Assembly: GCF_900107995.1 (NCBI RefSeq)
Contig: NZ_FNUM01000001.1
Span: 445,695-509,694, forward strand
DNA length: 64,000 nt
Source: Alcanivorax sp. DSM 26293
GTDB taxonomy: Bacteria > Pseudomonadota > Gammaproteobacteria > Pseudomonadales > Alcanivoracaceae
Reading direction: 5' to 3'
The notes below the pieces were generated by a model. It did no database searches. It was not told the DNA's origin and saw only the letters and a program-made list of their open reading frames with translations. Shown here one piece after another: positions 1 to 64,000 of the stretch. Numbering within the stretch: position 1 is the stretch's first letter; each line of letters starts with the position of its first letter. The translations under genes were made by a program, and so were the position numbers.

Positions 1-2
1 GC

Positions 3-200
3 CTGGTGATCCACGTCAGCCGCCCGGAAGCGACCAGCGACAGCCAGCACAGCACCAACCAGCCGATCACTTTTGTCCAAGGCGATCAGTACCTGTTGAA
101 CAACGGCACAAAGGAAGACCTGATCAAAACCGCCTGCGCGATCGTCAGGAGTTGGGCATGTACGAAAAAGGGTTACATAAAGGCTCAAGGTGTCATATGA
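3..200 (+). CDS. C-terminal fragment of an unknown element protein (cut by window edge)
   Basis: An open frame enters from the left edge and ends at a TGA at 198-200. GTG at position 6 is available as a start, but the frame is open to the edge, so a longer gene is likely. The visible 65 residues show no recognisable motif. Its last bases overlap by 16 the end of the converging leftward gene at 185-823. Base composition shifts to AT-rich near 165-200, where the cargo gene begins, so the present C-terminus may be a product of that insertion. Confidence 0.4.
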   Translation: MVIHVSRPEATSDSQHSTNQPITFVQGDQYLLNNGTKEDLIKTACAIVRSWACTKKGYIKAQGVI

Positions 201-823
201 GAACTTTCTATTTTCAGCTTTCTAGCAACAGCTCTCACCCTTTTCAGAAGCCTATCATTCTGCTGACTAATTTCATTAATTGGTTCAATGACGCCATTAA
301 TAGCTTCAACCAATTTCTCATTTGGATGCTCTTTACCCAAATTTATAAACGTAATAGCACTATGGATAAGAATAATAGCTGTTCTTATTCTAGCGAAGGT
401 CGCCATCGTCGGCATGGGTTCTTGCAAGATCAGCTTCATACCCTCTTCTGTGTGTTCCAAATTTCGGATTGTGTATTCAAACGCAATTATATTCGCGGTT
501 TCCGGGTTTTCCGCTCTCGTTCTCGTGGTTTTAAGAGCTCCAGAAATGAAGCCAAGGGAAAGCGATATATAGGTCAGCGTATCTTCAAAGCGCTTATACC
601 TTGCAGCCTCATCCTTAAGGTCTTGCTTAGCCTGACGCTCACGCTCCAATTCACGCTCGTGGCTAAAAATTCTGCGCGTGCGCTTTTGATCTTCCCTGAA
701 GGTTCTTTTCGTAGAATTGACCGAGTAAAGAAAAACCATAAAAGTAAGCAGAGCCTGCACCCAAGCAGCACCAGCACCGCTGCCGAACCAAGTACCAACA
801 CACAGCCAATTATCACAAATCAT
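185..823 (-). CDS. Membrane-anchored coiled-coil cargo protein of the prophage
   Basis: I do not recognise this 212-residue protein. A single hydrophobic segment lies at about residues 16-36 (GAAWVQALLTFMVFLYSV), followed by a charged stretch rich in Arg, Lys and Glu (about 40-80) that should form a coiled coil, then a helical domain. It is markedly more AT-rich than its neighbours and runs against the phage operon, both typical of late-acquired cargo (moron) genes. The same one-helix-plus-charged-coil design recurs at 3819-4415. A role in exclusion of other phages or host modification is only a guess. It shares a divergent promoter region (824-897) with the small-gene operon to its right. 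Confidence 0.65.
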   Translation of the reverse strand: MICDNWLCVGTWFGSGAGAAWVQALLTFMVFLYSVNSTKRTFREDQKRTRRIFSHERELERERQAKQDLKDEAARYKRFEDTLTYISLSLGFISGALKTTRTRAENPETANIIAFEYTIRNLEHTEEGMKLILQEPMPTMATFARIRTAIILIHSAITFINLGKEHPNEKLVEAINGVIEPINEISQQNDRLLKRVRAVARKLKIESSHMTP

Positions 824-897
824 GGTTTCCCTCCCAATATCAAAGGGATAACCATCTTCCAGCTTGCACCATCAAGTCAATGGGCTGGGGGTGCAGC

Positions 898-1434
898 ATG
901 AACCTGCTAGCCCGCCTGCTTTACCGACTCACAGCCAACCGCCCCACCCGGCTGATCAAGATCGAAGGCCAGCCCTATATGGAGCGGTACTTCATCGGTC
1001 AGCTGCTGGGACTCACGGTCTACCTGCACCGGTTCGTGCGCGACGACCACGAACGCAGCCTGCACAACCACCCGTGGAACCACGCCATCAGCCTAGTGCT
1101 TACCGGCCATTACCAAGAACACCACGCGCCCTTCGCCCGGTGGATTGAACCGGACCTGGTGGTGGCCACCGTAGAGACCCGCCCAGTGCGCTGGCTCAAC
1201 CACATCACCCGGGCAACCCTGCACCGAATTGCCGGGGTAAAGCCGGAAACCTGGACGCTCTTCATCCACACCGGTTGGAAGCACAAATGGGGCTTTCTGC
1301 ACGGCCTGGGCGTCCACTGGCCCCACTACGAATACCGAATTTACCAATCTGACCAGCCCCGGGAATGGTGGCACACCGCCAAACCGGGCCGGCTGATCGG
1401 CAGGGAGCCATTCGGAGGCCGCCATGCTCACTGA
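898..1434 (+). CDS. Phage hypothetical protein, cupin-like
   Basis: This 178-residue protein starts at the ATG at 898, preceded by a GGGG-rich ribosome site; an ATG at 880 gives six extra residues with no better site. The centre contains RSLHNHPWNH followed by SLVLTGHYQE, and later HRI and FIHTGWKHKWGF. A histidine-rich His-Asn-His-Pro followed by short beta strands resembles a metal-binding cupin (RmlC-like) fold. Similar proteins of unknown role occur in phage early regions. It opens an operon running to 3788; its end overlaps the next gene by 11 bases. Confidence 0.6.
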   Translation: MNLLARLLYRLTANRPTRLIKIEGQPYMERYFIGQLLGLTVYLHRFVRDDHERSLHNHPWNHAISLVLTGHYQEHHAPFARWIEPDLVVATVETRPVRWLNHITRATLHRIAGVKPETWTLFIHTGWKHKWGFLHGLGVHWPHYEYRIYQSDQPREWWHTAKPGRLIGREPFGGRHAH

Positions 1435-1696
1435 CCAGCAACGCGCAGCCCTTCGCAATATGCCCCGCAAACACCAGCCCGCGAACTATGCCGTGCTCGT
1501 GGGCCTCCGCGAACACGGCCAGCGCAAAGCCAAGCAGGCCCACACCACCTATGTGCGGGCCAGCAGCGAGCAACGGGCGCTGATGGTGGGCTACTGGGTC
1601 GTAAAAAACCTGTACGCCGGGCCCTACCGCAAGCTCGGCCTCACCGTCAGCCGCGCCACCAGCGCCAGGGCCATGCATCCAGTGAAGGGGGAGTAA
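1424..1696 (+). CDS. Small hypothetical phage protein
   Basis: A 90-residue, very basic protein without recognisable domain, many Arg, Lys and His residues and no cysteine. Its start overlaps the stop of the preceding gene (1432-1434) and the next gene begins 4 bases after its stop, so it is translated as part of one operon. Basic composition would fit a nucleic-acid-binding role, but nothing in the sequence proves that. Confidence 0.55.
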   Translation: MLTDQQRAALRNMPRKHQPANYAVLVGLREHGQRKAKQAHTTYVRASSEQRALMVGYWVVKNLYAGPYRKLGLTVSRATSARAMHPVKGE

Positions 1697-1700
1697 CACC

Positions 1701-1961
1701 ATGAGCCAGCCCACCTACCGCATCAAGCAAGCAGCGCAGCGCCTTGGCACCAAGCCAAGCCAGCTACGCCACCAGCTGCGGGCCATGGGCGCTATCACCG
1801 AAGACGAACGGGCCCACCCGGCCTGGGTGCGCGAGGGCTGGCTCAAAGAAGACCACCGCCAATACCACCACCCCGTAGTGGGCTGGAAGTGGCGGACACG
1901 TATCGACATTACCGAAGCCGGCCTGGTTGAGCTCTGGGCCCGCATCAGACGCGCCGCGTAA
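1701..1961 (+). CDS. Small DNA-binding-like protein resembling KilA-C antirepressor domain
   Basis: The 86-residue protein reads like a single winged-helix domain: IKQAAQRLGTKPSQLRHQLRAMGAI resembles the first helices of KilA-C domains of phage antirepressors, and RIDITEAGLVELWARI resembles the closing strand and helix with a conserved Thr-x-x-Gly-Leu. It lacks the N-terminal Bro or ANT domain seen in full antirepressors, so it would be a stand-alone version. An AGGGGGAG-like site lies upstream of the ATG. The assignment rests on pattern resemblance only. Confidence 0.5.
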   Translation: MSQPTYRIKQAAQRLGTKPSQLRHQLRAMGAITEDERAHPAWVREGWLKEDHRQYHHPVVGWKWRTRIDITEAGLVELWARIRRAA

Positions 1962-1978
1962 GGCAATGAGGGAGATAC

Positions 1979-2248
1979 ATGGCATGGGAAACCGTCAGCA
2001 AATACAGCCTGAAGAACGGCAGCTACCGGGTCAGCCTCAGCCAAACCGGGGAAACCCGGGTATTCACCGCCTGGCCCCCAAAACCCGCCTATCAGCCCCT
2101 GAACTGGCAGGCATCGGTTCACCAGTGCATCGGCTGCTACCCGACAGCGGACGCAGCCAAAGCCGCCTGTTTGGCCCACGCCGCCGTGAGCGGCTTATGC
2201 AGCTTCCTCTGCCGACAGAGCGGCAACCACACCGAGGCGAGCGCGTAA
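1979..2248 (+). CDS. Small hypothetical phage protein, cysteine-containing
   Basis: An 89-residue protein of unknown function with a GAGGGAGA ribosome site before the ATG. The first half has alternating polar and hydrophobic residues suggestive of beta strands; the second half contains CIGCYPTADAAKAACLAH and a further cysteine pair (LCSFLC). Six cysteines in about 40 residues suggest metal binding or a structural role. Its TAA stop overlaps the ATG of the next tiny gene. Confidence 0.55.
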   Translation: MAWETVSKYSLKNGSYRVSLSQTGETRVFTAWPPKPAYQPLNWQASVHQCIGCYPTADAAKAACLAHAAVSGLCSFLCRQSGNHTEASA

Positions 2249-2307
2249 TGATCACCTTGCTCTGCCTCGCAGGCCTCGGACTTTATCTGACTCTGGCGCT
2301 CACCTGA
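2248..2307 (+). CDS. 19-residue hydrophobic membrane peptide
   Basis: A start codon at 2248 overlaps the preceding stop in the arrangement TAATG. The peptide MITLLCLAGLGLYLTLALT is hydrophobic almost throughout and just long enough to cross a membrane once. Stop-start overlap gives translational coupling, which supports real expression despite the tiny size. Phage early operons often hold such membrane peptides. No function can be assigned. Confidence 0.4.
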   Translation: MITLLCLAGLGLYLTLALT

Positions 2308-2344
2308 GTTTTAACCACCAACCACCCTTACGGGAGAGAGAACC

Positions 2345-2686
2345 ATGCGTACCAACGTAGAAGACTTTATCAGTGAGCTGGACGGCGGCGTCTTCGTCGA
2401 AAAGCTCGGCCAGGCCCTCTCCGATGTTGCCGCCGGCACCATCGACCACGGCAAAGGCAGGAAGAAAGGGAAAATCGTTCTGGAGCTGGATATCCAGCAA
2501 ATCGGCGAATCCCACCAGGTCCAGATCAGCCACACCCTCAAGGTGTCCCGCCCCACTCTGCGGGGCAAAGCCACCGAAGAGGACACCACCACCACCCCGA
2601 TGTATGTGGGCAAGGGCGGCAAGATGACCATCGCTCCCGATGCCCAGATGGATTTCCTGAAAACCCAAGTCACAGAGGAGCAATAA
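2345..2686 (+). CDS. Conserved phage hypothetical protein upstream of DUF2303 gene
   Basis: A 113-residue protein with an N-terminal helical part (residues 1-40), a Gly-Lys-rich linker, then strands with alternating hydrophobic residues (KIVLELDIQQIG, VQISHTLKVSRP). GGGAGAGAACC lies just before the ATG. Genes like it commonly pair with DUF2303 (YfdQ-like) genes in prophages; the four-base gap to 2691 supports such a pairing here. The molecular role is not known. Confidence 0.55.
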   Translation: MRTNVEDFISELDGGVFVEKLGQALSDVAAGTIDHGKGRKKGKIVLELDIQQIGESHQVQISHTLKVSRPTLRGKATEEDTTTTPMYVGKGGKMTIAPDAQMDFLKTQVTEEQ

Positions 2687-2690
2687 CCCA

Positions 2691-3518
2691 ATGGAAGCAA
2701 TCACATCAACCAGCATGCTGGAATACATCCAGGATAACGGCACTCGCCTGGCGTTCAACTTCACGGCAGCCGAGCTCAATCTTGACGTAGCCGCCCTTCC
2801 TGACGACACCAAGGTGCTGGAACTGGAGAAATTCAAACCCCGGCGAAACCGGTTTCGGGGTCACTTTGTAACTCGCAGCATCGACGACTTTGTGAACTAC
2901 ACGGAAAACAAAGCCGACCTCGGCGCCGAATGTTTCGTTTACCCCGACGACATGACCGCCACTGCCGTGCTCAATCTTGGCGATCTCTCAGCCCCCGGGC
3001 ATGCCGACAGCCAGGCTCAGATGAAGCTGAAGCGTACCGCCGCCTTCATTGCGCTTAACAACATCGACGGCAACACCCGCACCCAGCAGCAGCTGGCCGA
3101 ATGGCTGGAAGACTGGCGCGACAACATCTGTGGCCTCACCAGCAATGAGCAGGAAATGTCAGCCAGCAAGGTGATCGCCGCCATCCGCCGGATCACCATC
3201 AAGGCAGGCAGCACCAGCGACCACACCGAGGGACAGCTCAGCGCCACCCGTTCCTCGCTGGAACAAGTTGAAGCCAGCAGCAACAGCGAACCACTGCCCA
3301 GCTTCATCCAGTTCACCTGCACCCCTTATGTTGGCCTGGGTGAACGCACCTTCACCCTTCGCATGAGCCTGCGCGCCGACGAAGACAAACCCCTGCTGGC
3401 CCTGCGGATCATCCGCCCGGAGCAGCATGAAGAGGAAATGGCCGAGGAATTCGCCGAGCTGCTGCAGCAGAAGTTCGGCGACATCCTGCCGGTCACCATC
3501 GGCGTCTTCAGCGCCTAA
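2691..3518 (+). CDS. DUF2303 (YfdQ-like) prophage protein
   Basis: The 275-residue protein matches the DUF2303 family in length and pattern: an N-terminal section with RGHFVTRSIDDFVNY, the central FVYPDDMTATAVLNLGD, then QAQMKLKRTAAFIALN and the WLEDWRDNI segment that normally precedes a helical region. E. coli YfdQ, from the CPS-53 prophage, belongs here. The family is common in early regions of temperate phages and its biochemical role is unknown. It is preceded by the small gene at 2345 and followed after 12 bases by 3531. Confidence 0.8.
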   Translation: MEAITSTSMLEYIQDNGTRLAFNFTAAELNLDVAALPDDTKVLELEKFKPRRNRFRGHFVTRSIDDFVNYTENKADLGAECFVYPDDMTATAVLNLGDLSAPGHADSQAQMKLKRTAAFIALNNIDGNTRTQQQLAEWLEDWRDNICGLTSNEQEMSASKVIAAIRRITIKAGSTSDHTEGQLSATRSSLEQVEASSNSEPLPSFIQFTCTPYVGLGERTFTLRMSLRADEDKPLLALRIIRPEQHEEEMAEEFAELLQQKFGDILPVTIGVFSA

Positions 3519-3530
3519 CAGGAGCCAATC

Positions 3531-3788
3531 ATGCTGGTCGCCCGTTTCTCGGTGCACGTCGAACAACCATGGATCAGCCCCAAGGCCCGCCGCCTTGGGA
3601 GCCGGAAATGGCTGATCAAGATCCACGCGGGAAACGGGCCCGACCGCAGCACAGACGAAATCCGCAACCAAAACCCCTGCAACCTGGTGGACGTGCTCGA
3701 CACCGCCACCCAGTGCATCGACGACATGCTCACCGAGCTGGACATGACCGTCACCGATGCCGGGTTTCAGGTGTTTTTGTTGAGGTAA
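3531..3788 (+). CDS. Small hypothetical phage protein
   Basis: An 85-residue protein with a clear AGGAG site before the ATG. It begins with beta-like segments (LVARFSVHVE, KWLIKIHAG) and ends with a helix (VDVLDTATQCIDDMLTELDM). No family recognised. It is the last gene of the rightward small-gene operon; the converging cargo gene ends 30 bases downstream. Confidence 0.55.
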   Translation: MLVARFSVHVEQPWISPKARRLGSRKWLIKIHAGNGPDRSTDEIRNQNPCNLVDVLDTATQCIDDMLTELDMTVTDAGFQVFLLR

Positions 3789-3818
3789 TAGGAATCCATG
3801 ACTTTAATCATAAATCAG

Positions 3819-4415
3819 TCACGCACCCTTTCTTATCAAGCGATCCTGTTCAGCGATTTCATCCTGATCAGGTATTTCGAGAAGGGCATTTATGTCTTTG
3901 GAATATTCAACCTGATATCTATCCAGCAAATCGCCATAAAAGTCGAGCTTAGAAATCACCATATGAAGCAGAGATTCATATTCCTCCAGGTGCTTCCCTG
4001 CAATCCAAGCATCAAAAGCCTGCTCAATTTCTTTTATATGGTTGCTTGCCGACGCCATAAGAAGAAGAGCCCCATTATTCGGAAGGTCACGGAGCATCAC
4101 ATCCCGGAGAGCTTTATAATCCTCAATTATCAGATTAGAAATATGCTTGAGCGCCCTTACAGGTTTTTTACCCCCGTTGTTAGCAGAAGCGTCTTTAAGT
4201 ATCTGAAGGTCTTCTCTCACATTAAAAATAAGCAGCGTCCCTCTCGCAAGATTCTGAAGTCTTTCATCCTGCTTGCTCTTAATCGCAGCTTTTCTCTGAC
4301 GCTGCAGAGTAAAGTTTGTAACGAAAAGACTGACCAATATCGCACCCAAAGTCCCGAATACCTGAAGCCAAGTCGCAAGCATTTTCCCCTGCTCACTTAT
4401 CAACCAATCCCACAT
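3819..4415 (-). CDS. Membrane-anchored coiled-coil cargo protein of the prophage (second)
   Basis: An unrecognised 198-residue protein. It starts MWDWLISEQGKMLATWLQ, with a single membrane helix at about residues 13-36 ending in LFVTNFTLQRQRK, then a basic, charged helix and a helical domain rich in Leu, Glu and Lys. AT content is far above that of the flanking phage genes, and it is transcribed against them. Architecture and context match the protein at 185-823, although I see no clear sequence identity. A phage-exclusion or defence role is inference only. Confidence 0.65.
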   Translation of the reverse strand: MWDWLISEQGKMLATWLQVFGTLGAILVSLFVTNFTLQRQRKAAIKSKQDERLQNLARGTLLIFNVREDLQILKDASANNGGKKPVRALKHISNLIIEDYKALRDVMLRDLPNNGALLLMASASNHIKEIEQAFDAWIAGKHLEEYESLLHMVISKLDFYGDLLDRYQVEYSKDINALLEIPDQDEIAEQDRLIRKGA

Positions 4416-4492
4416 ATTTTCCTCATGATCTGTATGAAAGCGATTTCGATCATGACTTTAACTGAGCACTCGATCAATAAACCTACCAAAGC

Positions 4493-6028
4493 ATGGGCCT
4501 CGAGATGAACCACTTCCGCACCCACCCCCAAGCCGGCTTCAACTTCGATGAACTGGTCGTGGACAACTTCGCCGGCGGCGGTGGTGCCAGCACCGGTATC
4601 GAGCAGGCCATTGGCCGGCCCGTGGATATCGCCATCAACCACAACCCGGTGGCACTGGCCATGCACGAAACCAACCACCCCCACACCAAGCACTACTGCG
4701 AATCCGTGTGGGATGTGGATCCGCGCAAGGTCACCCAGGGCCGGCCGGTGGGCCTCGCCTGGTTCAGCCCAGATTGCCGCCACTTCAGCAAGGCGAAGGG
4801 CTCCAAGCCGATTTCCCCACAGGTACGCGCCCTGGCCTGGGTAGTGATGCGCTGGGTGGGTACCGTGAAGCCACGGGTGATCATGCTCGAGAACGTGGAA
4901 GAGTTCGTCACCTGGGGCCCGGTGATCAAGAAGAAAACCCCTGACGGCGTGATCCACCTGCCCTGCCCCAAGCGCAAGGGCCACACCTTCCGCAGCTTCG
5001 TGAATGCCCTCAGAAGCCACGGGTACCAGGTAGAGTGGAAAGAACTGCGCGCCCACGACTACGGCGCCCCCACCATCCGTAAGCGCCTATTCCTGGTAGC
5101 TCGCTGCGACGGCCAGCCCATCGCCTGGCCGAAACCCACCCACGGCCCGGGCCTCAAGCCCTACCGCACCGCGGCGGACATCATCGACTGGAGCCTGCCC
5201 TGCCCCAGCATCTTCGACCGCAAGCGCCCGCTGGCCGACAACACTTGTCGCAGAATCGCTGAGGGTATCCGCCGCTTTGTCGTTGAGGATCCGGACCCCT
5301 TCATCATCAAAACCAATCATGGGTACGGTTATTTCAGGGGGCAGCAGCTGACCGATCCATTGCAAACCGTCACCAGCAAGAACGGCTATGCCCTGGTAAA
5401 AGCCTTCCTCGCCAAACACTACACCGGCGTAGTCGGTACCGACCTGCGCAAACCCCTGGGCACCATCACCACCGTGGACCACCACAGCCTGGTGACCAGC
5501 CACATGGTGAAGCTGCGCGGCACCAATGTGGGCCATGCTGCTCGCGCCCCCCTTCACACCATCAGCGCCCAGGGCAATCACCACGGGTTAGTAACTGCCC
5601 ACATTCAGCGGGACTTCGGAAACAGGGTGGGCAGCAGCATGAGGGAGCCCATCGGAACCGTCACTGCTGGGGGTGGTGGCAAAGCGGCCATGGTCCACGC
5701 CTTCCTGATGAAGTACTACAGCGAGGGCGGCCAGTGGCAGGCCCTGAAAGAGCCACTGCACACCATCCCCACCAAAGACCGGCTCGGCCTGGTCATGGTG
5801 AAAGGCGAGCCCTACCAGATCGTGGATATCGGCATGCGCATGCTGCAGCCCCACGAGCTGTTCGCCGCCCAGGGCTTCCCGGCCGACTACATCCACACCC
5901 ACACCTTCGACGGCACCCGCCTCACCAAGGCCGACCAGGTGAAGATGTGCGGCAACAGCGTCTCACCCTACCCCTGCCGGGCACTGGTGGAGGCAAATAT
6001 GGTTCAATCAATGGAGGCAGCAGCATGA
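4493..6028 (+). CDS. Phage-type DNA (cytosine-5) methyltransferase
   Basis: The 511-residue protein has the ordered motifs of C5-cytosine methyltransferases: motif I DNFAGGGGAS (about residues 24-33), motif IV SPDCRHFS with catalytic Cys95, motif VI ENV (133-135), motif VIII APTIRKRLFLVA, then motifs IX and X (MLQPHELFAAQGFP and GNSVSP). Motif IV reads Pro-Asp-Cys rather than the common Pro-Pro-Cys. Between VIII and IX, the target-recognition region holds five imperfect repeats built on a Pro-Leu-x-Thr-Ile core. No restriction gene is adjacent, so it probably protects phage DNA or is solitary. ATG at 4505 is an alternative start. Confidence 0.9.
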   Translation: MGLEMNHFRTHPQAGFNFDELVVDNFAGGGGASTGIEQAIGRPVDIAINHNPVALAMHETNHPHTKHYCESVWDVDPRKVTQGRPVGLAWFSPDCRHFSKAKGSKPISPQVRALAWVVMRWVGTVKPRVIMLENVEEFVTWGPVIKKKTPDGVIHLPCPKRKGHTFRSFVNALRSHGYQVEWKELRAHDYGAPTIRKRLFLVARCDGQPIAWPKPTHGPGLKPYRTAADIIDWSLPCPSIFDRKRPLADNTCRRIAEGIRRFVVEDPDPFIIKTNHGYGYFRGQQLTDPLQTVTSKNGYALVKAFLAKHYTGVVGTDLRKPLGTITTVDHHSLVTSHMVKLRGTNVGHAARAPLHTISAQGNHHGLVTAHIQRDFGNRVGSSMREPIGTVTAGGGGKAAMVHAFLMKYYSEGGQWQALKEPLHTIPTKDRLGLVMVKGEPYQIVDIGMRMLQPHELFAAQGFPADYIHTHTFDGTRLTKADQVKMCGNSVSPYPCRALVEANMVQSMEAAA

Positions 6029-6042
6029 CCACAGGAGCCACC

Positions 6043-6276
6043 ATGATCACCGATGAGCAGCGCCTGCAGCAGCAGGGCCTGGAGACCCTGAGCAAGAAAG
6101 CCAAGGCCTTCTGCGAGCGCCAATACCGCCGCCACGGTCCTATCGCTGGCTGCGATAGCTGCCCATTAGCCAAACCCTGCCGGACCAACCCGGCCCCAGA
6201 TGACAAGGCGGAACACCAGCGCCGAATCTTGTCGATCAACGCCACTGCCGCCTGGCTACCCTGGGAGGCCACATGA
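6043..6276 (+). CDS. Small cysteine-rich hypothetical protein
   Basis: The start at 6043 is chosen because ACAGGAG sits six bases upstream; an ATG at 6025 overlaps the methyltransferase stop and would add six residues. The 77-residue product has CERQYRR, then CDSCPLAKPC, giving four cysteines in a pattern that could bind zinc or an iron-sulfur cluster. It lies between the methyltransferase and the excisionase-like gene, whose ATG overlaps its stop. No family recognised. Confidence 0.55.
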   Translation: MITDEQRLQQQGLETLSKKAKAFCERQYRRHGPIAGCDSCPLAKPCRTNPAPDDKAEHQRRILSINATAAWLPWEAT

Positions 6277-6509
6277 TCACAGATGAACTGCTGAGCTATG
6301 AGGAAGCCAAGGCCCTGACTGGCTACAAGCGGGTAAGCGATCAGGAAAGCTACCTGAAGCACCGTGGCGTGCCCTGCTGGGTAAACCGTAGCGGAACCCT
6401 CATTGCCATGCGCGAAGCTGCCAGAACGGCTTTGGGAGCCCCCACAGCGCCTACACAGGGCAAACCCGACGACCCCGAAGACCGGCTGCACATAGACGAG
6501 GTAGCCTGA
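6273..6509 (+). CDS. DUF4224 protein, probable excisionase-like partner of the integrase
   Basis: The 78-residue protein starts MITDELLSYEEAKALTGYKR and continues with QESYLKHRGVPCWVNRSGTLIA, the signature of DUF4224: a small winged-helix related to MerR/excisionase domains. In prophages these genes lie directly upstream of integrase genes, as here, where the two overlap by one base (TGATG). A GGAGG site precedes the ATG. Its likely job is DNA bending or direction control of recombination, inferred from family position. Confidence 0.75.
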   Translation: MITDELLSYEEAKALTGYKRVSDQESYLKHRGVPCWVNRSGTLIAMREAARTALGAPTAPTQGKPDDPEDRLHIDEVA

Positions 6510-7534
6510 TGCCCCAGAAACGCAACAAGGACAACCGCCGCCTGCCCACCGGGTGGCGCTTCAGGAAGGGATTCTTCTGGTATCGGGTACCGGATAGAGA
6601 GCGCGAGCTGTTTGACGGCAAGGCCGAGTTTAAACTTGGCCGGACCGAAGCAGAGGCTTACGAGGAATGGGCCCGCCGCAAACGGATCCAGGAACGGGCC
6701 TACACGCTCCGCCAGGGCTTCACACGGTACCGGGCCGAGGTGATGCCCAAGAAAGCAGCCAGCACCCAGAAACAGCGCTCTTATTCGCTGCCTCGGCTTA
6801 TGACCGCTTTTGGCGATCTAGCACCCCACGAGCTCACACCGTCGATGATCTACCGGTACCGGGACCACGTCAGCAAGGTGAAATCCCAGAAATGGGCCAA
6901 TGTGGACATGGAGACCTTATCTCATGCACTCAGTTGCATGATCGAATGGGGCGACCTGGACCGCCACACAATGCGCGGCCTACGCTTCAAATTTTCCGCC
7001 GGCACCCGCAAGCACAGAGTCACCGACCAAGACCTGATTGCCTTCGCGGAAACCCTGCCGCGCAAGTGGCAGCTCTACATCAGCCTTAAGCTGCTCACCC
7101 GGGGCCGGCGCAAAGGCGAGATTCTGCGCCTGACTGTCAATCACCTGACCAAAGACGGGATCCAGTTCAGGAACAACAAACCGCCTTATGACGAGTACCT
7201 GGTGGAATGGACCCCGGAGCTGAGAACCGTCGTGGAAGAGATTCTGGCCATCCCGCCCCGCCGGATCGGTAGCGCCCACCTGTTTCTGACCCGCAACGGC
7301 CGGCCCTACATCGATTTCGAGGGCGACACCAGCAGCTTCAACACCATGTGGACCAGGTACATGGCCAAAGCAGTCAAAATGGGCCATGTCAGCGAACGGT
7401 TCACGGAAAACGACTTGCGGAAGAAAGCGGTAGACGGGGAAAGCCTGCAGCGGGCCCAGGAGTTACTGCGCCACACCACGGCCCAAACCACCAAAAAGCA
7501 CTACACGATTCAGGACCGGATCAAGACCAAATGA
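6509..7534 (+). CDS. Tyrosine-family site-specific integrase
   Basis: The 341-residue protein has the phage-integrase plan: an N-terminal arm-binding part (1-75), a core-binding helical domain (about 75-165) and a catalytic domain. Catalytic residues visible are Arg201 in GRRKGEILRL, Arg304 in ENDLR, His322 in RHTTAQTT and nucleophile Tyr332 in HYT. The usual first histidine of the His-x-x-Arg box is Asn301 here. It lies 84 bases from the 3' end of the tRNA-Lys gene, its presumed target, and is coupled to the DUF4224 gene. Confidence 0.93.
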   Translation: MPQKRNKDNRRLPTGWRFRKGFFWYRVPDRERELFDGKAEFKLGRTEAEAYEEWARRKRIQERAYTLRQGFTRYRAEVMPKKAASTQKQRSYSLPRLMTAFGDLAPHELTPSMIYRYRDHVSKVKSQKWANVDMETLSHALSCMIEWGDLDRHTMRGLRFKFSAGTRKHRVTDQDLIAFAETLPRKWQLYISLKLLTRGRRKGEILRLTVNHLTKDGIQFRNNKPPYDEYLVEWTPELRTVVEEILAIPPRRIGSAHLFLTRNGRPYIDFEGDTSSFNTMWTRYMAKAVKMGHVSERFTENDLRKKAVDGESLQRAQELLRHTTAQTTKKHYTIQDRIKTK

Positions 7535-7551
7535 GCAACCTTGAAGCCCTA

Positions 7552-7580
7552 AAAGTGGGGAGGATTGGAGAAAGTGGGGA
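7552..7580 (+). repeat. Direct repeat between integrase and tRNA, possible arm-type site
   Basis: AAAGTGGGGA occurs at 7552-7561 and again at 7571-7580, 19 bases apart, roughly two helical turns. Integrases of this class bind short direct repeats (arm sites) near the attachment site, so these are candidates. Only the repeat itself is directly seen. Confidence 0.4.
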
Positions 7581-7584
7581 AACG

Positions 7585-7613
7585 AAAAAGGGCCCGCCAT
7601 TGGCGAGCCCTTT
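7585..7613 (-). terminator. Terminator downstream of tRNA-Lys
   Basis: Read leftward, AAAGGGC (7613-7607) pairs with GCCCTTT (7593-7587), with an inner four-pair stem and a three-base loop, followed by a TTTTT run. It lies just after the tRNA 3' end. If the attachment core is inside the tRNA, this terminator belongs to the element and would shield the integrase from tRNA transcription. Confidence 0.7.
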
Positions 7614-7618
7614 AAATT

Positions 7619-7694
7619 TGGTGGGTCGTGCTGGATTCGAACCAGCGACCAATTGGTTAAAAGCCAACTGCTCTACCAACTGAGCTAACGACCC
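7619..7694 (-). tRNA. tRNA-Lys (anticodon UUU), CCA encoded
   Basis: The leftward sequence begins GGGTCGTTAGCTCAG and ends ACGACCCACCA, giving a 7-bp acceptor stem, the D-loop TTGGTAGAGC, an anticodon arm TTGGC-TTTTAA-CCAA with anticodon TTT, and a T-loop GGTTCGAATCC. The 76-base length includes the encoded CCA. It is the likely integration site of the element to its left, with its 3' end facing the integrase. Confidence 0.97.
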
Positions 7695-7766
7695 GCTCCC
7701 GAAGGAGGCGCAAATAATACGGATTTATTTCCGGGTGACAAGGGGGAAACCGATTTTTTTTCCCCT

Positions 7767-8435
7767 TTACTGATAGTTTGTTGGATCTTTGACCAATGCC
7801 TCTTCAAAGCCCTGCTTGCGCAGGCGACAACTGTCGCATTTGCCACAGGCATTGCCATTCTCGTCAGCCTGATAACAGGACACGGTCAACCCATAATCCA
7901 GCCCCAGAGCCGTGCCTTGCTGGATGATCTGCGCCTTGCTCAAGTGCATCAATGGCGTTTCCACAGTGATCGGGCTGCCTTCCACTCCCGCCTTGGTGGC
8001 CAGATTGGCCATGGTCTGGAACGCCTCAATAAAGGCCGGTCGACAATCCGGATAGCCGGAATAGTCCACCGCGTTGACACCGATATAGATGGCCTGGGCC
8101 TCCACCACCTCCGCCAGACCCAGGGCCAGAGACAGAAAGACGGTATTACGGGCAGGCACATAGGTGACAGGAATACCCTCACCGCCCTCCTCCGGCACCG
8201 CAATGGAATGGTCGGTGAGCGCAGAGCCGCCAATATTGCCCATGCCCAGTTCAATCACCCGATGGCTGAGCGCGCCAAGGGCTGCGGACACCCGCTCCGC
8301 CGCATCCAGCTCGGAACGGGTGCGCTGACCATAGTCGAAAGCAATGGTATGGCACTGGTAGCCCTGATCCCGGGCAATGGCCAAACAGGTGGCCGAATCC
8401 AGACCACCGGACAGCAATACCACGGCTTTTTTCAT
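7767..8435 (-). CDS. queC: 7-cyano-7-deazaguanine synthase QueC
   Basis: QueC converts 7-carboxy-7-deazaguanine to preQ0 using ATP and ammonia, in queuosine synthesis. The 222-residue protein opens with the PP-loop [13 protein letters not shown] (residues 5-17), has the [15 protein letters not shown] signature near 120, and ends with a zinc-binding CYQ-then-CGKCDSC cluster. It is 26 bases downstream of queE, the preceding pathway enzyme, and is the last gene of the leftward Tol-Pal/que block. It sits next to the tRNA gene and the prophage edge. Confidence 0.97.
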
Positions 8436-8461
8436 TGATGGCTCTCCTTCAAACCTGTCAG

Positions 8462-9103
8462 CTAGCGCCCGCGGGCGTCATTCCAGAGTAGTTTGTGCAA
8501 TTGCAGCTGAAACCGCACCGGCAGGCGGTCCGCCACAATCCAGTCAGCCAGCTCTCCCGGGGCCAACTGCCCCTGTACCGGAGAAAACAGCACGTCGCCG
8601 ACCCGCTGGTGTAGCTGATGCTGATCAAGCATGAATCGGGCCCAGTCATAGTCCTTGCGGTCCGCCAGCACGAACTTGACCTGGTGATGGGGGCGCAGCA
8701 GCGGAATGTTTTCCAGCCGGTTGTTGTGCTGCTCGCCGGAGCCCGGCGCTTTCAGGTCCATGACCACGGAGACGCGCGGGTCCACCTCCGCAATATCCAT
8801 GGCGCCACCGGTTTCCAGGCTGACTTCATACCCCTGATCGCACAGGGCGGTCAGCAGCCCCAGACAGTTGGGCTGGGCCAGGGGCTCGCCGCCGGTGACC
8901 GTCACGTAGTGGGCCTGGTAACCGGCCACCTGATCCAGGATCGCCTCGAGAGGCCATTTCTCGCCACCGGAAAAAGCGTACTCGGTGTCGCACCAGACAC
9001 AACGCTGCGGGCAGCCGGTCAGACGAACGAACACCGTGGGCCGGCCCACCGTTCGCGCCTCGCCCTGAAGGGAATAGAAAATTTCGGTCAGACGGAGGTC
9101 CAC
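8462..9103 (-). CDS. queE: 7-carboxy-7-deazaguanine synthase QueE
   Basis: QueE is a radical-SAM enzyme that rearranges 6-carboxytetrahydropterin to 7-carboxy-7-deazaguanine. The start is placed at a GTG (9101-9103) because AGGAG lies five bases upstream and the protein then begins at [14 protein letters not shown], as in the family; an ATG at 9178 would add 25 unusual residues. The cluster motif [14 protein letters not shown] supplies the CxxxCxxC cysteines, and [10 protein letters not shown] is the SAM-binding stretch. The product is 213 residues and pairs with queC. Confidence 0.95.
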
Positions 9104-9192
9104 AACATCTCCTGAGCACCCGGGAGGGGGAAATGCGGCGGATTCTATCACCTTTGCCGGCGTCTGTGCCGCCGGCAAGGCAACGATAGGGA

Positions 9193-9954
9193 TTACTTAT
9201 CGAGTTGTTCCAACAGCGTCTTCGCCTGGTTGGCTTCCGAGCTGTCCGGATACTGCTTGACCAGCTTGTGCAGGTTCACCTTGGCCTGGGAGACCTGCTC
9301 GTCACGGGCCTGCATCACTGCCAGGGTATAAAGGCTGGTGGGCGCTTTACTGTGTTCCGGGTAGTCGTCTACCACTGCCTGGAACTGGGCCTGGGCCTTC
9401 TCCGGCTTCGGGGTCTTCAGGTTACTGTAGACCTTGCCCAGCCAGAAGTGGGCGTGGGCACGGAATTGCCCGTTGGGAAAATCATTGAGGTAACCCTCGA
9501 AGGCTTCTGCCGCCGCATCAAAGTCACGCTTGATCAGCTTGTCCTTGGCGGCACTGTAGGCATCACGGTCGGCTTCGGGGTCATTGGGCGCCGCACTGTC
9601 GGCGCTCTCTTCTGGCTGCTCGGTCTTGCTCTGCTCAGCCAACGTATTGATTCGGGTATCCAGGTCCAGGTAGCGCTCACGTTCAGCGTCCTTCATGACC
9701 TGTAGTTCATGCCGCAACTCTTCGATCTGACCCTGGAGTTGCTGTATCTGCTCTTCGAACTGCTGCTGTTGCTGCATGAGAAGCAGCAACCCATCCTGAC
9801 TTGCACTACTACCGGCACTGCTGCCACCGGAGCGGGCCTGCGCCAGGCTTCTCTCTTCAACGGCCAGCGGCCCGGTGTTCTGTGCTTGCGCACAGAACAC
9901 CAGGGAGCCGAGCACGACGCCTGCGAGCAGGCGCGTTCTCTTTACTGCTTTCAT
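9193..9954 (-). CDS. cpoB: Tol-Pal system protein CpoB (YbgF)
   Basis: CpoB is a periplasmic protein coordinating the Tol machine with peptidoglycan synthesis at division. The 253-residue product has a signal peptide (MKAVKRTRLLAGVVLGSLVFCAQA), a coiled-coil trimerisation segment rich in Gln, Glu and Leu (about 55-95), a linker, and a C-terminal TPR domain beginning near DAYSAAKDKLIKRDFDAA. It begins three bases after the pal stop, in the conserved tolQRAB-pal-cpoB order. Confidence 0.95.
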   Translation of the reverse strand: MKAVKRTRLLAGVVLGSLVFCAQAQNTGPLAVEERSLAQARSGGSSAGSSASQDGLLLLMQQQQQFEEQIQQLQGQIEELRHELQVMKDAERERYLDLDTRINTLAEQSKTEQPEESADSAAPNDPEADRDAYSAAKDKLIKRDFDAAAEAFEGYLNDFPNGQFRAHAHFWLGKVYSNLKTPKPEKAQAQFQAVVDDYPEHSKAPTSLYTLAVMQARDEQVSQAKVNLHKLVKQYPDSSEANQAKTLLEQLDK

Positions 9955-9957
9955 GCC

Positions 9958-10530
9958 TTACGGACGGCCGGCAGTGTAGTTGATTTCTACACGACGGTTC
10001 TTGGCCCAGTCCATTTCGCTGTGACCAAATGCCGCCGGCTTTTCTTCACCGTAGGAAACGATTTCCAGCTGGGAAGAAGACACGCCCTGAACCCGCAGGA
10101 ACTTCTCTACGGCCTTGGAACGACGCTCGGACAGAGCCACGTTGTACTCGCGGGTGCCGCGCTCGTCAGCATGACCTTCCAGGCGCACTTTGGCGTTGGA
10201 GTTGTTCTTCAGATAGGTAGCATGGGCACGCAGAGTTTCGAAAGCTGCCGCCGGAACGGTGTTGCTGTCGAAAGCAAAGTAGATCACCCGGCTGTCAGTG
10301 GTGCCATCGTAGTTGGACGGATGGTTGTAGAAGTTGTCAGCTGTCAGCGGAATGCTGCTGGTGTCCGGCTTGGACGGAGTAGACGGCTCAACCGGAGTTA
10401 CCGGAGAGGTATCAGTCTGCTGGGACATATCGTCGGTTGCAGAGCTGTCATCTTCAGTCGGGGTGCTGGAACAGGCTGCCAGGGCAGCTGCCAACATCAG
10501 GGCGAACAGCGGGTTAAGAAATGAACGCAT
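9958..10530 (-). CDS. pal: Peptidoglycan-associated lipoprotein Pal
   Basis: Pal anchors the outer membrane to peptidoglycan and is recruited to division sites by Tol. The 190-residue protein has a signal peptide with lipobox LAAC (mature Cys20), a Ser/Thr/Asp-rich tether to about residue 75, and an OmpA-like domain (VIYFAFDSNTVP through RRVEINYTAGRP) with the peptidoglycan-binding HADERGTREYN motif. It lies 45 bases after tolB in the operon. Confidence 0.97.
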   Translation of the reverse strand: MRSFLNPLFALMLAAALAACSSTPTEDDSSATDDMSQQTDTSPVTPVEPSTPSKPDTSSIPLTADNFYNHPSNYDGTTDSRVIYFAFDSNTVPAAAFETLRAHATYLKNNSNAKVRLEGHADERGTREYNVALSERRSKAVEKFLRVQGVSSSQLEIVSYGEEKPAAFGHSEMDWAKNRRVEINYTAGRP

Positions 10531-10575
10531 GCGAAAAGCTCCTATAATTTCCTAGTATTGGACTCCGAGAATCAC

Positions 10576-11880
10576 TCAGAGGAACGGCGACCAGGCCGGT
10601 TCTCTGACTTCACCTTCCTTCGACGGCAGCGTCACTTTCACTCTGCCATCGATGGATACGGCTTCCAGAACCCCCGTCCCCCGATCTTGCGTCCCGTAAA
10701 TTACCATACTTCCATTGGGCGCAACACTGGGCGATTCATCCATGTCTGTGCGGGTCACAATATTGAATGTGCCCCGCTGGAGGTCCTGCACCCCGACGTT
10801 AAAATTTCCATTACGCCGGTGTACATAAACAAGATAACGACCGTCAGGCGTGACATCCGGGCGGGCATTATACGCACCCTCGAATGACACTCGCCGGACC
10901 GACTTATCATTTATGTTCAGTTTGTAAATCTGGGGCCCGCCAGATCGGCTGGAGGTGAACACCAGGTGCTCACCATCCGGCAGCCAGCGAGGCTCCGTAT
11001 CAATCCCGTAATGCTGGGTCAGCCGTGTTAGCTGCTTACTGGCGATATCCAGCATGTAAATCTCCGGGTTACCGTCCCGCGACAGGGTCAGCGCCAGCTT
11101 CTGACCATCCGGTGACCAGTCCGGGGCGCCATTGATACCCCTGAAGCTGGACACCTTTTCCCGGTTGGTGGTTGCCAGGTCATGGGTATAAATGGCCGGC
11201 ATCCCGTCATCCTCGAAAGAGACATAAGCAACTTTCCTGCCATTTGGTGACCAGGTCGGGCTCATGATCGGCTCTTGGCTACGCAGGATAGTGGTAACAC
11301 GGTGCCCGTCGGCGTCGGCATATTGCAGCTGGAAAGGGTTTTTGTCACTACGATTATGCGTCACATAGAGAATTTTGGTGGAAAACGCCCCCGGGATACC
11401 GGTGAGTTGCTCATAGATCCGGTCACTGATGGCATGGGCCACATCCCGCAGCTGTGAGACCGGCGGGCGATAGGTCTCCGACATGAGCTTCACCTGACGA
11501 TTCACATCGAAAAGGGCGTAGCTCACTTCATACCCACCGCTCTCCTGGGCCTTCATGCTGCCAGTGATGATGTACTCCACCCCCAGCACGCGGAAATCCC
11601 GGTAGATGACCTCACTTTCGTTGCGCGGGCGGCTGAGCATATCCTCCGCCGGCAATGGCTTGAACTGGCCACTGCGGTGCAAATCCGCCTGCACAATCTG
11701 TGACACATCTTCGGGCGCGTTCTGCGCACCCTCAAAAGGCACGATGGCGATGGGCACCGCATCCACCCGGCCCTCTGTGACCCGGATAAGCAATTCTGCC
11801 CGGGCCATCACGGCGCCGAACATCAGGATGGCCGCCAGGCCAATCCGCCAGATTTTCTGTGCCTTATATTCCAACTTCAT
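10576..11880 (-). CDS. tolB: Tol-Pal periplasmic beta-propeller TolB
   Basis: TolB is the periplasmic hub that binds Pal and TolA. The 434-residue product has a signal peptide (to about MARA, residue 28), an N-terminal domain with VPFEG and DLHRSGQF, and a six-bladed propeller with repeated WSPNG/WSPDG/WLPDG motifs. The start ATG overlaps the tolA stop (ATGA), so translation is coupled. Confidence 0.97.
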   Translation of the reverse strand: MKLEYKAQKIWRIGLAAILMFGAVMARAELLIRVTEGRVDAVPIAIVPFEGAQNAPEDVSQIVQADLHRSGQFKPLPAEDMLSRPRNESEVIYRDFRVLGVEYIITGSMKAQESGGYEVSYALFDVNRQVKLMSETYRPPVSQLRDVAHAISDRIYEQLTGIPGAFSTKILYVTHNRSDKNPFQLQYADADGHRVTTILRSQEPIMSPTWSPNGRKVAYVSFEDDGMPAIYTHDLATTNREKVSSFRGINGAPDWSPDGQKLALTLSRDGNPEIYMLDIASKQLTRLTQHYGIDTEPRWLPDGEHLVFTSSRSGGPQIYKLNINDKSVRRVSFEGAYNARPDVTPDGRYLVYVHRRNGNFNVGVQDLQRGTFNIVTRTDMDESPSVAPNGSMVIYGTQDRGTGVLEAVSIDGRVKVTLPSKEGEVREPAWSPFL

Positions 11881-12659
11881 TGTGCAACTCCAGGATCAAA
11901 TTCGATCACCAGTGAGCGAAACTGTTTATCAAACAGCGGGCCATCTGGAACCGGCAGGGGGCTGGCCAGCTTCACCGCATTCATGACCGACTCATCAAAA
12001 TCGGGATAACCACTGCTTTTCACCACAGACACGTTGATCACCTCACCGCCGGGAATCATCTGAATCCGCACCTGTGTCTTGATGTCATCCCGGTTGCGAT
12101 AGTTGCCGGGAATCCGCCAGCGCTGCCCTACCTGTGCGGAAATGGCATCGGTAAAGCTGGCCACTTCCACATCCGACTGATCCGCATTGCTGGCCGCATC
12201 TTGTGTTTCCTGCTGGGCTGGCTCCGCAGGCTTTGCCATTTCCAGCTCTTCCTCGGCCAGCATTTCTTCCAGGCTCGGCTCCTCAATCTCGGGGATGACC
12301 GGTTTGGGATCCGGCTTGGGCTCCGGTTTCGGCTTCGGCGCCGGCTTTTTGGCAGGCTCCGGTTTCGGCTTGGGCTTGGGTTTAGGCTCAGGCTTGGGTT
12401 CGGGCTTGGGCTCCGGTTTGGGTTTCGGCTTTGGCTTGGGTTTCGGTTCCGGTTTCGGCGTTGGCTTTTGCTCCGGCTTCGGCTTGCTCACCGGCGCCTT
12501 TTTCTGTTTGGACGTTTCCACCATGGTGGCTTTCACATGGGGAGGGATCACCGGCGCCTTGTGCAATGCCGGGTCGGTGCTCCAGCTGAACACCAGCAGC
12601 CCAAACACCAGCAGGTGAATGAACAGGGTAAACAGCAGCGCGGCGCCACGATCACTCAT
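11877..12659 (-). CDS. tolA: Cell envelope protein TolA
   Basis: TolA spans from the inner membrane to the periplasm and transmits proton-motive force. The 260-residue protein has one N-terminal membrane helix (residues 7-25), then a very long Pro-Lys-Glu low-complexity stretch (about 55-125, repeating Lys-Pro and Glu-Pro pairs), and a C-terminal TonB-like domain (VGQRWRIPGNYRNRDDIKTQ to the end). In E. coli the middle part is an Ala-Lys helix; here it is a stiff Pro-Lys rod as in TonB. It overlaps tolR and tolB. Confidence 0.95.
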   Translation of the reverse strand: MSDRGAALLFTLFIHLLVFGLLVFSWSTDPALHKAPVIPPHVKATMVETSKQKKAPVSKPKPEQKPTPKPEPKPKPKPKPKPEPKPEPKPEPKPKPKPKPEPAKKPAPKPKPEPKPDPKPVIPEIEEPSLEEMLAEEELEMAKPAEPAQQETQDAASNADQSDVEVASFTDAISAQVGQRWRIPGNYRNRDDIKTQVRIQMIPGGEVINVSVVKSSGYPDFDESVMNAVKLASPLPVPDGPLFDKQFRSLVIEFDPGVAQ

Positions 12660-13089
12660 TGCTGCCCTGCGGTTCCGTTACCAGACCCAGCTGGGTAATG
12701 CCGGCTTCCTGCAAGGCACCCATCAACTGGACTACCTTGGCATAGGCCACCTGGCCATCGCCTTCGACCAAAAACAGGGTGGCAGGTTTCTGCTTGTGAA
12801 TCCGCAAGGCATGCCCCTGCACCGTTTCCAGGCTGGCAGACTTGCGGCTGTCACTGCCCACATCAATGTAGTAACTGCCATCAGCGGTCACCGAAATGAT
12901 CACCGGCTCATCCTTGGTGGTATCAATGGGCTCGCTGTTGCTGTCGGGCAGGTCCACATTGATGCCCTGGGTCATCATCGGCGCCGTGGCCATGAAAATC
13001 ACCAGCAGCACCAGCATCACATCGATGTAGGGCACCACGTTCATCTCGGCAACGAGCTTGCGCGGCACCCTGATCTTCACGCCGCTCAT
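12652..13089 (-). CDS. tolR: Biopolymer transport protein TolR
   Basis: TolR, with TolQ, forms the proton channel energising TolA. The 145-residue product has the family layout: a short cytoplasmic N-terminus (to NVVPYID), one membrane helix (VMLVLLVIFMATAPM) with the conserved Asp at its start, and a periplasmic ExbD/TolR domain. The conserved VPYIDVMLVLLVIF motif is intact. It overlaps tolA by 8 bases and begins three bases after tolQ. Confidence 0.96.
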   Translation of the reverse strand: MSGVKIRVPRKLVAEMNVVPYIDVMLVLLVIFMATAPMMTQGINVDLPDSNSEPIDTTKDEPVIISVTADGSYYIDVGSDSRKSASLETVQGHALRIHKQKPATLFLVEGDGQVAYAKVVQLMGALQEAGITQLGLVTEPQGSNE

Positions 13090-13092
13090 GGC

Positions 13093-13779
13093 TTACCCCT
13101 CGCGTCCGTGAACCTGACGGTGCAGTACCGAGGAGAACTCCTCGGCAAACATTTCGTTTTCGGTGAGCAGAGCATCACTTTGCGCAGAGAAACGGTTGTA
13201 GGCCATCACTGCCGGGATGGCGGCAAACAGACCAATGGCCGTAGCAATCAAGGCCTCGGCGATGCCGGGTGCCACCACACTCAACGTGGCCTGCTTCACG
13301 TTGGCCAGGGCCATGAATGAGTTCATTATGCCCCACACCGTACCGAACAGCCCCACATAGGGACTGGTGGACCCCACTGTCGCCAGAAAAGGAAGGTGCT
13401 TGGTCAAGCGGGTCTGTTCACGCTGCAGGGCTACACGCATGGCACGCTGGCTGCCATCCATCACCGCTTCAGCGCCACGGGTGCTTTTCGACAGGCGCAC
13501 GAATTCCTGGAAACCGGCGCGGAAAATGGCTTCCGTGCCTGCGTCCACGTCCGGATCCTTGCGACTCTGGTTGTAAAGCGACGCCAGGTCATCACTGGAC
13601 CAGAACTTCTCTTCAAACGCTCGCCCCGCCTTGTGGGCCCGGCCCATTACCCGATACCGACTGACGATCATGTACCAGGACGTCAACGACGCCAGCACCA
13701 ACAGCACCATGACCAGTTGCACCACAATGGTGGCATGACTGATCAGACTGATGACGGACATACTGGATGCCTCAACCAT
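13093..13779 (-). CDS. tolQ: Tol-Pal proton channel subunit TolQ
   Basis: The 228-residue MotA/TolQ/ExbB-family protein has three membrane helices: residues about 17-37, and the pair around TVGSTSPYVGLFGTVWGIM and IAEALIATAIGLFAAIPAV. The ATG at 13779 has a GGAG site nine bases upstream; an in-frame ATG at 13761 is also possible. It overlaps the ybgC stop by eight bases. With TolR it uses the proton gradient to drive TolA during outer-membrane constriction. Confidence 0.96.
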   Translation of the reverse strand: MVEASSMSVISLISHATIVVQLVMVLLVLASLTSWYMIVSRYRVMGRAHKAGRAFEEKFWSSDDLASLYNQSRKDPDVDAGTEAIFRAGFQEFVRLSKSTRGAEAVMDGSQRAMRVALQREQTRLTKHLPFLATVGSTSPYVGLFGTVWGIMNSFMALANVKQATLSVVAPGIAEALIATAIGLFAAIPAVMAYNRFSAQSDALLTENEMFAEEFSSVLHRQVHGREG

Positions 13780-14215
13780 TAAGCCCTTCTCCTTCGCTGG
13801 CTGCTTTGAATTTGTTGTACAGGTCCACCGGGATCCCGGCGGGCCTCAATGTATCTGCATTCACGCAGGCAACCTTGATCTCGGCCTGGCAAAGCAGTGT
13901 GTCAGCCCGGCGAACCTGCTGCTCGAAAAACAGCGTCGCCTTGCCCAGTTGCTTCAAGCGGGCGGTCACTACCAGTGCATCATCAATGCGAGCCGGCTGA
14001 CGGTACTGCACATTGGCCGAATGCACGACAAACTGGAAGTTCTCATCGGCCAGCACATAATGCTGATAACCCAGGGTGCGCATGAATTCCGTGCGCGCCC
14101 GTTCCATGAATTTCAGGTAATTCACGTAATAGACGATGCCACCGGCATCGGTGTCCTCGATGTAGACGCGCACCGGCAGGGTAAATTCCCCGTTTTGCGG
14201 CTTTTTTTCAATCAT
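13772..14215 (-). CDS. ybgC: Tol-Pal-associated acyl-CoA thioesterase YbgC
   Basis: A 147-residue hot-dog-fold thioesterase, usually first in tol operons. The start at 14215 is preferred because the protein then begins [30 protein letters not shown], with the catalytic Asp in [19 protein letters not shown]. An upstream in-frame ATG (14269) lies inside ruvB and would add 18 unlike residues. It overlaps the ruvB end by 8 bases and the tolQ start, joining the ruv and tol genes into one transcript. Confidence 0.94.
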
Positions 14216-15236
14216 TAAACAAATCACCGTCCTTGCGCGGCCGCTGCAACCCGAAATGCCGCCAGGCATGGTTGGTGGTAGCCCGGCCGCGCGGGGTACG
14301 CTGGATGAAGCCCTGCTGAATCAGATAGGGCTCCACCACTTCTTCCAGGGTGCCGGCATCTTCATTGAGCGCCGCCGCCAGGGACTCCAGGCCCACCGGA
14401 CCACCATCAAATTTATGCATGATCATGTCGAGCAAACGCCGGTCAGTGCCGTCCAGGCCGCAGCTATCCACTTCCAGCATGTCCAGCGCACGCTGGGCCA
14501 TGGCTTCGGTAATTCGCCCTTCGCCCTTCACTTCCGCGTAATCGCGCACCCGGCGCAACAGCCGGTTGGCAATGCGCGGCGTACCACGGGCACGACGTGC
14601 CACTTCCAGCGCGCCGGCATCATCAATGGGAATGGCAAGAATGTCGCAGGCACGAATCACAATCCCGGAGAGATCTTCCACGGAGTAGAACTCCAGCCGC
14701 TGAACAATCCCGAACCGATCACGCAGAGGGGCAGTCAGCAGGCCCGCCCGGGTGGTGGCACCCACCAGGGTAAACGGCGGCAGATCCAGTTTAATGGAGC
14801 GGGCCGCCGGCCCCTCACCGATCATGATATCCAGCTGGTAATCTTCCATGGCGGGATAGAGGATCTCTTCCACCACCGGTGACAGGCGGTGGATCTCATC
14901 CACGAACAGCACATCACCCTCTTCCAGGTTGGTGAGGATGGCCGCCAGGTCGCCGGCCTTTTCCAGTACCGGCCCGGAGGTAGACTTGAGTTCGCAGCCC
15001 ATTTCCCGGGCAATGATATGCGCCAGGGTGGTTTTACCCAGACCTGGCGGGCCAAAGATAAGGGTGTGATCCAGCGCTTCCTGGCGGCCGCGGGCAGCAT
15101 CAATGAAGATTTCCATGCGCTCGCGGACTTTCGGCTGGCCTTTGTAGTCAGCCAGACTGGCCGGGCGGATGGCCCGGTCCTGCTGTTCTTCACCGGTGCC
15201 AACAGCGGCAGCTGAAATCAGACGGTCGTTTTCCAT
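14208..15236 (-). CDS. ruvB: Holliday junction branch-migration ATPase RuvB
   Basis: RuvB is the hexameric motor of RuvAB branch migration. The 342-residue protein carries Walker [13 protein letters not shown] (about residue 61), Walker B LFVDEIHR, sensor GATTRAG, the arginine finger region [13 protein letters not shown], and the C-terminal winged helix ending in [16 protein letters not shown]. It is separated from ruvA by 244 bases, longer than usual, holding a REP-like palindrome. Confidence 0.98.
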
Positions 15237-15450
15237 GCTTGCAGTAGGGAGACCCAGCGTTATGAGAGTGATGTTGAGCTAGCGTAGACGGATTGGTACC
15301 GGCAGTCATCTTTCCCTGTAGATTTCCTGGAAGAGCCTGCCGAAGGCGCCCTGTGATGGGTCGCAAAGTAAACCATGATGCCAAGGCTGCAATGCGAGCC
15401 ACGAAAAAACGTCAGGTTTTCAAACGCCCTTCAGTGGATTCGCCGCCAGG

Positions 15451-15475
15451 TTCGCCATGCGAGCATGGCTCCTAC
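15451..15475 (-). repeat. REP-like palindrome between ruvA and ruvB
   Basis: Read leftward this is GTAGGAGCCATGCTCGCATG followed by GCGAA, a 25-base imperfect palindrome that starts GTAGGAGC and ends GCGAA, as do copies near 37319, 37439 and 52009. It lies in a 244-base stretch (15237-15480) between ruvA and ruvB; apart from this I see no gene there, only a possible promoter for ruvB. Confidence 0.65.
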
Positions 15476-15480
15476 CAGGG

Positions 15481-16080
15481 TCAGCGCGCCAGACTTTTCA
15501 GTGCCAGGCGGATCAGTTGCTCACTGGTGGCGCCTTCCTCTGCCACCTTGCCAACGGCGGCGGCGGCATCCTTGTTACGGTAACCGAGCGCTTCCAGGGC
15601 AGCGATGGCATCGGAGCGGGCATCGTCCGGCTGGGCCAGAGGCGTCTGCCCCGGCAGGGACACTGGACCACCATCAATCTTGTCGAGCCGGTCACGCATT
15701 TCGATGACCAGTCGTTCGGCGGTTTTCTTGCCAATGCCCGGCACTTTCACCAGTGAGGTGGTGTCCTGATCGTGAATGCATTGCGCCAGCCGGTCTGCCT
15801 CGATGCCGGAGAGAATGGCCAGGGCCATTTTCGGGCCGACGCCGTTGACCTTGATCAGCGCCCGAAACAGCTCGCGCTCGTAGCGATCAGCAAAGCCATA
15901 CAGCAACTGGGCGTCCTCACGCACCACGAAATGGGTGTGCAGGGTGAGCGGCTCACCGGTCTCCGGCAAGCTGTAAAAAACGGTCATGGGGGCTTCCACT
16001 TCATAGCCCACCCCGTTCACATCCAGCAACAGCACCGGAGGGCGTTTCTCGAGCAGGGTTCCGCGCAGTTGTCCTATCAT
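15481..16080 (-). CDS. ruvA: Holliday junction DNA-binding protein RuvA
   Basis: RuvA binds the four-way junction and loads RuvB. The 199-residue protein begins MIGQLRGTLLEKRPPVLLLDVNGVGYEV (OB fold), has two helix-hairpin-helix motifs (LIKVNGVGPKMALAIL and LVKVPGIGKKTAERLV), and a C-terminal RuvB-binding helix bundle (ARSDAIAALEALGYR). It is 21 bases downstream of ruvC. Confidence 0.98.
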   Translation of the reverse strand: MIGQLRGTLLEKRPPVLLLDVNGVGYEVEAPMTVFYSLPETGEPLTLHTHFVVREDAQLLYGFADRYERELFRALIKVNGVGPKMALAILSGIEADRLAQCIHDQDTTSLVKVPGIGKKTAERLVIEMRDRLDKIDGGPVSLPGQTPLAQPDDARSDAIAALEALGYRNKDAAAAVGKVAEEGATSEQLIRLALKSLAR

Positions 16081-16101
16081 GGCTGTGTTTTACTGTCCTT
16101 T

Positions 16102-16620
16102 TTAGCGTATTCGTCCGTTTCTGACTGCGGTGGCTCCGCCCATCCGGGCCAGTGACACACGCATATGGGCATGACACAAGGCGATGGCCAACGCATCGGC
16201 GGCATCTTCCTGGGGGCGCTTTTCCAGGCCAAGCAGATACTTGACCATTTCCGCCACCTGCCCCTTTTCCGCGCCGCCGCGCCCTACCACTGCCTGCTTT
16301 ACCTGGCGGGCAGAGTATTCAAACACCGGCAGCGAAGCCTGCATCACCGCGGCAATGGCCGCTCCCCGGGCCTGCCCCAGTTTCAGGGCGGAATCCGCGT
16401 TGCGGGCCATAAACACCTTTTCGATACTCACTTCCGCTGGACCATAATCCATCACCACCTGGTGAATACCGGCGAAAATCTCACCCAGGCGCGGGGGAAT
16501 GTCCTTATGGGTCGTGGTAATGGTCCCGAAGGCCACTGCCCGACTGCGGTTGCCCACCTGCTCCACCAGACCGTAGCCGGTTCGCCGGGAGCCGGGGTCG
16601 ATCCCCAGTAGTAATGCCAT
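16102..16620 (-). CDS. ruvC: Holliday junction resolvase RuvC
   Basis: RuvC cuts Holliday junctions. The start at 16620 gives [17 protein letters not shown], the family N-terminus with catalytic Asp7; the frame is open further upstream but those residues are unlike RuvC. Other acidic residues are visible in [22 protein letters not shown] and in the C-terminal [17 protein letters not shown]. Length 172 residues is normal. Order ruvC-ruvA-ruvB is conserved. Confidence 0.96.
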
Positions 16621-16740
16621 AAGCCGCTGACCCGAAAATAAAAACTGGTTCAGTTGTACCTTACAGCTGTCCATATGTCCAGTTGGGGCAACTTCCAGCC
16701 GGATTGTAGTCCGGCTCGAAAGACGCACACGCCAGATAAC

Positions 16741-16767
16741 AAAAAACCCCGACTCGCGGGGTTTTTT
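16741..16767. terminator. Symmetric terminator between yebC and ruvC
   Basis: AAAAAACCCCG pairs with CGGGGTTTTTT around a five-base loop (actcg), giving a stem with A and T runs on both sides that could work in either direction. It follows the yebC stop, so it probably ends the aspS-yebC transcript and separates it from ruvC. Confidence 0.85.
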
Positions 16768-16801
16768 GTTTTCTTCGTCGCTAGCAGCTCACCGCTGGAA
16801 G

Positions 16802-17542
16802 CTACTCCTCTTCTTCCGACGGCCAGCTGGCATTGGTGTAAACGTTCTGCACGTCGTCCAGATCTTCCAGCATATCGATCATCTTCTGCACGGTTTCAGC
16901 GGTATCCGCATCCATCTCCGCTTCCGTGGAGGGATGCATGGTGACTTCCGCATCGGCAAACTCCAGGCCGGCCTCGCGCAGGGCGTCAACCACATCACCG
17001 AACTGCTTGTCCGGCGTAGTAATCACCAGGAAGCTGCCATCGTCGTTTTCTTCCACGTCCTCGGCACCGGCTTCCAGGGCCACTTCCATGAGCTTTTCTT
17101 CGTCCACGCCGGGCTCGAAGAAGATCTCGCCACGCTTGGTGAACAGGAAGGCCACGGAACCGCTGGTGCCCAGATTACCGGCAAACTTGGAGAATGCATG
17201 GCGCACCTCGGCGACGGTACGGTTGACGTTGTCGGTCATGGTTTCCACCAGCACCGCCACGCCTCCCTTGCCGTAGCCTTCGTAGGTGATCTCTTCCATG
17301 TTGGCATCGTCATCACCACCGGCGCCGCGCTTGATGGCCCGGTCGATGGTATCGCGGGTCATGTTCTGACCCAGGGCCTTGTCTACCGCCGCCCGCAGGC
17401 GCGGGTTGTCCGCCGTTTCACCGCCGCCCATTCTGGCCGCCACGGTGATTTCACGAATCAGTTTGGTAAAGATCTTGCCGCGCTTGGCATCCTGGGCCGC
17501 CTTGCGGTGCTTGATATTGGCCCATTTACTGTGTCCTGCCAT
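16802..17542 (-). CDS. yebC: YebC/PmpR-family protein
   Basis: The 246-residue protein begins [22 protein letters not shown], the signature of the family, followed by [19 protein letters not shown] and [17 protein letters not shown]. Family members act as transcription regulators in some species and help ribosomes pass polyproline stretches in others. It lies between aspS and ruvC, the standard gammaproteobacterial position. Proline-rich TolA, downstream in this block, would be a natural client if the translational role applies. Confidence 0.96.
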
Positions 17543-17607
17543 GGTGTCTCCCGTAATTGCTACGAACAGACCGGCGCGGCCGGGCCGCGCCGCCGGTTGT
17601 TATCGAA

Positions 17608-19371
17608 TCAACTGTCTTCTTTTCGTACCTGCACACCCACTTCACGCAGCTGCTTGCTGTCCACCGGTGACGGCGCATTGGTCATCATGCAGGAGGCGGT
17701 CTGGGTTTTCGGGAAAGCGATCACGTCACGAATGGAGTCACAGCCGGTCATCAGCATGACCATGCGATCCAGACCGAAAGCCAGACCACCGTGGGGCGGT
17801 GCACCGTATTTGAGACCGTCGAGCAGGAAGCCGAACTTTTCGTCCGCCTCTTCATCGGAAATACCCAGGGCCTCGAACACGGTACGCTGCATGGCCGGGT
17901 TGTGGATACGGATAGAACCCCCACCCAGTTCGGTACCGTTGAGCACCATGTCATAGGCACGGGACAGGGCCCCTTCCGGGTTGCTCTTCAGTTCTTCCGG
18001 GCTGCAGCTGGGCATGGTGAAGGGGTGATGCAGGGCGTAGTACTGACCCTCGTCCTCTTCGAACATGGGGAAGTCCACCACCCACAACGGCGCCCAGTCG
18101 CCCTCGACCAGGCTCAGGTCGTGGCCCACTTTGACGCGCAGCGCACCCAGCGCTTCGTTGACGATCTTGGCCTTGTCGGCACCGAAGAAGATCAGGTCGC
18201 CGGTTTCGGCGCCGGTGCGCTCCAGAATGCCCTGGATGGCCTCTTCGGTGAGGAACTTGAGGATCGGCGATTGCAGACCTTCGGCCCCGGCAGCCAGGTC
18301 GTTGACCTTGATATAGGCCAGCCCCTTGGCGCCGTAGATGCTGACGAACTTGGTATAGCCATCGATGTCCTTGCGGGACAGGCTGCACCCTCCCGGAACT
18401 TTCATGGCCGCCACACGCCCTTTCGGATCGTTGGCCGGGCCGGAGAACACCTTGAAGTCCACACCGGCCAGCAAATCGGCGATGTCGATCAGCTCCAGCG
18501 GGATACGCAGGTCCGGCTTGTCGGAACCAAAACGCTGCATGGCTTCAGAGAACGGCATGCGCGGGAAGTCCGGCAGCTCCACATCCAGCAGCTCCTTGAA
18601 CACCGAGCGCACCATGCGTTCGGTGATGCCCATGATGTCCTCTTCCTCCACAAAGGAAGCTTCCAGGTCAATCTGGGTGAACTCCGGCTGACGATCGGCG
18701 CGCAGGTCCTCATCTCGGAAGCACTTGGCAATCTGGTAGTAGCGGTCGAAGCCCGCCACCATCAGCAGCTGCTTGAACAGCTGCGGAGACTGCGGCAAGG
18801 CGAAGAAGCTACCGGGATGGGTACGGCTGGGCACCAGGTAATCCCGGGCACCTTCCGGGGTGGCCCGGGTCAGGATCGGGGTTTCCACATCCATGAAGCC
18901 TTCGCCTTCCAGGAAGGCGCGGACCACGTGGGTCAACCGCGAACGGAACTGGAAGTTACGCAGCACTTCGGGACGACGCAGATCCATATAGCGATACTTG
19001 AGGCGCACTTCTTCGCCAGCGGCGGAATGGGCATCCAGCTCGAACGGCGGCGTTTGCGCCTCGTTGAGAATGGTCAGTTCCTTGCCCAGCACTTCGATAT
19101 CGCCGGTGTCCATCTTGCTGTTGCGCACCGCTTCATCGCGCATACGCACCAGACCGGTCAGGCGCACCACGTATTCGCTGCGAACCTTGTCGGCCAGCGC
19201 GAAGGCTTCCACGGTGTCCGGATCGAACACCACCTGCACCAGACCATTACGGTCACGCAGGTCGAGGAAAATCACCCCACCGTGGTCACGGCGGCGACTG
19301 ACCCAACCGCAAAGCTCAACTGTTTCTCCATCGTGGGAGGCTCGCAAATCACCGCAATAATGGCTTCGCAT
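17608..19371 (-). CDS. aspS: Aspartyl-tRNA synthetase
   Basis: A class II synthetase of 587 residues, normal for bacterial AspRS. The N-terminal anticodon-binding OB fold ([24 protein letters not shown]) is followed by motif 2 ([20 protein letters not shown]), the bacterial GAD insertion, and motif 3 ([14 protein letters not shown]). It heads the leftward block; yebC starts 65 bases after its stop. Many bacteria make Asp-tRNA(Asn) with this enzyme; whether that applies cannot be read here. Confidence 0.98.
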
Positions 19372-19575
19372 GCTTAACTTCCGCTTGTATTTCTGAGGGC
19401 GCTACCCGGGGCCAACCGCATCTGTCGGCAGTGCCAGTCCCCGGGTCGCTGAAAAAGGCGCCACAGTATAGCGATTCCACCGCCTGCGAGCCATGCCGGG
19501 GGGCGATTCCCTGCCAAACAGGCCACATCCGCCCCATTTTTGTTGAAAGTCCGTAAAAAATAGTGGTTTCACGGC

Positions 19576-19604
19576 TTGTGCAGTGAAAATTCATGGCATA
19601 TAAC
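19576..19604 (+). promoter_or_regulatory. Promoter for the HU-like gene
   Basis: TTGTGC (19576-19581) and TATAAC (19599-19604) are spaced by 17 bases, a good sigma-70 match, with a 5' leader of about 130 bases to the ATG at 19741. The surrounding gap 19372-19740 between divergent aspS and this gene holds no coding sequence I can support; the aspS promoter should also be in it. Confidence 0.6.
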
Positions 19605-19740
19605 AGATGCGAACCAATTCAGTGGCCCTCTGAGTTTGCGCAGTCCAGGGGCGTACCTGACAGGGAAGCAAGACCGGTTCCCCGCCGATCGGCGGAGACA
19701 CACATTCTCAGGAAGACACAAAACAAGGGGTAAGTAATCC

Positions 19741-20115
19741 ATGGCTGCAAAGAAAAAGACAGCTGCCAAAGCCACCAGCGCTACTGCGGCTCGCAAGGTT
19801 AAAACCATCACCGAACCGATGAACAAGACCCAGATCGTTAACCAGATCAGCGATACCACCGGCCTGACCAAGAAAGACGTCAACGCCGTATTCGATGAGC
19901 TGGCCGACATCATGGAAGGTCATCTGAAGAAACGCGGTGCTGGCCAGTTCACCCTGCCGGGCCTGATGAAAATCGTCACCCAGAAAAAACCCGCCACCAA
20001 GGCACGCAAGGGCATCAACCCGTTCACCGGCGAAGAAACCACGTTCGCCGCCAAGCCGGCCCGCACCATGGTAAAAGTGCGTCCGCTGAAAAAGCTCAAG
20101 GACATGGCATCCTGA
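19741..20115 (+). CDS. HU/IHF-family DNA-binding protein with Lys/Ala-rich tail
   Basis: The 124-residue protein has a basic N-terminal extension (AAKKKTAAKATSATAARK, residues 2-19) resembling histone H1-like tails, followed by an HU-type core: MNKTQIVNQISDTTGLTKKDVNAVFDEL, then FTLPGLMKIVTQKKPATKARKGINPFTGE with the DNA-binding arm around the Pro of GINPFTGE. It binds and bends DNA as a nucleoid protein. The extension sets it apart from standard 90-residue HU. It has its own promoter and a downstream hairpin. Confidence 0.9.
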   Translation: MAAKKKTAAKATSATAARKVKTITEPMNKTQIVNQISDTTGLTKKDVNAVFDELADIMEGHLKKRGAGQFTLPGLMKIVTQKKPATKARKGINPFTGEETTFAAKPARTMVKVRPLKKLKDMAS

Positions 20116-20126
20116 TGCCGCTTGCC

Positions 20127-20150
20127 ACCGCCGGGCTCCGGCCCGGCGGT
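20127..20150 (+). terminator. GC-rich hairpin after the HU-like gene
   Basis: ACCGCCGGGC pairs perfectly with GCCCGGCGGT around TCCG, starting 12 bases after the stop codon. The following sequence is T/C-rich (TTCTCTTTTCC) rather than a pure T run, so this is a plausible but imperfect intrinsic terminator. Confidence 0.65.
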
Positions 20151-20307
20151 TGACCTTCTCTTTTCCCTCCTCTGGCCCCTGGCCACCCCAGCCTCTATAA
20201 TCCGCGCCCACTGATATCACGCTGACTGACCCTGGTTGTTTTCTGGCCAACCGCAGCCACTCCGAGGCGCCAGCATTCAGCCCCTGCACAACACTAGGAG
20301 CGCGCCC

Positions 20308-20607
20308 ATGGCAGAGCGTAAGGACAAAAAGAAGGTAATCGGCGAGCCGATGACCGACGAACAGATCAAGGTTTTCCTGGATTTCTCCAGCGAGGAAGGG
20401 GTCGACGCCGACTTCCACGTGCTCGAGAAAGCCTACCGGGCCCTGCGGGCCGAAGATTTCGAGCGCTTCATCGGGTTCTTTCAGGAAAACGGCCGGGATA
20501 TCAACGCCCGTGACCCCAAGGGCCGCACCCTGCTGGCCCTGATCGAGAGCCACCCGAAGTGCAGCGACTATGCCCAGCTGCTTCGTGATGCCGGCGGCAC
20601 CCGCTAG
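20308..20607 (+). CDS. PA4642-family protein
   Basis: The 99-residue protein starts after a TAGGAG site and contains KKKVIGEPMTDEQIKVFLDF and YRALRAEDFERFIGFF, matching the small cytoplasmic family named after Pseudomonas aeruginosa PA4642. The second half (GRDINARDPKGRTLLALIESH) looks like one ankyrin-type helix pair. No function is known. It is monocistronic, between the HU-like gene and the exported protein at 20977. Confidence 0.85.
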   Translation: MAERKDKKKVIGEPMTDEQIKVFLDFSSEEGVDADFHVLEKAYRALRAEDFERFIGFFQENGRDINARDPKGRTLLALIESHPKCSDYAQLLRDAGGTR

Positions 20608-20616
20608 CTGGCTGCC

Positions 20617-20673
20617 AGGGAGTCTCTGAGTAACCCCTTGCGTACCCGGCGAGGTGTTGCCCAGCGGCTCCCT
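20617..20673. repeat. Degenerate short copy of the AGGGAGCC inverted-repeat element
   Basis: AGGGAGTCTCTGAGTAAC at the left and GTTGCCCAGCGGCTCCCT at the right resemble the two ends of the 269-bp element in mgtC (41275-41543), with several mismatches and only about 20 bases between. It could be a deletion derivative now serving as hairpin after 20607. Apart from this the 369-base gap 20608-20976 holds only a presumed promoter for the next gene. Confidence 0.4.
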
Positions 20674-20976
20674 GAGACCTCCCCCGTCGCCTGACTCCTG
20701 TCGGGCAGCAACCCTACAGATACATTTCCCAAGGGAAATAGATACCCTCAGAAACTTGTCCACCGCCCAAGCCCATGGCATTGTTAAGCCATTACAAGGG
20801 CTATCGGGGCCCGGCGATCATATCGCCTCCAAAACGGGGTATTGGGAAAAGCCTGACAAGGCTTCGCTGACGTTTTTGTTTCCTCTGTCTTCACAGGCAG
20901 CGGGCGGCAAGGACTACAGCACGTTGTATTCCCTACCCTGATAAAACACACAACAACAACAAGAGCTGTAACCATC

Positions 20977-22200
20977 ATGACAGCATATCCTCAACGACTC
21001 TGGCACTCCCTTTGTCTGATCGCGCTTTGTACATTGAGCTTGCAACTTCATGCGGCGCGGGACGATGACTACGATGATGAAATGGACGAAGTCACCGCGG
21101 AAGAACTGCAAATGCAGGAAATCCCCGTGGATGAACGCATCTTCCAGGAAAAATGGAACGACGTCCCCTACAAGAAAAGCTACTTCACCTACACCGACGC
21201 GCAAATCCGGGAAAAATGGGATTACCTGATGCGCGGCCTGAAAGTCCCCTACCCCTCTGCGGACTACATGCGCACCCAGTTCAAGAAATACCCCTTTATG
21301 TCTGAAGACATCCAGAACTGGGATGGCAAGGATTTCGACGGTCTGGAACGTCGTTACCTGGAAGTGTGGCGAATGTTCTTTGCCGGTGATTTCCAGAAAG
21401 CACGGGAAGAGGGCCTGAAACTGGGCGCCATCGGCAAGATTCCTTCCCTGTTCTCCCAGCTCATGTATGCGATTTACCTGGCGGACCGCCAGAGCACCAA
21501 GTACATGATGCTGCAGGACGTGGCGAACCAGGCCCAGGAATATTTCGACGATATGAAGGAGGCCGAGGATGACCCGGAGGTAGCGCCGATCGTGGCCACC
21601 GTGAAGCTGGGTTACGCCTATGCCATCGCGCGTATCGCCGAAGAGTCTCCGGTCCCCATCGTTGTCGCACGACGCTATATCGGCAAGATCAAGAGCAGCG
21701 CCGAGGAAGTGGTGGAAGTCATGCCGGAGCAACCGCTCGCCCATGCTTTCCGCGCAGGCGTGGATGCCGGCATCATGCGCCGGGTCGGCAAGTTCACCGG
21801 CCGCATGACCTACGGGGCACGCACCACCACCGTGGAAGAGTCCTTCGCTGAAGCGCTGGAAATGGCTGGCGACATTCCCATCGTCAACTATGAATACGCC
21901 AACGCCCTCATTTACATGAACCGCAAGCGCGATCTGAATGAAGCGATCAGCTACCTGGAAAAGGCCATGAAAATCCGTCCGGAATTTTCCATGGATGCCC
22001 TGGACGTGATGTATTCCTACAAGCGCCTGCAGGAAGTGCGGTTGTATGCCCTGAACTTCCGCAGCTTCCGCAAGTTTGAAAAGCTGCGCCGCAAGTTCAG
22101 CAAGCAGACGGACCGTAATCTGACCAGCATCATCAGTGATCCGCTGACCATGGATATGCTGAACAATCCGGAAAACTACGTGTTGCCCCCACGCGGCTGA
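20977..22200 (+). CDS. Exported helical-repeat protein of unknown function
   Basis: The 407-residue protein has a signal peptide (residues 1-28, ending LHAA), then an acidic stretch (DDDYDDEMDEVTAEE). The rest is helical with TPR-like character near the end: NYEYANALIYMNRKRDLNEAISYLEKAMKIRPEF is a clear TPR-type pair. It is presumably periplasmic. The C-terminal segment (NLTSIISDPLTMDMLNNPENYVLPPRG) is conserved-looking but unassigned. Its stop overlaps the start of the methyltransferase gene, so the two are cotranscribed. Confidence 0.8.
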   Translation: MTAYPQRLWHSLCLIALCTLSLQLHAARDDDYDDEMDEVTAEELQMQEIPVDERIFQEKWNDVPYKKSYFTYTDAQIREKWDYLMRGLKVPYPSADYMRTQFKKYPFMSEDIQNWDGKDFDGLERRYLEVWRMFFAGDFQKAREEGLKLGAIGKIPSLFSQLMYAIYLADRQSTKYMMLQDVANQAQEYFDDMKEAEDDPEVAPIVATVKLGYAYAIARIAEESPVPIVVARRYIGKIKSSAEEVVEVMPEQPLAHAFRAGVDAGIMRRVGKFTGRMTYGARTTTVEESFAEALEMAGDIPIVNYEYANALIYMNRKRDLNEAISYLEKAMKIRPEFSMDALDVMYSYKRLQEVRLYALNFRSFRKFEKLRRKFSKQTDRNLTSIISDPLTMDMLNNPENYVLPPRG

Positions 22201-22820
22201 TGTCACTCTACGAAGATACGCTGTTCCCGGTATTACTGGATTGGGCAACCCGTCCGGTCTACCGGGATCGCGAGCGGATCATCGGCCAGGCCCGGGGACG
22301 TGTTCTGGAACTGGGGGTCGGCACCGGCAGCAACTTTCCTTTCTATGGCGATGCGGCCACAGAGATCCACGGCATCGAACCGGCTCAGGCGCTGTTAACG
22401 CTGGCGCAGGAAGCGGCCAGCCAGTGTGCGCGGCCGGAGCGGTTTGTGTTGCGAACCGGTGATGCCCAGCAACTTCCCTACCCGGACCACCACTTCGATA
22501 CCGTGGTCGCCTGCCTGGTATTCTGCACCATCCCGGATCCGGAGCGGGCCGCCGCAGAGGCCTTCCGGGTACTCAAACCCGGCGGCACCCTGCTGGCACT
22601 GGAGCATGTACTCAGCGAACGTCGGTGGGTGCAGCGCCTGCAAAAAGGCATGAACCCGGCCTGGAAGCACCTGGCCTGCGGCTGCCAACTCACCCGTGAT
22701 ACCGCCAGCATCTTCCGTGGAGCCGGTTTCCGCCTGCACAAGGCCAGCCACCGCCGCCACCCGAAACTGCCCGCCTTTGCCGGGGAGTTGCTTGACGGGG
22801 CGCTGCTGAAACCCAGTTAA
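22200..22820 (+). CDS. Class I SAM-dependent methyltransferase (UbiE-like)
   Basis: The 206-residue protein has a Rossmann methyltransferase core: motif I VLELGVGTGSNFPFY (about 35-49), GIEPAQALL after strand 2, FDTVVACLVFCTIPDPERAAAE as motif post-II, and RVLKPGGTLLALEHV as motif III. The substrate is unknown; small-molecule or quinone methylation is typical. TGATG overlap couples it to the exported protein. Its last codon (AGT, Ser) and stop (TAA) lie inside the first 7-bp unit of a heptad-repeat element, so the natural C-terminus may have been replaced. Confidence 0.88.
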   Translation: MSLYEDTLFPVLLDWATRPVYRDRERIIGQARGRVLELGVGTGSNFPFYGDAATEIHGIEPAQALLTLAQEAASQCARPERFVLRTGDAQQLPYPDHHFDTVVACLVFCTIPDPERAAAEAFRVLKPGGTLLALEHVLSERRWVQRLQKGMNPAWKHLACGCQLTRDTASIFRGAGFRLHKASHRRHPKLPAFAGELLDGALLKPS

Positions 22821-22962
22821 AAGTTCAAAGTTGAAAGTTCAAAAGCGCGAGACAACGCTTGGTGCGCTGCTATGCCATGCCCGCGCTCAAACCCATGAGC
22901 GCGGAGAGTGAGGCTCCGGGAGGCGGCACCCCGGAACGCGTTTAAACTTTGAACTTTCAACT
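22815..22962. repeat. Heptad-arm inverted repeat element A
   Basis: The left arm (22815-22842) is four tandem 7-mers of type AGTT(A/C/G)AA; the right arm (22942-22962) is three such units in inverted orientation. A 15-base stretch AGTTGAAAGTTCAAA (22829-22843) is perfectly inverted at 22948-22962. Inside, CCGCGCTCA (22881-22889) pairs with TGAGCGCGG (22896-22904). The element lies between the methyltransferase stop, which it supplies, and the histidine kinase gene, whose promoter follows directly. Confidence 0.8.
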
Positions 22963-23008
22963 CACCCGACGGGACAAACTGCCACACCCACTCGCGGCAC
23001 TTTGCCTT

Positions 23009-23021
23009 TACAATAGCCCCA
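23009..23021 (+). promoter_or_regulatory. -10 element placed for leaderless start of the RegB-like gene
   Basis: TACAAT at 23009-23014 ends six bases before the ATG at 23021, so transcription would begin at or next to the start codon. No ribosome site precedes the ATG, which agrees with leaderless translation. A weak -35 cannot be fixed with certainty. Confidence 0.45.
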
Positions 23022-24211
23022 TGGATAACCGCCCCCCCTTACTGAACTGGCGACTGCGCCTGATATGGCTGCGCAGTCTGTTGGTGCTGATCATTACCCT
23101 TGCCCTGATGGTGCTGCAAAGTCAGGGGCATAGCGGCTATCGCCTGAATGAGCTGGGTTGGCTGGCGGCCTTGCTGCTGCCCAGCCTGATTACATTGCTG
23201 TCACACCGGGTGGGTCGCCAGCGCCACGCTCCGCTGCTAACACTGGAACTGGCCCTGGATACGATCCTGTTTACCGGCCTGATCCAGGGGTTCGGCGGCG
23301 CCGGCAACCCGCTGTCATTCTATCTGCTGGTCCCCGCCCTGCTGGCCTCGCTGACCCTGCCACTGAGAAGCGGAATGCTGGTGGCCGCCCTGGCACTGGG
23401 CGGCTATATGGTGTCCATGAGCTGGTATCAGATGCCGGCCATGGACAGCCCCCTTCATGCTCTCAGCCACCAACTCAGCGGTTTGCATGGGGTCGGCATG
23501 GCCGCGGTTTTTATCGCCCTGCTGGTCATGCTGACCTTGCTGGGACAGGTGATCCAGCGCCTGATGCGCCAACAGCAACGCCAGCAGGAGCAGGCCATTG
23601 ACCTGGCCGGTCGCCGCGAGCACATGTACCAGATCGCCGCGACCCTGGCTGACCAGGCCCATGAGCTGAATACCCCGCTGGGGACGCTGGTAATGCTGGC
23701 AGACAATCTGTTGCATTCGCCACAACTGCCCGGCGCGCTTCGTGATGAAGTGACACAGATGGAACAACTGGCAAGAAACGTGGCCCGACGCCTGAAACAG
23801 GGCGACGACACCCCGCTACCGGAATCCCTGCCTTTCAGTGAGCTGTTGACCAGGCTGCAACAACACCTTCGGCATCTGGCACCGACCCTCTCTGTGACCC
23901 ATCAACTGGATACCAACCCCAACGTGGCCAACCCGGAAGGCTGGTTCCGGGTCCTTTGCAACCTGGGTTATAACGCCATGGATGCCGGCGCCTCGCGACT
24001 GGCAATCACGCTGCATGACCGGGATCAGAGTTACCGCCTGCAAGTTAGCGATGACGGCCCCGCCCACGCCCCGTCGGAGCGGGAAGGCATGGGGATTGGC
24101 CTGACGCTGGTCAGCACCACGCTGGAGCAAATGGGCGCACACCTGGAAATGGAATTGGGACCTCGCTGGACCCAGGCTCGTATCGACTGGCCACGGGAGC
24201 TCGCCAGATGA
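23021..24211 (+). CDS. RegB/PrrB-family redox sensor histidine kinase
   Basis: A 396-residue membrane kinase. Six hydrophobic segments fill residues 13-180, including the quinone-linked loop GGAGNPL (92-98; family GGxxNPF). The phosphorylated His214 is in [13 protein letters not shown]; the N box is [13 protein letters not shown] and the ATP lid has SDDG and GMGIGLTLV. The redox-active cysteine of RegB, expected after the H box in the helix around residues 245-260, is missing here. It overlaps the regA-like gene by four bases. In relatives this pair controls respiration and carbon or nitrogen metabolism. Confidence 0.88.
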
Positions 24212-24777
24212 CTGTGCGCCAACTCCTGCTGGTTGAAGACGATGAGCCGCTGGCCGAACAGACCGCTCGCGCCCTGGAGCATCGTGGCAATCGTGTGGCC
24301 GTGGCCCACAACGCGGAACAGGCCCTCGCCCTGCTTGCCCGCTTGCCAGACCTGGCAGGCGCCATCCTCGACCAGAATCTGGGCAGCGACAACGGCCTGG
24401 ATCTGATTGTCCCGATCCTCGAACATTTCCCGGACTGCCGTATCATTCTGCTCACTGGCTACGGCAGCATTACCGCGGCGGTGGCGGCAACCCATCGTGG
24501 TGCCCGCAACTATCTCACCAAGCCCGCCAGCCCTGCTGATATCCTGCAGGCCCTGGATACCGACCCGGCCAACCCGGCCCTGCCCTTACCCGCCACGCCC
24601 CCGTCCCTGCAACGGCTGGAATGGGAGCACATCCAGCGCACCCTGGATGCCCATGATGGCAATATTTCACGGGCCGCCGACGCCCTGGGCATTCATCGCC
24701 GTACCCTGCAACGACGGCTGAAAAAGCGCCCTACCGCCAGTGACTACCAACGCGACAAGCACTTTCGCGAAGACTGA
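24208..24777 (+). CDS. RegA/PrrA/ActR-family response regulator
   Basis: The 189-residue regulator has a receiver domain with acidic pocket EDD (10-12), phosphoacceptor Asp55 in GAILDQNLG, Thr in LLTGYGS and Lys in LTKPAS. A short Pro-rich linker ([11 protein letters not shown]) leads to a Fis-type HTH ending in [21 protein letters not shown], the hallmark of the RegA subfamily. It overlaps the kinase gene (ATGA) and is its obvious partner. Possible targets cannot be read from this window. Confidence 0.92.
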
Positions 24778-24876
24778 CTGTCACAACTTGCCTTACACTG
24801 TTGGGCGAGTGGCAACATACCCAACCGGTGGGACACAGCATCAAATCCACATGCCGCCGGGAAACAGCGCACAGGG

Positions 24877-26625
24877 ATGCAAGACTTGAGGGCACAGCAG
24901 CAGACAACCTGGTTCCTAACGCTATTTCTGATGCTGCTCGCCGTACCGGCTTTTGCTGATGACGCCCCGCAACTGCGCATCACTGGCAACGCCAGCGACG
25001 CGGTCAACAGCAACATTCGCGCCCTGGTCAATCTGTCCCGCTACCCCTGCGAGCCACCCACGGCCCAGTTCGGCCTGATCCGCCGGCAGATCCTCGCCAA
25101 TAGCCAGCAAGCCTTGCAGGCCATGGGCTACTACGAGAGCACCTTATCCCTGCAAACCGACCAGCAAGACGGCTGCGCACGCGTCACGCTGGATGTGAAT
25201 ACCGGGCCGGCGGTGATCCTGCAGCGGGCCGACATCCGCATCCGCGGCGATGCCGCCAATGATCCTGCATTCAATCAGCTGGTGGCCACTGCGCAACTGG
25301 CCATCGGCCAGCGACTGCAACATGACCAGTACACCTCCCTGAAAAAAAATCTGCAGCAACAGCTGATCAGTCGTGGCTATGTGCAGGGACAACTGACCCG
25401 CAATCAACTGAGCGTGGACACCCGAAAACGTCAGGCCACCATCACATTGCATATGGACAGCGGCCCCCGCTACGACTTCGGCGCCATCACCCTGACCGGC
25501 AGTGAACTGAGGGACAAGCTGGTCGATGCCTACGTGAGCTTTCATGAAGGTGAGCCCTTCGACAGCAAACAGCTGCTGGAGACCCAGCAGGCCTTTCTGG
25601 GCGCCGGGTATTTCAGTGCCGTGCGGGTCCAGAAAGGCACCCCGGATGATGACAGCCGGACCATTCCCGTGAGCATCAACCTGACAGACAACAATCGCTG
25701 GTCACTGCTCGCCGGCGTCGGCGCCAGCACCGATACCGGACCACGGGTGCGCCTGGGGGTGGAAAATCGCCGGGTGAACCGGGCCGGTCACCGCTTCCGG
25801 GCGGAAACGGAAGTCTCCCAGGTGCAGCAAGGGGCCGGTGCCAGCTACCAGATCCCGCTGAAAGATCCGCAACGGGAACGGCTGGATTTTCACACCAGCT
25901 ATGTCAATGAAGTCACCGACAGCAAAGACAATGAACGCTGGACCACCGGTGCCGACTATATCGTCGAGTTGCAAAATCGCTGGGTCACCACCACGTCACT
26001 GACCTACCTGCGCGAGACCTACGAGATCGCCGGGGAAGTGGATCAGGCCGAGCTGATCATTCCCGGCTTCCAGCTCAGCCGCGTCAAGGCCAACGACCCC
26101 ATCTATCCGTCTTTCGGCTGGCGGTTGAGCAGCAAAATCCGTTTCGCCAATCGTAACCTGTCTTCCACAGCCTCTTTCCTGCAACTGACCGGCAGTGGCA
26201 AGCTGCTTTTCCCGTTGCTTGGGGGGCGCGTACTGATGCGCGGGGACCTGGGCTATACAGAAGTCACGGATGTCCGGGAGCTGCCTGCCTCTATCCGTTT
26301 CTTCGCCGGCGGTGACTCCAGTGTTCGCGGTTTCGCCTATGAATCCCTGGGCCCACGGGCCGACAATGGGGATGTGATTGGGGGTCGACATCTGGCCACC
26401 GGCAGCCTGGAGTATGACCATCCGATTACCGAGAAATGGCACCTGGCAGTTTTCACCGATGGCGGCAATGCCTTCAATAACGTCAATGATTTCGAAATCC
26501 GCCGCAGCGCCGGGTTCGGCATCCGCTGGCGCTCCCCGCTGGGACCAATCCGGCTGGACCTGGCCCGGGCCGTGGATGAACACCGCGACTGGCGCGTGCA
26601 CCTGAGCATGGGGCCGGACCTGTGA
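24877..26625 (+). CDS. tamA: Translocation and assembly module outer-membrane protein TamA
   Basis: A 582-residue Omp85-family protein: signal peptide to about AFADD, three POTRA domains (about 40-265), and a 16-stranded barrel with the lid-lock motif FAGGDSSVRGFAYESLGP and final strand ending in a hydrophobic pattern (HLSMGPDL). With TamB it helps deliver proteins or lipids to the outer membrane. Its stop overlaps the GTG start of tamB, as in other bacteria. Confidence 0.95.
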   Translation: MQDLRAQQQTTWFLTLFLMLLAVPAFADDAPQLRITGNASDAVNSNIRALVNLSRYPCEPPTAQFGLIRRQILANSQQALQAMGYYESTLSLQTDQQDGCARVTLDVNTGPAVILQRADIRIRGDAANDPAFNQLVATAQLAIGQRLQHDQYTSLKKNLQQQLISRGYVQGQLTRNQLSVDTRKRQATITLHMDSGPRYDFGAITLTGSELRDKLVDAYVSFHEGEPFDSKQLLETQQAFLGAGYFSAVRVQKGTPDDDSRTIPVSINLTDNNRWSLLAGVGASTDTGPRVRLGVENRRVNRAGHRFRAETEVSQVQQGAGASYQIPLKDPQRERLDFHTSYVNEVTDSKDNERWTTGADYIVELQNRWVTTTSLTYLRETYEIAGEVDQAELIIPGFQLSRVKANDPIYPSFGWRLSSKIRFANRNLSSTASFLQLTGSGKLLFPLLGGRVLMRGDLGYTEVTDVRELPASIRFFAGGDSSVRGFAYESLGPRADNGDVIGGRHLATGSLEYDHPITEKWHLAVFTDGGNAFNNVNDFEIRRSAGFGIRWRSPLGPIRLDLARAVDEHRDWRVHLSMGPDL

Positions 26626-29600
26626 TAAAGCGAACCCTCAAGCGTTTCAGTGTCGGCCTGCTCGGGGTGCTGTTCAGTCTGATCCTGATGGTGGTACTGA
26701 CCACCTGGCTGCTGCTGGGCACGGCCACCGGCAACCGCTGGTTGCTGGGTCAGGTCAGCGCGTGGATCCCCGGCGATCTGCAGGTGGAAGACTGGCAGGG
26801 CAGTCTGCTGGACCGGGTCACGGTCACCGGTGTGCACTATCAGCTGGACGGGGTGTCGGTGACTCTGGATCGTCTCGAGGCGGAGCTGGTACCCGCTTCC
26901 CTCACCCGCGGTTGGCTGGAATTCACCACCTTATCCCTGGGCGATCTCCGCCTGTCACTGCCCCCGGATCCGAAAACAGAGGACACCGCCACGGCCGGTT
27001 TGCCTGACAGCCTGGCACTCCCCCTTGGGGTACGCATCGACACCCTGACCCTGGCCTCACTTCGCCTCAACGACACCCAGCTGGTCAGTGGGCTGGATGC
27101 CCGACAGCTGGCTGCCTGGCGTCGCTTTCAACTGGCCAGCCTGACCACCCGCACGGTGGCCGATATCAGCGTGGAAGCCACCGCCCAGGGCAGTCTTGCC
27201 GCCCCCATGGAGATTCAGGGGCAAGCCCGTTGGCAGATGCCCCTGGCCGAGAACGAAACCCTCAACGCGCAGAAAGCAGCGGGCCAGCTCAATATCCGCG
27301 GATCGCTCTCGACCTTGATATTGGATCATGAACTGAGCGCCCCGGTGCAAATTCACAGCCAGGGCGAATGGCAACTCGCTGATCCGGAACGGCCCCTGGC
27401 CCTGGAACACCAGTGGCCGGCACAGCCGTTGCCACTGGTGTTGCCGCAACCACTCTCCGTGGGCGACGGCAGGCTGACCACCCGAGGTCCACTGGCAACG
27501 CTGCAAATAACAGGCGAGAGTCGCCTGAGCAGTGGCGACAAGACAGTGCATCTGTCACTGAACAGCCAGCTCACCCACGGTGGCCTGGCACTGCAGCAGC
27601 TGCAGCTTGATGACGGCGAGCAACAACTGGCAGGACACGGTGAGCTGCAGTTCAGCCCCTTGAGCTGGGACCTGGAGCTGGAGGGCAAACTGGATACCGG
27701 CCTGCTGCATCCGCACTTCCCGGGCCAGCTCAATGTGAAAGGCAACAGCCAGGGCACCCATGCAGACGGGCAATGGCAGTTGTCACCCAGCCGGCTAGAA
27801 CTGGCAGGCCGGGTTCGCCAGCAGCCTCTGACCGCCACAACCACCGTGGCAAGCCGTCAGCAAGGCCTGCAACTGGAAAGCAACATCCGCTGGGGAGACA
27901 ACCGGCTCACCGGCCGCGGCGCCATCCTGCCCGACTGGTCCCTGGACACCACCCTGGCCCTGCCGCGGCTGGACCAGCTCTACCCGGATATTCAGGGCCA
28001 GCTCAGCGGTCAAGTGCAAATCCGTGGTCCCCTGGCCACCCCCCATCTGACCGGCACTCTGAACGGCCGGCAGCTGGGCTGGCAGGATTGGTCGCTGGCC
28101 TCCCTGCAAACCCGGTTCCGCGCACTCGGCCCGGGCGCGCAAACCATGATGCTTGAGCTGAACACCGGGACGTTGCAGCAGGGCAACAGCGAACAACTGG
28201 CCACCGCACAGCTCAGCCTCAACGGCACCCTGGCCGACCATCGTGCCACGGCACGTTTCCGTCGTGACGATGTCCGCCTGGAGACAGGCCTGCGAGGCAG
28301 CCTGGTCTCCCTCCATAACGCGCCCCGCTGGGAGGGTTCGCTGTCCGATACCAGCCTGGTACACGCGCAACTGGGGCGCTGGCAGCAAAGCCGGGACACG
28401 TCGCTGGTGCTGTCCGCCACAGAGCAGTCCCTGAGCGCTTTCTGTCTTGAGCAAGCGCCGAGCCAACTCTGCCTGGAAGGCAAACGGGACGACGCCAACC
28501 AGGTCCACGTCCGCGCCTCCGTCGACGCCCTGCCGCTGGCGCTGGCCGGCGCCTTGCTGGGACCGGACTTTACCGTGCAGGGCAACCTGAACGGTGACGC
28601 CTCCCTGCAAGGCCCGCTGGAAAACCCGGCTGGGCAGTTTCAGCTGCAAACCGACAATGCCCGCCTGGCCGTGCGCACCCCGGACACTCCCCAGGAGCTG
28701 GTTATCGAGCAGCTCTCCATGAAAGGACAGCTGCAAGACCAGCGGCTGACCAGCGAATTGACCCTGGTCTCCGACCTGGCCAGCGCCAACGCCTCCCTGG
28801 AGCATGGCCTGGACGCCAACGGCCCCCTGAGCGGCCAGGTAGCCTTCCAGCTCACCAGTCTGTCACCGCTGGCGCTGCTTACCACCGACCTGCGCGAAAT
28901 CAGCGGTCAGGTCCGTGGCGATTTCGCCCTGGCTGGCACCCTTCGACAACCATTGATGGACGGCAACATCCGTCTGCATAACGGCAGCGCCCTGGTCCCC
29001 GCCCTCGGCGTCGCCGTCACCAACCTGCAGATGGATGTGCAGGGCTCGCCCCGGGGACAACTGGATGTGAACGGGTCGGCGACCCTGGGCGAAGGCACCC
29101 TGACCCTGACCGGCACACTGGATCCCAGGGAGTGGCCAGCCACGGTGAACCTGTCATTGGATGGCCAACGGTTGCGGGTGGCGGACAGACCCGATGCCCG
29201 CGTGCTGCTCAATCCGAGCCTGACCCTCAAGGGCGACCTGGATGAGTTGCAGCTGGGCGGCAAACTGACCATCCCGGAGGCGGAAATCCAGCCCACGGAG
29301 CTTCCCGAGGGCGCGGTTACCGTCAGTCAGGATCAGGTCCTGGTGCATCAGGAGGGAAAACAGCAGAGTGGCCTGCCGTTGGGGATTGATGTCATCGTCA
29401 ACCTGGGTGACAAGGTGCACTTCAAGGGCTTTGGCCTGGACGCCATGCTTGGCGGCACTCTGCAAGTGAACCAGCAACCGCAACAACCCCCTCAACTGAA
29501 CGGCGAACTGGTAATCCGGGAAGGTCGCTACCGGGCTTACGGCCAAAACCTGGCCATCAGTGACGGTCAACTGATCTTCCAGGGCCCGCCGGACAACCCC

Positions 29601-30089
29601 GGGCTGGATATCCGTGCCATCCGCAAGATACCCAGTGAGAACGTGGTGGTCGGGGTACAGCTCAGCGGCACCCTGCAGGCACCGGAAGCCAGCCTGTTCT
29701 CGGAGCCGGGCATGGAACAAAGCCAGGCCATGTCCTACCTGCTGACCGGCCGACCACTGGAAAGAGGCTCCAAAGGCGACAACAACCGCATCGCCCAGGC
29801 GCTGGCACTCTACGGCCTGGAAAAAGGCAGCGGCGTCACGGAAAAACTCGGGGACAAACTGGGAGTGGATGAAATCAGCGTGGGCAGCGACTGGGAAACC
29901 GACGATGCCGCCCTGATGCTGGGCAAACAGCTGTCTGACCGCTTGTACCTGACCTATGCGGTGGGACTGTTCGATGCAGTCTCCACCGTGATGTTGCGCT
30001 ACACCCTGACCCGACAGCTGCACCTGGAAGCCCGCTCGAGCACCCGCGCCAACAGCCTCGATCTGATCTGGGAGAAGGAGTTGCAGTGA
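26622..30089 (+). CDS. tamB: Translocation and assembly module inner-membrane protein TamB
   Basis: A 1155-residue AsmA-like protein with an N-terminal membrane anchor (residues about 12-38, LLGVLFSLILMVVLTTWLLLG), a very long repetitive beta-strand region forming a periplasmic groove, and the conserved C-terminal DUF490 domain (GTLQVNQQPQQPPQLNGELVIREGRYRAYG to LDLIWEKELQ). It starts with GTG overlapping the tamA stop. Its stop lies two bases before heptad element B. Confidence 0.95.
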   Translation: MIKRTLKRFSVGLLGVLFSLILMVVLTTWLLLGTATGNRWLLGQVSAWIPGDLQVEDWQGSLLDRVTVTGVHYQLDGVSVTLDRLEAELVPASLTRGWLEFTTLSLGDLRLSLPPDPKTEDTATAGLPDSLALPLGVRIDTLTLASLRLNDTQLVSGLDARQLAAWRRFQLASLTTRTVADISVEATAQGSLAAPMEIQGQARWQMPLAENETLNAQKAAGQLNIRGSLSTLILDHELSAPVQIHSQGEWQLADPERPLALEHQWPAQPLPLVLPQPLSVGDGRLTTRGPLATLQITGESRLSSGDKTVHLSLNSQLTHGGLALQQLQLDDGEQQLAGHGELQFSPLSWDLELEGKLDTGLLHPHFPGQLNVKGNSQGTHADGQWQLSPSRLELAGRVRQQPLTATTTVASRQQGLQLESNIRWGDNRLTGRGAILPDWSLDTTLALPRLDQLYPDIQGQLSGQVQIRGPLATPHLTGTLNGRQLGWQDWSLASLQTRFRALGPGAQTMMLELNTGTLQQGNSEQLATAQLSLNGTLADHRATARFRRDDVRLETGLRGSLVSLHNAPRWEGSLSDTSLVHAQLGRWQQSRDTSLVLSATEQSLSAFCLEQAPSQLCLEGKRDDANQVHVRASVDALPLALAGALLGPDFTVQGNLNGDASLQGPLENPAGQFQLQTDNARLAVRTPDTPQELVIEQLSMKGQLQDQRLTSELTLVSDLASANASLEHGLDANGPLSGQVAFQLTSLSPLALLTTDLREISGQVRGDFALAGTLRQPLMDGNIRLHNGSALVPALGVAVTNLQMDVQGSPRGQLDVNGSATLGEGTLTLTGTLDPREWPATVNLSLDGQRLRVADRPDARVLLNPSLTLKGDLDELQLGGKLTIPEAEIQPTELPEGAVTVSQDQVLVHQEGKQQSGLPLGIDVIVNLGDKVHFKGFGLDAMLGGTLQVNQQPQQPPQLNGELVIREGRYRAYGQNLAISDGQLIFQGPPDNPGLDIRAIRKIPSENVVVGVQLSGTLQAPEASLFSEPGMEQSQAMSYLLTGRPLERGSKGDNNRIAQALALYGLEKGSGVTEKLGDKLGVDEISVGSDWETDDAALMLGKQLSDRLYLTYAVGLFDAVSTVMLRYTLTRQLHLEARSSTRANSLDLIWEKELQ

Positions 30090-30091
30090 AT

Positions 30092-30288
30092 AGTTTCAAG
30101 TTGAAAGTTGCAAAGCGCGATCCAGATTGGTTGCCATGCGATAGACCCTTTAGCCGCGCCGCAAGGCAGTTTTTTACTGGATGCCGGCGTCTGAAGTAAT
30201 CACCTTGACCGGTCATCGCGGGCACGGCCTAGACATTTCTGCCCTGCTTTTCTCGCGCTTTGCAACTTTCAACTTTGAACTTTCAACT
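30092..30288. repeat. Heptad-arm inverted repeat element B
   Basis: Left arm units at 30092-30112, right arm units at 30261-30288, in the pattern AGTTNNA. Twenty-three bases (30098-30120 against 30253-30275) form a perfect inverted repeat, including the shared AAGCGCGA that follows the heptads. The element fills the gap between convergent tamB and the thioesterase gene; the thioesterase takes its last codon (AGT) and TGA stop from the outermost right heptad. Confidence 0.85.
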
Positions 30289-30705
30289 CCTCGGCAGCGC
30301 ATAGGTTCCGGTCACATGGGCCACCATCTCGTCACTGCCTTCGCTGAACAGCTGCACTTCCAGCACGGCGGAACGCCGTCCCAGACGCAGAATCACCGCG
30401 TCGGCAATCAAATCCTTCTGTGCCGGGCGGGACAGGAAATTGATATTGAGGTTCTGGGTCACCGCCATTTCCACGCGACCCAGCTCGCCAAGAATCGCCG
30501 CATACATGGCCGCATCCGCCAGCCCCATCATGGTGGGGCCGGACAGGGTACCGCCCGGACGAATAGTGGACGGCCGGAACGGACTGCGCACCCGGGCACG
30601 TCGTTCGCCCACCGCTTCGACCCGCAGACCTTCCTCAGACGCCGCCGGCAATCCCTGATAGATCACGTCCTGTACTTCTTGTGCATTCAGCATATGACTC
30701 GCCAT
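30283..30705 (-). CDS. PaaI-type hot-dog thioesterase
   Basis: The 140-residue protein has the PaaI-family core: RPSTIRPGGTLSGPTMMGLADAAMYAAI, with Asp and neighbouring residues of the active site, and ITQNLNINF-like strands (AVTQNLNINFLSRP). Substrate unknown; acyl-CoA or aryl-CoA thioesters are typical. Start at 30705, or Met at 30693. The stop codon and final Ser lie in heptad element B. It is divergent from proS. Confidence 0.85.
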   Translation of the reverse strand: MASHMLNAQEVQDVIYQGLPAASEEGLRVEAVGERRARVRSPFRPSTIRPGGTLSGPTMMGLADAAMYAAILGELGRVEMAVTQNLNINFLSRPAQKDLIADAVILRLGRRSAVLEVQLFSEGSDEMVAHVTGTYALPRS

Positions 30706-30836
30706 TTAATTCTGGATACGGGGAGGATACGAAAGCCCGTGCAACAATCCCAGCAGCAATCATGATGGCTGGTGACAAGACGTCTTTGCCCCTAAAATAA
30801 CCGGCTTCAGCAATAACCGGTCAAAGACTGTCTCCT

Positions 30837-32549
30837 ATGCGCACTTCCCAGTACCTGCTTGCCACCGTCAAAGAAACCCCGGCCGATGCCGTTGTCATCA
30901 GCCATCAGCTCATGCTGCGTGCCGGCATGGTCCGCAAGCTGGCTTCCGGCCTGTACAACTGGCTGCCCACCGGCCTGCGCGTGCTGCGCAAGGTGGAGCA
31001 AATTGTCCGCGAGGAAATGGACCGTGCCGGGGCCCAGGAAGTGCTGATGCCGGTGGTTCAGCCCATGGAGCTGTGGGAAGAGTCCGGCCGGGCACCGGCC
31101 TACGGCCCGGAGCTGCTGCGGATTACCGACCGTCACAACAATCCCTTCTGCCTGGGCCCGACCCATGAGGAAGTGATTACCGACCTGGTCCGAAACGAGC
31201 TGCACAGCTACAAGCAGCTGCCGGCCAACTTCTACCAGATCCAGACCAAATTCCGGGACGAGATCCGCCCGCGCTTCGGCATCATGCGCTCGCGGGAATT
31301 CATCATGAAGGATGCCTACTCCTTCCATGCGGACATGGAATCCCTGGCCGCCACTTATCAGGTCATGCACCAGGCCTACTGCGCCATCTTTGATCGTCTG
31401 GGCCTGGACTACCGCCCGGTGGAAGCGGATACCGGTGCCATCGGCGGCGCCGCCAGCCACGAGTTCCACGTGCTGGCCGACTCCGGTGAAGATGATATCG
31501 CCTTCTCCGACAGCTCCGATTACGCCGCCAATGTGGAACTGGCGGAAGCCCTGGCCCCCGCCACTGAGCGCCCGGCCCCCGGTGCGGCCATGGAAAAGGT
31601 GGATACCCCCAACGCCAAAACCATCGAAGAGCTGGTCGCGCAGTTCGATCTGCCCATGGAAAAAACCGTCAAGACCCTGGTGGTGAAGGGGGCGGAGGAA
31701 GGCCAGCTGATCGCCCTGCTGGTTCGGGGTGACCACGAGCTGAACGATATCAAGGCGGAGAAGCTGGACGCCGTGGCTGCGCCCATGGAGTTCGCCAGCG
31801 AGGAGGAAATTCGCCAGGCCATCGGCGCCGGCCCTGGCTCCCTGGGTCCGGTGGGGCTGCCGATCCCCATTGTCATCGACCGCAGCGTAGCGGTGATGAG
31901 TGACTTTGGTGCCGGCGCCAACGAAGACGGCAAGCACTACTTCAACATCAACTGGGAACGGGACGTGGCACTGCCCCAGGTGGCCGACTTGCGCAATGTC
32001 GTGGAAGGCGACCCCAGCCCGGACGGCAAGGGCACACTGACCATCAAGCGTGGCATTGAAGTGGGCCATATCTTCCAGCTGGGCACCAAGTACTCCGAGG
32101 CTCTGGGCGCCAAGGTTCTGGATGAAAACGGCAAGTCCGTGGTCATGCCCATGGGCTGCTACGGCATCGGCGTTACCCGGGTGGTGGCTGCTGCCATTGA
32201 ACAGAACCATGACGATCGCGGCATTATCTGGCCGGCGGCCATCGCCCCCTTCCAGGTGGCCCTGGTACCCGTAAACATCAAGAAGAGCCCCCGCGAGCGG
32301 GAACTGGCCGAAAAACTCTACGCCGAGCTGACAGAGGCCGGCATCGAGGTGCTGTTCGATGATCGCGAGAAAGAGCGCCTGGGCGTGAAACTGGCCGACA
32401 GCGAACTGCTGGGCATCCCCCACCGCGTCGTCATCGCCGAACGGGGCATGGACAATGGGGTGCTCGAATATAAAGGGCGAGGGGATGCGGAGAATACCGA
32501 GGTGGCCATGGATGAAGTTCTAGCATTCCTGAAAGGGAAGCTGGGCTGA
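30837..32549 (+). CDS. proS: Prolyl-tRNA synthetase (bacterial type)
   Basis: A 570-residue class II synthetase with N-terminal [18 protein letters not shown], motif 1 region [15 protein letters not shown], motif 2 [21 protein letters not shown], an editing insertion (about 225-395) with [12 protein letters not shown] and [13 protein letters not shown], motif 3 [13 protein letters not shown], and the anticodon-binding C-terminal domain. A TAAAAT -10 near 30793 could serve it. The TGA stop is the first bases of heptad element C. Confidence 0.97.
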
Positions 32550-32709
32550 GTTAACAGTTAATAGTGAACAGTTAACAGCGACGCGCGCCAGCGCCTCGTA
32601 ACTAGAAACGCAAGAGGCCGCGCCCAAACCATGGGCGCGGCCTCTTTGCTTCCAGAACAGACAACGCTGTTCCGCGCCGCTGTTAACTATTAACTGTTCA
32701 CTATTAACT
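32549..32709. repeat. Heptad-arm inverted repeat element C
   Basis: Four tandem 7-mers of type AGT(T/G)AA(C/T) at 32549-32576 face four inverted units at 32682-32709; the arms share the AGCG end. The centre holds a perfect 15-pair hairpin, AAGAGGCCGCGCCCA (32612-32626) with TGGGCGCGGCCTCTT (32632-32646), likely a two-way transcription terminator. It lies between convergent proS and the DUF4062 gene, whose stop codons overlap its two outer edges. Confidence 0.88.
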
Positions 32710-33742
32710 AGATTTTTATAGACCGCTTTACCGCCATCACCTGGCTCATGGTGTTATCTCCGTGGGCCGTCAGCTGCCACAACGGCAGGCCGCGATTATC
32801 TTTCTCCGACGATTTGGCAATCAAGCCAAGCGCCCGCAGATGGATCTTGATCTGGTTGAACGCATGGGCAGCCAGCACCACGTTGCGCACCGCATGGGCA
32901 CGGGGGAAGTCCTGCTGCACATCGCCCAGAGCCTTGCGACCGATGAAATCTTCCAGCGCTTTCTGCATCACCGGTTCGGATGCCGGATTGAGCATCAGCG
33001 GAGCCACACAGGAGAACGCCTGATCCCAGCTGATCCGGGTGGTGACCATGGCCAGTTTGCAATCACCGCCTTCATAGACATTACAGGAGTAATCCAGCGC
33101 CACCAGATCGCCACCCCGGGACAGGGTTTTCAGCGGGGGCCGGGCCTGGCTCATGCTGTCTTCGCGTTCCTTTTCCAGCATCTCGATACGGGCTTTGAGG
33201 GCCTCGACCTCAGCCCCGCCGCCACCGATACCGGCCTGGTCTGCGCGCACCCAGCCGTCAGCTCGATGTTCCCGCATCAGATTGGGGATCACCTTGTGGG
33301 CCAGCTCTGCCAGACCGCTCTCCGTGGTCCAGCGAAAGCAGGCCACTTTCTCTTCCAGCAGGCGCACAAAATCATCCCGGCGCACCTGGCCATCGCGGGT
33401 GGGTTCCTGCTGGTCAGCGGGCAACATGGCAGGGTTATCATGGATAAAGGCGACAATGGGTTTGCGCTTGGTGGCGGCAAAGATATATTCGCGGTGCAGC
33501 TCACTGAGCCCCATGGGTGAGAGCGTGCCGTAGCGGCCACCTACGATCAGCACGAAATAATCGCTGGTTTCGATCAGTTTCTGGATCACCGGCAACAGGG
33601 TATTGCCATCCGCAGCGGAGCTGTCCAGACCCGTGGGAATCATGCCGTGCTCGATCAACGGCAACATCAATGCCTGGCGCGCCCCCTGCATATCGGGAAA
33701 GGTGGCACTGATAAAGACCTGGTAGCGTTTCGTCGCTGTCAC
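32708..33742 (-). CDS. DUF4062 protein with unknown C-terminal domain
   Basis: The 344-residue protein starts (GTG) with a DUF4062 domain: RYQVFISATFPDMQGARQAL, ETSDYFVLIVGGRYGTLS and LHREYIFAATKRKPIVAFI, a flavodoxin/TIR-like fold often fused to defence NTPases. A short coiled coil (AEVEALKARIEMLEKERED) follows, then a C-terminal domain ending in LRALGLIAKSSEKD and LWQLTAHGDNTMSQVM, which looks winged-helix-like. It is not fused to an NTPase. It is divergent from an orphan ParA gene; heptad elements lie beyond each. A stress or defence sensor role is inference. Confidence 0.75.
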   Translation of the reverse strand: MTATKRYQVFISATFPDMQGARQALMLPLIEHGMIPTGLDSSAADGNTLLPVIQKLIETSDYFVLIVGGRYGTLSPMGLSELHREYIFAATKRKPIVAFIHDNPAMLPADQQEPTRDGQVRRDDFVRLLEEKVACFRWTTESGLAELAHKVIPNLMREHRADGWVRADQAGIGGGGAEVEALKARIEMLEKEREDSMSQARPPLKTLSRGGDLVALDYSCNVYEGGDCKLAMVTTRISWDQAFSCVAPLMLNPASEPVMQKALEDFIGRKALGDVQQDFPRAHAVRNVVLAAHAFNQIKIHLRALGLIAKSSEKDNRGLPLWQLTAHGDNTMSQVMAVKRSIKI

Positions 33743-33795
33743 CCTGGGTACCTGTAGCGTCGAGTTCGGCCCTCGCGGGCACTTTTTGGCTGGCT

Positions 33796-33854
33796 ATTAA
33801 ACCGCCTGTGGGTCCTCATCACAACCCGCAGGACCTGACGGAGCCCCCCCCCCC
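33796..33854 (-). promoter_or_regulatory. Promoter of DUF4062 gene with upstream C11 tract
   Basis: Read leftward, TTGTGA (33824-33819) and TTTAAT (33801-33796) are 17 bases apart. A run of eleven C residues (33844-33854) lies about 20 bases upstream of the -35 box. Homopolymers of this length change by slippage and in other bacteria tune promoters; that is inference here. The gap 33743-33979 also must hold the parA promoter. Confidence 0.5.
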
Positions 33855-33979
33855 GATCGTGGGACATCCCAGCGGTTCATGCTAGCCTGAGCACAAACCG
33901 CTGCACCGGACAACTCACGGCGCCAGCACTAACAATCAATATCGTAGCGCTTTTTGTAAGCTTACAGGAATGGGACGCC

Positions 33980-34726
33980 ATGCAAACCATAGCCTTTTAC
34001 AACCTGAAAGGTGGCGTGGGCAAGACCGCCTCGGCCGTGAATGTGGCCTGGCATGCCGCGCGCTGGAAGCACCGTACCCTGCTCTGGGACCTGGACCCCC
34101 AGGGCGCCGCCAGCTTCTATCTGGGGGTGGATGACGGCGACGGCTACAAGGCCGGCAATCTGATCAAGGGCAAACAACCCATCGGTCGACTGAAACGGGA
34201 AACCCGCTGGAAGAATCTGGATGCCATCCCCGCCGATATTTCCATGCGCAACGCGGATATCAAGCTGATGGAAAACGGCGGCGCCAAGAGTCGCCTGAAG
34301 CAGCTGATTGCCCCCCTGGGGGAAAGCTACGAACTGGTCATTCTGGATTGCCCGCCCACCCTGAGCCCGATGGCCGAAAGCATCTTTGCCGCGGTGGATT
34401 ACCTGTTTGTCCCGGTGATCCCGACCCACCTGTCAGTGCGGGCCTATGAGCAGGTGCTGGACTGGCTGGCCAGCAAGAACGTCAAGAACCTCACCGTGGT
34501 GCCTTTTTTCAACATGGTGGACCGCCACCGGGACCTGCATGTGGAAATGCTGGTCAAGCGTCCCAAAAGCATGAAAGGCGGCCTGAAGACCTGGATCCCC
34601 TACTCCACCCATGTGGAACAGATGGGCGATCACCGCGCCCCGGTCGGCGAGTTTGCCCCCTACACCCCCTCCGCCCAGGCCTTCCGGGCCATGTGGTTCG
34701 AGATCGCAGGAAAACTTAAACTCTAG
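33980..34726 (+). CDS. Orphan ParA-family ATPase
   Basis: The 248-residue ATPase has the deviant Walker A KGGVGKTASAVN (residues 10-21), Walker A' DLDPQGAA, and Walker B VILDCPPTLSPM. No parB-like gene or obvious centromere repeat follows, so it is not a standard partition locus; lone ParA proteins position various cell structures. It ends with a TAG whose AG begins heptad element D. It is divergent from the DUF4062 gene, with which it may act. Confidence 0.9.
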   Translation: MQTIAFYNLKGGVGKTASAVNVAWHAARWKHRTLLWDLDPQGAASFYLGVDDGDGYKAGNLIKGKQPIGRLKRETRWKNLDAIPADISMRNADIKLMENGGAKSRLKQLIAPLGESYELVILDCPPTLSPMAESIFAAVDYLFVPVIPTHLSVRAYEQVLDWLASKNVKNLTVVPFFNMVDRHRDLHVEMLVKRPKSMKGGLKTWIPYSTHVEQMGDHRAPVGEFAPYTPSAQAFRAMWFEIAGKLKL

Positions 34727-34885
34727 TTGACAGTTGATAGTGGACAGTTGACAGCTCGCGATCTGGATTTCGTCTTTGCCTTAAACACTTGAGTCCGCGC
34801 CCTTGGTTTGGCCGCGTACTCAAGCGTTGAAAAAACAGAGAACCCTCTCGCGTAGCTGTCAACTTTCAACTGTCCACTGTCAACT
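34725..34885. repeat. Heptad-arm inverted repeat element D
   Basis: Four 7-mers of type AGT(T/G)GAN at 34725-34752 face four inverted units at 34858-34885. Length (161 bp) is identical to element C. The centre contains CTTGAGT and ACTCAAG flanking an imperfect CGCG-rich hairpin (about 34788-34824). It fills the gap between convergent parA and the acyl-CoA dehydrogenase gene; parA's TAG overlaps its left edge and the dehydrogenase's last Ser codon and TGA lie in its right outermost heptad. Confidence 0.88.
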
Positions 34886-36574
34886 GCCCTCCCACGGGTT
34901 TGCCCGCCGCAGAATCTCATCCAGATCCAGCCCCCGCGGCAGCGTCCCATAGTTTCGATCACCGTGCTCGCCCAGACGGGAGGCGATAAAGGCCTCGGCG
35001 ACTGCACCATTTCCGGCGGCCACCAGCTGGCTGGCCTGCAGGGTCAGGGACAGGCGATCGACGATGTCCCGGGCCCGGTATTCGGCCTCATCCATGTCCG
35101 AAAATTCACGCTTGAGCGACGTCACTGCCTGGTCAAGACGGCTATCACTGCCGGCGGTTTTCGCCAGCTCGGCGAACCACACCTCCAGCACCGCCGGGGT
35201 CTTGGCCAGGGCCCGTAACATGTCCAGGGCCTGCACGTTGCCGGAGCCTTCCCAGATGGCATTGATGGGCGCCTCGCGATACAGGCGCGCCATAATGAAG
35301 TCTTCGGTGACACCGTTCCCCCCCAGGCACTCCATGGCTTCATAGGCATGGAACGGGGTGCGCTTGCAGATCCAGTACTTGCCCGCCGGCAGACCTAACC
35401 GCAACAGCAGTTTCTCATGCTCATTGGCCGGGTCCAGGGTACTGTTATCCAGTGCCTCCCCCATGCGCATGGTAATGGCCAGGGAGCCTTCTACCTCCAG
35501 TTGCAAATCTGCCAACACGTTACGCATCAATGGCTGATCAATCAGGGTCTTGCCGAAGGCGGCGCGGCCCATGGCATGGTTCACCGCCTGAGCCACGGCC
35601 TGACGCTGACCGGAGGTGGAGCCCACCATGCAATCGAAGCGGGTCATGGCCACCATCTCGATAATGGCCGGTACGCCGCGCCCTTCCTCGCCGACCATCC
35701 AGCCCAGAGCGCCGCGCAGCTCGATCTCCGAGGAGGCATTGGAGACATTGCCCATCTTGTTCTTCAGGCGCTGCACCTGGATCGGGTTCTTGCTGCCGTC
35801 CGGACGCCAGCGGGGCACCAGGAAACAGCTCAGGCCGCTGTCGGTCTGGGCCAGCACCAGGAAGGCATCACACATGGGCGCCGAGGTGAACCACTTGTGG
35901 CCCACCAGTTCATAGGCTTCACCGGGGCCTTCCGCTGACACCGGGTAAGCCCGGGTGGTGTTGGCGCGTACATCGGAACCGCCCTGCTTTTCGGTCATGC
36001 CCATGCCGATGGTCAGCGCCTGCTTTTCCGTATGCGGCACATTACGGGGGTCATAGGCATTGTTGAGAATCTTCGGCAGCCATTCCTTTGCCAGCGAGGG
36101 CGTCAGCTTGATGGAGGGCACCGAGGCAAAGGTCATGGTCAACGGGCAGCCATGGCCCGCCTCCACCTGACCTTGCAGATAGCTCTGTGCCGCACGGGCC
36201 ACATGGGCACCCGGCCTGGGGTCTGTCCAGGGAGCCGAATGAATCCCGGACTCCAGACCCAGCGTCATCAGGCGATGGTAGGCCTCGTGGTACTTCACGG
36301 CGTCCACGCGATAGCCCTGACGGTCGTGGGAGAAGAACTGCGGCTTGTGCTCGTTGGCCAGGAAGCCCCATTCGATCACTTCCGCGCTGCCGGTTTTGGC
36401 TCCGTGGGCAGACAGGCGGTCTTCTGCCCACCCGGCTCCGTGGCGGCGCACCGCTTCACGCAGGGCCGTATCGTTGTCGTAGGCGTTGTAGTCTTCCAGG
36501 GCCCGGGCCTGGTTGAAGACCTCGTGGGTCTGGGCCAGCGGGTCCGGCTTCAGGTTATCGTGCTTGGCGGTCAT
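34880..36574 (-). CDS. AidB-like acyl-CoA dehydrogenase
   Basis: The 564-residue flavoprotein has acyl-CoA dehydrogenase signatures: GMGMTEKQGGSDVRANTT (FAD-binding), KWFTSAPMCDAFLVLAQ, and MECLGGNGVTEDF with YREAPINAIWEGSGNVQ holding the catalytic Glu region. The long N-terminal and C-terminal extensions match the AidB branch (E. coli AidB 541 residues), linked to alkylation stress, although branched acyl-CoA oxidation is equally possible. It lies 19 bases after a TetR regulator gene. Its Ser-stop end is supplied by element D. Confidence 0.88.
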   Translation of the reverse strand: MTAKHDNLKPDPLAQTHEVFNQARALEDYNAYDNDTALREAVRRHGAGWAEDRLSAHGAKTGSAEVIEWGFLANEHKPQFFSHDRQGYRVDAVKYHEAYHRLMTLGLESGIHSAPWTDPRPGAHVARAAQSYLQGQVEAGHGCPLTMTFASVPSIKLTPSLAKEWLPKILNNAYDPRNVPHTEKQALTIGMGMTEKQGGSDVRANTTRAYPVSAEGPGEAYELVGHKWFTSAPMCDAFLVLAQTDSGLSCFLVPRWRPDGSKNPIQVQRLKNKMGNVSNASSEIELRGALGWMVGEEGRGVPAIIEMVAMTRFDCMVGSTSGQRQAVAQAVNHAMGRAAFGKTLIDQPLMRNVLADLQLEVEGSLAITMRMGEALDNSTLDPANEHEKLLLRLGLPAGKYWICKRTPFHAYEAMECLGGNGVTEDFIMARLYREAPINAIWEGSGNVQALDMLRALAKTPAVLEVWFAELAKTAGSDSRLDQAVTSLKREFSDMDEAEYRARDIVDRLSLTLQASQLVAAGNGAVAEAFIASRLGEHGDRNYGTLPRGLDLDEILRRANPWEGS

Positions 36575-36593
36575 TGGTGCTCTCCCGAAAAAA

Positions 36594-37229
36594 TCATGCA
36601 GTCTGTTGCTGCTCGATAAACTGGGTCTGCGCCGGAGGTACCCCCACGGCTCGCAGACAGAATTGGGTCAGGGATTCCGCCAGCTGGGTTTTGGCCAACG
36701 GGTCGGACAATGGGCCCACCAGGGCTTCGGCAATGGCGCCGACCAGCGCCGCCGCGCTGATCGCCGTATCCTGCATGGGCAGCGCCCCCTGGCTAACCCC
36801 ATCGCTGAGCAACTGCTGATAAAGCGCGGCGTAGCGCTGGCGATAGGTGAGACGCTCCGCGTCCACGGCCGGATCCACCGGCTCGGCGATCAACGACCAG
36901 GCCAGCCGCGGTGCCGCCTGGGCACGCCGCACAAAGACCTGCAGCACATGGCAGAGCCGCTCGGAAAAGCTGCCGGGATGCCCCATCGCCTTTGCCACTG
37001 CAGCCACTTCACGCTCGGTGGCCACACGAAAGACCTCCGCCGCCAGCACCGCCTTGTTGTCGAAATAGCGATACAGGGTGCCCACGCCTACCCCGGCCTT
37101 GGCCGCCAGCGTCTGCATGGTGAGATTGGCAAAGCCGCCCTCGCGGACCAGCTGCTCAGCGCAAACCAGCAGATGGTCACGCTGGGCCGCCTTGCGCGCT
37201 TTCACATTGGCGGTTTCCCGGTAAGCCAT
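36594..37229 (-). CDS. TetR-family transcriptional regulator
   Basis: The 211-residue regulator has an N-terminal TetR HTH: NLTMQTLAAKAGVGVGTLYRYFDNKAVLAAEVF (about residues 35-68), followed by an all-helical ligand-binding domain. It is cotranscribed with the AidB-like dehydrogenase just downstream and probably controls that gene and itself in response to an acyl-CoA or related ligand. The ligand cannot be inferred. Confidence 0.92.
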   Translation of the reverse strand: MAYRETANVKARKAAQRDHLLVCAEQLVREGGFANLTMQTLAAKAGVGVGTLYRYFDNKAVLAAEVFRVATEREVAAVAKAMGHPGSFSERLCHVLQVFVRRAQAAPRLAWSLIAEPVDPAVDAERLTYRQRYAALYQQLLSDGVSQGALPMQDTAISAAALVGAIAEALVGPLSDPLAKTQLAESLTQFCLRAVGVPPAQTQFIEQQQTA

Positions 37230-37318
37230 AATCGGAATCCATATTCATTTCTTAAAAGAAGTGAACCATGATTCCGACTTTCAGGCAAGCGCCGCCTGTC
37301 GCGCACCCCAGCTCCCCC

Positions 37319-37463
37319 GTAGGAGCGCCTCTGGAGGCGCGAACCTGAGCCCAGGCGAAGAACCGGCTGCAGATAGCACCAGCGAATCTATTGGCAATTT
37401 GCCTGATCGGATGACAAATCCCTCGCCAAAGGCTCGGATTCGCGCCTCATGAGGCGCTCCTAC
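37319..37463. repeat. REP-like pair (BIME-type) between tetR and chrA
   Basis: A 25-base imperfect palindrome beginning GTAGGAGCGCCTC and ending GCGCGAA (37319-37343) faces an inverted copy (37439-37463). Each can form a hairpin; the pair can form a larger one. The chrA stop codon TAG is part of the right copy. The rest of the gap 37230-37459 shows nothing else clear besides the tetR upstream region. Confidence 0.8.
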
Positions 37464-38626
37464 AGCAGGTTGGTCATCACCCCCAGCGCCGCCATGCCTA
37501 GCACCATCCCCCATAACGGCACTGTCTTGCTACGCAGCACCACAAACCCCGTCACCACGATCAACAAATCCCACAGATCATTCACCGCAGAGACGAACAC
37601 CGGCTGATACAGGGCCGCCAGCAGCAGCCCCACCACCGCCGCATTGATCCCCGCTACTGCCCCGGCCAGGGCCGGACGGGAAGAGAGCCACTGCCACCCT
37701 TCCATCAGTCCCAGCACCAATAGAAAGCCCGGCAGGAAAATCGCCAGGGTAGCGATCAGTGCACCCCACCAGGGGCTGGCCGGCAGCAGCACAGCACCCA
37801 GATAAGATGCCAGCGAGAACATGGGCCCGGGCACTGCCTGGGCGGCGGCATAACCGGTGAGGAATTGATCCGGAGACATCTGCGGCCCCACCAGTTCCTG
37901 CAACAGGGGCAGCACGACATGCCCCCCACCAAACACCAGGGAACCGGCGGCAAAGAAATCATTCCACAGGCCCAACATCCGCCCCGCCGGCAGCAGGGCG
38001 ACAACCGTAAGCAACGCGAACAGCAGCAACGGCCCACGGCGCCACACCGGTTTACCCGGTGCCGCCACGCCCTGATCCGGTCGCAGCCAGTGCCAGCCAA
38101 TGGCGGCAGCAATCAGCAAGGCCAGCATCTGCCCGAGCAACGCCGGCCACAGCACCAACAGCACAGCCACCAAGGCCGCGATGGAGCGGGTCAGACCGTT
38201 GGCACAGAAACGCTGGCCCATATTCCACACCGCATCGGCCACCACGATCACCGCCAGCCACTTCAGCCCGGTGATTGCCCCACCCTGCAGCCAGTCCGGC
38301 AAAGAGGCGGCGTAAATCCCCAACAGCGCCATCAACAGAAAAGACGGCAGGGTAAAGGCAACAAACGCTGCAAAGGCCCCGAAGATCCCCCCGCGCACCC
38401 GGCCGATGGCGAAGCCCAACTGACTGGACGCCGGCCCGGGCAGAAACTGTGTCAGCGCCAGCAGGCGAGCGAACTCCGCCTCATCCAGCCACTGCAATTC
38501 CTCCACGAAGCGACGGTGAAAATACCCCACGTGGGCCGCCGGCCCGCCAAAGCTGATCAGCCCCAGCAACAGAAACTGACGAAAGATATCGCGCATCACT
38601 GACAAGTATTCCCGCTGAAATTTCAC
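37460..38626 (-). CDS. chrA: Chromate efflux transporter ChrA
   Basis: The 388-residue protein is a two-domain CHR-family transporter. The first half has [26 protein letters not shown] and [18 protein letters not shown]; the second half repeats the design with [17 protein letters not shown] and [21 protein letters not shown]. About ten to twelve membrane helices are visible. It exports chromate using ion gradients. Met at 38596 is an alternative start. The stop codon lies in a REP-like repeat. It is divergent from recQ. Confidence 0.93.
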
Positions 38627-38680
38627 CAGAACCTAGCACAGTTTGCTGGCGGGCGGATGTCAGTGCCGGTCGGCGGCAGG

Positions 38681-38693
38681 TATACTCGCCCCA
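38681..38693 (+). promoter_or_regulatory. -10 element placed for leaderless start of recQ
   Basis: TATACT at 38681-38686 ends six bases before the ATG at 38693, the same spacing as at the RegB-like gene. Transcription would begin at the start codon, and no ribosome site is seen. Confidence 0.5.
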
Positions 38694-40828
38694 TGCAATC
38701 CGATGCCCACTCCGTTCTCCAGCATGTCTTTGGCTATCACCAGTTCCGTGGTGAGCAACAGACCATTATCGATAGCCTGATCCAGGGCGACGATGCGCTT
38801 GTGTTGATGCCCACTGGCGGCGGCAAATCCCTGTGCTACCAGATTCCGGCGCTGGTTCGCCCTGGTACCGGCGTGGTGATCAGCCCGCTGATTGCCCTGA
38901 TGCAGGATCAGGTGGATGCCCTCAAGGCGCTGGGCGTCAGAGCCGGATTTCTCAATTCCACGCTGAATATGGAGCAGCAGCGCGCCCTGGAAGATGCCCT
39001 GCTCAACGGCGAACTGGACATGCTCTACATCGCCCCGGAACGGCTGATACAACCTCGCACCCTGACGCTGTTGCACCAGGCACAGATTGCCCTGTTTGCC
39101 ATCGACGAAGCCCACTGCGTCTCCCAGTGGGGCCATGATTTCCGCAACGACTATCTGCAACTGTCCCTGCTGCACCGGGAATTTCCCCATGTACCGCGCA
39201 TCGCCCTGACCGCCACGGCGGATCAACGCACCCGAACGGAAATTGCCGAACGGTTGGACCTGACCCAGGCCCGTCACTTCGTCTCCAGTTTTGATCGGCC
39301 CAATATCCAGTACCGTATCGAGCGCAAGGATGGCGCCCGGAATCAGCTCCTGCGCCTGATTCGTGCCGAGCATGACGGCGATGCCGGGATTGTCTACTGC
39401 CTGTCACGCAACAAGGTGGAACGGGTCGCCGAATGGCTGTGCCAGCAGGGCGTCAAGGCTCTGCCTTACCACGCCGGCCTGCCCGCGCAAACCCGCGAAA
39501 ACCACCAGCAACGGTTCCTGCGCGAGGATGGGCTGGTGATGGTGGCCACCATTGCCTTCGGCATGGGGATCGACAAACCGGATGTGCGCTTCGTGGCCCA
39601 CCTGGACCTGCCAAAAAGCATCGAATCCTATTACCAGGAAACCGGTCGTGCCGGTCGTGATGGGGAGCCCGCCACTGCCTGGATGGCCTATGGCCTGGAA
39701 GATGCCATCAAACTCAAGCAGATGCTGGCCCAGAGCAACGGCAACGAGCAGCACAAACGCAACGAACATCAGCGCCTGGAATCCATGCTGGGGTTGTGCG
39801 AGATCACCCAGTGCCGTCGTCAGGCCCTGTTGCATTATTTCGGTGAGACCCTGGAGCAGCCCTGTGGAAACTGCGATACCTGCCTGAACCCGCCGCAGAC
39901 CTTCGATGCCAGCGAGGCCGCCCAGAAAGCGCTAAGCTGCGTGTACCGCACCGGCCAACGGTTTGGCGCCAATCACCTGATCGACGTGCTCACCGGCAAC
40001 CGCTCCGACAAGGTGGCCAGCGCCGGTCACGACCATGTCTCCACCTGGAACATCGGCAATGAGTTCAGCGCCAGCCAGTGGAGAAGCATTTATCGGCAAC
40101 TGGTGGCCCGTGGCCTGCTGACCGTGGACATGAACGGCTTTGGCGCGCTGCAACTCACCGAAGCCTGTCGCCCCTACCTGCGCGGCGAACAGCCCCTTCA
40201 CCTGCGCAAGGAAATGGCCAAGGCCAGGAAAGCCTCCACCCGCCGCGCGCACGCCAATATCGCTGACGCCGACCGCACTCTCTGGGAAGCCCTGCGCGCC
40301 TGCCGTAAACGGCTGGCGGATGAAGAAGGCGTGCCACCTTATGTGGTCTTCCACGACGCCACCCTGATGGACATGCTCGCCATTCGCCCACGGAATCGGA
40401 TGGAAATGGCCGCCGTCAGCGGCGTCGGCGACCGCAAGCTGGAACGCTACGGGGATGCGTTTCTGGACATTCTCAACGGGAAGGATGATGCCGCCGGTGT
40501 CGCCGAGCCCGTCGGCCCGGATCGCAACGAGATTCTCGCTCTGGCCCAGGCCAACATGAGCCCGGCCGCCATCGCCCGCCAGCAGAATCTGAACGAGCAA
40601 ACCGTGTACCGGGAGCTGGCACAGCTGGTTACCACCCATCAGCTCAGCCTGGAGCAGGCGCTGGGGATCAGCGAAACCGAGATCGGCATCATCCAGGATG
40701 CGCTGCTCAGCCAACCCAACCTGGCCGAGGACACCTTCAGCTACCGACAGTTGAAAGACCTGCTGGCCGACGACTGGCCGACCGGGGTCCTGCACTGCGT
40801 CCGTCAGGCCATCCTTGCCACGGCATAA
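38693..40828 (+). CDS. recQ: ATP-dependent DNA helicase RecQ
   Basis: RecQ unwinds DNA in recombination and repair. The 711-residue protein begins [23 protein letters not shown]; an upstream GTG or ATG at 38657 would add 12 unlike residues. Seen are motif [15 protein letters not shown], motif [16 protein letters not shown], motif [12 protein letters not shown], the zinc-binding cysteines ([12 protein letters not shown] to CGNCDTC), the winged helix, and an HRDC domain ([18 protein letters not shown]). A further C-terminal region with two HTH-like stretches extends beyond E. coli RecQ (609 residues). Confidence 0.96.
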
Positions 40829-40853
40829 AAGCGCCTGTACCGCCCATCCGCCT

Positions 40854-41554
40854 TCAGTCTTCCACCGGAAGCCGTTTGAATGAACGGGAGAACTGCAGGA
40901 TCAGAAAGTTGATCAGTGACAGCACCAGGGCGATTTCATAGCGGCTGTAAGCCACCGAAATGCCAATGGCCCCGGTATTCCACAAACTGGCCGCCGTGGC
41001 AGTACCACTGACACTGGCCCCATCCTTGAGAATCGCCCCGCCGCCGATAAAGCCCATGCCGGTAATAATCCCGTACATCACCCGGGCTTCTGCATCAGAG
41101 CCGCTATAGACCTGCATCCCCACCAGCATGTAACCGCAGGCGGCAATGGATACCAGCGGGAAGGTCCGCAGGCCCGCACCCCGGGCGCGCTGCTCCCGAT
41201 TCCAAGCCACCGGTAACGCCAACACAAAGGCAATCCCCAGTTGGTACAGGTGGGTAACGACCTGGTTCCAGTCCAGGGAGCCTCTGAATAACGCCTTGCA
41301 TGCTCAGGCTTTCAGGCTGGCTCACAATCTAGGCGCGCTTTTGAAGGCATGCTGGTTGCCTGTCGAGAAAGTGCAACAACGAGTGTGGGCCAGCCTGGAA
41401 GCCCCGAAGGGCGCGACCTGAAGGGCACATCTGCTGCGCTTTGTCGCTAGGAAAGGGAACCACCCTGTCCGTCGCACCAAAACACAACAGCTGCACCCTT
41501 CAGGTCACGCTGAGTACGCAAAGCGTTATTCAGAGGCTCCCTAACTCCTGCATA
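40854..41554 (-). pseudogene. mgtC: MgtC/SapB-family membrane protein gene interrupted by a 269-bp element
   Basis: The remaining frame encodes the MgtC family core: WNREQRARGAGLRTFPLVSIAACGYMLVG, then GIITGMGFIGGGAILKDG and TAASLWNTGAIGI. Its 5' end is cut by the element at 41275-41543. On the far side lies AAGGAG, seven bases, then ATG CAG GAG TT (41554-41544). Joining these eleven bases to 41274 restores M-Q-E-L-D-W-N-Q in frame, giving a 143-residue protein, normal for the family. Translation could restart at a GTG (41225), losing about 20 residues and part of the first helix. Probably inactive. Confidence 0.88.
41275..41543. mobile_element. MITE-like element with 20-bp perfect terminal inverted repeats
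   Basis: AGGGAGCCTCTGAATAACGC at 41275-41294 is perfectly inverted at 41524-41543. The 229-base interior has no transposase frame. It interrupts mgtC. No flanking target duplication is evident: removing exactly 269 bases restores the gene. Shorter relatives occur near 44985 and 20617; the interior CGCCTTGCATGCTCAGG-CTTTCAGGC type sequence is shared with the first of these. Movement by a transposase encoded elsewhere is inferred. Confidence 0.85.
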
Positions 41555-41722
41555 CGCACTCTCCTTAGCCAGCATTGCCGTGACAAAGGCCCGGGCTACG
41601 CCAAATTTTGCAGCACGCTTTGTCACTCTCTGTAAGCAAAAGCTTACACCCAGACAACAGAGCCATGGCCATAGCCACGCTACTCTTGATCCTGTTCAAA
41701 AAAGATACTGTGGGGACAAACC

Positions 41723-41857
41723 ATGGAACAAGACGTGCAGCTGGATCTGGAATGGGTGCCTGACGCCCTGGCAGGGGTTTTTGAGGATGCCCACGCGGAT
41801 CATTGCGGCCAATGGGAATCCATTGACGCGGAAAGCACCGCCGCCCACGCGGCCTGA
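41723..41857 (+). CDS. Possible 44-residue acidic protein
   Basis: ATG at 41723 follows a GGGGA site and a GATACT -10-like box (41704-41709). The product is acidic (MEQDVQLDLEWVPDALAGVF and an Ala/His-rich end) and of unknown function. It is the only frame I can support in the gap 41555-41933 between the mgtC start and the phosphodiesterase gene. Size makes the call tentative. Confidence 0.35.
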   Translation: MEQDVQLDLEWVPDALAGVFEDAHADHCGQWESIDAESTAAHAA

Positions 41858-41933
41858 GAGAGCCCAGCCATCCCGCATCCTCGCCCGACCTGCGGCGCTT
41901 TAACCTGACCCGCGTCCGGGGGAGAATACTCCC

Positions 41934-42656
41934 ATGGATGTGATATGGATCAGTCATCGCGGCCTGCACCAACGCCATGGAGAGAACAGCCTGCATGCGT
42001 TCGAGGCCGCCGCCGAAGCCGGTTTCCACACCTTGGAAACCGACCTGCGCACCACCCATGATGGCCAGATCGTCCTCCATCATGATGCCTCCCTGATTCG
42101 CACCACCGGCAGTCACGCCGTTATCGAAGACATGGACAGGGACCAATGCCTACGCCATCGACTCCATGATGGCCAGCCGTTGCTTACCTTCGAGCATTTC
42201 GCCCATACCTTTACCGACCAGCGCTGGATTCTCGACATCAAACCGGAGAGCGCGGCACGCACCCTGGCAGCGCTGCGCCATTGGGCCGACCAGCAACAGA
42301 AAGGCGACTGGCTCTGCCGCCAGGCCCGTTTCCTGCTCTGGCACCCGGAGCACACTCGATTGCTACGCCAGCACTTCCCCGCCGCTATCACCATGGCGCC
42401 GCAGACAGAATGCCGCCGAGCCGGCCTGTCGCTGCTGATGGGGCTTCGCCCGCTGGCCGCCATACGCGCCGGTCGCACCTATTCCCTGCCACCGGTGTTT
42501 CACGGCCTGCCCCTGTTCCGGCACTCTCTGGTCGATGCCTATCACCGTCTCGGCGGCCGGGTGCTGGCGTTCCTGCCGGAGGGACGGGAGCAGCAGCGCC
42601 AGGCGCTGCGCTCCGGGGTCGACGAAATCCTCAGTAATACCGCGCCGATACGCTAG
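41934..42656 (+). CDS. Glycerophosphodiester phosphodiesterase family protein
   Basis: The 240-residue protein has the GDPD catalytic pattern: [14 protein letters not shown], then [17 protein letters not shown] with the metal-binding Glu-x-Asp and catalytic His-Asp, and LDIKPE in the next strand. It would hydrolyse glycerophosphodiesters to glycerol 3-phosphate and an alcohol. A strong GGGGGAG site precedes the ATG. No signal peptide, so cytoplasmic like UgpQ. It is followed 103 bases later by rhlE. Confidence 0.88.
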
Positions 42657-42759
42657 CGAGCCTGGGAATGAGGCACCGTCGGGCACCGGACCGCCGGGCT
42701 CGTGTTCCGCCCCGGGATGCGGTAGGCTTGCCGCCCCTTCTTATGTCAGACCCAATTAC

Positions 42760-44130
42760 ATGCCTTTTACTTCCCTTGGACTGGGGGATGACCTGTTGGC
42801 CGCTGTTGCCGATCAGGGTTATCACACCCCGTCACCGATCCAGGCCCAGGCCATCCCTGCCGTACTCAGCGGCCGTGATGTGATGGCTGCTGCCCAGACC
42901 GGCACCGGCAAGACGGCTGGTTTTACCCTGCCCCTGCTGGAGCGCCTGCGCGCCGGCCAGCCCGCCAGCCATAACCAGGTACGCGCCCTGGTACTGACCC
43001 CAACCCGGGAGCTGGCCGCCCAGGTCGCCGACAGTGTGGCCACCTACGGCAAGCATCTGCCCCTCACCTCCACCGTGGTCTTCGGCGGTGTGAAGGTGAA
43101 TCCACAGATGCAGCGGCTGCGCGGCGGCGCGGATATCCTGGTGGCGACACCCGGTCGTCTGCTGGATCTGTATCAGCAGAACGCGGTGAAATTCGACCGC
43201 CTGGAAATCCTGGTGCTGGACGAAGCGGATCGCATGCTCGACATGGGCTTTATCCATGACATCCGCAAGATTCTATCCAAGCTGCCCCCCAAACGGCAGA
43301 ACCTGATGTTTTCGGCCACCTTCTCACCGGAAATCCGCGCCCTGGCCAAGGGCCTGGTGAACAGCCCGGTGGAAATCGATGTGAGCCCGCGCAACACCAC
43401 CACCGAGCTGGTTACCCAGTGGATTGCCCCGGTGGACAAACAGCGCAAGGCCGCCCTGCTTACCCACCTGATCCAGGACAACAACTGGTACCAGGTACTG
43501 GTCTTCAGTCGTACCAAGCACGGCGCCAACAAGCTGGCCAAACAACTGGAAAGCAACGGCATCGAAGCCGCGGCCATCCACGGTAACAAGAGCCAGAATG
43601 CCCGTACCCGTGCCCTGGCAGACTTCAAGAACGGCAAGATCCGCGCCCTGGTGGCCACCGACATTGCGGCCCGGGGTCTGGATATCGAGCAGCTGCCCCA
43701 GGTGGTCAACGTGGACCTGCCCAATGTGCCGGAAGACTACGTGCATCGCATCGGGCGCACCGGCCGTGCCGGCGCCACCGGCCAGGCCATCTCCCTGGTC
43801 AGCGCCGATGAGGCCCAACAGCTGAAAGATATCGAACGGCTGACCCAGCAACAGCTGGAGCGCAAAATCGTGGCCGGCTTTGAGCCCGGCGAACCGCTAC
43901 CGGCAGCGGGGGCGCTACAGCCACCCAAGCGCAAACGCCCGAAGAAAGCGAAACCGGCCCACTCCCGTCCGGACAATGGCGGCGGTAACGGCCAGGCTCG
44001 CAAAGGCAATGGCGGAGGCGGCAATGGCCAGAACCGCCAGGCACGGCCTGCCAACAACAGCCGCCCCGGTGGCAACAGCCAGCGACGGCGTCGCCCGGCA
44101 GGCAACCGCCGGCCGCAAGCCCAGTCCTGA
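42760..44130 (+). CDS. rhlE: DEAD-box RNA helicase RhlE
   Basis: The start at 42760 gives [21 protein letters not shown], the usual Q-motif lead-in; the frame is open upstream into the phosphodiesterase gene but those residues are unlike the family. Motifs seen are [51 protein letters not shown], and [10 protein letters not shown]. The C-terminal tail (from about residue 370) is Arg/Gly/Asn-rich, typical of RNA-binding tails. 456 residues. An intrinsic terminator follows. Confidence 0.95.
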
Positions 44131-44133
44131 ACG

Positions 44134-44162
44134 AAAAAAGGCGCCTGAGAGGCGCCTTTTTT
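44134..44162. terminator. Terminator between convergent rhlE and 44179 gene
   Basis: AAAAAAGGCGCCT pairs with AGGCGCCTTTTTT around GAG, symmetric enough to stop transcription from either side. It starts four bases after the rhlE stop and 16 bases past the end of the leftward gene. Confidence 0.9.
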
Positions 44163-44178
44163 CTGACTCTAACATCGC

Positions 44179-44853
44179 TTACCGCTGCCGCAGCAACCCC
44201 TGGTAGTGAGCCATATAACCTTTCAGCTCGTCATCGCTCAGGTCCTTGAGCACCTTGTTGTTGACCGCATGCACCGCCTTGCGGCTACCGTCGATACCCA
44301 CGTTCAAGGCCTTCTGGGTCACAAAACCGATTTTCACTTCCTTGGTGTTGGCGACAAAGACTTCATCGATGATCTTGTCCGACATGGCGCTCATCACCCG
44401 GGTGACCAGAGCCACGTCTTCGGTGCCCTTGCCTGCCGCACACAGCTCGGTGGCCTTGCGGAAATCAGCGGCGAAGCTGTCTTCCACCGGGAAAGCGATA
44501 CTGGCGTGATTATCGTTGTCGTCGCCAGCCTGCCAGTACATGGCCTTCACGTTCTTCACCACCGGGGCGAATTCCGCGTTGGACACCTTCTTGAAAATCT
44601 GGCGGGTGAGCATGCTGGACGCCTTGCCGGCGGTGGACACGGCAAAATCGATCACCTTTTTCTGGCCCCCTGACAGCTCGGTCATATTGGCCGGCTCCAC
44701 CAGAAACAGGCTGAGAATCCGGTCGGTGAGATGGTCCACCATGTGAATGAATTTCTCGGCACTGTCTTTACGATCGTGCTCGACGGCATGAAGGAAGTCT
44801 TCGGTGCTGTTGACCAGCGCCGGGTTAGCGGGAATCGCCACCACGTTCTGCAT
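44179..44853 (-). CDS. Hypothetical protein, helical
   Basis: No family recognised. The start at 44853 is chosen because AAGGA lies seven bases upstream; a longer frame to 44952 lacks a ribosome site. The 224-residue product is soluble, mainly helical, without signal peptide or membrane segment. It has one Cys and ends with KVLKDLSDDELKGYMAHYQGLLRQR. It is monocistronic between rhlE (convergent) and a small inverted-repeat relic. Confidence 0.75.
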   Translation of the reverse strand: MQNVVAIPANPALVNSTEDFLHAVEHDRKDSAEKFIHMVDHLTDRILSLFLVEPANMTELSGGQKKVIDFAVSTAGKASSMLTRQIFKKVSNAEFAPVVKNVKAMYWQAGDDNDNHASIAFPVEDSFAADFRKATELCAAGKGTEDVALVTRVMSAMSDKIIDEVFVANTKEVKIGFVTQKALNVGIDGSRKAVHAVNNKVLKDLSDDELKGYMAHYQGLLRQR

Positions 44854-44984
44854 TGTTATGTCCTTGCCTTGCAAACAGTTGCTGTCACTCAAAAAACTCA
44901 TGATAGCGGGGCCATGGCCCGAGGGGAAACGCCAATCGGGCCGGAATAACAAAGCTTATACGCAGGAGTATCAACCTGGCGCGT

Positions 44985-45046
44985 CTGAATCACGCCTTGC
45001 AGGCGCAGGCTTTCAGGCCATGCCAAGTCCCCCAGGCGTGATTCAG
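44985..45046. repeat. Short relative of the mgtC inverted-repeat element
   Basis: CTGAATCACGCCT (44985-44997) is perfectly inverted at 45034-45046. The interior matches the left end of the 269-bp element: CACGCCTTGCAGGCGCAGG then CTTTCAGGC, against CTCAGG-CTTTCAGGC there. It appears to be an internally deleted copy. The PraB-like gene's TGA stop lies in its right repeat. Confidence 0.65.
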
Positions 45047-45582
45047 GAGCCACCGCTGTGGGTAACAGCAGGTTGACGGACCGCCTGTGAGGAAGAGGCA
45101 GAGGGTTTGGCACGGCGGATATCTACCTGGGGAGAGGTGATCATGGTTCCGTCCATGGCGCAGTCCGGGCCCAGGGTCACCGCATCAAACGTGGCCGAAC
45201 CGTCCGTGTTGCCCCACACCAGGGTCACCGGCCCGGGCCCACAGATCCCCCCCAGTAACGGCACCCTGACCTTGACCTGCATGTCATCCACGGTGAGGCG
45301 CCCCGGGTGCTCTACCTGGCCCTGCCAGGGCAGCGCCAGCGCCTTGATGCTTTTGCACAACGGGTTGATGCCACCGAAGATGACCTCGGTCACCCGGATC
45401 GCCCCCTGCTCACTGACATGGCCGTTAAACGTGGTATGGCAACTGACCGGGATGGCACCTTTCTTCATGGCCAGTTTACCGCTGGCGGAAAACGCCCCCG
45501 CCGGCGCCACCGTCACCTCTGCGCTGGTGACCCCGACAAACGCCAAGGCCATAACGGCCCCGGCAATGATGTTCCTTATCAT
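45043..45582 (-). CDS. PraB-like secreted protein (alkane-oxidation-activator family)
   Basis: The 179-residue protein has a signal peptide (MIRNIIAGAVMALAFVGVTSA), then a beta-rich domain: APAGAFSASGKLAMKKGAIPVSC, a central PW with G-L-T-V-D-D, and GGICGPGPVTLVWGN. Spacing of Cys residues and the CGPG motif resemble the PraA/PraB proteins described as activators of alkane oxidation in Pseudomonas. Identification is by pattern and is moderate. The C-terminal 15-20 residues (Ser/Gln-rich, ending in the repeat-supplied stop) look unlike the family. Confidence 0.6.
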   Translation of the reverse strand: MIRNIIAGAVMALAFVGVTSAEVTVAPAGAFSASGKLAMKKGAIPVSCHTTFNGHVSEQGAIRVTEVIFGGINPLCKSIKALALPWQGQVEHPGRLTVDDMQVKVRVPLLGGICGPGPVTLVWGNTDGSATFDAVTLGPDCAMDGTMITSPQVDIRRAKPSASSSQAVRQPAVTHSGGS

Positions 45583-45704
45583 TATTGTTATTCCCTGCCG
45601 ATATGTTCACCGGCATGGTGGCACGAGGCAGTAATACGTCCCAAGCCAGTCGGACGCAAAACCACGACCGCTCGGCAGTTTTTCTTGCCAACCTCTACGC
45701 CAGG

Positions 45705-46610
45705 CTACACCAGTTGGTAGCCGATACTCCCCAGTACCGCCAGCACCACGGCCCACTTGGCGGTCACATAGAACGTCTTGTTTTTCCGCTTTACAGACTT
45801 CAGGAAGCCCTTGTAGGCCAGCACCCCTTTGCCCAGCTTGTTACCCACCCCGGTATGGCTGCTATCCAGGTTGTCGATAAAGAACAGGCGATTGAAGAAC
45901 CAGCCGAAGTACCAGTACACCTTCTGTACCCACTTCCACTTCATGGGCCGGTCCACATCCGTCATCAGAATGATTCGCGGGGTCTCGGTGCGGTTCCAGG
46001 CGGAATGGATATAGGTTTCATCGAAGATGATGCTGTCGCCATCGCGCCAGATATAGTCGTCCTCGTTCACCGTCAGGCCGCAGCCCTCATCGTTGGGGGT
46101 GCTCAGCCCCATGGAATAGCGCAGGGTGTAGGCGAACGGATCGTGGTGACGATTAAGCTTCTTGCCCGGCATCAACACGGCAAACAGGGCAATGTTCATG
46201 GACGGCAGCTGGTCCAGCAGGGCCATGGTTTTCGGTGCCAGCTCATAGGCGGAAGGCAGCTTGTTGTCATAAACCTTCAGGTAAAAGCTGGTCCAGCGAT
46301 TGTCCTTGTAGAAACTGCTGGCCGGCAGGTCTTCCTTGGCGGTGATGTTGCCGCCGTGATACAGGGCCAACGCCTCGTCACGGATGGTTTCCCAGTTATC
46401 CTCGATCAGCTGCAGCTCCGGAAACCAGGATTTGTCCATGCGGGGCGTGGTGGGCACCTTCGACAATAGATATGCCGGAATATTGAACGGCACCATGAAG
46501 GTGGAAAAATCGGAAAGCTGGCGCTTGAGACCAAACGGCTCCCGGTTACGCATACGGATAAACACAATGCAGCCCACATAGACCAGCAAACAGACCACAA
46601 TAACGGCCAT
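45705..46610 (-). CDS. LpxO-like aspartyl/asparaginyl beta-hydroxylase family protein
   Basis: The start at 46610 gives an N-terminal membrane helix (MAVIVVCLLVYVGCIVFI); upstream in-frame residues are unlikely. The dioxygenase core contains NRHHDPFAYTLRYSMGL with metal-binding His and Asp, and HSAWNRTETPRIILMTDV with the second His and the 2-oxoglutarate Arg. A second membrane helix ends the 301-residue protein. LpxO hydroxylates lipid A at the inner membrane; this length and topology fit, but the substrate is inferred. Confidence 0.8.
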   Translation of the reverse strand: MAVIVVCLLVYVGCIVFIRMRNREPFGLKRQLSDFSTFMVPFNIPAYLLSKVPTTPRMDKSWFPELQLIEDNWETIRDEALALYHGGNITAKEDLPASSFYKDNRWTSFYLKVYDNKLPSAYELAPKTMALLDQLPSMNIALFAVLMPGKKLNRHHDPFAYTLRYSMGLSTPNDEGCGLTVNEDDYIWRDGDSIIFDETYIHSAWNRTETPRIILMTDVDRPMKWKWVQKVYWYFGWFFNRLFFIDNLDSSHTGVGNKLGKGVLAYKGFLKSVKRKNKTFYVTAKWAVVLAVLGSIGYQLV

Positions 46611-46812
46611 AACCTGTCCCTTTTCACTCTTGCTAACGGGGTTCGCCAGTGAACCGCGGCACCCGGAAAATGAATTAGGCGGAATTTTACCTGATCCTGG
46701 CCCGCAAAACCGGAGCCACATCGGTAATTTTCCGCCGCTGCTCGGCGCTATCCGTCCTGGGTTACGACAGCGCCGGGGGCATTTCGCACTGGCGAGCGCC
46801 TTGACGGAAACG

Positions 46813-46838
46813 AAAAAAGCCTCTCGAAAGAGGCTTTT
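46813..46838 (-). terminator. Terminator downstream of sat
   Basis: Read leftward, AAAAGCCTCT pairs with AGAGGCTTTT with loop TTCG-type bases and a following TTTTTT run. It lies 35 bases beyond the sat stop and upstream of the LpxO-like gene. Confidence 0.85.
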
Positions 46839-46872
46839 CCCGAAGGGCATTGAGTGCGGAGCACTCAGCCTG

Positions 46873-48078
46873 TTACTTGTCGGCGTCCAGCGCCTGGTAG
46901 TAGTCCATCAGGATCTGGGCCACTTCCGGACGAGAGAACTCCGGCGGCGGGGCAATGCCCTGGCCCAGCATCTCACGCACCTTGGTACCTGACAGCAGCA
47001 CAAAGTCGTCCTTGGTGTGGTCCGGTACATCACGCATCATGACCACACGATCAAGCTTCTTGGAATAGGCGGTATGATCCGCCTCGAAGATCTTGATTTC
47101 CAGGGCACCGGCCGGCACCTTTTCCTGGAAGATGGTTTGCGCATCGAAAGCGCCGTAATAATCACCCACCCCTGCATGGTCACGGCCAACGATCAAATGG
47201 CTGCAGCCACAGTTCTGGCGGAATACCGCATGCAACACCGCCTCACGGGGGCCCGCGTACAGCATGTCAAACCCGTACCCGGTGATCATCACGGTGTTGG
47301 GCGGGAAGTACACTTCCACCATCTTGCGGATTGAGGCATCACGCACGTCAGCCGGAATATCACCCTTCTTCAATTTGCCCAGCAGCATATGAATCAGGAT
47401 ACCGTCGGCGTTCAGCGCCTCCTGGGCCATGCGACACAGTTCTTCATGGGCGCGGTGCATGGGGTTACGGGTCTGGAACGCGACCACATTGCTCCAGCCA
47501 CGCTCAACGAACTCATTGCGAATGGAAACCGCGGTACGGAAGGTATCGGGGAAATCGTCGGCGAAATAGGAGTAATTGAGGACCTGGATGTCACCGGACA
47601 CGATAAAGTTGCCGGCGGCCAGGAAATTGGCCACACCCGGGTGCTCCTTGTCATTGGTGGCAAAGACCTGCTCGGCAACGGCTTCCAGTTCGGCGTCGGA
47701 GGCTTCCTCGATCGCCGCCACATCCATCACCGCAATCACCGGCTCGCCCTCCACATTGGGGTCGCGCAGGGCTATGCGCTTGGCACCTTCAATGGCGCTG
47801 ACATCCTTCAACATGTTGACGATCGGCACCGGCCAGAACAGACCATCGGCAGTGGTCATGTTTTCCGCCACTGACAGCATGTCAGCCTTGTTCATGTAGC
47901 CCGTCAGCGGGGTGAAGTAACCGGCACCCATCATCACCGCATTGGCGGCAGCGGCCGAGCTGATCACCACTGAAGGCAGAGATTCCGCTTCCTGCTGCAA
48001 GGCAACGCGGGCATCTTCATCAGCAACGTAAAGGGGTTTCAATGCGTCCGCACCATGCGGCTTGACCAAAGCGACCAT
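46873..48078 (-). CDS. sat: Sulfate adenylyltransferase (monomer-type ATP sulfurylase)
   Basis: The 401-residue enzyme makes adenosine 5'-phosphosulfate from sulfate and ATP. The active-site motifs are present: AFQTRNPMHRAHEELCR, with QTRNP and HxxH, and LIVGRDHAGVGDYYG. It is the Sat type, not the CysDN type usual in enterics, and lacks an APS kinase domain. It is monocistronic, with a GGAG site before the ATG and a terminator after it. Confidence 0.95.
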   Translation of the reverse strand: MVALVKPHGADALKPLYVADEDARVALQQEAESLPSVVISSAAAANAVMMGAGYFTPLTGYMNKADMLSVAENMTTADGLFWPVPIVNMLKDVSAIEGAKRIALRDPNVEGEPVIAVMDVAAIEEASDAELEAVAEQVFATNDKEHPGVANFLAAGNFIVSGDIQVLNYSYFADDFPDTFRTAVSIRNEFVERGWSNVVAFQTRNPMHRAHEELCRMAQEALNADGILIHMLLGKLKKGDIPADVRDASIRKMVEVYFPPNTVMITGYGFDMLYAGPREAVLHAVFRQNCGCSHLIVGRDHAGVGDYYGAFDAQTIFQEKVPAGALEIKIFEADHTAYSKKLDRVVMMRDVPDHTKDDFVLLSGTKVREMLGQGIAPPPEFSRPEVAQILMDYYQALDADK

Positions 48079-48304
48079 CTATTCACTCCAAATGCTCAAT
48101 CAACGGGGTATCCATATCGCGGCGCAGTATAGCAAAGGATCGGCAGCAGGTCGGCCCGGCAAGGGGGGCGGACGTAAAAAAGCGGCAACGCGCCAGCCCG
48201 ATCAGTAAAGAGCCATACTCAACAATGACTTGCGTGCCCCGCCCGCCCCGTCACGGCGTCCCCAAAAGCTCCCTCCCCCTTTAAGATCCCCTTATCCTGA
48301 AAAA

Positions 48305-48345
48305 AATGTATATACATTGACTATCTATAAGATAGCCAATAGTCT
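48305..48345 (+). promoter_or_regulatory. Promoter with two palindromic operators for the RHH gene
   Basis: AATGTATATACATT (48305-48318) is a perfect 14-base palindrome overlapping the -35 box TTGACT (48317-48322). CTATCT-ATA-AGATAG (48321-48335) fills the spacer; TAGTCT (48340-48345) could be the -10, 17 bases on. Such paired palindromes over a promoter suggest autoregulation by the ribbon-helix-helix protein encoded next. The rest of the gap 48079-48406 holds only the sat upstream region. Confidence 0.55.
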
Positions 48346-48406
48346 GTTTGCAAGTCGCTAATATTCCAGCGACGATGCAGCCTGTTTTCCTGTGGTGTGT
48401 CTCTGT

Positions 48407-48580
48407 ATGGCAAAAAAAGGCAAGGCCAAGAAGAACAGTCAGCTCATCGTTCGCATCAATGACGAAGAACGTCTGCGCTTTATCGAGCTCTGCGAAGAGC
48501 TGGATACCAGCGCCGCGCGTGAAGTCCGCCGGTTTATTCGTGACTTTATCAAGGCCCAGGAGTCGACATCCGGCGAGTAG
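48407..48580 (+). CDS. Small ribbon-helix-helix DNA-binding protein
   Basis: Start at 48407; the frame is open to 48392. The 57-residue product has a basic lead (MAKKGKAKKNS), one beta strand (QLIVRIN) and two helices (DEERLRFIELCEEL, SAAREVRRFIRDFIKAQ), the compact MetJ/Arc-type fold that dimerises and reads DNA with paired strands. The operator-like palindromes upstream make autorepression likely. It is followed 40 bases later by a lysine-rich peptide gene before a shared terminator. Confidence 0.8.
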   Translation: MAKKGKAKKNSQLIVRINDEERLRFIELCEELDTSAAREVRRFIRDFIKAQESTSGE

Positions 48581-48620
48581 CCGAGGGCTCGGCCATCACT
48601 TGCGAAAATGGAGAGACATC

Positions 48621-48728
48621 ATGTCCAAGAAGAAAAAGCTGAAAAAAGCCATCAAGCAGAGCAAGGCCAAGATCAACAAGCAGGAATCTGTGCTGAAGAA
48701 ACTGAAGAAAAAGCTCAAGAAGGCGTAA
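48621..48728 (+). CDS. 35-residue lysine-rich peptide
   Basis: ATG at 48621 follows GGAGAGA. Of 35 residues, 17 are lysine, in a repeating pattern (MSKKKKLKKAIKQSKAKI then KKLKKKLKKA) that would form a strongly basic amphipathic helix or coiled coil. It could coat nucleic acid or act on membranes; nothing proves either. It shares the operon and the downstream terminator with the ribbon-helix-helix gene. Confidence 0.65.
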   Translation: MSKKKKLKKAIKQSKAKINKQESVLKKLKKKLKKA

Positions 48729-48741
48729 GCCGAGCCACAGC

Positions 48742-48768
48742 AAAACGGGCCACCAGGGCCCGTTTTTT
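48742..48768 (+). terminator. Terminator after the lysine-rich peptide gene
   Basis: ACGGGCC (48745-48751) pairs with GGCCCGT (48757-48763) around ACCAG, followed by TTTTTT. It lies 16 bases after the stop. Confidence 0.9.
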
Positions 48769-48795
48769 GTGTGGTCACGTTTTCCGTTGAGACGC

Positions 48796-49854
48796 TCAGA
48801 CGATCGGCGGCTCACCTGCCAGGGTCGGGCCCTTTTCGATATCGGAGGTAAACACTTCCAGTGACTGCGCCACTTCGCTGACTTCCTCGAAGCGGGCAAT
48901 GTGATAGAGCGCTTCCCCTTCATTCACCAGCGGCAGGTTATTACGGCCCACCAGGATGCCGGCAGCCGGCGCGAAGATATTCACATCCTCCCCGCCAAAG
49001 GGGCTGGAAATACGACCGATCAGATCCCCCTTCTTGATCCACGCCCCCAGTGCCACCAGTGACAGGAAGACCCCGTCCCGCTCTGCACGAACCCAGCTGG
49101 ATGAGCGGGCAATATAGGGTTCGGTGGGCGCCTTGGTGCGGCGACTACCGGTCATGCCCAGGTGCTGCATGATATTGAGCACCCCTTTCACACCGGCCCG
49201 GATACAGGATTCTTCGAAGCGCAATGCCTCACCGGCTTCATAGGTGATCACCGGGATGCCCTGGGCCTCGGCCACTTCCCGCAACGTGCCCTCGCCCAGC
49301 ACCGAATTGATCACCACCGGCACGCCAAAGGCATTGGCCATGGCAGCGGTATCCTCGTTGGACAGGTCGGCGCGGATCTGCGGCAGGTTGGCCCGGTGAA
49401 TCGCGCCGGTGTGCAGGTCCACCGCATGGGTGGCACGGTCCAGCACCTGACTCTTGAATTGCCAGGCCATTCGCGCGCCCAGGCTGCCGGTTTCCGAGCC
49501 GGGGAAACAGCGGTTCAGATCACGCCGGTCCGGCAGATAGCGGGTCTTGTGAATGAAACCAAACACGTTCACGACCGGCACTGCCAGCAAGGTGCCATTA
49601 AGGCTTTTCAGGGCAGAGTGACGCAGCAGGCGACGGATGATTTCCACGCCATTGAGCTCATCCCCGTGAATGGCCGCGCTGACCATCAGCACCGGGCCGG
49701 GTCTGCGTCCATTGATCACATGGATGGGAACATTCAAGGGCGTCTGGGTATAAAGCTGCGCCAGCGGCAATTCCACTTTGGCCCGGGTACCGGGCGCTAC
49801 CGTCACGCCATCCAGTTCAAAAGGGGTGTTTTTCGGTTCTTTGCTGTTTTTCAT
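48796..49854 (-). CDS. Succinylglutamate desuccinylase/aspartoacylase-family metallohydrolase
   Basis: The 352-residue protein is an M14-type zinc hydrolase: AAIHGDELNGVEIIRRL supplies the His and Glu ligands, DLNRCFPG the substrate loop, and VDLHTGAIHRANLPQ the third ligand. A C-terminal beta domain (LVALGAWIKKGDLIGRIS) is typical. Such genes commonly accompany rimK in marine gammaproteobacteria and could remove amino acids added by RimK, but the substrate is unproven. It follows rimK after a gap of about 110 bases. Confidence 0.88.
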   Translation of the reverse strand: MKNSKEPKNTPFELDGVTVAPGTRAKVELPLAQLYTQTPLNVPIHVINGRRPGPVLMVSAAIHGDELNGVEIIRRLLRHSALKSLNGTLLAVPVVNVFGFIHKTRYLPDRRDLNRCFPGSETGSLGARMAWQFKSQVLDRATHAVDLHTGAIHRANLPQIRADLSNEDTAAMANAFGVPVVINSVLGEGTLREVAEAQGIPVITYEAGEALRFEESCIRAGVKGVLNIMQHLGMTGSRRTKAPTEPYIARSSSWVRAERDGVFLSLVALGAWIKKGDLIGRISSPFGGEDVNIFAPAAGILVGRNNLPLVNEGEALYHIARFEEVSEVAQSLEVFTSDIEKGPTLAGEPPIV

Positions 49855-49963
49855 TCTGTTTTTCTCTACCTTGCAGACCCAACCAGACTAACGGCTCCCC
49901 CCGGGACGCCGACCCGAGACTGCGAGCTGCAACCCTCAAGCACGGCTCCTGCGAGGCGTCGGT

Positions 49964-50869
49964 TCAGCCTGACCCCTTGGTCTGGGTCCGGTAGGGGCGC
50001 GCATCCTTTTCGATGAACTTCATGATCATCCCCGCCACATCTTTGCCGGTGGCGGTTTCGATGCCTTCCAGGCCCGGCGAGGAGTTCACTTCCATGACCA
50101 CGGGGCCGTGGTTGGAACGCAGGATATCCACCCCGGCCACATTCAGGCCCATGATACGAGCGGCCCGCACGGCGGTGGCGCGCTCTTCCGGGGTAATGCG
50201 GATCAGGCTGGCGCTGCCGCCACGGTGCAGGTTGGAACGGAACTCGCCGGGCGCGGCCTGGCGTTTCATGGCCGCAATCACCTTGCCGCCCACCACGAAA
50301 CAGCGGATATCGGCGCCGCCGGCTTCCTTGATGTATTCCTGGACCATCACCGACACATTCAGCCCCATGAAGGCCTCGATCACCGATTCCGCCGCCTTGC
50401 GGGTTTCCGCCAGCACCACACCAATACCCTGGGTGCCTTCCAGCATCTTGATCACCAGTGGCGCACCGCGAACCATGTTGATCAGATCGGGAATGTCATC
50501 CGGAGAGTGGGCAAAACCGGTGATCGGCAGGCCCACGCCCTTGCGCGACAGCAGCTGCAGGGAACGCAGCTTGTCCCGGGACCGGGAAATGGCCACGGAT
50601 TCATTGACCGGGAAGACGCCCATCATTTCGAACTGGCGCAATACTGCCGTACCGTACTGGGTGATGGAGGCACCGATCCGCGGGATCACCGCATCGAAGC
50701 CTTCCAGGACTTCGCCCTTGAAATGAATCTCCGGCTTGTGTGCCACCATGCTCATATAGCAACGCAGGGTATCGATCACATGCATTTCATGACCGGCAGC
50801 CTCGCCCGCTTCCACCAGTCGGCGCGAGGAGTACAGTCGCTTGTTTCTCGAAAGAATGGCAATTTTCAT
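49964..50869 (-). CDS. rimK: ATP-grasp ligase RimK (ribosomal S6 modification)
   Basis: RimK adds glutamate residues to the C-terminus of ribosomal protein S6. The 301-residue protein starts [28 protein letters not shown], has the ATP-grasp core with [19 protein letters not shown] and [21 protein letters not shown], and the metal-binding [14 protein letters not shown]. Its ATG overlaps the stop of the retropepsin-like gene. Length matches the family. Confidence 0.95.
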
Positions 50870-51315
50870 GGTTGCTCTTTGTTTCCACCTAATAAAAAAG
50901 ATGCCGTGGGATCGACAATGATCTCGCCCATGGCGGTGCGTCCCAGCAGCATACGGAATATCATGTTTTCACGGTCGGTCAGGGTGATCTCGATGGGCCA
51001 GCGGCGGCCACCCAGTTCAATATCGGTGCAGATCACCGGGCGCTCTTCCTTGTGACCACCGGAGTCAGTCACCACCCGACGGTCCAGTACCGGCGCTTCA
51101 CAATGGCTGACCTGGTCCTGCCCCTGAATCGGATGGATAGAAAAACGAACCCATTCCTGTCCATCGCGCATAAAGCTTTCCACCTGAAAAGCATGCAGCG
51201 CCGACGTCCGCGCCCCGGTGTCCACCTTGACCTTGATGGCTTCGATGTCCAGTTCGGGCAAGCTTGCCCATTCCCGCCAGCCGACGGTGACCTTGGTTGC
51301 CATTGGAGAGCCCAT
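50866..51315 (-). CDS. RimB-like retropepsin-type protease (ATP-dependent zinc protease family)
   Basis: The 149-residue protein holds [14 protein letters not shown], the Asp-Thr-Gly active site of retropepsin-like aspartic proteases, and the matching [11 protein letters not shown] near the end. In Pseudomonas the RimB protease trims poly-glutamate from S6 and balances RimK; the overlap with rimK supports that role. Start at 51315 overlaps the gloA stop; Met at 51303 is an alternative. Confidence 0.85.
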
Positions 51316-51698
51316 CAGTCCCTTTCCAGCAGTTCGATCTTGTAACCATCCGGGTCTTCCACAAAGGCCAGAATGGTACTGCCATGTTTCATGGGGCCGG
51401 GTTCGCGGGTAATGCGCCCACCCCGTTGGCGAATACGTTCACAAGCAGCGTACACGTCGTCCACCGCCAGGGCCACATGGCCATAGCCATCACCCAGATC
51501 GTACTCGTGCTGATCCCAGTTAAAGGTCAACTCCAGCACCGCGCCCCGGGATTCCGGCTGATAGCCCACAAAGACATTGGTGAAGCGGCCTTCCGGGTAT
51601 TCCTTGCGGCGCAACTCCTTCATGCCCAGCACCTCGGTATAGAAGGCCACGGACCGATCCAGATTGCCCACGCGCAGCATGGTATGCAGGATTCGCAT
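51315..51698 (-). CDS. gloA: Lactoylglutathione lyase (glyoxalase I)
   Basis: The start at 51698 gives [26 protein letters not shown], the family N-terminus with metal ligand His5; a longer frame from 51725 lacks support. Other ligands are in [10 protein letters not shown] (Glu) and [10 protein letters not shown] (His) and [16 protein letters not shown] (Glu). 127 residues. It isomerises the methylglyoxal-glutathione adduct, and leads the rim operon here, overlapping the protease gene. Confidence 0.96.
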
Positions 51699-51925
51699 TG
51701 CTTGCTTCGCTCCTGATATCAGCAAAATTCAGCGGGCACGGAGCCCCAGCTATCTACAGGGCGAATAGTGGTGGCAGAGGGGAGGATTGACAATGAAAAA
51801 GTGGGTTTACGGAGGGGAACACTGTAAAACATCCAGGTAATCGCCGCTCATGGCAGACAGTCTGGACGTTATCCCGCCGCAACAACGTTACTGGCAGCGC
51901 GAACCGTGATATCGACAAAGCCACT

Positions 51926-52033
51926 GCAGGAGTTCCTCTCGAGGGACGAATCTGCGCCGAACCGAATCTTGGATCGGCGCTTGGGGCTATTTCCACGCTG
52001 ATGCGTGGATCGTCCCTCGAGAGGAACGCCTAC
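51926..52033. repeat. Compound REP-like inverted repeat
   Basis: A 25-base unit with core TTCCTCTCGAGGGACGA (51926-51950) faces an inverted near-copy (52009-52033). Between them are two further hairpins, GCGCCGA with TCGGCGC and CCACGC-TGAT-GCGTGG. Apart from this the gap 51699-52117 has no gene I can support; it separates the lipoprotein gene's 3' end from gloA's upstream region. Confidence 0.75.
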
Positions 52034-52117
52034 AGCCGCTTCGTTGTAGACTGGCGGGCATTGCGGCGATCGCGCCGCCAGCGCCGCCCCGACGGGCAAC
52101 GCGCTATGCATCGCGAT

Positions 52118-53521
52118 TCAGGGCAGGAACAGGCTGCCCTGCGCCTCGACCCATGCCTCCGGCACACTCCCCTCGCGGATGCGTTGCGGATGATCCCCCA
52201 CGTCCACGCGAGCCACTTCCTGGCCGGTCTGGTAATTGAACACGGACATCTGGTCGGTCCCGCTCCAGGACACATAGCAGTGATTGCCATCGGCGCTGGT
52301 GGTCACCCAGTAGGGTTTCTCGCCAATGCCGGTTTTCAGTTGGTGGGAGAAATCCTCGCGATTTACCAGGGCCACGTAATCACTCATGGTCCCCGCCACA
52401 CACAACGTCGAATCATCTGCGCTCATGGCGATGCCATGGTGGGCGGAATCATTCACGTACAGTTCCCGTGGCAGTCCATTGGTCAAATCCGGCAACTCGG
52501 CCAGACGCAGCACTTTTTCTTCCTGCATGTCGTACTCGATAAACCCGTGCAGGAAGGACAGCTGGAAGTAGAAATAGCGCTCATCGGCAGTATGTGCCAT
52601 GGGCCGCACCGCCGTGCTGAGATTGCCATAACCGGCCTCTGCCAGGTCTTTTTCCAGATCCAGCTGCTTGATGATTTCCAGACTATTGGCATCCACCACC
52701 TGGAACACCCGCTCGCCCTTGGTGGCATCCAGCAGGTTCTGTCCCAGCAGGCCGTCAGTCAGGTCACCGATCAGTTGATTGTCCAGGGGCGTGTAGACGG
52801 TGCCGATACTGGCATGATAAATCCGCTCACCGTCCTCGGAATAGATATTCTCGTGGGGGGAATCTCCCGACGGGAAACGGCCGAGCTCCTCACCGGTTTC
52901 CACATCCAGAATGTGCACCACGTTGCCGGTGGAGGCGGATACCGCCACCTGGGTGCCATCCGGTGACAGGGCCATATGGTCAGACCGGTAACCGTCCACC
53001 TCAAAGCGCCAGGCGATCTCGCCACTGACCACGTCGATGGCCACCACATCCGCGTAGCTGGGCCGGGAAACGATCAGCAGGCGCCCATCCGGGGAGCTGT
53101 ACATGTCGTCCACATACTGGTGGTTGCCCTCACCGATCAATACCCGAATACCCTGAAAAAACAGCAGATCGAGGGGGTTCAGGGCAATCGCTTTTTCCCG
53201 TTCCTTCTGGTCCGGAATCCCGCTGATACGACCCAGGCGCTGGTAGCTGGAGGCATCGATCACATCAATCACCCCTTCCCAGTTATTGCCCACGAAGATC
53301 ACCGAACGTGGGCCGTCGTCAGTCTCTTCCGGTACCTCCTCAGCCACCTCATCAGGCGTTCCCTCCTGCTGTGGCGCTTCGCGCTGGGCCTCATCGACAC
53401 CGGTAGAGGCAGGTGTTGCAGAATCACTGCCCCCGCCGCCACAGCCGACCAGTAACGACGCGGTCAGCAGGGTCAGAATCCCCAGATCCTTAACGGAAAA
53501 ACGGTATTGCCCGATAGTCAT
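52118..53521 (-). CDS. Lipoprotein with beta-propeller (YVTN/YncE-like)
   Basis: The 467-residue protein has a signal peptide and lipobox LLVGC (Cys27), followed by a Gly tether and an acidic, disordered linker (to about residue 70). The remainder has repeated propeller-like strands: VIFVGNNWEGVIDVIDASS, YSSPDGRLLIVSRPSYADVVAIDV, LSPDGTQVAVSASTGNVVHILDVETG and TTSADGNHCYVSWSGTDQMSVFN. It is probably anchored in the outer membrane, acting in binding or scaffolding. No partner gene is adjacent. Confidence 0.82.
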   Translation of the reverse strand: MTIGQYRFSVKDLGILTLLTASLLVGCGGGGSDSATPASTGVDEAQREAPQQEGTPDEVAEEVPEETDDGPRSVIFVGNNWEGVIDVIDASSYQRLGRISGIPDQKEREKAIALNPLDLLFFQGIRVLIGEGNHQYVDDMYSSPDGRLLIVSRPSYADVVAIDVVSGEIAWRFEVDGYRSDHMALSPDGTQVAVSASTGNVVHILDVETGEELGRFPSGDSPHENIYSEDGERIYHASIGTVYTPLDNQLIGDLTDGLLGQNLLDATKGERVFQVVDANSLEIIKQLDLEKDLAEAGYGNLSTAVRPMAHTADERYFYFQLSFLHGFIEYDMQEEKVLRLAELPDLTNGLPRELYVNDSAHHGIAMSADDSTLCVAGTMSDYVALVNREDFSHQLKTGIGEKPYWVTTSADGNHCYVSWSGTDQMSVFNYQTGQEVARVDVGDHPQRIREGSVPEAWVEAQGSLFLP

Positions 53522-53646
53522 GGCAAGCTCCTCGATCAGCCTGTTGTTGTAAGAATGTTGCTGCTCTCAGGCTAATTGAGACTACCGTGCAAATTAAATG
53601 CCTTTTCCTTGTCGTTATGTAACCGCCAATCCCCTGCAACAGGCAC

Positions 53647-53683
53647 AAAAAAACCGCCGCAGCCTGCCGGCTGTGGCGGTTTT
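53647..53683 (-). terminator. Terminator downstream of argG
   Basis: Read leftward, AAAACCGCCACAGCC pairs with GGCTGCGGCGGTTTT (one G-T pair) followed by T residues, about 40 bases after the argG stop. Confidence 0.85.
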
Positions 53684-53721
53684 CCTGGGGTCAGCTCCGG
53701 GACGGGAAACGCCCGGAAGCC

Positions 53722-54945
53722 TTAACGCAACTTGCGGCCGTTCTTGGCGGCAATACGCAAGCGCAGGGCATTCAGCTTGATGAAGCCTTCCGCGTCCTTC
53801 TGGTCGTACGCGCCGGCATCGTCTTCGAACGTGGCAATAGACGCGTCGAACAGGCTGTCATTGTCTGAACGACGCCCCACCACGGTGGCATTGCCCTTGT
53901 ACAGTTTCATGCGCACTTCGCCATTCACGTGTTCCTGGGTGGCGTCGATGAGCTTCTGCAGGGCCAGACGCTCCGGGCTCCACCAGTAACCGTTGTAGAG
54001 CAGCTCCGCATACTTGGGCATCACGGAGTCCTTCAGGTGCGCGGACTCGCGATCCAGAGTCAGGGACTCAATGGCACGGTGAGCCGGCATCATGATGGTG
54101 CCGCCCGGGGTTTCGTAACAGCCACGGGACTTCATGCCCACATAGCGGTTCTCGACGATGTCGAGACGACCGATGCCGTTGTCACCGCCCAGTTTGTTGA
54201 GCTTGGCGAGCACCTCGGCAGGGCTCAGACGCTCGCCGTCGATGGCAACGATGTCACCCTTCTCGTAGGTTAGAGTGATGTAGGTAGGCTGGTCCGGCGC
54301 CGCTTCCGGGCTCACGCTCCAGCGCCACATGTCTTCTTCCGCTTCCCACCAGGGATCTTCCAGGTTGCCGCCTTCATAGGAGATGTGCAGCAGGTTGGCG
54401 TCCATGGAGTATGGGGATTTCTTTTTCTTGCTGGAAAAATCCACCGGGATATTGCGCTCTTCACAGTACGCCATCAGCTTCTCGCGGGAGTTCAGATCCC
54501 ACTCCCGCCAGGGCGCAATCACCTGGATGCCCGGGGCCAGGGCATAGGCGCCCAGCTCGAAACGCACCTGATCGTTGCCCTTGCCGGTGGCGCCATGGGA
54601 GATGGCATCCGCACCGGTTTCTTCGGCAATTTCCACCAGTCGCTTGGCAATCAGCGGGCGAGCGATGGAGGTACCCAGCAGGTACTCACCCTCGTAAATG
54701 GTGTTGGCGCGGAACATGGGGAATACGTAGTCGCGCACGAATTCTTCGCGCAGGTCTTCAATGTAGATTTCCTTCACGCCCATGGCTTTTGCCTTGGCGC
54801 GGGCCGGCTCCACTTCTTCGCCCTGACCGATATCGGCGGTAAAGGTCACCACCTCGCAGTCATAGGTATCCTGCAGCCATTTGACGATAACCGAGGTATC
54901 CAGGCCACCGGAATAGGCCAGTACCACCTTGTTGATCTTGGACAT
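53722..54945 (-). CDS. argG: Argininosuccinate synthase
   Basis: The start at 54945 gives [24 protein letters not shown] with the ATP pyrophosphatase P-loop, and GGAG lies seven bases upstream; longer in-frame sequence is unlike the family. Other signatures are [18 protein letters not shown] and [17 protein letters not shown]. The 407-residue enzyme joins citrulline and aspartate in arginine synthesis. argD and argF lie about 7 kb away. It is divergent from rnt. Confidence 0.96.
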
Positions 54946-55147
54946 TGAAAGACTCCGCATGTGAGAGGCCCCGCTATCAGGCGCCCCCCGGTGAATCGAG
55001 GCCGCGTATTGTACCCGCCCTGCCCGGCTGGCGTCATCTCCGATCCACTTTCTCGCCTGTTGCCCCTGCAGGCTTTCCGGTAGCATAGCCTCCTCTCGCA
55101 GCCGTCACTGACGGCAAGACGGGATTCGTGTGTCTGATGGAGTGATC

Positions 55148-55816
55148 ATGAATGATCAGCACCCCAGCCTGGCGCTGCGGTTTCGGGGCTTTTTGCCGGT
55201 AGTGATTGATGTGGAAACCGGGGGCTTCAATGCCCAGACCGACGCGCTGCTGGAAATTGCCGCCGTCCTGATTGATATGGATGCCCAGGGCTATCTGCGC
55301 CCCTCCACTCGCATCCAGTTTCATGTGGACCCTTTCCCGGGGGCCAATATCGAACAGGCGGCACTGGATTTCACCGGCATCGACCCGGACAACCCGTTGC
55401 GGGGTGCCGTGCCCGAGGAAACGGCCCTGAAAGGCGTGTTCGAACCGGTGCGCAAGGCAATCAAACAGCATGGCTGCACCCGCGCGGTGCTGGTGGGGCA
55501 TAACAGCTTTTTTGATCAGGGCTTTCTGAACTCGGCATCCGAACGCGCCGATATCAAACGCAACCCCTTCCACCCGTTCTCCAGCTTCGATACCGCCGCC
55601 CTGGCCGGACTGGTATATGGCCAGACCGTACTGGCCAAGGCCTGCGAAGCCGCCGGCATCCGCTTCAGTCAGCGCGAGGCCCACTCGGCGCTCTACGATG
55701 CCACCCGAACCGCGGAGCTGTTCTGCTCCATGGTCAATCGCTTCAAGGACCTGGGCGGCTGGCCGCCCCCGCCGCCGAAGGATATGCCGCCGACGCTGGC
55801 CAAACAGCTGGACTGA
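55148..55816 (+). CDS. rnt: Ribonuclease T
   Basis: RNase T trims tRNA and other RNA 3' ends. The start at 55148 is preceded by TGGAG; a GTG at 55130 would add six residues. The 222-residue DEDDh exonuclease shows [12 protein letters not shown] (Asp, Glu), [13 protein letters not shown] (Asp) and [16 protein letters not shown] (His, Asp). The Pro-rich C-terminus ([12 protein letters not shown]) is a little longer than in E. coli (215 residues). Confidence 0.95.
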
Positions 55817-55901
55817 ACTGCGGTTTTTAACAGAGGGCACTGAGGACATCGAGACAAGACTGGACCTCACCTCTGAATCCCGGAACACCGCCTCTGATTG
55901 C

Positions 55902-55982
55902 GTAGGGTGCACTGAGCCTAGGGCGAACTGCACCGATCCGGCATTTGATGGTGCAGTTCGCCTTAGGCTCAGTGCACCCTAC
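55902..55982. repeat. 33-bp near-perfect inverted repeat between rnt and peroxiredoxin genes
   Basis: The left arm (55902-55934, beginning GTAGGGTGCACTGAGCC) is matched by its inverse at 55950-55982 with one mismatch in 33, around a 15-base loop. It would form a very stable cruciform or RNA hairpin. It lies between convergent genes, next to but separate from the terminator at 56010-56043. Confidence 0.85.
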
Positions 55983-56009
55983 ATTTGAATACCGCAGAAG
56001 TTTGCAGCC

Positions 56010-56043
56010 AAAAAAAGGGCGGCCATTGGGCCGCCCTTTTTTG
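56010..56043. terminator. Two-way terminator between rnt and the peroxiredoxin gene
   Basis: AAAAAAGGGCGGCC pairs with GGCCGCCCTTTTTT around a four-base loop, with A and T runs suited to both directions. Confidence 0.92.
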
Positions 56044-56057
56044 TGCTGCTTTTTTTA

Positions 56058-56660
56058 TTACAGCTTGTCTGCATTACCAGACAGGTACTCGGCCACGCCG
56101 TCCGGGGAGGCGTTCATGCCGGAATCGCCTTTCTGCCAGCCCGCCGGGCACACTTCGCCGTGCTCTTCGTGGAACTGCAGGGCGTCAACCAGACGAATCA
56201 GCTCGTCCATGTTACGACCCAGCGGCAGATCGTTAACGATCTGGCTGCGTACCACGCCGTTCTGGTCGATCAGGAACACGCCACGGAATGCCATGCCACC
56301 TTCGGATTCCACGTCGTAGGACTGGGCAATGCCGTGGTTCATGTCAGCGGCCAGGGTGTATTTCACCGGACCGATACCGCCTTCGTTCACCGGGGTGTTA
56401 CGCCAGGCGTTGTGGGTGAAGTGGCTGTCGATGGACACACCGATTACTTCCACGTTGCGCTCTTTGAACGCGTCCATGCGGTGATCCAGAGCGATCAGCT
56501 CGGAGGGGCAGACAAAGGTGAAGTCCAGCGGGTAGAAGAACACCAGACCATACTTGCCCTTGATGGCTTCGGACAGGGTGAATTCGTCAACGATGCTGCC
56601 ATCGCCCAGTACTGCGGGAACCGTAAAATCAGGTGCAGGTTTACCTACCAGAACGCCCAT
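56058..56660 (-). CDS. Typical 2-Cys peroxiredoxin (AhpC/Prx1 group)
   Basis: The 200-residue protein has the peroxidatic site PLDFTFVCPSELIAL (Cys about 51) and the resolving site EEHGEVCPAGWQKG (Cys about 171). It reduces peroxides with thiol reductant from thioredoxin or AhpF. No ahpF lies nearby, so the reductant is open. It is monocistronic and convergent with rnt. Confidence 0.93.
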   Translation of the reverse strand: MGVLVGKPAPDFTVPAVLGDGSIVDEFTLSEAIKGKYGLVFFYPLDFTFVCPSELIALDHRMDAFKERNVEVIGVSIDSHFTHNAWRNTPVNEGGIGPVKYTLAADMNHGIAQSYDVESEGGMAFRGVFLIDQNGVVRSQIVNDLPLGRNMDELIRLVDALQFHEEHGEVCPAGWQKGDSGMNASPDGVAEYLSGNADKL

Positions 56661-56844
56661 TGCTTCTCTCCATTATGACTAGATTGACTCTCCGGCACGT
56701 CAGGGTGCCGGAACCAACATTGAATCCGAGCAGCGATAGTACAACGGCTACCGTCGCGCTGCATGGCACTATCATGGGGATTATGGCCATGCTTTCAATA
56801 GGCAGGCCGGCCAATGTCCGTGAATTCGGCCTCAGCCGTTCAAA

Positions 56845-57570
56845 TTATCGCCGGCTACGGGCCCAGACAAGCGCTCCCGTCAGCGCCAGCACCACCAACA
56901 CCAGGGCCGCCAGATCCATCAGCCACTGCCCGACCCGCCCGAAAAGACGCCCGGCATGGAGATCCTGCAACAATCGCTGCCAGTTCAATGCCGCCGGCAC
57001 ACTGGCCGCCTGCAAATCGGACAGTATTGTCGATGGTACCGAAGCCAACGGAGCAGGCTGCCAGTCCCCCGAGGGCGCCCCCGCGCTGCCCAGCCTGTCC
57101 GGATCAAACTGCAGTAAGCGATTATCTGTCTCCAGGATCAGTGCCCCTGCCGCCACTCCCAGACGGGTAAAGGCTGGCACGCCCTGGGCAGGCCGTAGCC
57201 GCTCCACCAGTTGCTCTCCCTGCAACAACAGCAACTCACCGCCACAGCCGGCCACAATAAGCCCCTGCACCGCCACCGCCCCCTGAAACGGCGACGAACA
57301 GGCCGCCACGGCACGGCCATCCACAAAGAGTCGCTCTCCGGCCTGAGCGTACCAGTGCCCGTCCACCGGGCTACCATTGATTTGCTCCGGTATCGGCACA
57401 CCGTAGCTACGTGCCAGGGTGGGCGGCAGCGGCTCACTGGCCCAATCCAGTGACTCCACATGATTGAGCAGAATCCCGGTGACCGACAGCACCAGCACCG
57501 GCATGGCCACCAGCAGGCCCAGCCAGCGATGCCAGCGACGCCATCCACCTGTGGGTTTGCGTTGTTTCAC
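56845..57570 (-). CDS. PepSY-associated membrane protein
   Basis: The start is a GTG at 57570 with GAGGAAAC just upstream; a longer frame to 57690 lacks a ribosome site. The 241-residue protein begins KQRKPTGGWRRWHRWLGLLVAMPVLVLSVTGILLNH, a first helix typical of the PepSY-TM family, has a periplasmic beta-rich domain, and ends in a second helix preceded by GRLFGRVGQWLMDLAALVLV. These proteins often occur beside siderophore receptors, and a TonB receptor gene lies upstream on the same strand. Confidence 0.8.
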   Translation of the reverse strand: MKQRKPTGGWRRWHRWLGLLVAMPVLVLSVTGILLNHVESLDWASEPLPPTLARSYGVPIPEQINGSPVDGHWYAQAGERLFVDGRAVAACSSPFQGAVAVQGLIVAGCGGELLLLQGEQLVERLRPAQGVPAFTRLGVAAGALILETDNRLLQFDPDRLGSAGAPSGDWQPAPLASVPSTILSDLQAASVPAALNWQRLLQDLHAGRLFGRVGQWLMDLAALVLVVLALTGALVWARSRR

Positions 57571-57690
57571 CGGGTTTCCTCGCGACGGCGAATAATCCGC
57601 TTCGATTGTAGGCGCTACGGCAGCGGAGCCAACACCGGGATCATCCCACTGGCTGAGCGAAAGTGTCAGGCCCGCCCCAACGCCGGACAC

Positions 57691-57719
57691 AAAAAAACCC
57701 GGCGCGAGGCCGGGTTTTT
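57691..57719. terminator. Terminator after grxD
   Basis: ACCCGGC (57697-57703) pairs with GCCGGGT (57709-57715), with long A and T runs on both sides, 20 bases past the grxD stop. Confidence 0.88.
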
Positions 57720-57738
57720 GTCAGACGCGACGACAGTA

Positions 57739-58071
57739 TCAGGCGTTGTCGTCGGCATCCACGGCGGCGCCGTCCACCAGCTCCTTGAGCTGACCGGAAC
57801 GGTACATGTCCATGATGATGTCGCAGCCGCCGACCAGCTCACCGCCCACCCAAAGCTGCGGGTAGGTCGGCCAGTTGGCATATTCCTTCAGGCTCTGGCG
57901 GATTTCCGGCGCCTCCAGGATGTTCACATAGGCAAACGGCTTGCCGACAGCGGTCATGGCTTCCACCACCTGGGCGGAAAAACCGCACTGGGGGAACTGC
58001 GGGGTGCCCTTCATGTAGAGGATCACCGGGTTCTTTTCGATCTGGTCTTTGATGACCTGGATAACATCCAT
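57739..58071 (-). CDS. grxD: Monothiol CGFS glutaredoxin
   Basis: The 110-residue protein has the CGFS active site in TPQFPQCGFSAQVVEAM, with YMKGTP (glutathione-binding Lys) and WPTYPQLWVGGELVGGCD. CGFS glutaredoxins bind and pass on 2Fe-2S clusters. It lies between a TonB receptor and a PepSY-type membrane gene on the same strand, a plausible iron-linked neighbourhood, though a terminator separates it from each. Confidence 0.95.
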   Translation of the reverse strand: MDVIQVIKDQIEKNPVILYMKGTPQFPQCGFSAQVVEAMTAVGKPFAYVNILEAPEIRQSLKEYANWPTYPQLWVGGELVGGCDIIMDMYRSGQLKELVDGAAVDADDNA

Positions 58072-58190
58072 ACTGACTACCTGGCGGTTTGGGGTGTATT
58101 AGCTGTGGTTGGCCACCATTCTACCACTGTTGGCCCTGCCCCTCCCAGATGGGGCCGTGGCATTCCCCCTTCAAGGGGCGCCACCAACAG

Positions 58191-58214
58191 AAAAGGGGGC
58201 CGAAGCCCCCTTTT
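58191..58214 (-). terminator. Terminator after the TonB-dependent receptor gene
   Basis: Read leftward, AAAAGGGGGC-TTCG-GCCCCCTTTT forms a stable tetraloop hairpin followed by T residues, about 20 bases after the receptor stop. Confidence 0.9.
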
Positions 58215-58234
58215 CCTTGCTACAGGCACATTGC

Positions 58235-60424
58235 TCAGAAGCGCACTTTCATGCCCAGGTAGCCGGTACGCGGCTTGTTGGGACGGGCGCCGGCGGGGTC
58301 ACGGGAGACGATTTCCTGATCGTCAAACACGTTATTCACCTTGGCATACACTTCCATATCGCTGTTCACGTGGTAAGTAGCCACCACATCCGCAATCACG
58401 TAATCGCTGGTGCGTTTGAAGGTGGTCACTTCGCCAGGACGGTCGCAGCTATTGTCGATGCACATACCCTCAGTGTGGCTGACAGACATCAGCGCAGACC
58501 AGGCCGCCGGCTTTTCCAAGCCGAAGGTCAGGCTGGCCAGATGCTCCGGCAGGTAAGGCAGTACATCGCCATCCAGCACAGACAGATCATCCGCATCCTT
58601 GGTGATTTCGCCGTCGGTATAGGTATAGGTCAGACGAACCGGAGCTTGCAGACCGCTGTCACCTTCCCAGACCACGCTATTCAGACCTACTTCCAGACCA
58701 CGAACCTCGGACTCACCAAAGCTTTGCGTGCCGGAATCGTTGCCATTCGGGCATGGATTAGCGATGGAGCAGTTCTGGATGGTGTTTTCATAATCGCTGT
58801 AGAAGGCGATCACATCCGCACTGAAGTTCTCGTTCCAATAGCGGAAACCGGTTTCGTAGTTAACGCTCTTTTCAGCATCGGTGCCTTTCTTGGAAGAAGC
58901 ACCCGCCGGAGCAAAGCCCTGATGCACACCGGCCAGAACAGACCAGTTGTCGTTAAGCAGCCAAGTGGCGCCCAGGCCGGCCATCAGTTCTTCGTTACGG
59001 TTTTCAGTACGGGCACTGACGGTGTTGCGAGCCGGATCACCCCAGCGCTTGCTCTTGCTTTCCACGTTCTCATAACGCAGGGAGCCGGTGACAATAAAAT
59101 CACCGATGTAGGCATGATCGATGATCCAGGCGGACATGGCATCGGCGTTTTCCAGACGGTTATCACCGCCGGTGGGCAGAGTGGACGTCTGGTACACCAG
59201 GCTGCCATTGCGCTGGTCAAAGGTGTCGGTGGGCTGATAGCGATCCACCTCATCCTGATGGTAACGGGCACCGACAATCAGGTCGTTGTCAACGGAACCG
59301 GTCTGGAAACGGTGGTTCAATTCAGTCTGCACGCCTTCGGAGACGTATTCACGATTATTGTTCTTGAATACCAGATCATCCGCATCGGCACCGCGCAAGA
59401 TCGCTTGCTTCGCACCTCCATTGGCGTTGGCGTCGGCCACAAAGCCACCAATGCCTTGCCCTTCGACGCTGGCCAGCTTGTACCAGTTACGGTTGAACTC
59501 GTTGCGGTACACCACGGAGTTCAACTGGGTATTCTCGTCAAATACCAGAGTATGACGCAGGGAAACCGCATCCCGGTCGTTGTCCATCTGATCGATGTCG
59601 CTCATGCCGTAACGACGGTTGGCATCACGCTCAAAATCACGGTCGGTCAGACCCAGATAGGTTTCGTCGGACACTTCACTGGAATGCTCCAGTTTCAGCT
59701 CAAACGCCTGCTGAATATCTGCCGTTTCCGGGGCCTGCCAGCGCAGCTTGGCGACATAGTCCCGCTTGTCGAAGCCGCTGTCGCGGTTGGAACGGTCAAT
59801 ATCCTTGAAACCCATGGTGCGCTGCTGATGGGCTTCCAGCATGAAGCCGAACTGGCCTTCAGTGGCACCATAGTAGGCATGGGCCCGCTGGGCACCGTCT
59901 TCACCGCCTTCCACATTGACCATGCCGGAGGCACGGGCAGGAATCGGGGTGGACAGGAAGTTAATGGCACCGCCCACGGTGAAGGGCCCATAGCGAAGGG
60001 TGTCCGGGCCTTTCAGTACCTCAATACCGTAGAAGCGACCGGCGCTGGGGAAGTAATAGGCAGCCGGGGCAGCATAAGGAGCAGGGGCGATCAGCACCCC
60101 GTCTTCCATCAGGGAAACCTTGCTGGAACGATCACGACCGGAACCACGGATACCGATGTTCGGACGCAGGCCGTAACCTTCCTCTTCCTGGAAGTAAACG
60201 CCGGGCACATCCCGCAGCATGCGATGCACATCGGTGTTTTCTTTTTCTTCCAGGTCTTCGTTGGAGAGCACGTGGGCAGAGCCACTAACGCTAAAGGTGT
60301 TCTGACGATCCCCGAGGATCTGTACCGGTTTCAGCTCATTGGCCTGATCGGCAAAAGCCGGAGCAGCCCCGGCGGCCACGGCAGACGCGATGGCACAGCA
60401 AAGCAAGCGACGCTGTAAATGCAT
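58235..60424 (-). CDS. TonB-dependent outer-membrane receptor (ferric siderophore/FecA-like)
   Basis: The start at 60424 follows AAGGAA; the product is about 729 residues with a signal peptide ending AAPAFA. The plug domain shows the region DVHRMLRDVPGVYFQEEEGYGLRPNIGIRGSG and ERYGP-type FTVGGAINFLSTP, followed by a 22-strand barrel with NVFDDQEIV and terminal GYLGMKVRF. Features of the plug resemble FecA and related ferric-chelate receptors. A Fur-box-like sequence and promoter lie upstream, so iron limitation should induce it. The ligand is not known. Confidence 0.92.
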   Translation of the reverse strand: MHLQRRLLCCAIASAVAAGAAPAFADQANELKPVQILGDRQNTFSVSGSAHVLSNEDLEEKENTDVHRMLRDVPGVYFQEEEGYGLRPNIGIRGSGRDRSSKVSLMEDGVLIAPAPYAAPAAYYFPSAGRFYGIEVLKGPDTLRYGPFTVGGAINFLSTPIPARASGMVNVEGGEDGAQRAHAYYGATEGQFGFMLEAHQQRTMGFKDIDRSNRDSGFDKRDYVAKLRWQAPETADIQQAFELKLEHSSEVSDETYLGLTDRDFERDANRRYGMSDIDQMDNDRDAVSLRHTLVFDENTQLNSVVYRNEFNRNWYKLASVEGQGIGGFVADANANGGAKQAILRGADADDLVFKNNNREYVSEGVQTELNHRFQTGSVDNDLIVGARYHQDEVDRYQPTDTFDQRNGSLVYQTSTLPTGGDNRLENADAMSAWIIDHAYIGDFIVTGSLRYENVESKSKRWGDPARNTVSARTENRNEELMAGLGATWLLNDNWSVLAGVHQGFAPAGASSKKGTDAEKSVNYETGFRYWNENFSADVIAFYSDYENTIQNCSIANPCPNGNDSGTQSFGESEVRGLEVGLNSVVWEGDSGLQAPVRLTYTYTDGEITKDADDLSVLDGDVLPYLPEHLASLTFGLEKPAAWSALMSVSHTEGMCIDNSCDRPGEVTTFKRTSDYVIADVVATYHVNSDMEVYAKVNNVFDDQEIVSRDPAGARPNKPRTGYLGMKVRF

Positions 60425-60477
60425 GTTTGTTCCTTCCCGACGCAAATGACAAAAATGTAAAAATCGTAAGCGCAGAG

Positions 60478-60521
60478 AAGATACAGCGAAAACGAATCGA
60501 TATCAATTCACTATCATTCTC
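60478..60521 (-). promoter_or_regulatory. Promoter and Fur-box-like operator of the TonB receptor gene
   Basis: Read leftward, GAGAATGATAGTGAATTGA (60521-60503) matches the GATAAT-hexamer layout of Fur boxes. It overlaps the -35 TTGATA (60506-60501); TATCTT (60483-60478) lies 17 bases further as -10. The hyuB stop codon lies within the start of this site. Confidence 0.7.
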
Positions 60522-62070
60522 ATTTACATTCCGTATCGCAATACCCTCCCCCACCGGGTGAAGCCACTACCAAACGATCACCGGCGCGAGCGGAAAAGCT
60601 GGTTTTCGGCGGCAATAACTCCCCGTTATGACGGTTTTCCCCCACCGCCCCATCCTGTCCCCCTGCCAGTCCCCAAGGTCCGTGACGGCGGCGCTCGGTC
60701 AGCAGGGTCACATGGGCATCGCCCAGGAATTCCAGCTCACGCACCAGACCATCACCGCCTGCAAACTGCCCTTCACCGCCACTGCCCCGGCGCAGCTGAT
60801 AGCGGTGCACCCTGAGCGGATAGTGGGACTCCAGACTCTCGATGGGGGTATTCAGGGTATTGGTCATATGGCTGTGCACCGCCGACAACCCCGGACCACC
60901 GGCATGGGCGCCAGTGCCCCCGGCCATGGTTTCGTAGTAATCCCAGCCATCCTCTCCGGCGGCGCCCATGGCCACATTGTTCATGGTCCCCTGGCTGGCA
61001 GCGGGAATCGCCTGGGGGGCAGCCTGGGCCAGCGCCCCCAGCACCACATCCACCACCCGGGAGCTGGTTTCCACATTGCCAGCCGCCACCGCCGCCGGAC
61101 GATTGGCATTCAGCAGCGAACCTTGCGGCGCGGACAAACTGATGGGCCGAAACAGGCCATCGCACGCGGGCACATCATTGTCCATCAGGCAGCGAAAGCA
61201 GTAATAAGCGGCGGCGGCGGCCACTGACAGCGGACAATTGATGTTGCCTGCCACCTGGTCAGCGGTGCCGGAGAAATCCAGGCTGGCCTGTTCCCCGGCA
61301 ATGGTCAGGGTGACGGCAATGACGATGTCCTGCTGACCCTGACCATCGTCATCCATGTAATCCCGGAACCGGTAACAGCCGTCCGGTAACGCTGCGATTC
61401 GGGCACGGGCCCGTTTTTCCCCATAGGCGTTGAGGGCATCGAAGGCAGCAACCAGGTCGGGCTGCTGTTCCGCCAGTTCTGCCAGACGCCGAGCCCCCGC
61501 CTCACAGGCGCTGGCCTGGGCGACAAAATCGGCAAACCGCCGGTTTTCCACCGGCAGCCCCCCGCTCTCATCCAGCCCGGCCAGGTGTCGACACAAAGGC
61601 ACCTGCCACTGTCCCGCCCGTTTCAGCCAGCTGGGAGCAATGACGATGCCCTCCTCCTCCAGATGGGTCGACACCGGCATGGATCCGGGACTGTGGGCGC
61701 CGATATTGGCGTGGTGAGCCCGGGTCACGGCAAAGCCGATCAAGGAGGATGCCTGGAAGACCGGGGCCACCACCGTCACATCCGGCAAGTGGGTGCCGCC
61801 CAGATAGGGGTCATTGACCACCAGCAGGTCGCCGGGCTGCCAATCCCGGCCACTGACCAGATCCGCCATGGCATAGGCCATGGACCCCAGATGCACCGGA
61901 ATATGGGCTGCCTGGGCACACAACCTGCCCTGTTTGTCGAAAACGGCGCAGGAGAAATCCAGGCGATCCTTGATGTTCGGCGAGAGGGCGCTGAGCCGCA
62001 GCACCGCCCCCATCTCGTCACAGATCCCTGACAGGCGGTTGGCGAAAATACTGAGCTGGACAGGATTCAT
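60520..62070 (-). CDS. Hydantoinase B/oxoprolinase-family protein
   Basis: The 516-residue protein matches HyuB subunits: IFANRLSGICDEMGAVLRLSALSPNIKDRLDFSCAVFD, AQAAHIPVHLGSMAYAM, PGDLLVVNDPYLGGTHLPDVTVVAPVF, and the C-terminal GGSGG-type end PRRGSGGEGQFAGGDGLVREL. HyuB normally works with HyuA in ATP-dependent opening of hydantoin or 5-oxoproline rings. No hyuA is next to it: directly upstream is heptad element E (beginning seven bases before the ATG). Whether it is functional alone is unclear. Confidence 0.88.
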   Translation of the reverse strand: MNPVQLSIFANRLSGICDEMGAVLRLSALSPNIKDRLDFSCAVFDKQGRLCAQAAHIPVHLGSMAYAMADLVSGRDWQPGDLLVVNDPYLGGTHLPDVTVVAPVFQASSLIGFAVTRAHHANIGAHSPGSMPVSTHLEEEGIVIAPSWLKRAGQWQVPLCRHLAGLDESGGLPVENRRFADFVAQASACEAGARRLAELAEQQPDLVAAFDALNAYGEKRARARIAALPDGCYRFRDYMDDDGQGQQDIVIAVTLTIAGEQASLDFSGTADQVAGNINCPLSVAAAAAYYCFRCLMDNDVPACDGLFRPISLSAPQGSLLNANRPAAVAAGNVETSSRVVDVVLGALAQAAPQAIPAASQGTMNNVAMGAAGEDGWDYYETMAGGTGAHAGGPGLSAVHSHMTNTLNTPIESLESHYPLRVHRYQLRRGSGGEGQFAGGDGLVRELEFLGDAHVTLLTERRRHGPWGLAGGQDGAVGENRHNGELLPPKTSFSARAGDRLVVASPGGGGYCDTECK

Positions 62071-62076
62071 AGAGGC

Positions 62077-62161
62077 AATTAACAGTTAATAGTGAATAGT
62101 TAATAACTAAAAACAGGACAACAGCCTACCGCTGTTAACTATTCACTGTTAACTATTCACT
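62077..62161. repeat. Heptad-arm inverted repeat element E (short form)
   Basis: Four tandem units of type A(G/A)T(T/G)AAN at 62077-62104 face four inverted units at 62134-62161, with only 29 bases between and no central GC hairpin. Unlike elements A-D it lies between divergent genes, its edge seven bases before the hyuB start. Confidence 0.82.
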
Positions 62162-62187
62162 GAATTGTGCGCTATTATCGACGGTTC

Positions 62188-62213
62188 CGGCAGCCTTCGG
62201 CTGCCGTTTTTTA
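62188..62213 (+). terminator. Rightward terminator or attenuator in the argD leader
   Basis: CGGCAGCC (62188-62195), TTC, GGCTGCCG (62199-62206), then TTTTTT. It is a strong intrinsic terminator facing right, 84 bases before the argD start, with no rightward gene upstream to end. It may insulate argD or act as an attenuator. Confidence 0.75.
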
Positions 62214-62261
62214 TTTGGGACGCGTACAGACGGTGCTGTGATCAACGGTCCGGTGCCCGTT

Positions 62262-62289
62262 ATCAATTCTCCATTATCGATTATCAATT
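62262..62289 (-). repeat. Solo four-unit heptad arm before argD
   Basis: Read leftward, four 7-mers of type AAT(T/C)GAT; the third deviates (AATGGAG), as does one unit in most arms of the other elements. No inverted partner was found between element E and this arm. It ends seven bases before the argD ATG, where a ribosome site would be expected. Confidence 0.65.
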
Positions 62290-62296
62290 GCCTGTT

Positions 62297-63478
62297 ATGT
62301 CGCAATATCTGATTCCCACCTATGCACGGCAACCGCTGGCGTTTGTGCGCGGTGAAGGGGTATGGCTCTACGATGAGGCCGGCCACAAGTACATGGATGC
62401 CATCTCCGGTATCGGGGTCTGCAACCTGGGCCACTGCCATCCGGCGGTAACCCGCACCCTGGCCGATCAGGCCGGGCAGCTTATGCACACCTCCAACCTG
62501 TACCGTATTCCGTCCCAGGAAGCCCTGGCCCAGCGCCTGTGCGAAGTGAGCGGCATGCAGAGCGTGTTCTTTTCCAACTCCGGCGCCGAAGCGAATGAAG
62601 CGGCCATCAAGATTGCCCGGCTCTTTGGTCAACGCAAGGGCGTCAGCCGCCCCACTGTGGTGGTCATGGAGGGCAGCTTCCATGGCCGCACCATGGCTAC
62701 CCTGTCCGCCACCGCCAATGCCAAAGTACAGGAAGGCTTTGCCCCGCTGCTGGAGGGGTTTGTGCGGGTGCCGTTTAACGATCTGGACGCGGTCCGCGCC
62801 CTGGGCGACAACGCCAATGTGGTCGCTGTCCTGGTGGAACCGGTACAGGGCGAAGGCGGTATCAATGTCCCCGCCAGTGACTATCTGCCCGGCCTGCGTG
62901 CCCTCTGTGACCAGCATGACTGGCTGCTGATGCTGGACGAAATCCAGTCCGGCAATGGCCGGACCGGCGATTACTTCGCCTGCGTGGGCGACAAGGTGAC
63001 GCCTGACGTGCTGACCACCGCCAAGGGCCTGGGCAACGGCTTCCCCATCGGCGCCTGCCTGGTGGCCGGCAAGGCCGACGGGGTGTTCGGCCCCGGCAAC
63101 CACGGCAGTACCTACGGCGGCAATCCGCTGGGCTGCGCCACCGCGCTGACCGTGGTCAACACCCTCACCGATGACGTGGTGGCAGGGGTCGCGGAGAAAG
63201 GGGCCTGGCTGAAGCACGCCTTTACTGACGCCTTTGCCGATCTGCCCATGATCAAGGAAATCCGTCAACGCGGCCTGATGCTGGGTATCCAGCTGGATCG
63301 CCCCTGCGCCGAGCTGGTCAACCGGGCCCGGGAAGCCGGCCTGCTGATCAACGTCACCGCAGGCTCCGTGGTACGCCTGCTTCCGCCACTGGTGATCAAC
63401 CAGACCGAGATGCAGCACCTGGTGGAGACTCTCTCCCAGGTCATTCATGACTTCGCCAACGAACAGGAGGTCGCATGA
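62297..63478 (+). CDS. argD: Acetylornithine aminotransferase
   Basis: The start at 62297 gives [24 protein letters not shown], the family N-terminus; the frame is open to 62165 but passes through leader repeats. The 393-residue PLP enzyme has [27 protein letters not shown] and the PLP-lysine site [15 protein letters not shown]. It converts acetylglutamate semialdehyde to acetylornithine. No clear ribosome site precedes the ATG. Its stop overlaps the argF start (ATGA). Confidence 0.95.
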
Positions 63479-64000
63479 CCCGCCACTTCCTGACGCTCAC
63501 CGATCTGAGCCGGGACGAGCTGGGCTACCTGATCCAGCGCGCCATTGAACTGAAAACCATGCTGCGTAATGGCCAGAGCCATACGCCCCTGCTGGGCAAG
63601 ACCCTGGGCATGATCTTCGAGAAATCTTCCACCCGTACCCGGGTATCCTTTGAAGTGGCGATGACCCACTTCGGCGGGGCCAGCATCTTCCTGTCGCCCC
63701 GGGACACCCAGCTGGGGCGCGGCGAGCCCATTGAAGATTCCGCCCGCGTGCTGTCACGCATGGTGGATGCGGTGATGATCCGCACCTTCGACCACGCCAC
63801 CGTGGAAACCTTCGCCCAGCATTCGGCGGTGCCGGTGATCAATGCGCTCACCGACGATTTCCACCCCTGCCAATTGCTGGCCGACATGCAGACCTTTGTG
63901 GAGCATCGTGGCAGCATCCAGGGCAAAAAGGTGGTCTGGGTGGGCGACGGCAATAACATGTGTGCCAGCTATATCAATGCCGCCAACCAGTTCGACTTCG
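63475..64000 (+). CDS. argF: Ornithine carbamoyltransferase (cut by window edge)
   Basis: A CAGGAGG site precedes the ATG at 63475. The visible 175 residues read [20 protein letters not shown], then the carbamoyl-phosphate loop [45 protein letters not shown] and [19 protein letters not shown] (His-Pro-Cys-Gln). The frame is open to base 64000. It joins ornithine and carbamoyl phosphate to citrulline, the step before ArgG, encoded about 8.5 kb to the left. Confidence 0.97.

Follow-up and report, generated by a model that had tools for sequence, protein, structure and literature searches.

Five elements with inverted arms of tandem 7-bp units are present in the window, the whole stretch of 64,000 nucleotides that was analysed; they and their hairpins are given without strand. 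Element A (22815-22962, 148 bp) is built on the word AGTTNAA, with a left arm at 22815-22842 and an inverted right arm at 22942-22962. It supplies the stop codon of a methyltransferase-like ORF (22200-22820). At the site of A in relatives, G009 and G007 have both arms with the same word and G004 has AGCTNCA; the gap is 23 bp in G016 and -3 bp in G005. Element B (30092-30288, 197 bp; left edge 30085 or 30092) has the words AGTTNAA and AGTTNCA and is flanked by convergent TamB-like (+) and thioesterase-like (-) ORFs. Its left arm, at about 30092-30112, is irregular (AGTTTCA, AGTTGAA, AGTTGCA), and its inverted right arm is at 30261-30288. Element C (32549-32709; word AGTTAAC; arms 32549-32576 and, inverted, 32682-32709) takes up the interval between two convergent ORFs, one proline-tRNA-synthetase-like (+) and one DUF4062 (-). 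Its central hairpin (32614-32644) is GC-rich, with the arms GAGGCCGCGCCC / GGGCGCGGCCTC. Element D (34725-34885; word AGTTGAC; arms 34725-34752 and, inverted, about 34858-34885) lies between convergent ParA-like (+) and AidB-like (-) ORFs and has its hairpin at 34784-34828 (AACACTTGAGTCCGCG ... CGCGTACTCAAGCGTT). C and D are both exactly 161 bp, an observation of the preliminary description that measurement confirms. Element E (62077-62161, words AGTTAAC and AGTGAAT) is a short form of 85 bp that separates two divergent ORFs, one hydantoinase-B-like (-) and one aminotransferase-like (+), and lies upstream of both.

When both strands of the window were scanned for heptad chains, exactly ten arms emerged, and these make up all five elements proposed in the preliminary description; 10 Markov shuffles gave none at the lowest cut-off. 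TRF reported period-7 or period-14 arrays at nine of the ten arms and at a solo array; the left arm of B has no such array. At gathering score the only Rfam match in the window is one tRNA, and the elements match no family. An AGTG heptad had been described for most arms. It is present in six of the ten (those of C, D and E) and in neither arm of A, and at B there is one AGTGAAT at 30085, outside the coordinates first given for that element. The reading of 62262-62289 as a solo arm holds in part: TRF finds an AATTGAT-like array on the minus strand at 62260-62289 (score 39), but it falls below the arm cut-off and is at best a decayed arm.

Sequence comparison shows that a copy is about 160 bp long and consists of heptads (usually four), AGC/AAC, CGCG, a spacer and a GC-rich hairpin, followed by the mirror image of these parts. 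In eight blocks of the genus (1.63 Mb), period 7 gave 58 inverted arm pairs and no direct pairs, and period 14, a multiple of 7, gave 44 inverted pairs. The control periods 6, 8, 9, 10, 11 and 12 gave 0, 1, 5, 0, 0 and 0 inverted pairs in the same blocks. The words fall into classes. Four heptads per arm are commonest in classes I-V and two in VI and VII; the variable heptad positions are 4 and 7 in I and II, 2 and 4 in III, and 5 in V and VI. The GC-rich central hairpin of C is common to most class I-IV copies.

Several explanations of the arrays were rejected. CRISPR is ruled out, since a locus has just two arms, in inverted orientation, whose 7-bp units are contiguous. The words AGTTAAC, AGTTGAC, AATTAAT and AGTTNAA contain no G-tracts, so quadruplexes cannot generally account for the preference for four units. 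A three-frame stop cassette occurs in the arms of classes III (34/34), IV (9/10), I (38/60), II (9/28), V (12/48) and X (3/8), and in none of VI, VII, VIII, IX and XI; because it is missing from many word classes, it is not a general feature and was rejected as a general role.

The arm pattern is matched by all 17 genomes of the genus, taken to be Alcanivorax, and by all 13 of its sister genus, and it has no match in the 15 genomes that represent five further genera of Alcanivoracaceae. Short, non-coding, dispersed units with terminal inverted repeats, as in MITEs, were found in each of the 17. The family is therefore large and interspersed, with many copies across both genera and differences in position and content between species, as the preliminary description would have it. 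Fifteen of the 17 genomes have from 93 to at least 150 model matches each, counted on both strands, which corresponds to perhaps 45 to at least 75 loci per genome. The best match in G015 (2.6e-12) is the weakest of the 17, the others all being 6.5e-31 or better; on sequence grounds G015 reads as a lineage in which the elements have decayed. In a scan of 80 proS loci (one from Alloalcanivorax, the rest from more distant genera), period-7 inverted pairs occurred at one. Neither C nor D is matched over the whole element in plasmid collections, nor is C in phage collections; only arms are matched in both. Judging from titles and abstract openings, no description of these elements was found in the literature, and the heptad strings searched as text gave only unrelated work.

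The elements are placed at gene ends. Among sides facing a gene 3' end, 99 of 118 lie within -30 to +25 bp of the gene end, and at 56 of the 118 the stop codon falls inside the element; for 5'-facing sides the count is 11 of 56. Convergent gaps hold 37 of 87 copies, as against 214 of 1384 gaps in general, and divergent gaps hold 6; counted by unique site, 15 of 38 are convergent and 2 divergent. The flanks are purine-rich (0.73 and 0.70 purine, compared with 0.56 before stop codons in general), and no palindromy was found in them. The fold z-score is -11.7 for C as RNA and -7.7 for D as DNA.

Gene 3'-end placement, enrichment in convergent gaps and a conserved hairpin could all reflect fixed cis-acting hairpins, either bidirectional terminators or mRNA stabilisers, that are under selection and not mobile. 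Of 38 predicted pairs, 18 still pair in one or more sequences where both partners have changed, and one viral contig carries the element core alone, without arms. The pair changes track the word classes, however, and are not independent events. Further points against fixed hairpins are the six copies in divergent gaps and a terminator scan of 30000-35100, which called no terminator at the cores of B, C and D although a GC-rich hairpin is present. Together with the whole-unit copies and inversions described below, these results make immobile hairpins very unlikely as the explanation.

Whole-unit copies at unrelated loci, a feature of MITEs, were found. Two unrelated loci of the window's own genome, near C7:118197 and C7:579924, show 92% identity across 167 bp; the similarity ends a few bases from the outer heptads, and the flanks share none. 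Within one genome, sites C and D are 90% alike in G010 and 88.5% alike in G001. Copies at unrelated sites agree in their spacers and not just in their words, and the shared tract reaches the outermost heptads. In-place inversions are seen at site C (G008 versus G012, 93.9%, and versus G002, 91%), at site 20 (G001 versus G006, 93.9%) and at site D (G003 versus G010, 94.9%).

Occupants of the same site also differ. In eight genomes, 61 of 102 orthologous occupied pairs are of differing word class, and at site 27 three genomes have the words AGTTCAA, AGCTTCA and AGTTNCG. The different-class orthologous pairs have a median element identity of 0.64 (maximum 0.76) between flanks with a median of 0.81, and they fall within the range of random different-class copies (mean 0.62, maximum 0.79). 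Same-class orthologous pairs have a median of 0.74, with flanks at 0.85, compared with 0.73 for random same-class copies. At site D, the elements of G002 and G008 are 0.96 identical and their flanks 0.89 and 0.87. Classes I-IV, which have a core in common and reach an identity of 0.76, account for 34 of the 61 different-class pairs; given this and the weak conservation within classes, fast in-place change may still contribute.

Ectopic gene conversion offers another account of these swaps. Old, fixed positions would be overwritten by recombination through the central hairpin and the periodic arms. It fits the occupancy of sites C and D: within the genus, 15 of 17 genomes have both arms at C, three different words being represented among them, and 13 of the 16 with placeable flanks have both at D (scripted counts). 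It also fits two mosaics, namely the occupant of D in G012, a hybrid with a class III left arm and an adjacent class IV right arm, and that of site 23 in G008, in which class V arms surround a class I-IV core. Conversion does not readily explain why copies at unrelated sites lack flank similarity while the shared tract extends to the outermost heptads. The I-IV core, moreover, is found in only 1 of 63 copies of other classes, yet these classes swap with I-IV. Nor does conversion make new sites, and for 16 of 38 sites an element-free gap of less than 70 bp was seen in one relative or more (flank BLAST, some of doubtful quality). Against movement, these gaps yielded no clean empty site whose edges align, and almost every relative has an element at C and D. 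As the main process, ectopic conversion is unlikely.

The arms of an element match each other, as noted in the preliminary description: 103 of 111 scorable elements have the same word class in both arms, whereas random pairing gives 16.8 on average and at most 29 (1000 trials). The same description attributed this match to conversion that keeps each copy self-complementary. As a general cause this is not supported, because in a permutation test the arms of classes I, III, IV and VI (61 of 119 copies) are no more like their own partner than like arms of other copies in the class (p 0.39, 0.93, 0.63 and 0.53). Within-copy conversion is not needed for most of the large word classes. An own-arm excess is present in classes II, V and VII (p 0.019, 0.022 and 0.011) and is clear in VIII (p 0.001), and conversion within copies may act in some word classes. 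A better explanation of the concerted word differences is that there are discrete families, each spreading as a complete unit, and that one family takes the place of another at the same sites.

An origin in place, by 7-base polymerase slippage together with template switching across the palindrome, would likewise homogenise each copy. The variable arm length, the long perfect arrays, the own-arm excess in II, V, VII and VIII and the failure of orthologous same-class elements to be more alike than random ones all agree with it. The four classes with no such excess do not, and slippage would homogenise arms, yet some heptad positions are fixed and others vary, a contrast that is partly circular as the units were picked by regular expressions. 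Unrelated-site copies, furthermore, have spacers in common and not words alone. In-place origin is very unlikely as an account of the whole family.

The elements are probably non-autonomous, MITE-like palindromes that are moved in trans by a putative enzyme reading heptad arrays and are kept as gene-end hairpins. The head-to-tail heptads at each end would be the recognition site of this putative transposase or recombinase, which would read them in a 7-bp register; the word classes may be sub-families that differ in specificity or donor. Elements would preferentially insert or survive just behind stop codons, where they would do little harm and the hairpin could end or protect transcripts. A site that depends on the hairpin would stay filled, while its occupant could be exchanged, either by a subsequent insertion or by ectopic conversion across the shared core. 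The six copies in divergent gaps and the negative terminator scan at B, C and D count against this reading too.

A mover was searched for among the copies themselves and beside known transposase genes. The eight blocks (1.63 Mb) were searched for an autonomous copy, in the form of unpaired arms in inverted orientation with at most 5 kb between them; the five longest-range intervals, inspected by eye, contain no convincing transposase, and one interval in G008 has a 253-aa ORF between two half-elements. Target duplications were sought as exact flank repeats of 2-10 bp, compared with permutation. Repeats of 2-4 and 6-10 bp show no excess. Exact 5-bp repeats occur at 3 of 71 copies against 0.46 expected, and with one mismatch at 9 against 3.0 (p 0.002). 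Most of this excess is contributed by the orthologous copies at sites C and D, and it fades to 1.66 against 0.59 of 38 (p about 0.11) when each site is counted once.

REPs are thought to be mobilised by RAYT, a Y1 transposase, and the same enzyme might move the heptad elements. PF01797 was searched in 47 genomes, 20 regions around matches were scanned for AGTT-type arms only, and 14 neighbourhoods were inspected by eye. G015, the genome with the weakest elements, is also the only one of the 17 without a PF01797 match, but one genome is not a correlation. In the 20 regions the RAYT genes have no AGTT-type arm as immediate neighbour, and a few elements occur 2-9 kb off; in the 14 neighbourhoods the RAYT genes are mostly adjoined by separate hairpins of the GTAG type. 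Genus g4 has RAYT matches and yet no arms. There is accordingly little chance that RAYT is the mover. The view that the elements are neither REP nor CRISPR stands, as the GTAG-type REPs beside RAYT genes are distinct and the heptad arrays are contiguous.

The label MITE-like for trans-mobilised palindromes draws, by analogy, on eukaryotic foldback elements. Foldback and Galileo of Drosophila have long inverted arms of tandem short repeats and are transposase-linked; they are alike in plan and much longer than the Alcanivorax elements. YPAL/RU-2 inserts behind stop codons, and by description it resembles the present elements with their 161-bp copies, intergenic location and 3'-end placement. 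The published excerpts on YPAL/RU-2 of Yersinia describe an intergenic palindrome of about 168 bp, with targets at or next to dyad symmetry and a proposed effect on upstream transcripts; the target duplications are 3-26 bp, the inverted repeats are internal, and heptad arms are not part of those excerpts (PMC2229807, PMC2267715). ERIC, other bacterial MITEs and BrickBuilt of Porphyromonas are also short, non-coding and dispersed, with inverted ends (PMC4596501, PMC2229807, PMC10969869). The bacterial MITE termini listed there, however, are 4-24 bp and commonly have TA ends (PMC2229807, PMC10969869), and BrickBuilt has one internal tandem array of 23 nt instead of two inverted heptad arms of interchangeable words (PMC4596501).

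The GGGAATC/(GGGANTN)n heptamers of Xanthomonas were read by Rehm et al. (2015) as quadruplex-forming simple repeats. Like the Alcanivorax arms, they are tandem heptads with fixed and free positions, most often of four units, with 70 and 75 inverted pairs in two genomes, mostly 50 bp or less from stop codons or overlapping them and rare between divergent genes. They differ in having quadruplex-able G-tracts, absent from the Alcanivorax words, and fixed positions 1-4 and 6, whereas the variable positions in Alcanivorax depend on the class; the excerpted account has no two-arm unit, copying, swap or inversion (PMC4692102). The TAACTGA direct repeats of marine Beggiatoaceae, also present in Cyanobacteria and Bacteroidetes (MacGregor 2015), resemble the present arms as tandem heptads in patchy, distant lineages, and the reverse complement of TAACTGA rotates to AGTTATC. 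In the excerpts nearly all are direct arrays upstream of start codons, with one inverted and no two-arm element; horizontal transmission is considered possible but 'no mechanism is evident', a 7-nt slippage preference is proposed as origin, and heptanucleotide repeats are the most abundant long simple-repeat class in most genomes surveyed (PMC4679880).

Such repeats have no agreed cause, slippage, quadruplexes and translation control each having been proposed. In one genus such arrays form the two arms of dispersed palindromes, which seem to be copied, inverted and exchanged at the ends of genes, and apparently mobile palindromes thus offer one testable cause for heptanucleotide repeats. Alcanivorax, a marine oil degrader rich in elements, is a place to look for the mover enzyme. 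Hairpin swapping between convergent genes would be a natural experiment on gene-end rewiring, and a protein that reads tandem 7-bp words, if it exists, would be of practical interest.

We tentatively suggest, as a wider idea that may well prove wrong, that heptad-armed palindromes are a distinct class of mobile element across Gammaproteobacteria, with same-word heptad arrays also in Cyanobacteria and Bacteroidota. The words would be interchangeable codes for a diversifying enzyme working in a fixed 7-bp register, families would compete behind stop codons, and the Xanthomonas GGGAATC, Beggiatoaceae TAACTGA and cyanobacterial heptads might be arms or relics. The same plan with other words was found in five unrelated genomes, in G409 as inverted GGGAATC pairs, and this recurrence links the Alcanivorax elements to the heptad repeats of Xanthomonas and Beggiatoaceae.

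Ten heptad arms, built of 7-bp words, are present in the 64-kb window (contig C7 of a 3.7-Mb genome), and they pair into five elements, A to E, at 22815-22962, 30092-30288, 32549-32709, 34725-34885 and 62077-62161. The heptad-chain scan that located them returned none in 10 shuffles of the window, and TRF reports nine of the ten, the left arm of B being missing from its list. The heptad-armed elements and their number are thus confirmed as first described; the solo arm reported at 62262 is a weak array only. Folding gives element C -86 kcal/mol as RNA (z -11.7) and element D -42.8 as DNA (z -7.7). The genus is probably Alcanivorax; among named sequences the best proS match, at 82%, belongs to Alloalcanivorax balearicus. 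The window also contains, at 12299-12486, a CGGCTTGGGCTC-like unit in overlapping 12-, 18- and 24-bp tandem repeats.

Inverted pairing is concentrated at a period of seven. One detector, applied to 1,627,597 bases of the genus in eight blocks, found 58 inverted and no direct pairs at period 7, 44 inverted pairs at period 14 (a multiple of 7), and 0, 1, 5, 0, 0 and 0 at periods 6, 8, 9, 10, 11 and 12; 80 named gammaproteobacterial loci (1,550,597 bases) yielded a single period-7 pair. At a looser setting the eight blocks gave 88 elements and their Markov shuffles, one per block, none.

The heptad words fall into eleven classes. Among 129 copies, the most frequent are class I (AGTKAAY, 30 copies), V (AGTTNAA, 24), III (ARTKAAT, 17), II (AGTKGAC, 14) and VII (AGTTNCG, 11), followed by VI (AGCTNCA, 9), VIII (GCCNGAY, 9), IV (ARTKGAT, 5), and X, XI and IX (4, 3 and 3). 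In 36 aligned copies of classes I-IV, heptad positions 1, 3 and 6 are near-invariant (A, T and A), and the order is heptads, AGC or AAC, CGCG, spacer, hairpin (GAGGCCGCGYCC-N-GGRCGCGGCCTC), spacer, CGCG, GCT or GTT, and inverted heptads. The class I-IV core is carried by 47 of the 66 copies in these classes, compared with 1 of 63 others. Arm units were selected by regular expressions and their counts are descriptive only: the mode is four in classes I-V (109 of 180 arms), and two is commonest in VI and VII. The outer flanks of class I-V elements often terminate in GC. A single viral contig, IMGVR_UViG_3300050821_004459 (L351:13156-13186), matches the core pattern, as a bare hairpin without heptad arms.

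The element family is well supported. Three successive AGTKNAH words without mismatch occur in 33 of 94 searched genomes: every one of the 17 in the genus, counting the own genome (2 to 705 hits, fewest in G005 with 2 and G015 with 3), all 13 of the sister genus g3, and three others with a single hit each; none of 15 genomes from five other genera of the same family matches. AGCTNSA arrays are present in 17/17 and 6/13 genomes of the genus and g3, respectively. The profile search proposed in the preliminary description, run as a covariance model (R1) trained on the 36 copies, finds further copies in all 17 genomes of the genus, with at least 43 to at least 150 matches each and at least 93 in 15 of them, both strands counted; element-rich genomes perhaps hold 45-75 loci each. 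The best match in G015 is 2.6e-12, whereas each of the other 16 genomes reaches 6.5e-31 or better. R1 also matches all three g3 genomes tried and none of three from genera g2 and g4. Long perfect AGCTAGA arrays of about 17 to 21 units lie at G006:C1:35845-35991, G006:C1:63063-63209 and G003:C12:29424-29542.

The preliminary description asked whether copies vary in position, and between species sites do differ in occupancy, word and orientation. At 16 of 38 sites flank BLAST, of uneven quality, shows one or more relatives that lack the element and have a gap shorter than 70 bp. Sites C and D, the loci of elements C and D and their orthologous places, have both arms in 15/17 genomes (word I in 7, III in 6, IV in 2) and 13/16 genomes (III in 6, I in 4, IV in 2, II in 1), the left and right arms sharing an identical word in every counted occupant. 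Site 27 has three words and three interiors. Relative to its flanks the element is inverted at site C (G008 versus G012 and G002), site 20 (G001 versus G006) and site D (G003 versus G010). In the own genome, copies at two loci unrelated to each other agree at 92% over 167 bp and cease to be similar within a few bases of the outer heptads; the site C element resembles the site D element at 90% in G010 and at 88.5% in G001. These comparisons, of species and not yet of strains, support mobility of the elements; the mechanism of movement is one that we infer.

Among 102 occupied orthologous site pairs in eight genomes, the class is the same in 41 and different in 61. The different-class pairs (median identity 0.64, maximum 0.76; flank median 0.81) are no more alike than different-class copies drawn at random can be (mean 0.62, maximum 0.79); 34 of them lie within classes I-IV, and the remaining 27 have a median of 0.57. 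Same-class pairs have a median of 0.74, about that of same-class copies drawn at random (0.73), and their flanks one of 0.85, so that either replacement within a class or rapid change at the site is common too. At site D the elements of G002 and G008 are 0.96 identical and their flanks 0.89 and 0.87. Site D of G012 (L167) is a hybrid whose left arm is of class III (AATTAAT) and whose adjacent right arm is of class IV (AATTGAT), which suggests that recombination through the core takes part as well. An additional AGTTAAC-type arm lies downstream of this hybrid.

The preliminary description suggested that conversion within each copy keeps the arms matched. The match itself holds: of 111 scorable copies, 103 have two arms of one class, whereas pairing arms at random gives 16.8 (at most 29 in 1000 trials). 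An excess of likeness between a copy's own arms is found in classes II, V and VII (p 0.011-0.022) and clearly in VIII (p 0.001), but in I, III, IV and VI a copy's own arms resemble each other no more than they do the arms of other copies. The concerted words are thus chiefly a mark of families, part of which also show some homogenisation within the copy.

Of the exact flank repeats of 2-10 bp sought in 71 copies, only those of 5 bp are more numerous than under permutation (3 versus 0.46; with one mismatch, 9 versus 3.0, p 0.002). A 5-bp target duplication is only hinted at, because the excess falls when each site counts once (38 clusters, 1.66 versus 0.59, p about 0.11). The hint takes the form of direct repeats such as AAAGC and GCTCT at a number of the copies at sites C and D. 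Short (about 150 aa) Y1 proteins of the RAYT type, the proposed mobilisers of REPs, occur several per genome (G000 C7:226394, C7:230033, C13:372207 and C17:7746, and relatives, L061-L080), with none in G015. Their genes are mostly flanked by GTAG-type hairpins of their own, and no heptad arms lie directly beside any in the neighbourhoods examined. Inspection by eye of intervals of at most 5 kb between unpaired arms in the eight blocks showed no transposase. In G008 (block 194330-195703, about C1:2523530-2524903) a 253-aa ORF, which we take to be NYN/LabA-like, lies between two half-elements, each of one arm and one core.

The elements are placed mainly at gene ends. With genes called by a simple codon-usage gene finder, 87 of 88 copies were placed: 37 convergent, 44 co-directional and 6 divergent, versus 214, 960 and 210 of 1384 gaps (convergent enrichment, Fisher p 6.5e-9, orthologous sites being non-independent; by 38 unique sites, 15, 21 and 2). 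Sides facing a gene 3' end fall -30 to +25 bp from it in 99 of 118 cases, and the element contains the stop codon in 56; for 5'-facing sides 11 of 56 fall in that range. Flanks are purine-rich toward the element, alike at gene ends and elsewhere (0.73 and 0.70, versus 0.56 before stop codons generally). A function at gene ends is suggested. A simple scan for terminators left the cores of B, C and D uncalled; a terminator role would be suggested by position and hairpin.

Heptad inverted repeats are already known from another genus. PMC4692102 describes Xanthomonas heptads in which positions 1-4 and 6 are conserved, mostly in four units, with 70 and 75 inverted pairs close to stop codons, interpreted as quadruplex repeats; PMC4679880 describes Beggiatoaceae TAACTGA arrays, across several phyla, with no evident mechanism. 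YPAL is the closest palindromic mobile element in size and place, but differs in having its own target duplications of 3-26 bp, according to PMC2229807. The elements are undescribed in passages of PMC2267715, PMC9788540 (A. dieselolei sRNAs), PMC10969869, PMC4596501 and PMC4853749. No paper found in the literature searched reports a mobile unit with two arms, the copying, inversion or swapping of words of such a unit, or the cross-lineage link; going by that literature, these are new.

In six gammaproteobacterial genomes distant from the genus, stretches picked for their heptad arrays hold 12 inverted and no direct pairs: three in 200 kb of G409 (GGGAATC), two in G383 (GTGAGGC, GGATTCG), one in G309 (GGGAATA/AGTGAAT), five in G418 (AGTGAAC/AGTTCCC, AAGGAGC), one in G265 (AGTTCAA) and none in the 10 kb of G453. 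Triple GGGANTN and AGTKNAH occur in 20 and 17 of 370 class genomes, many as plain tandem arrays. The D arm is matched at 29 of 30 bases on a Crinalium plasmid (L352), and similar arrays lie on plasmids of Nostoc, Calothrix, Annamia, Parabacteroides and E. coli, directly behind a gene 3' end in three of seven stretches read. Nostoc pNLP4 (L356) is the sole inverted-pair lookalike among the seven, by eye and without a detector call. AGT[TG]GAC arrays, close to the D arm and mostly single, are found in Cyanobacteria and Bacteroidota (Nostoc pNLP4, Crinalium, and Parabacteroides L353). An Idiomarina MAG carries a heptad-arm palindrome with the word TATTAGM (L084:10276-10352).
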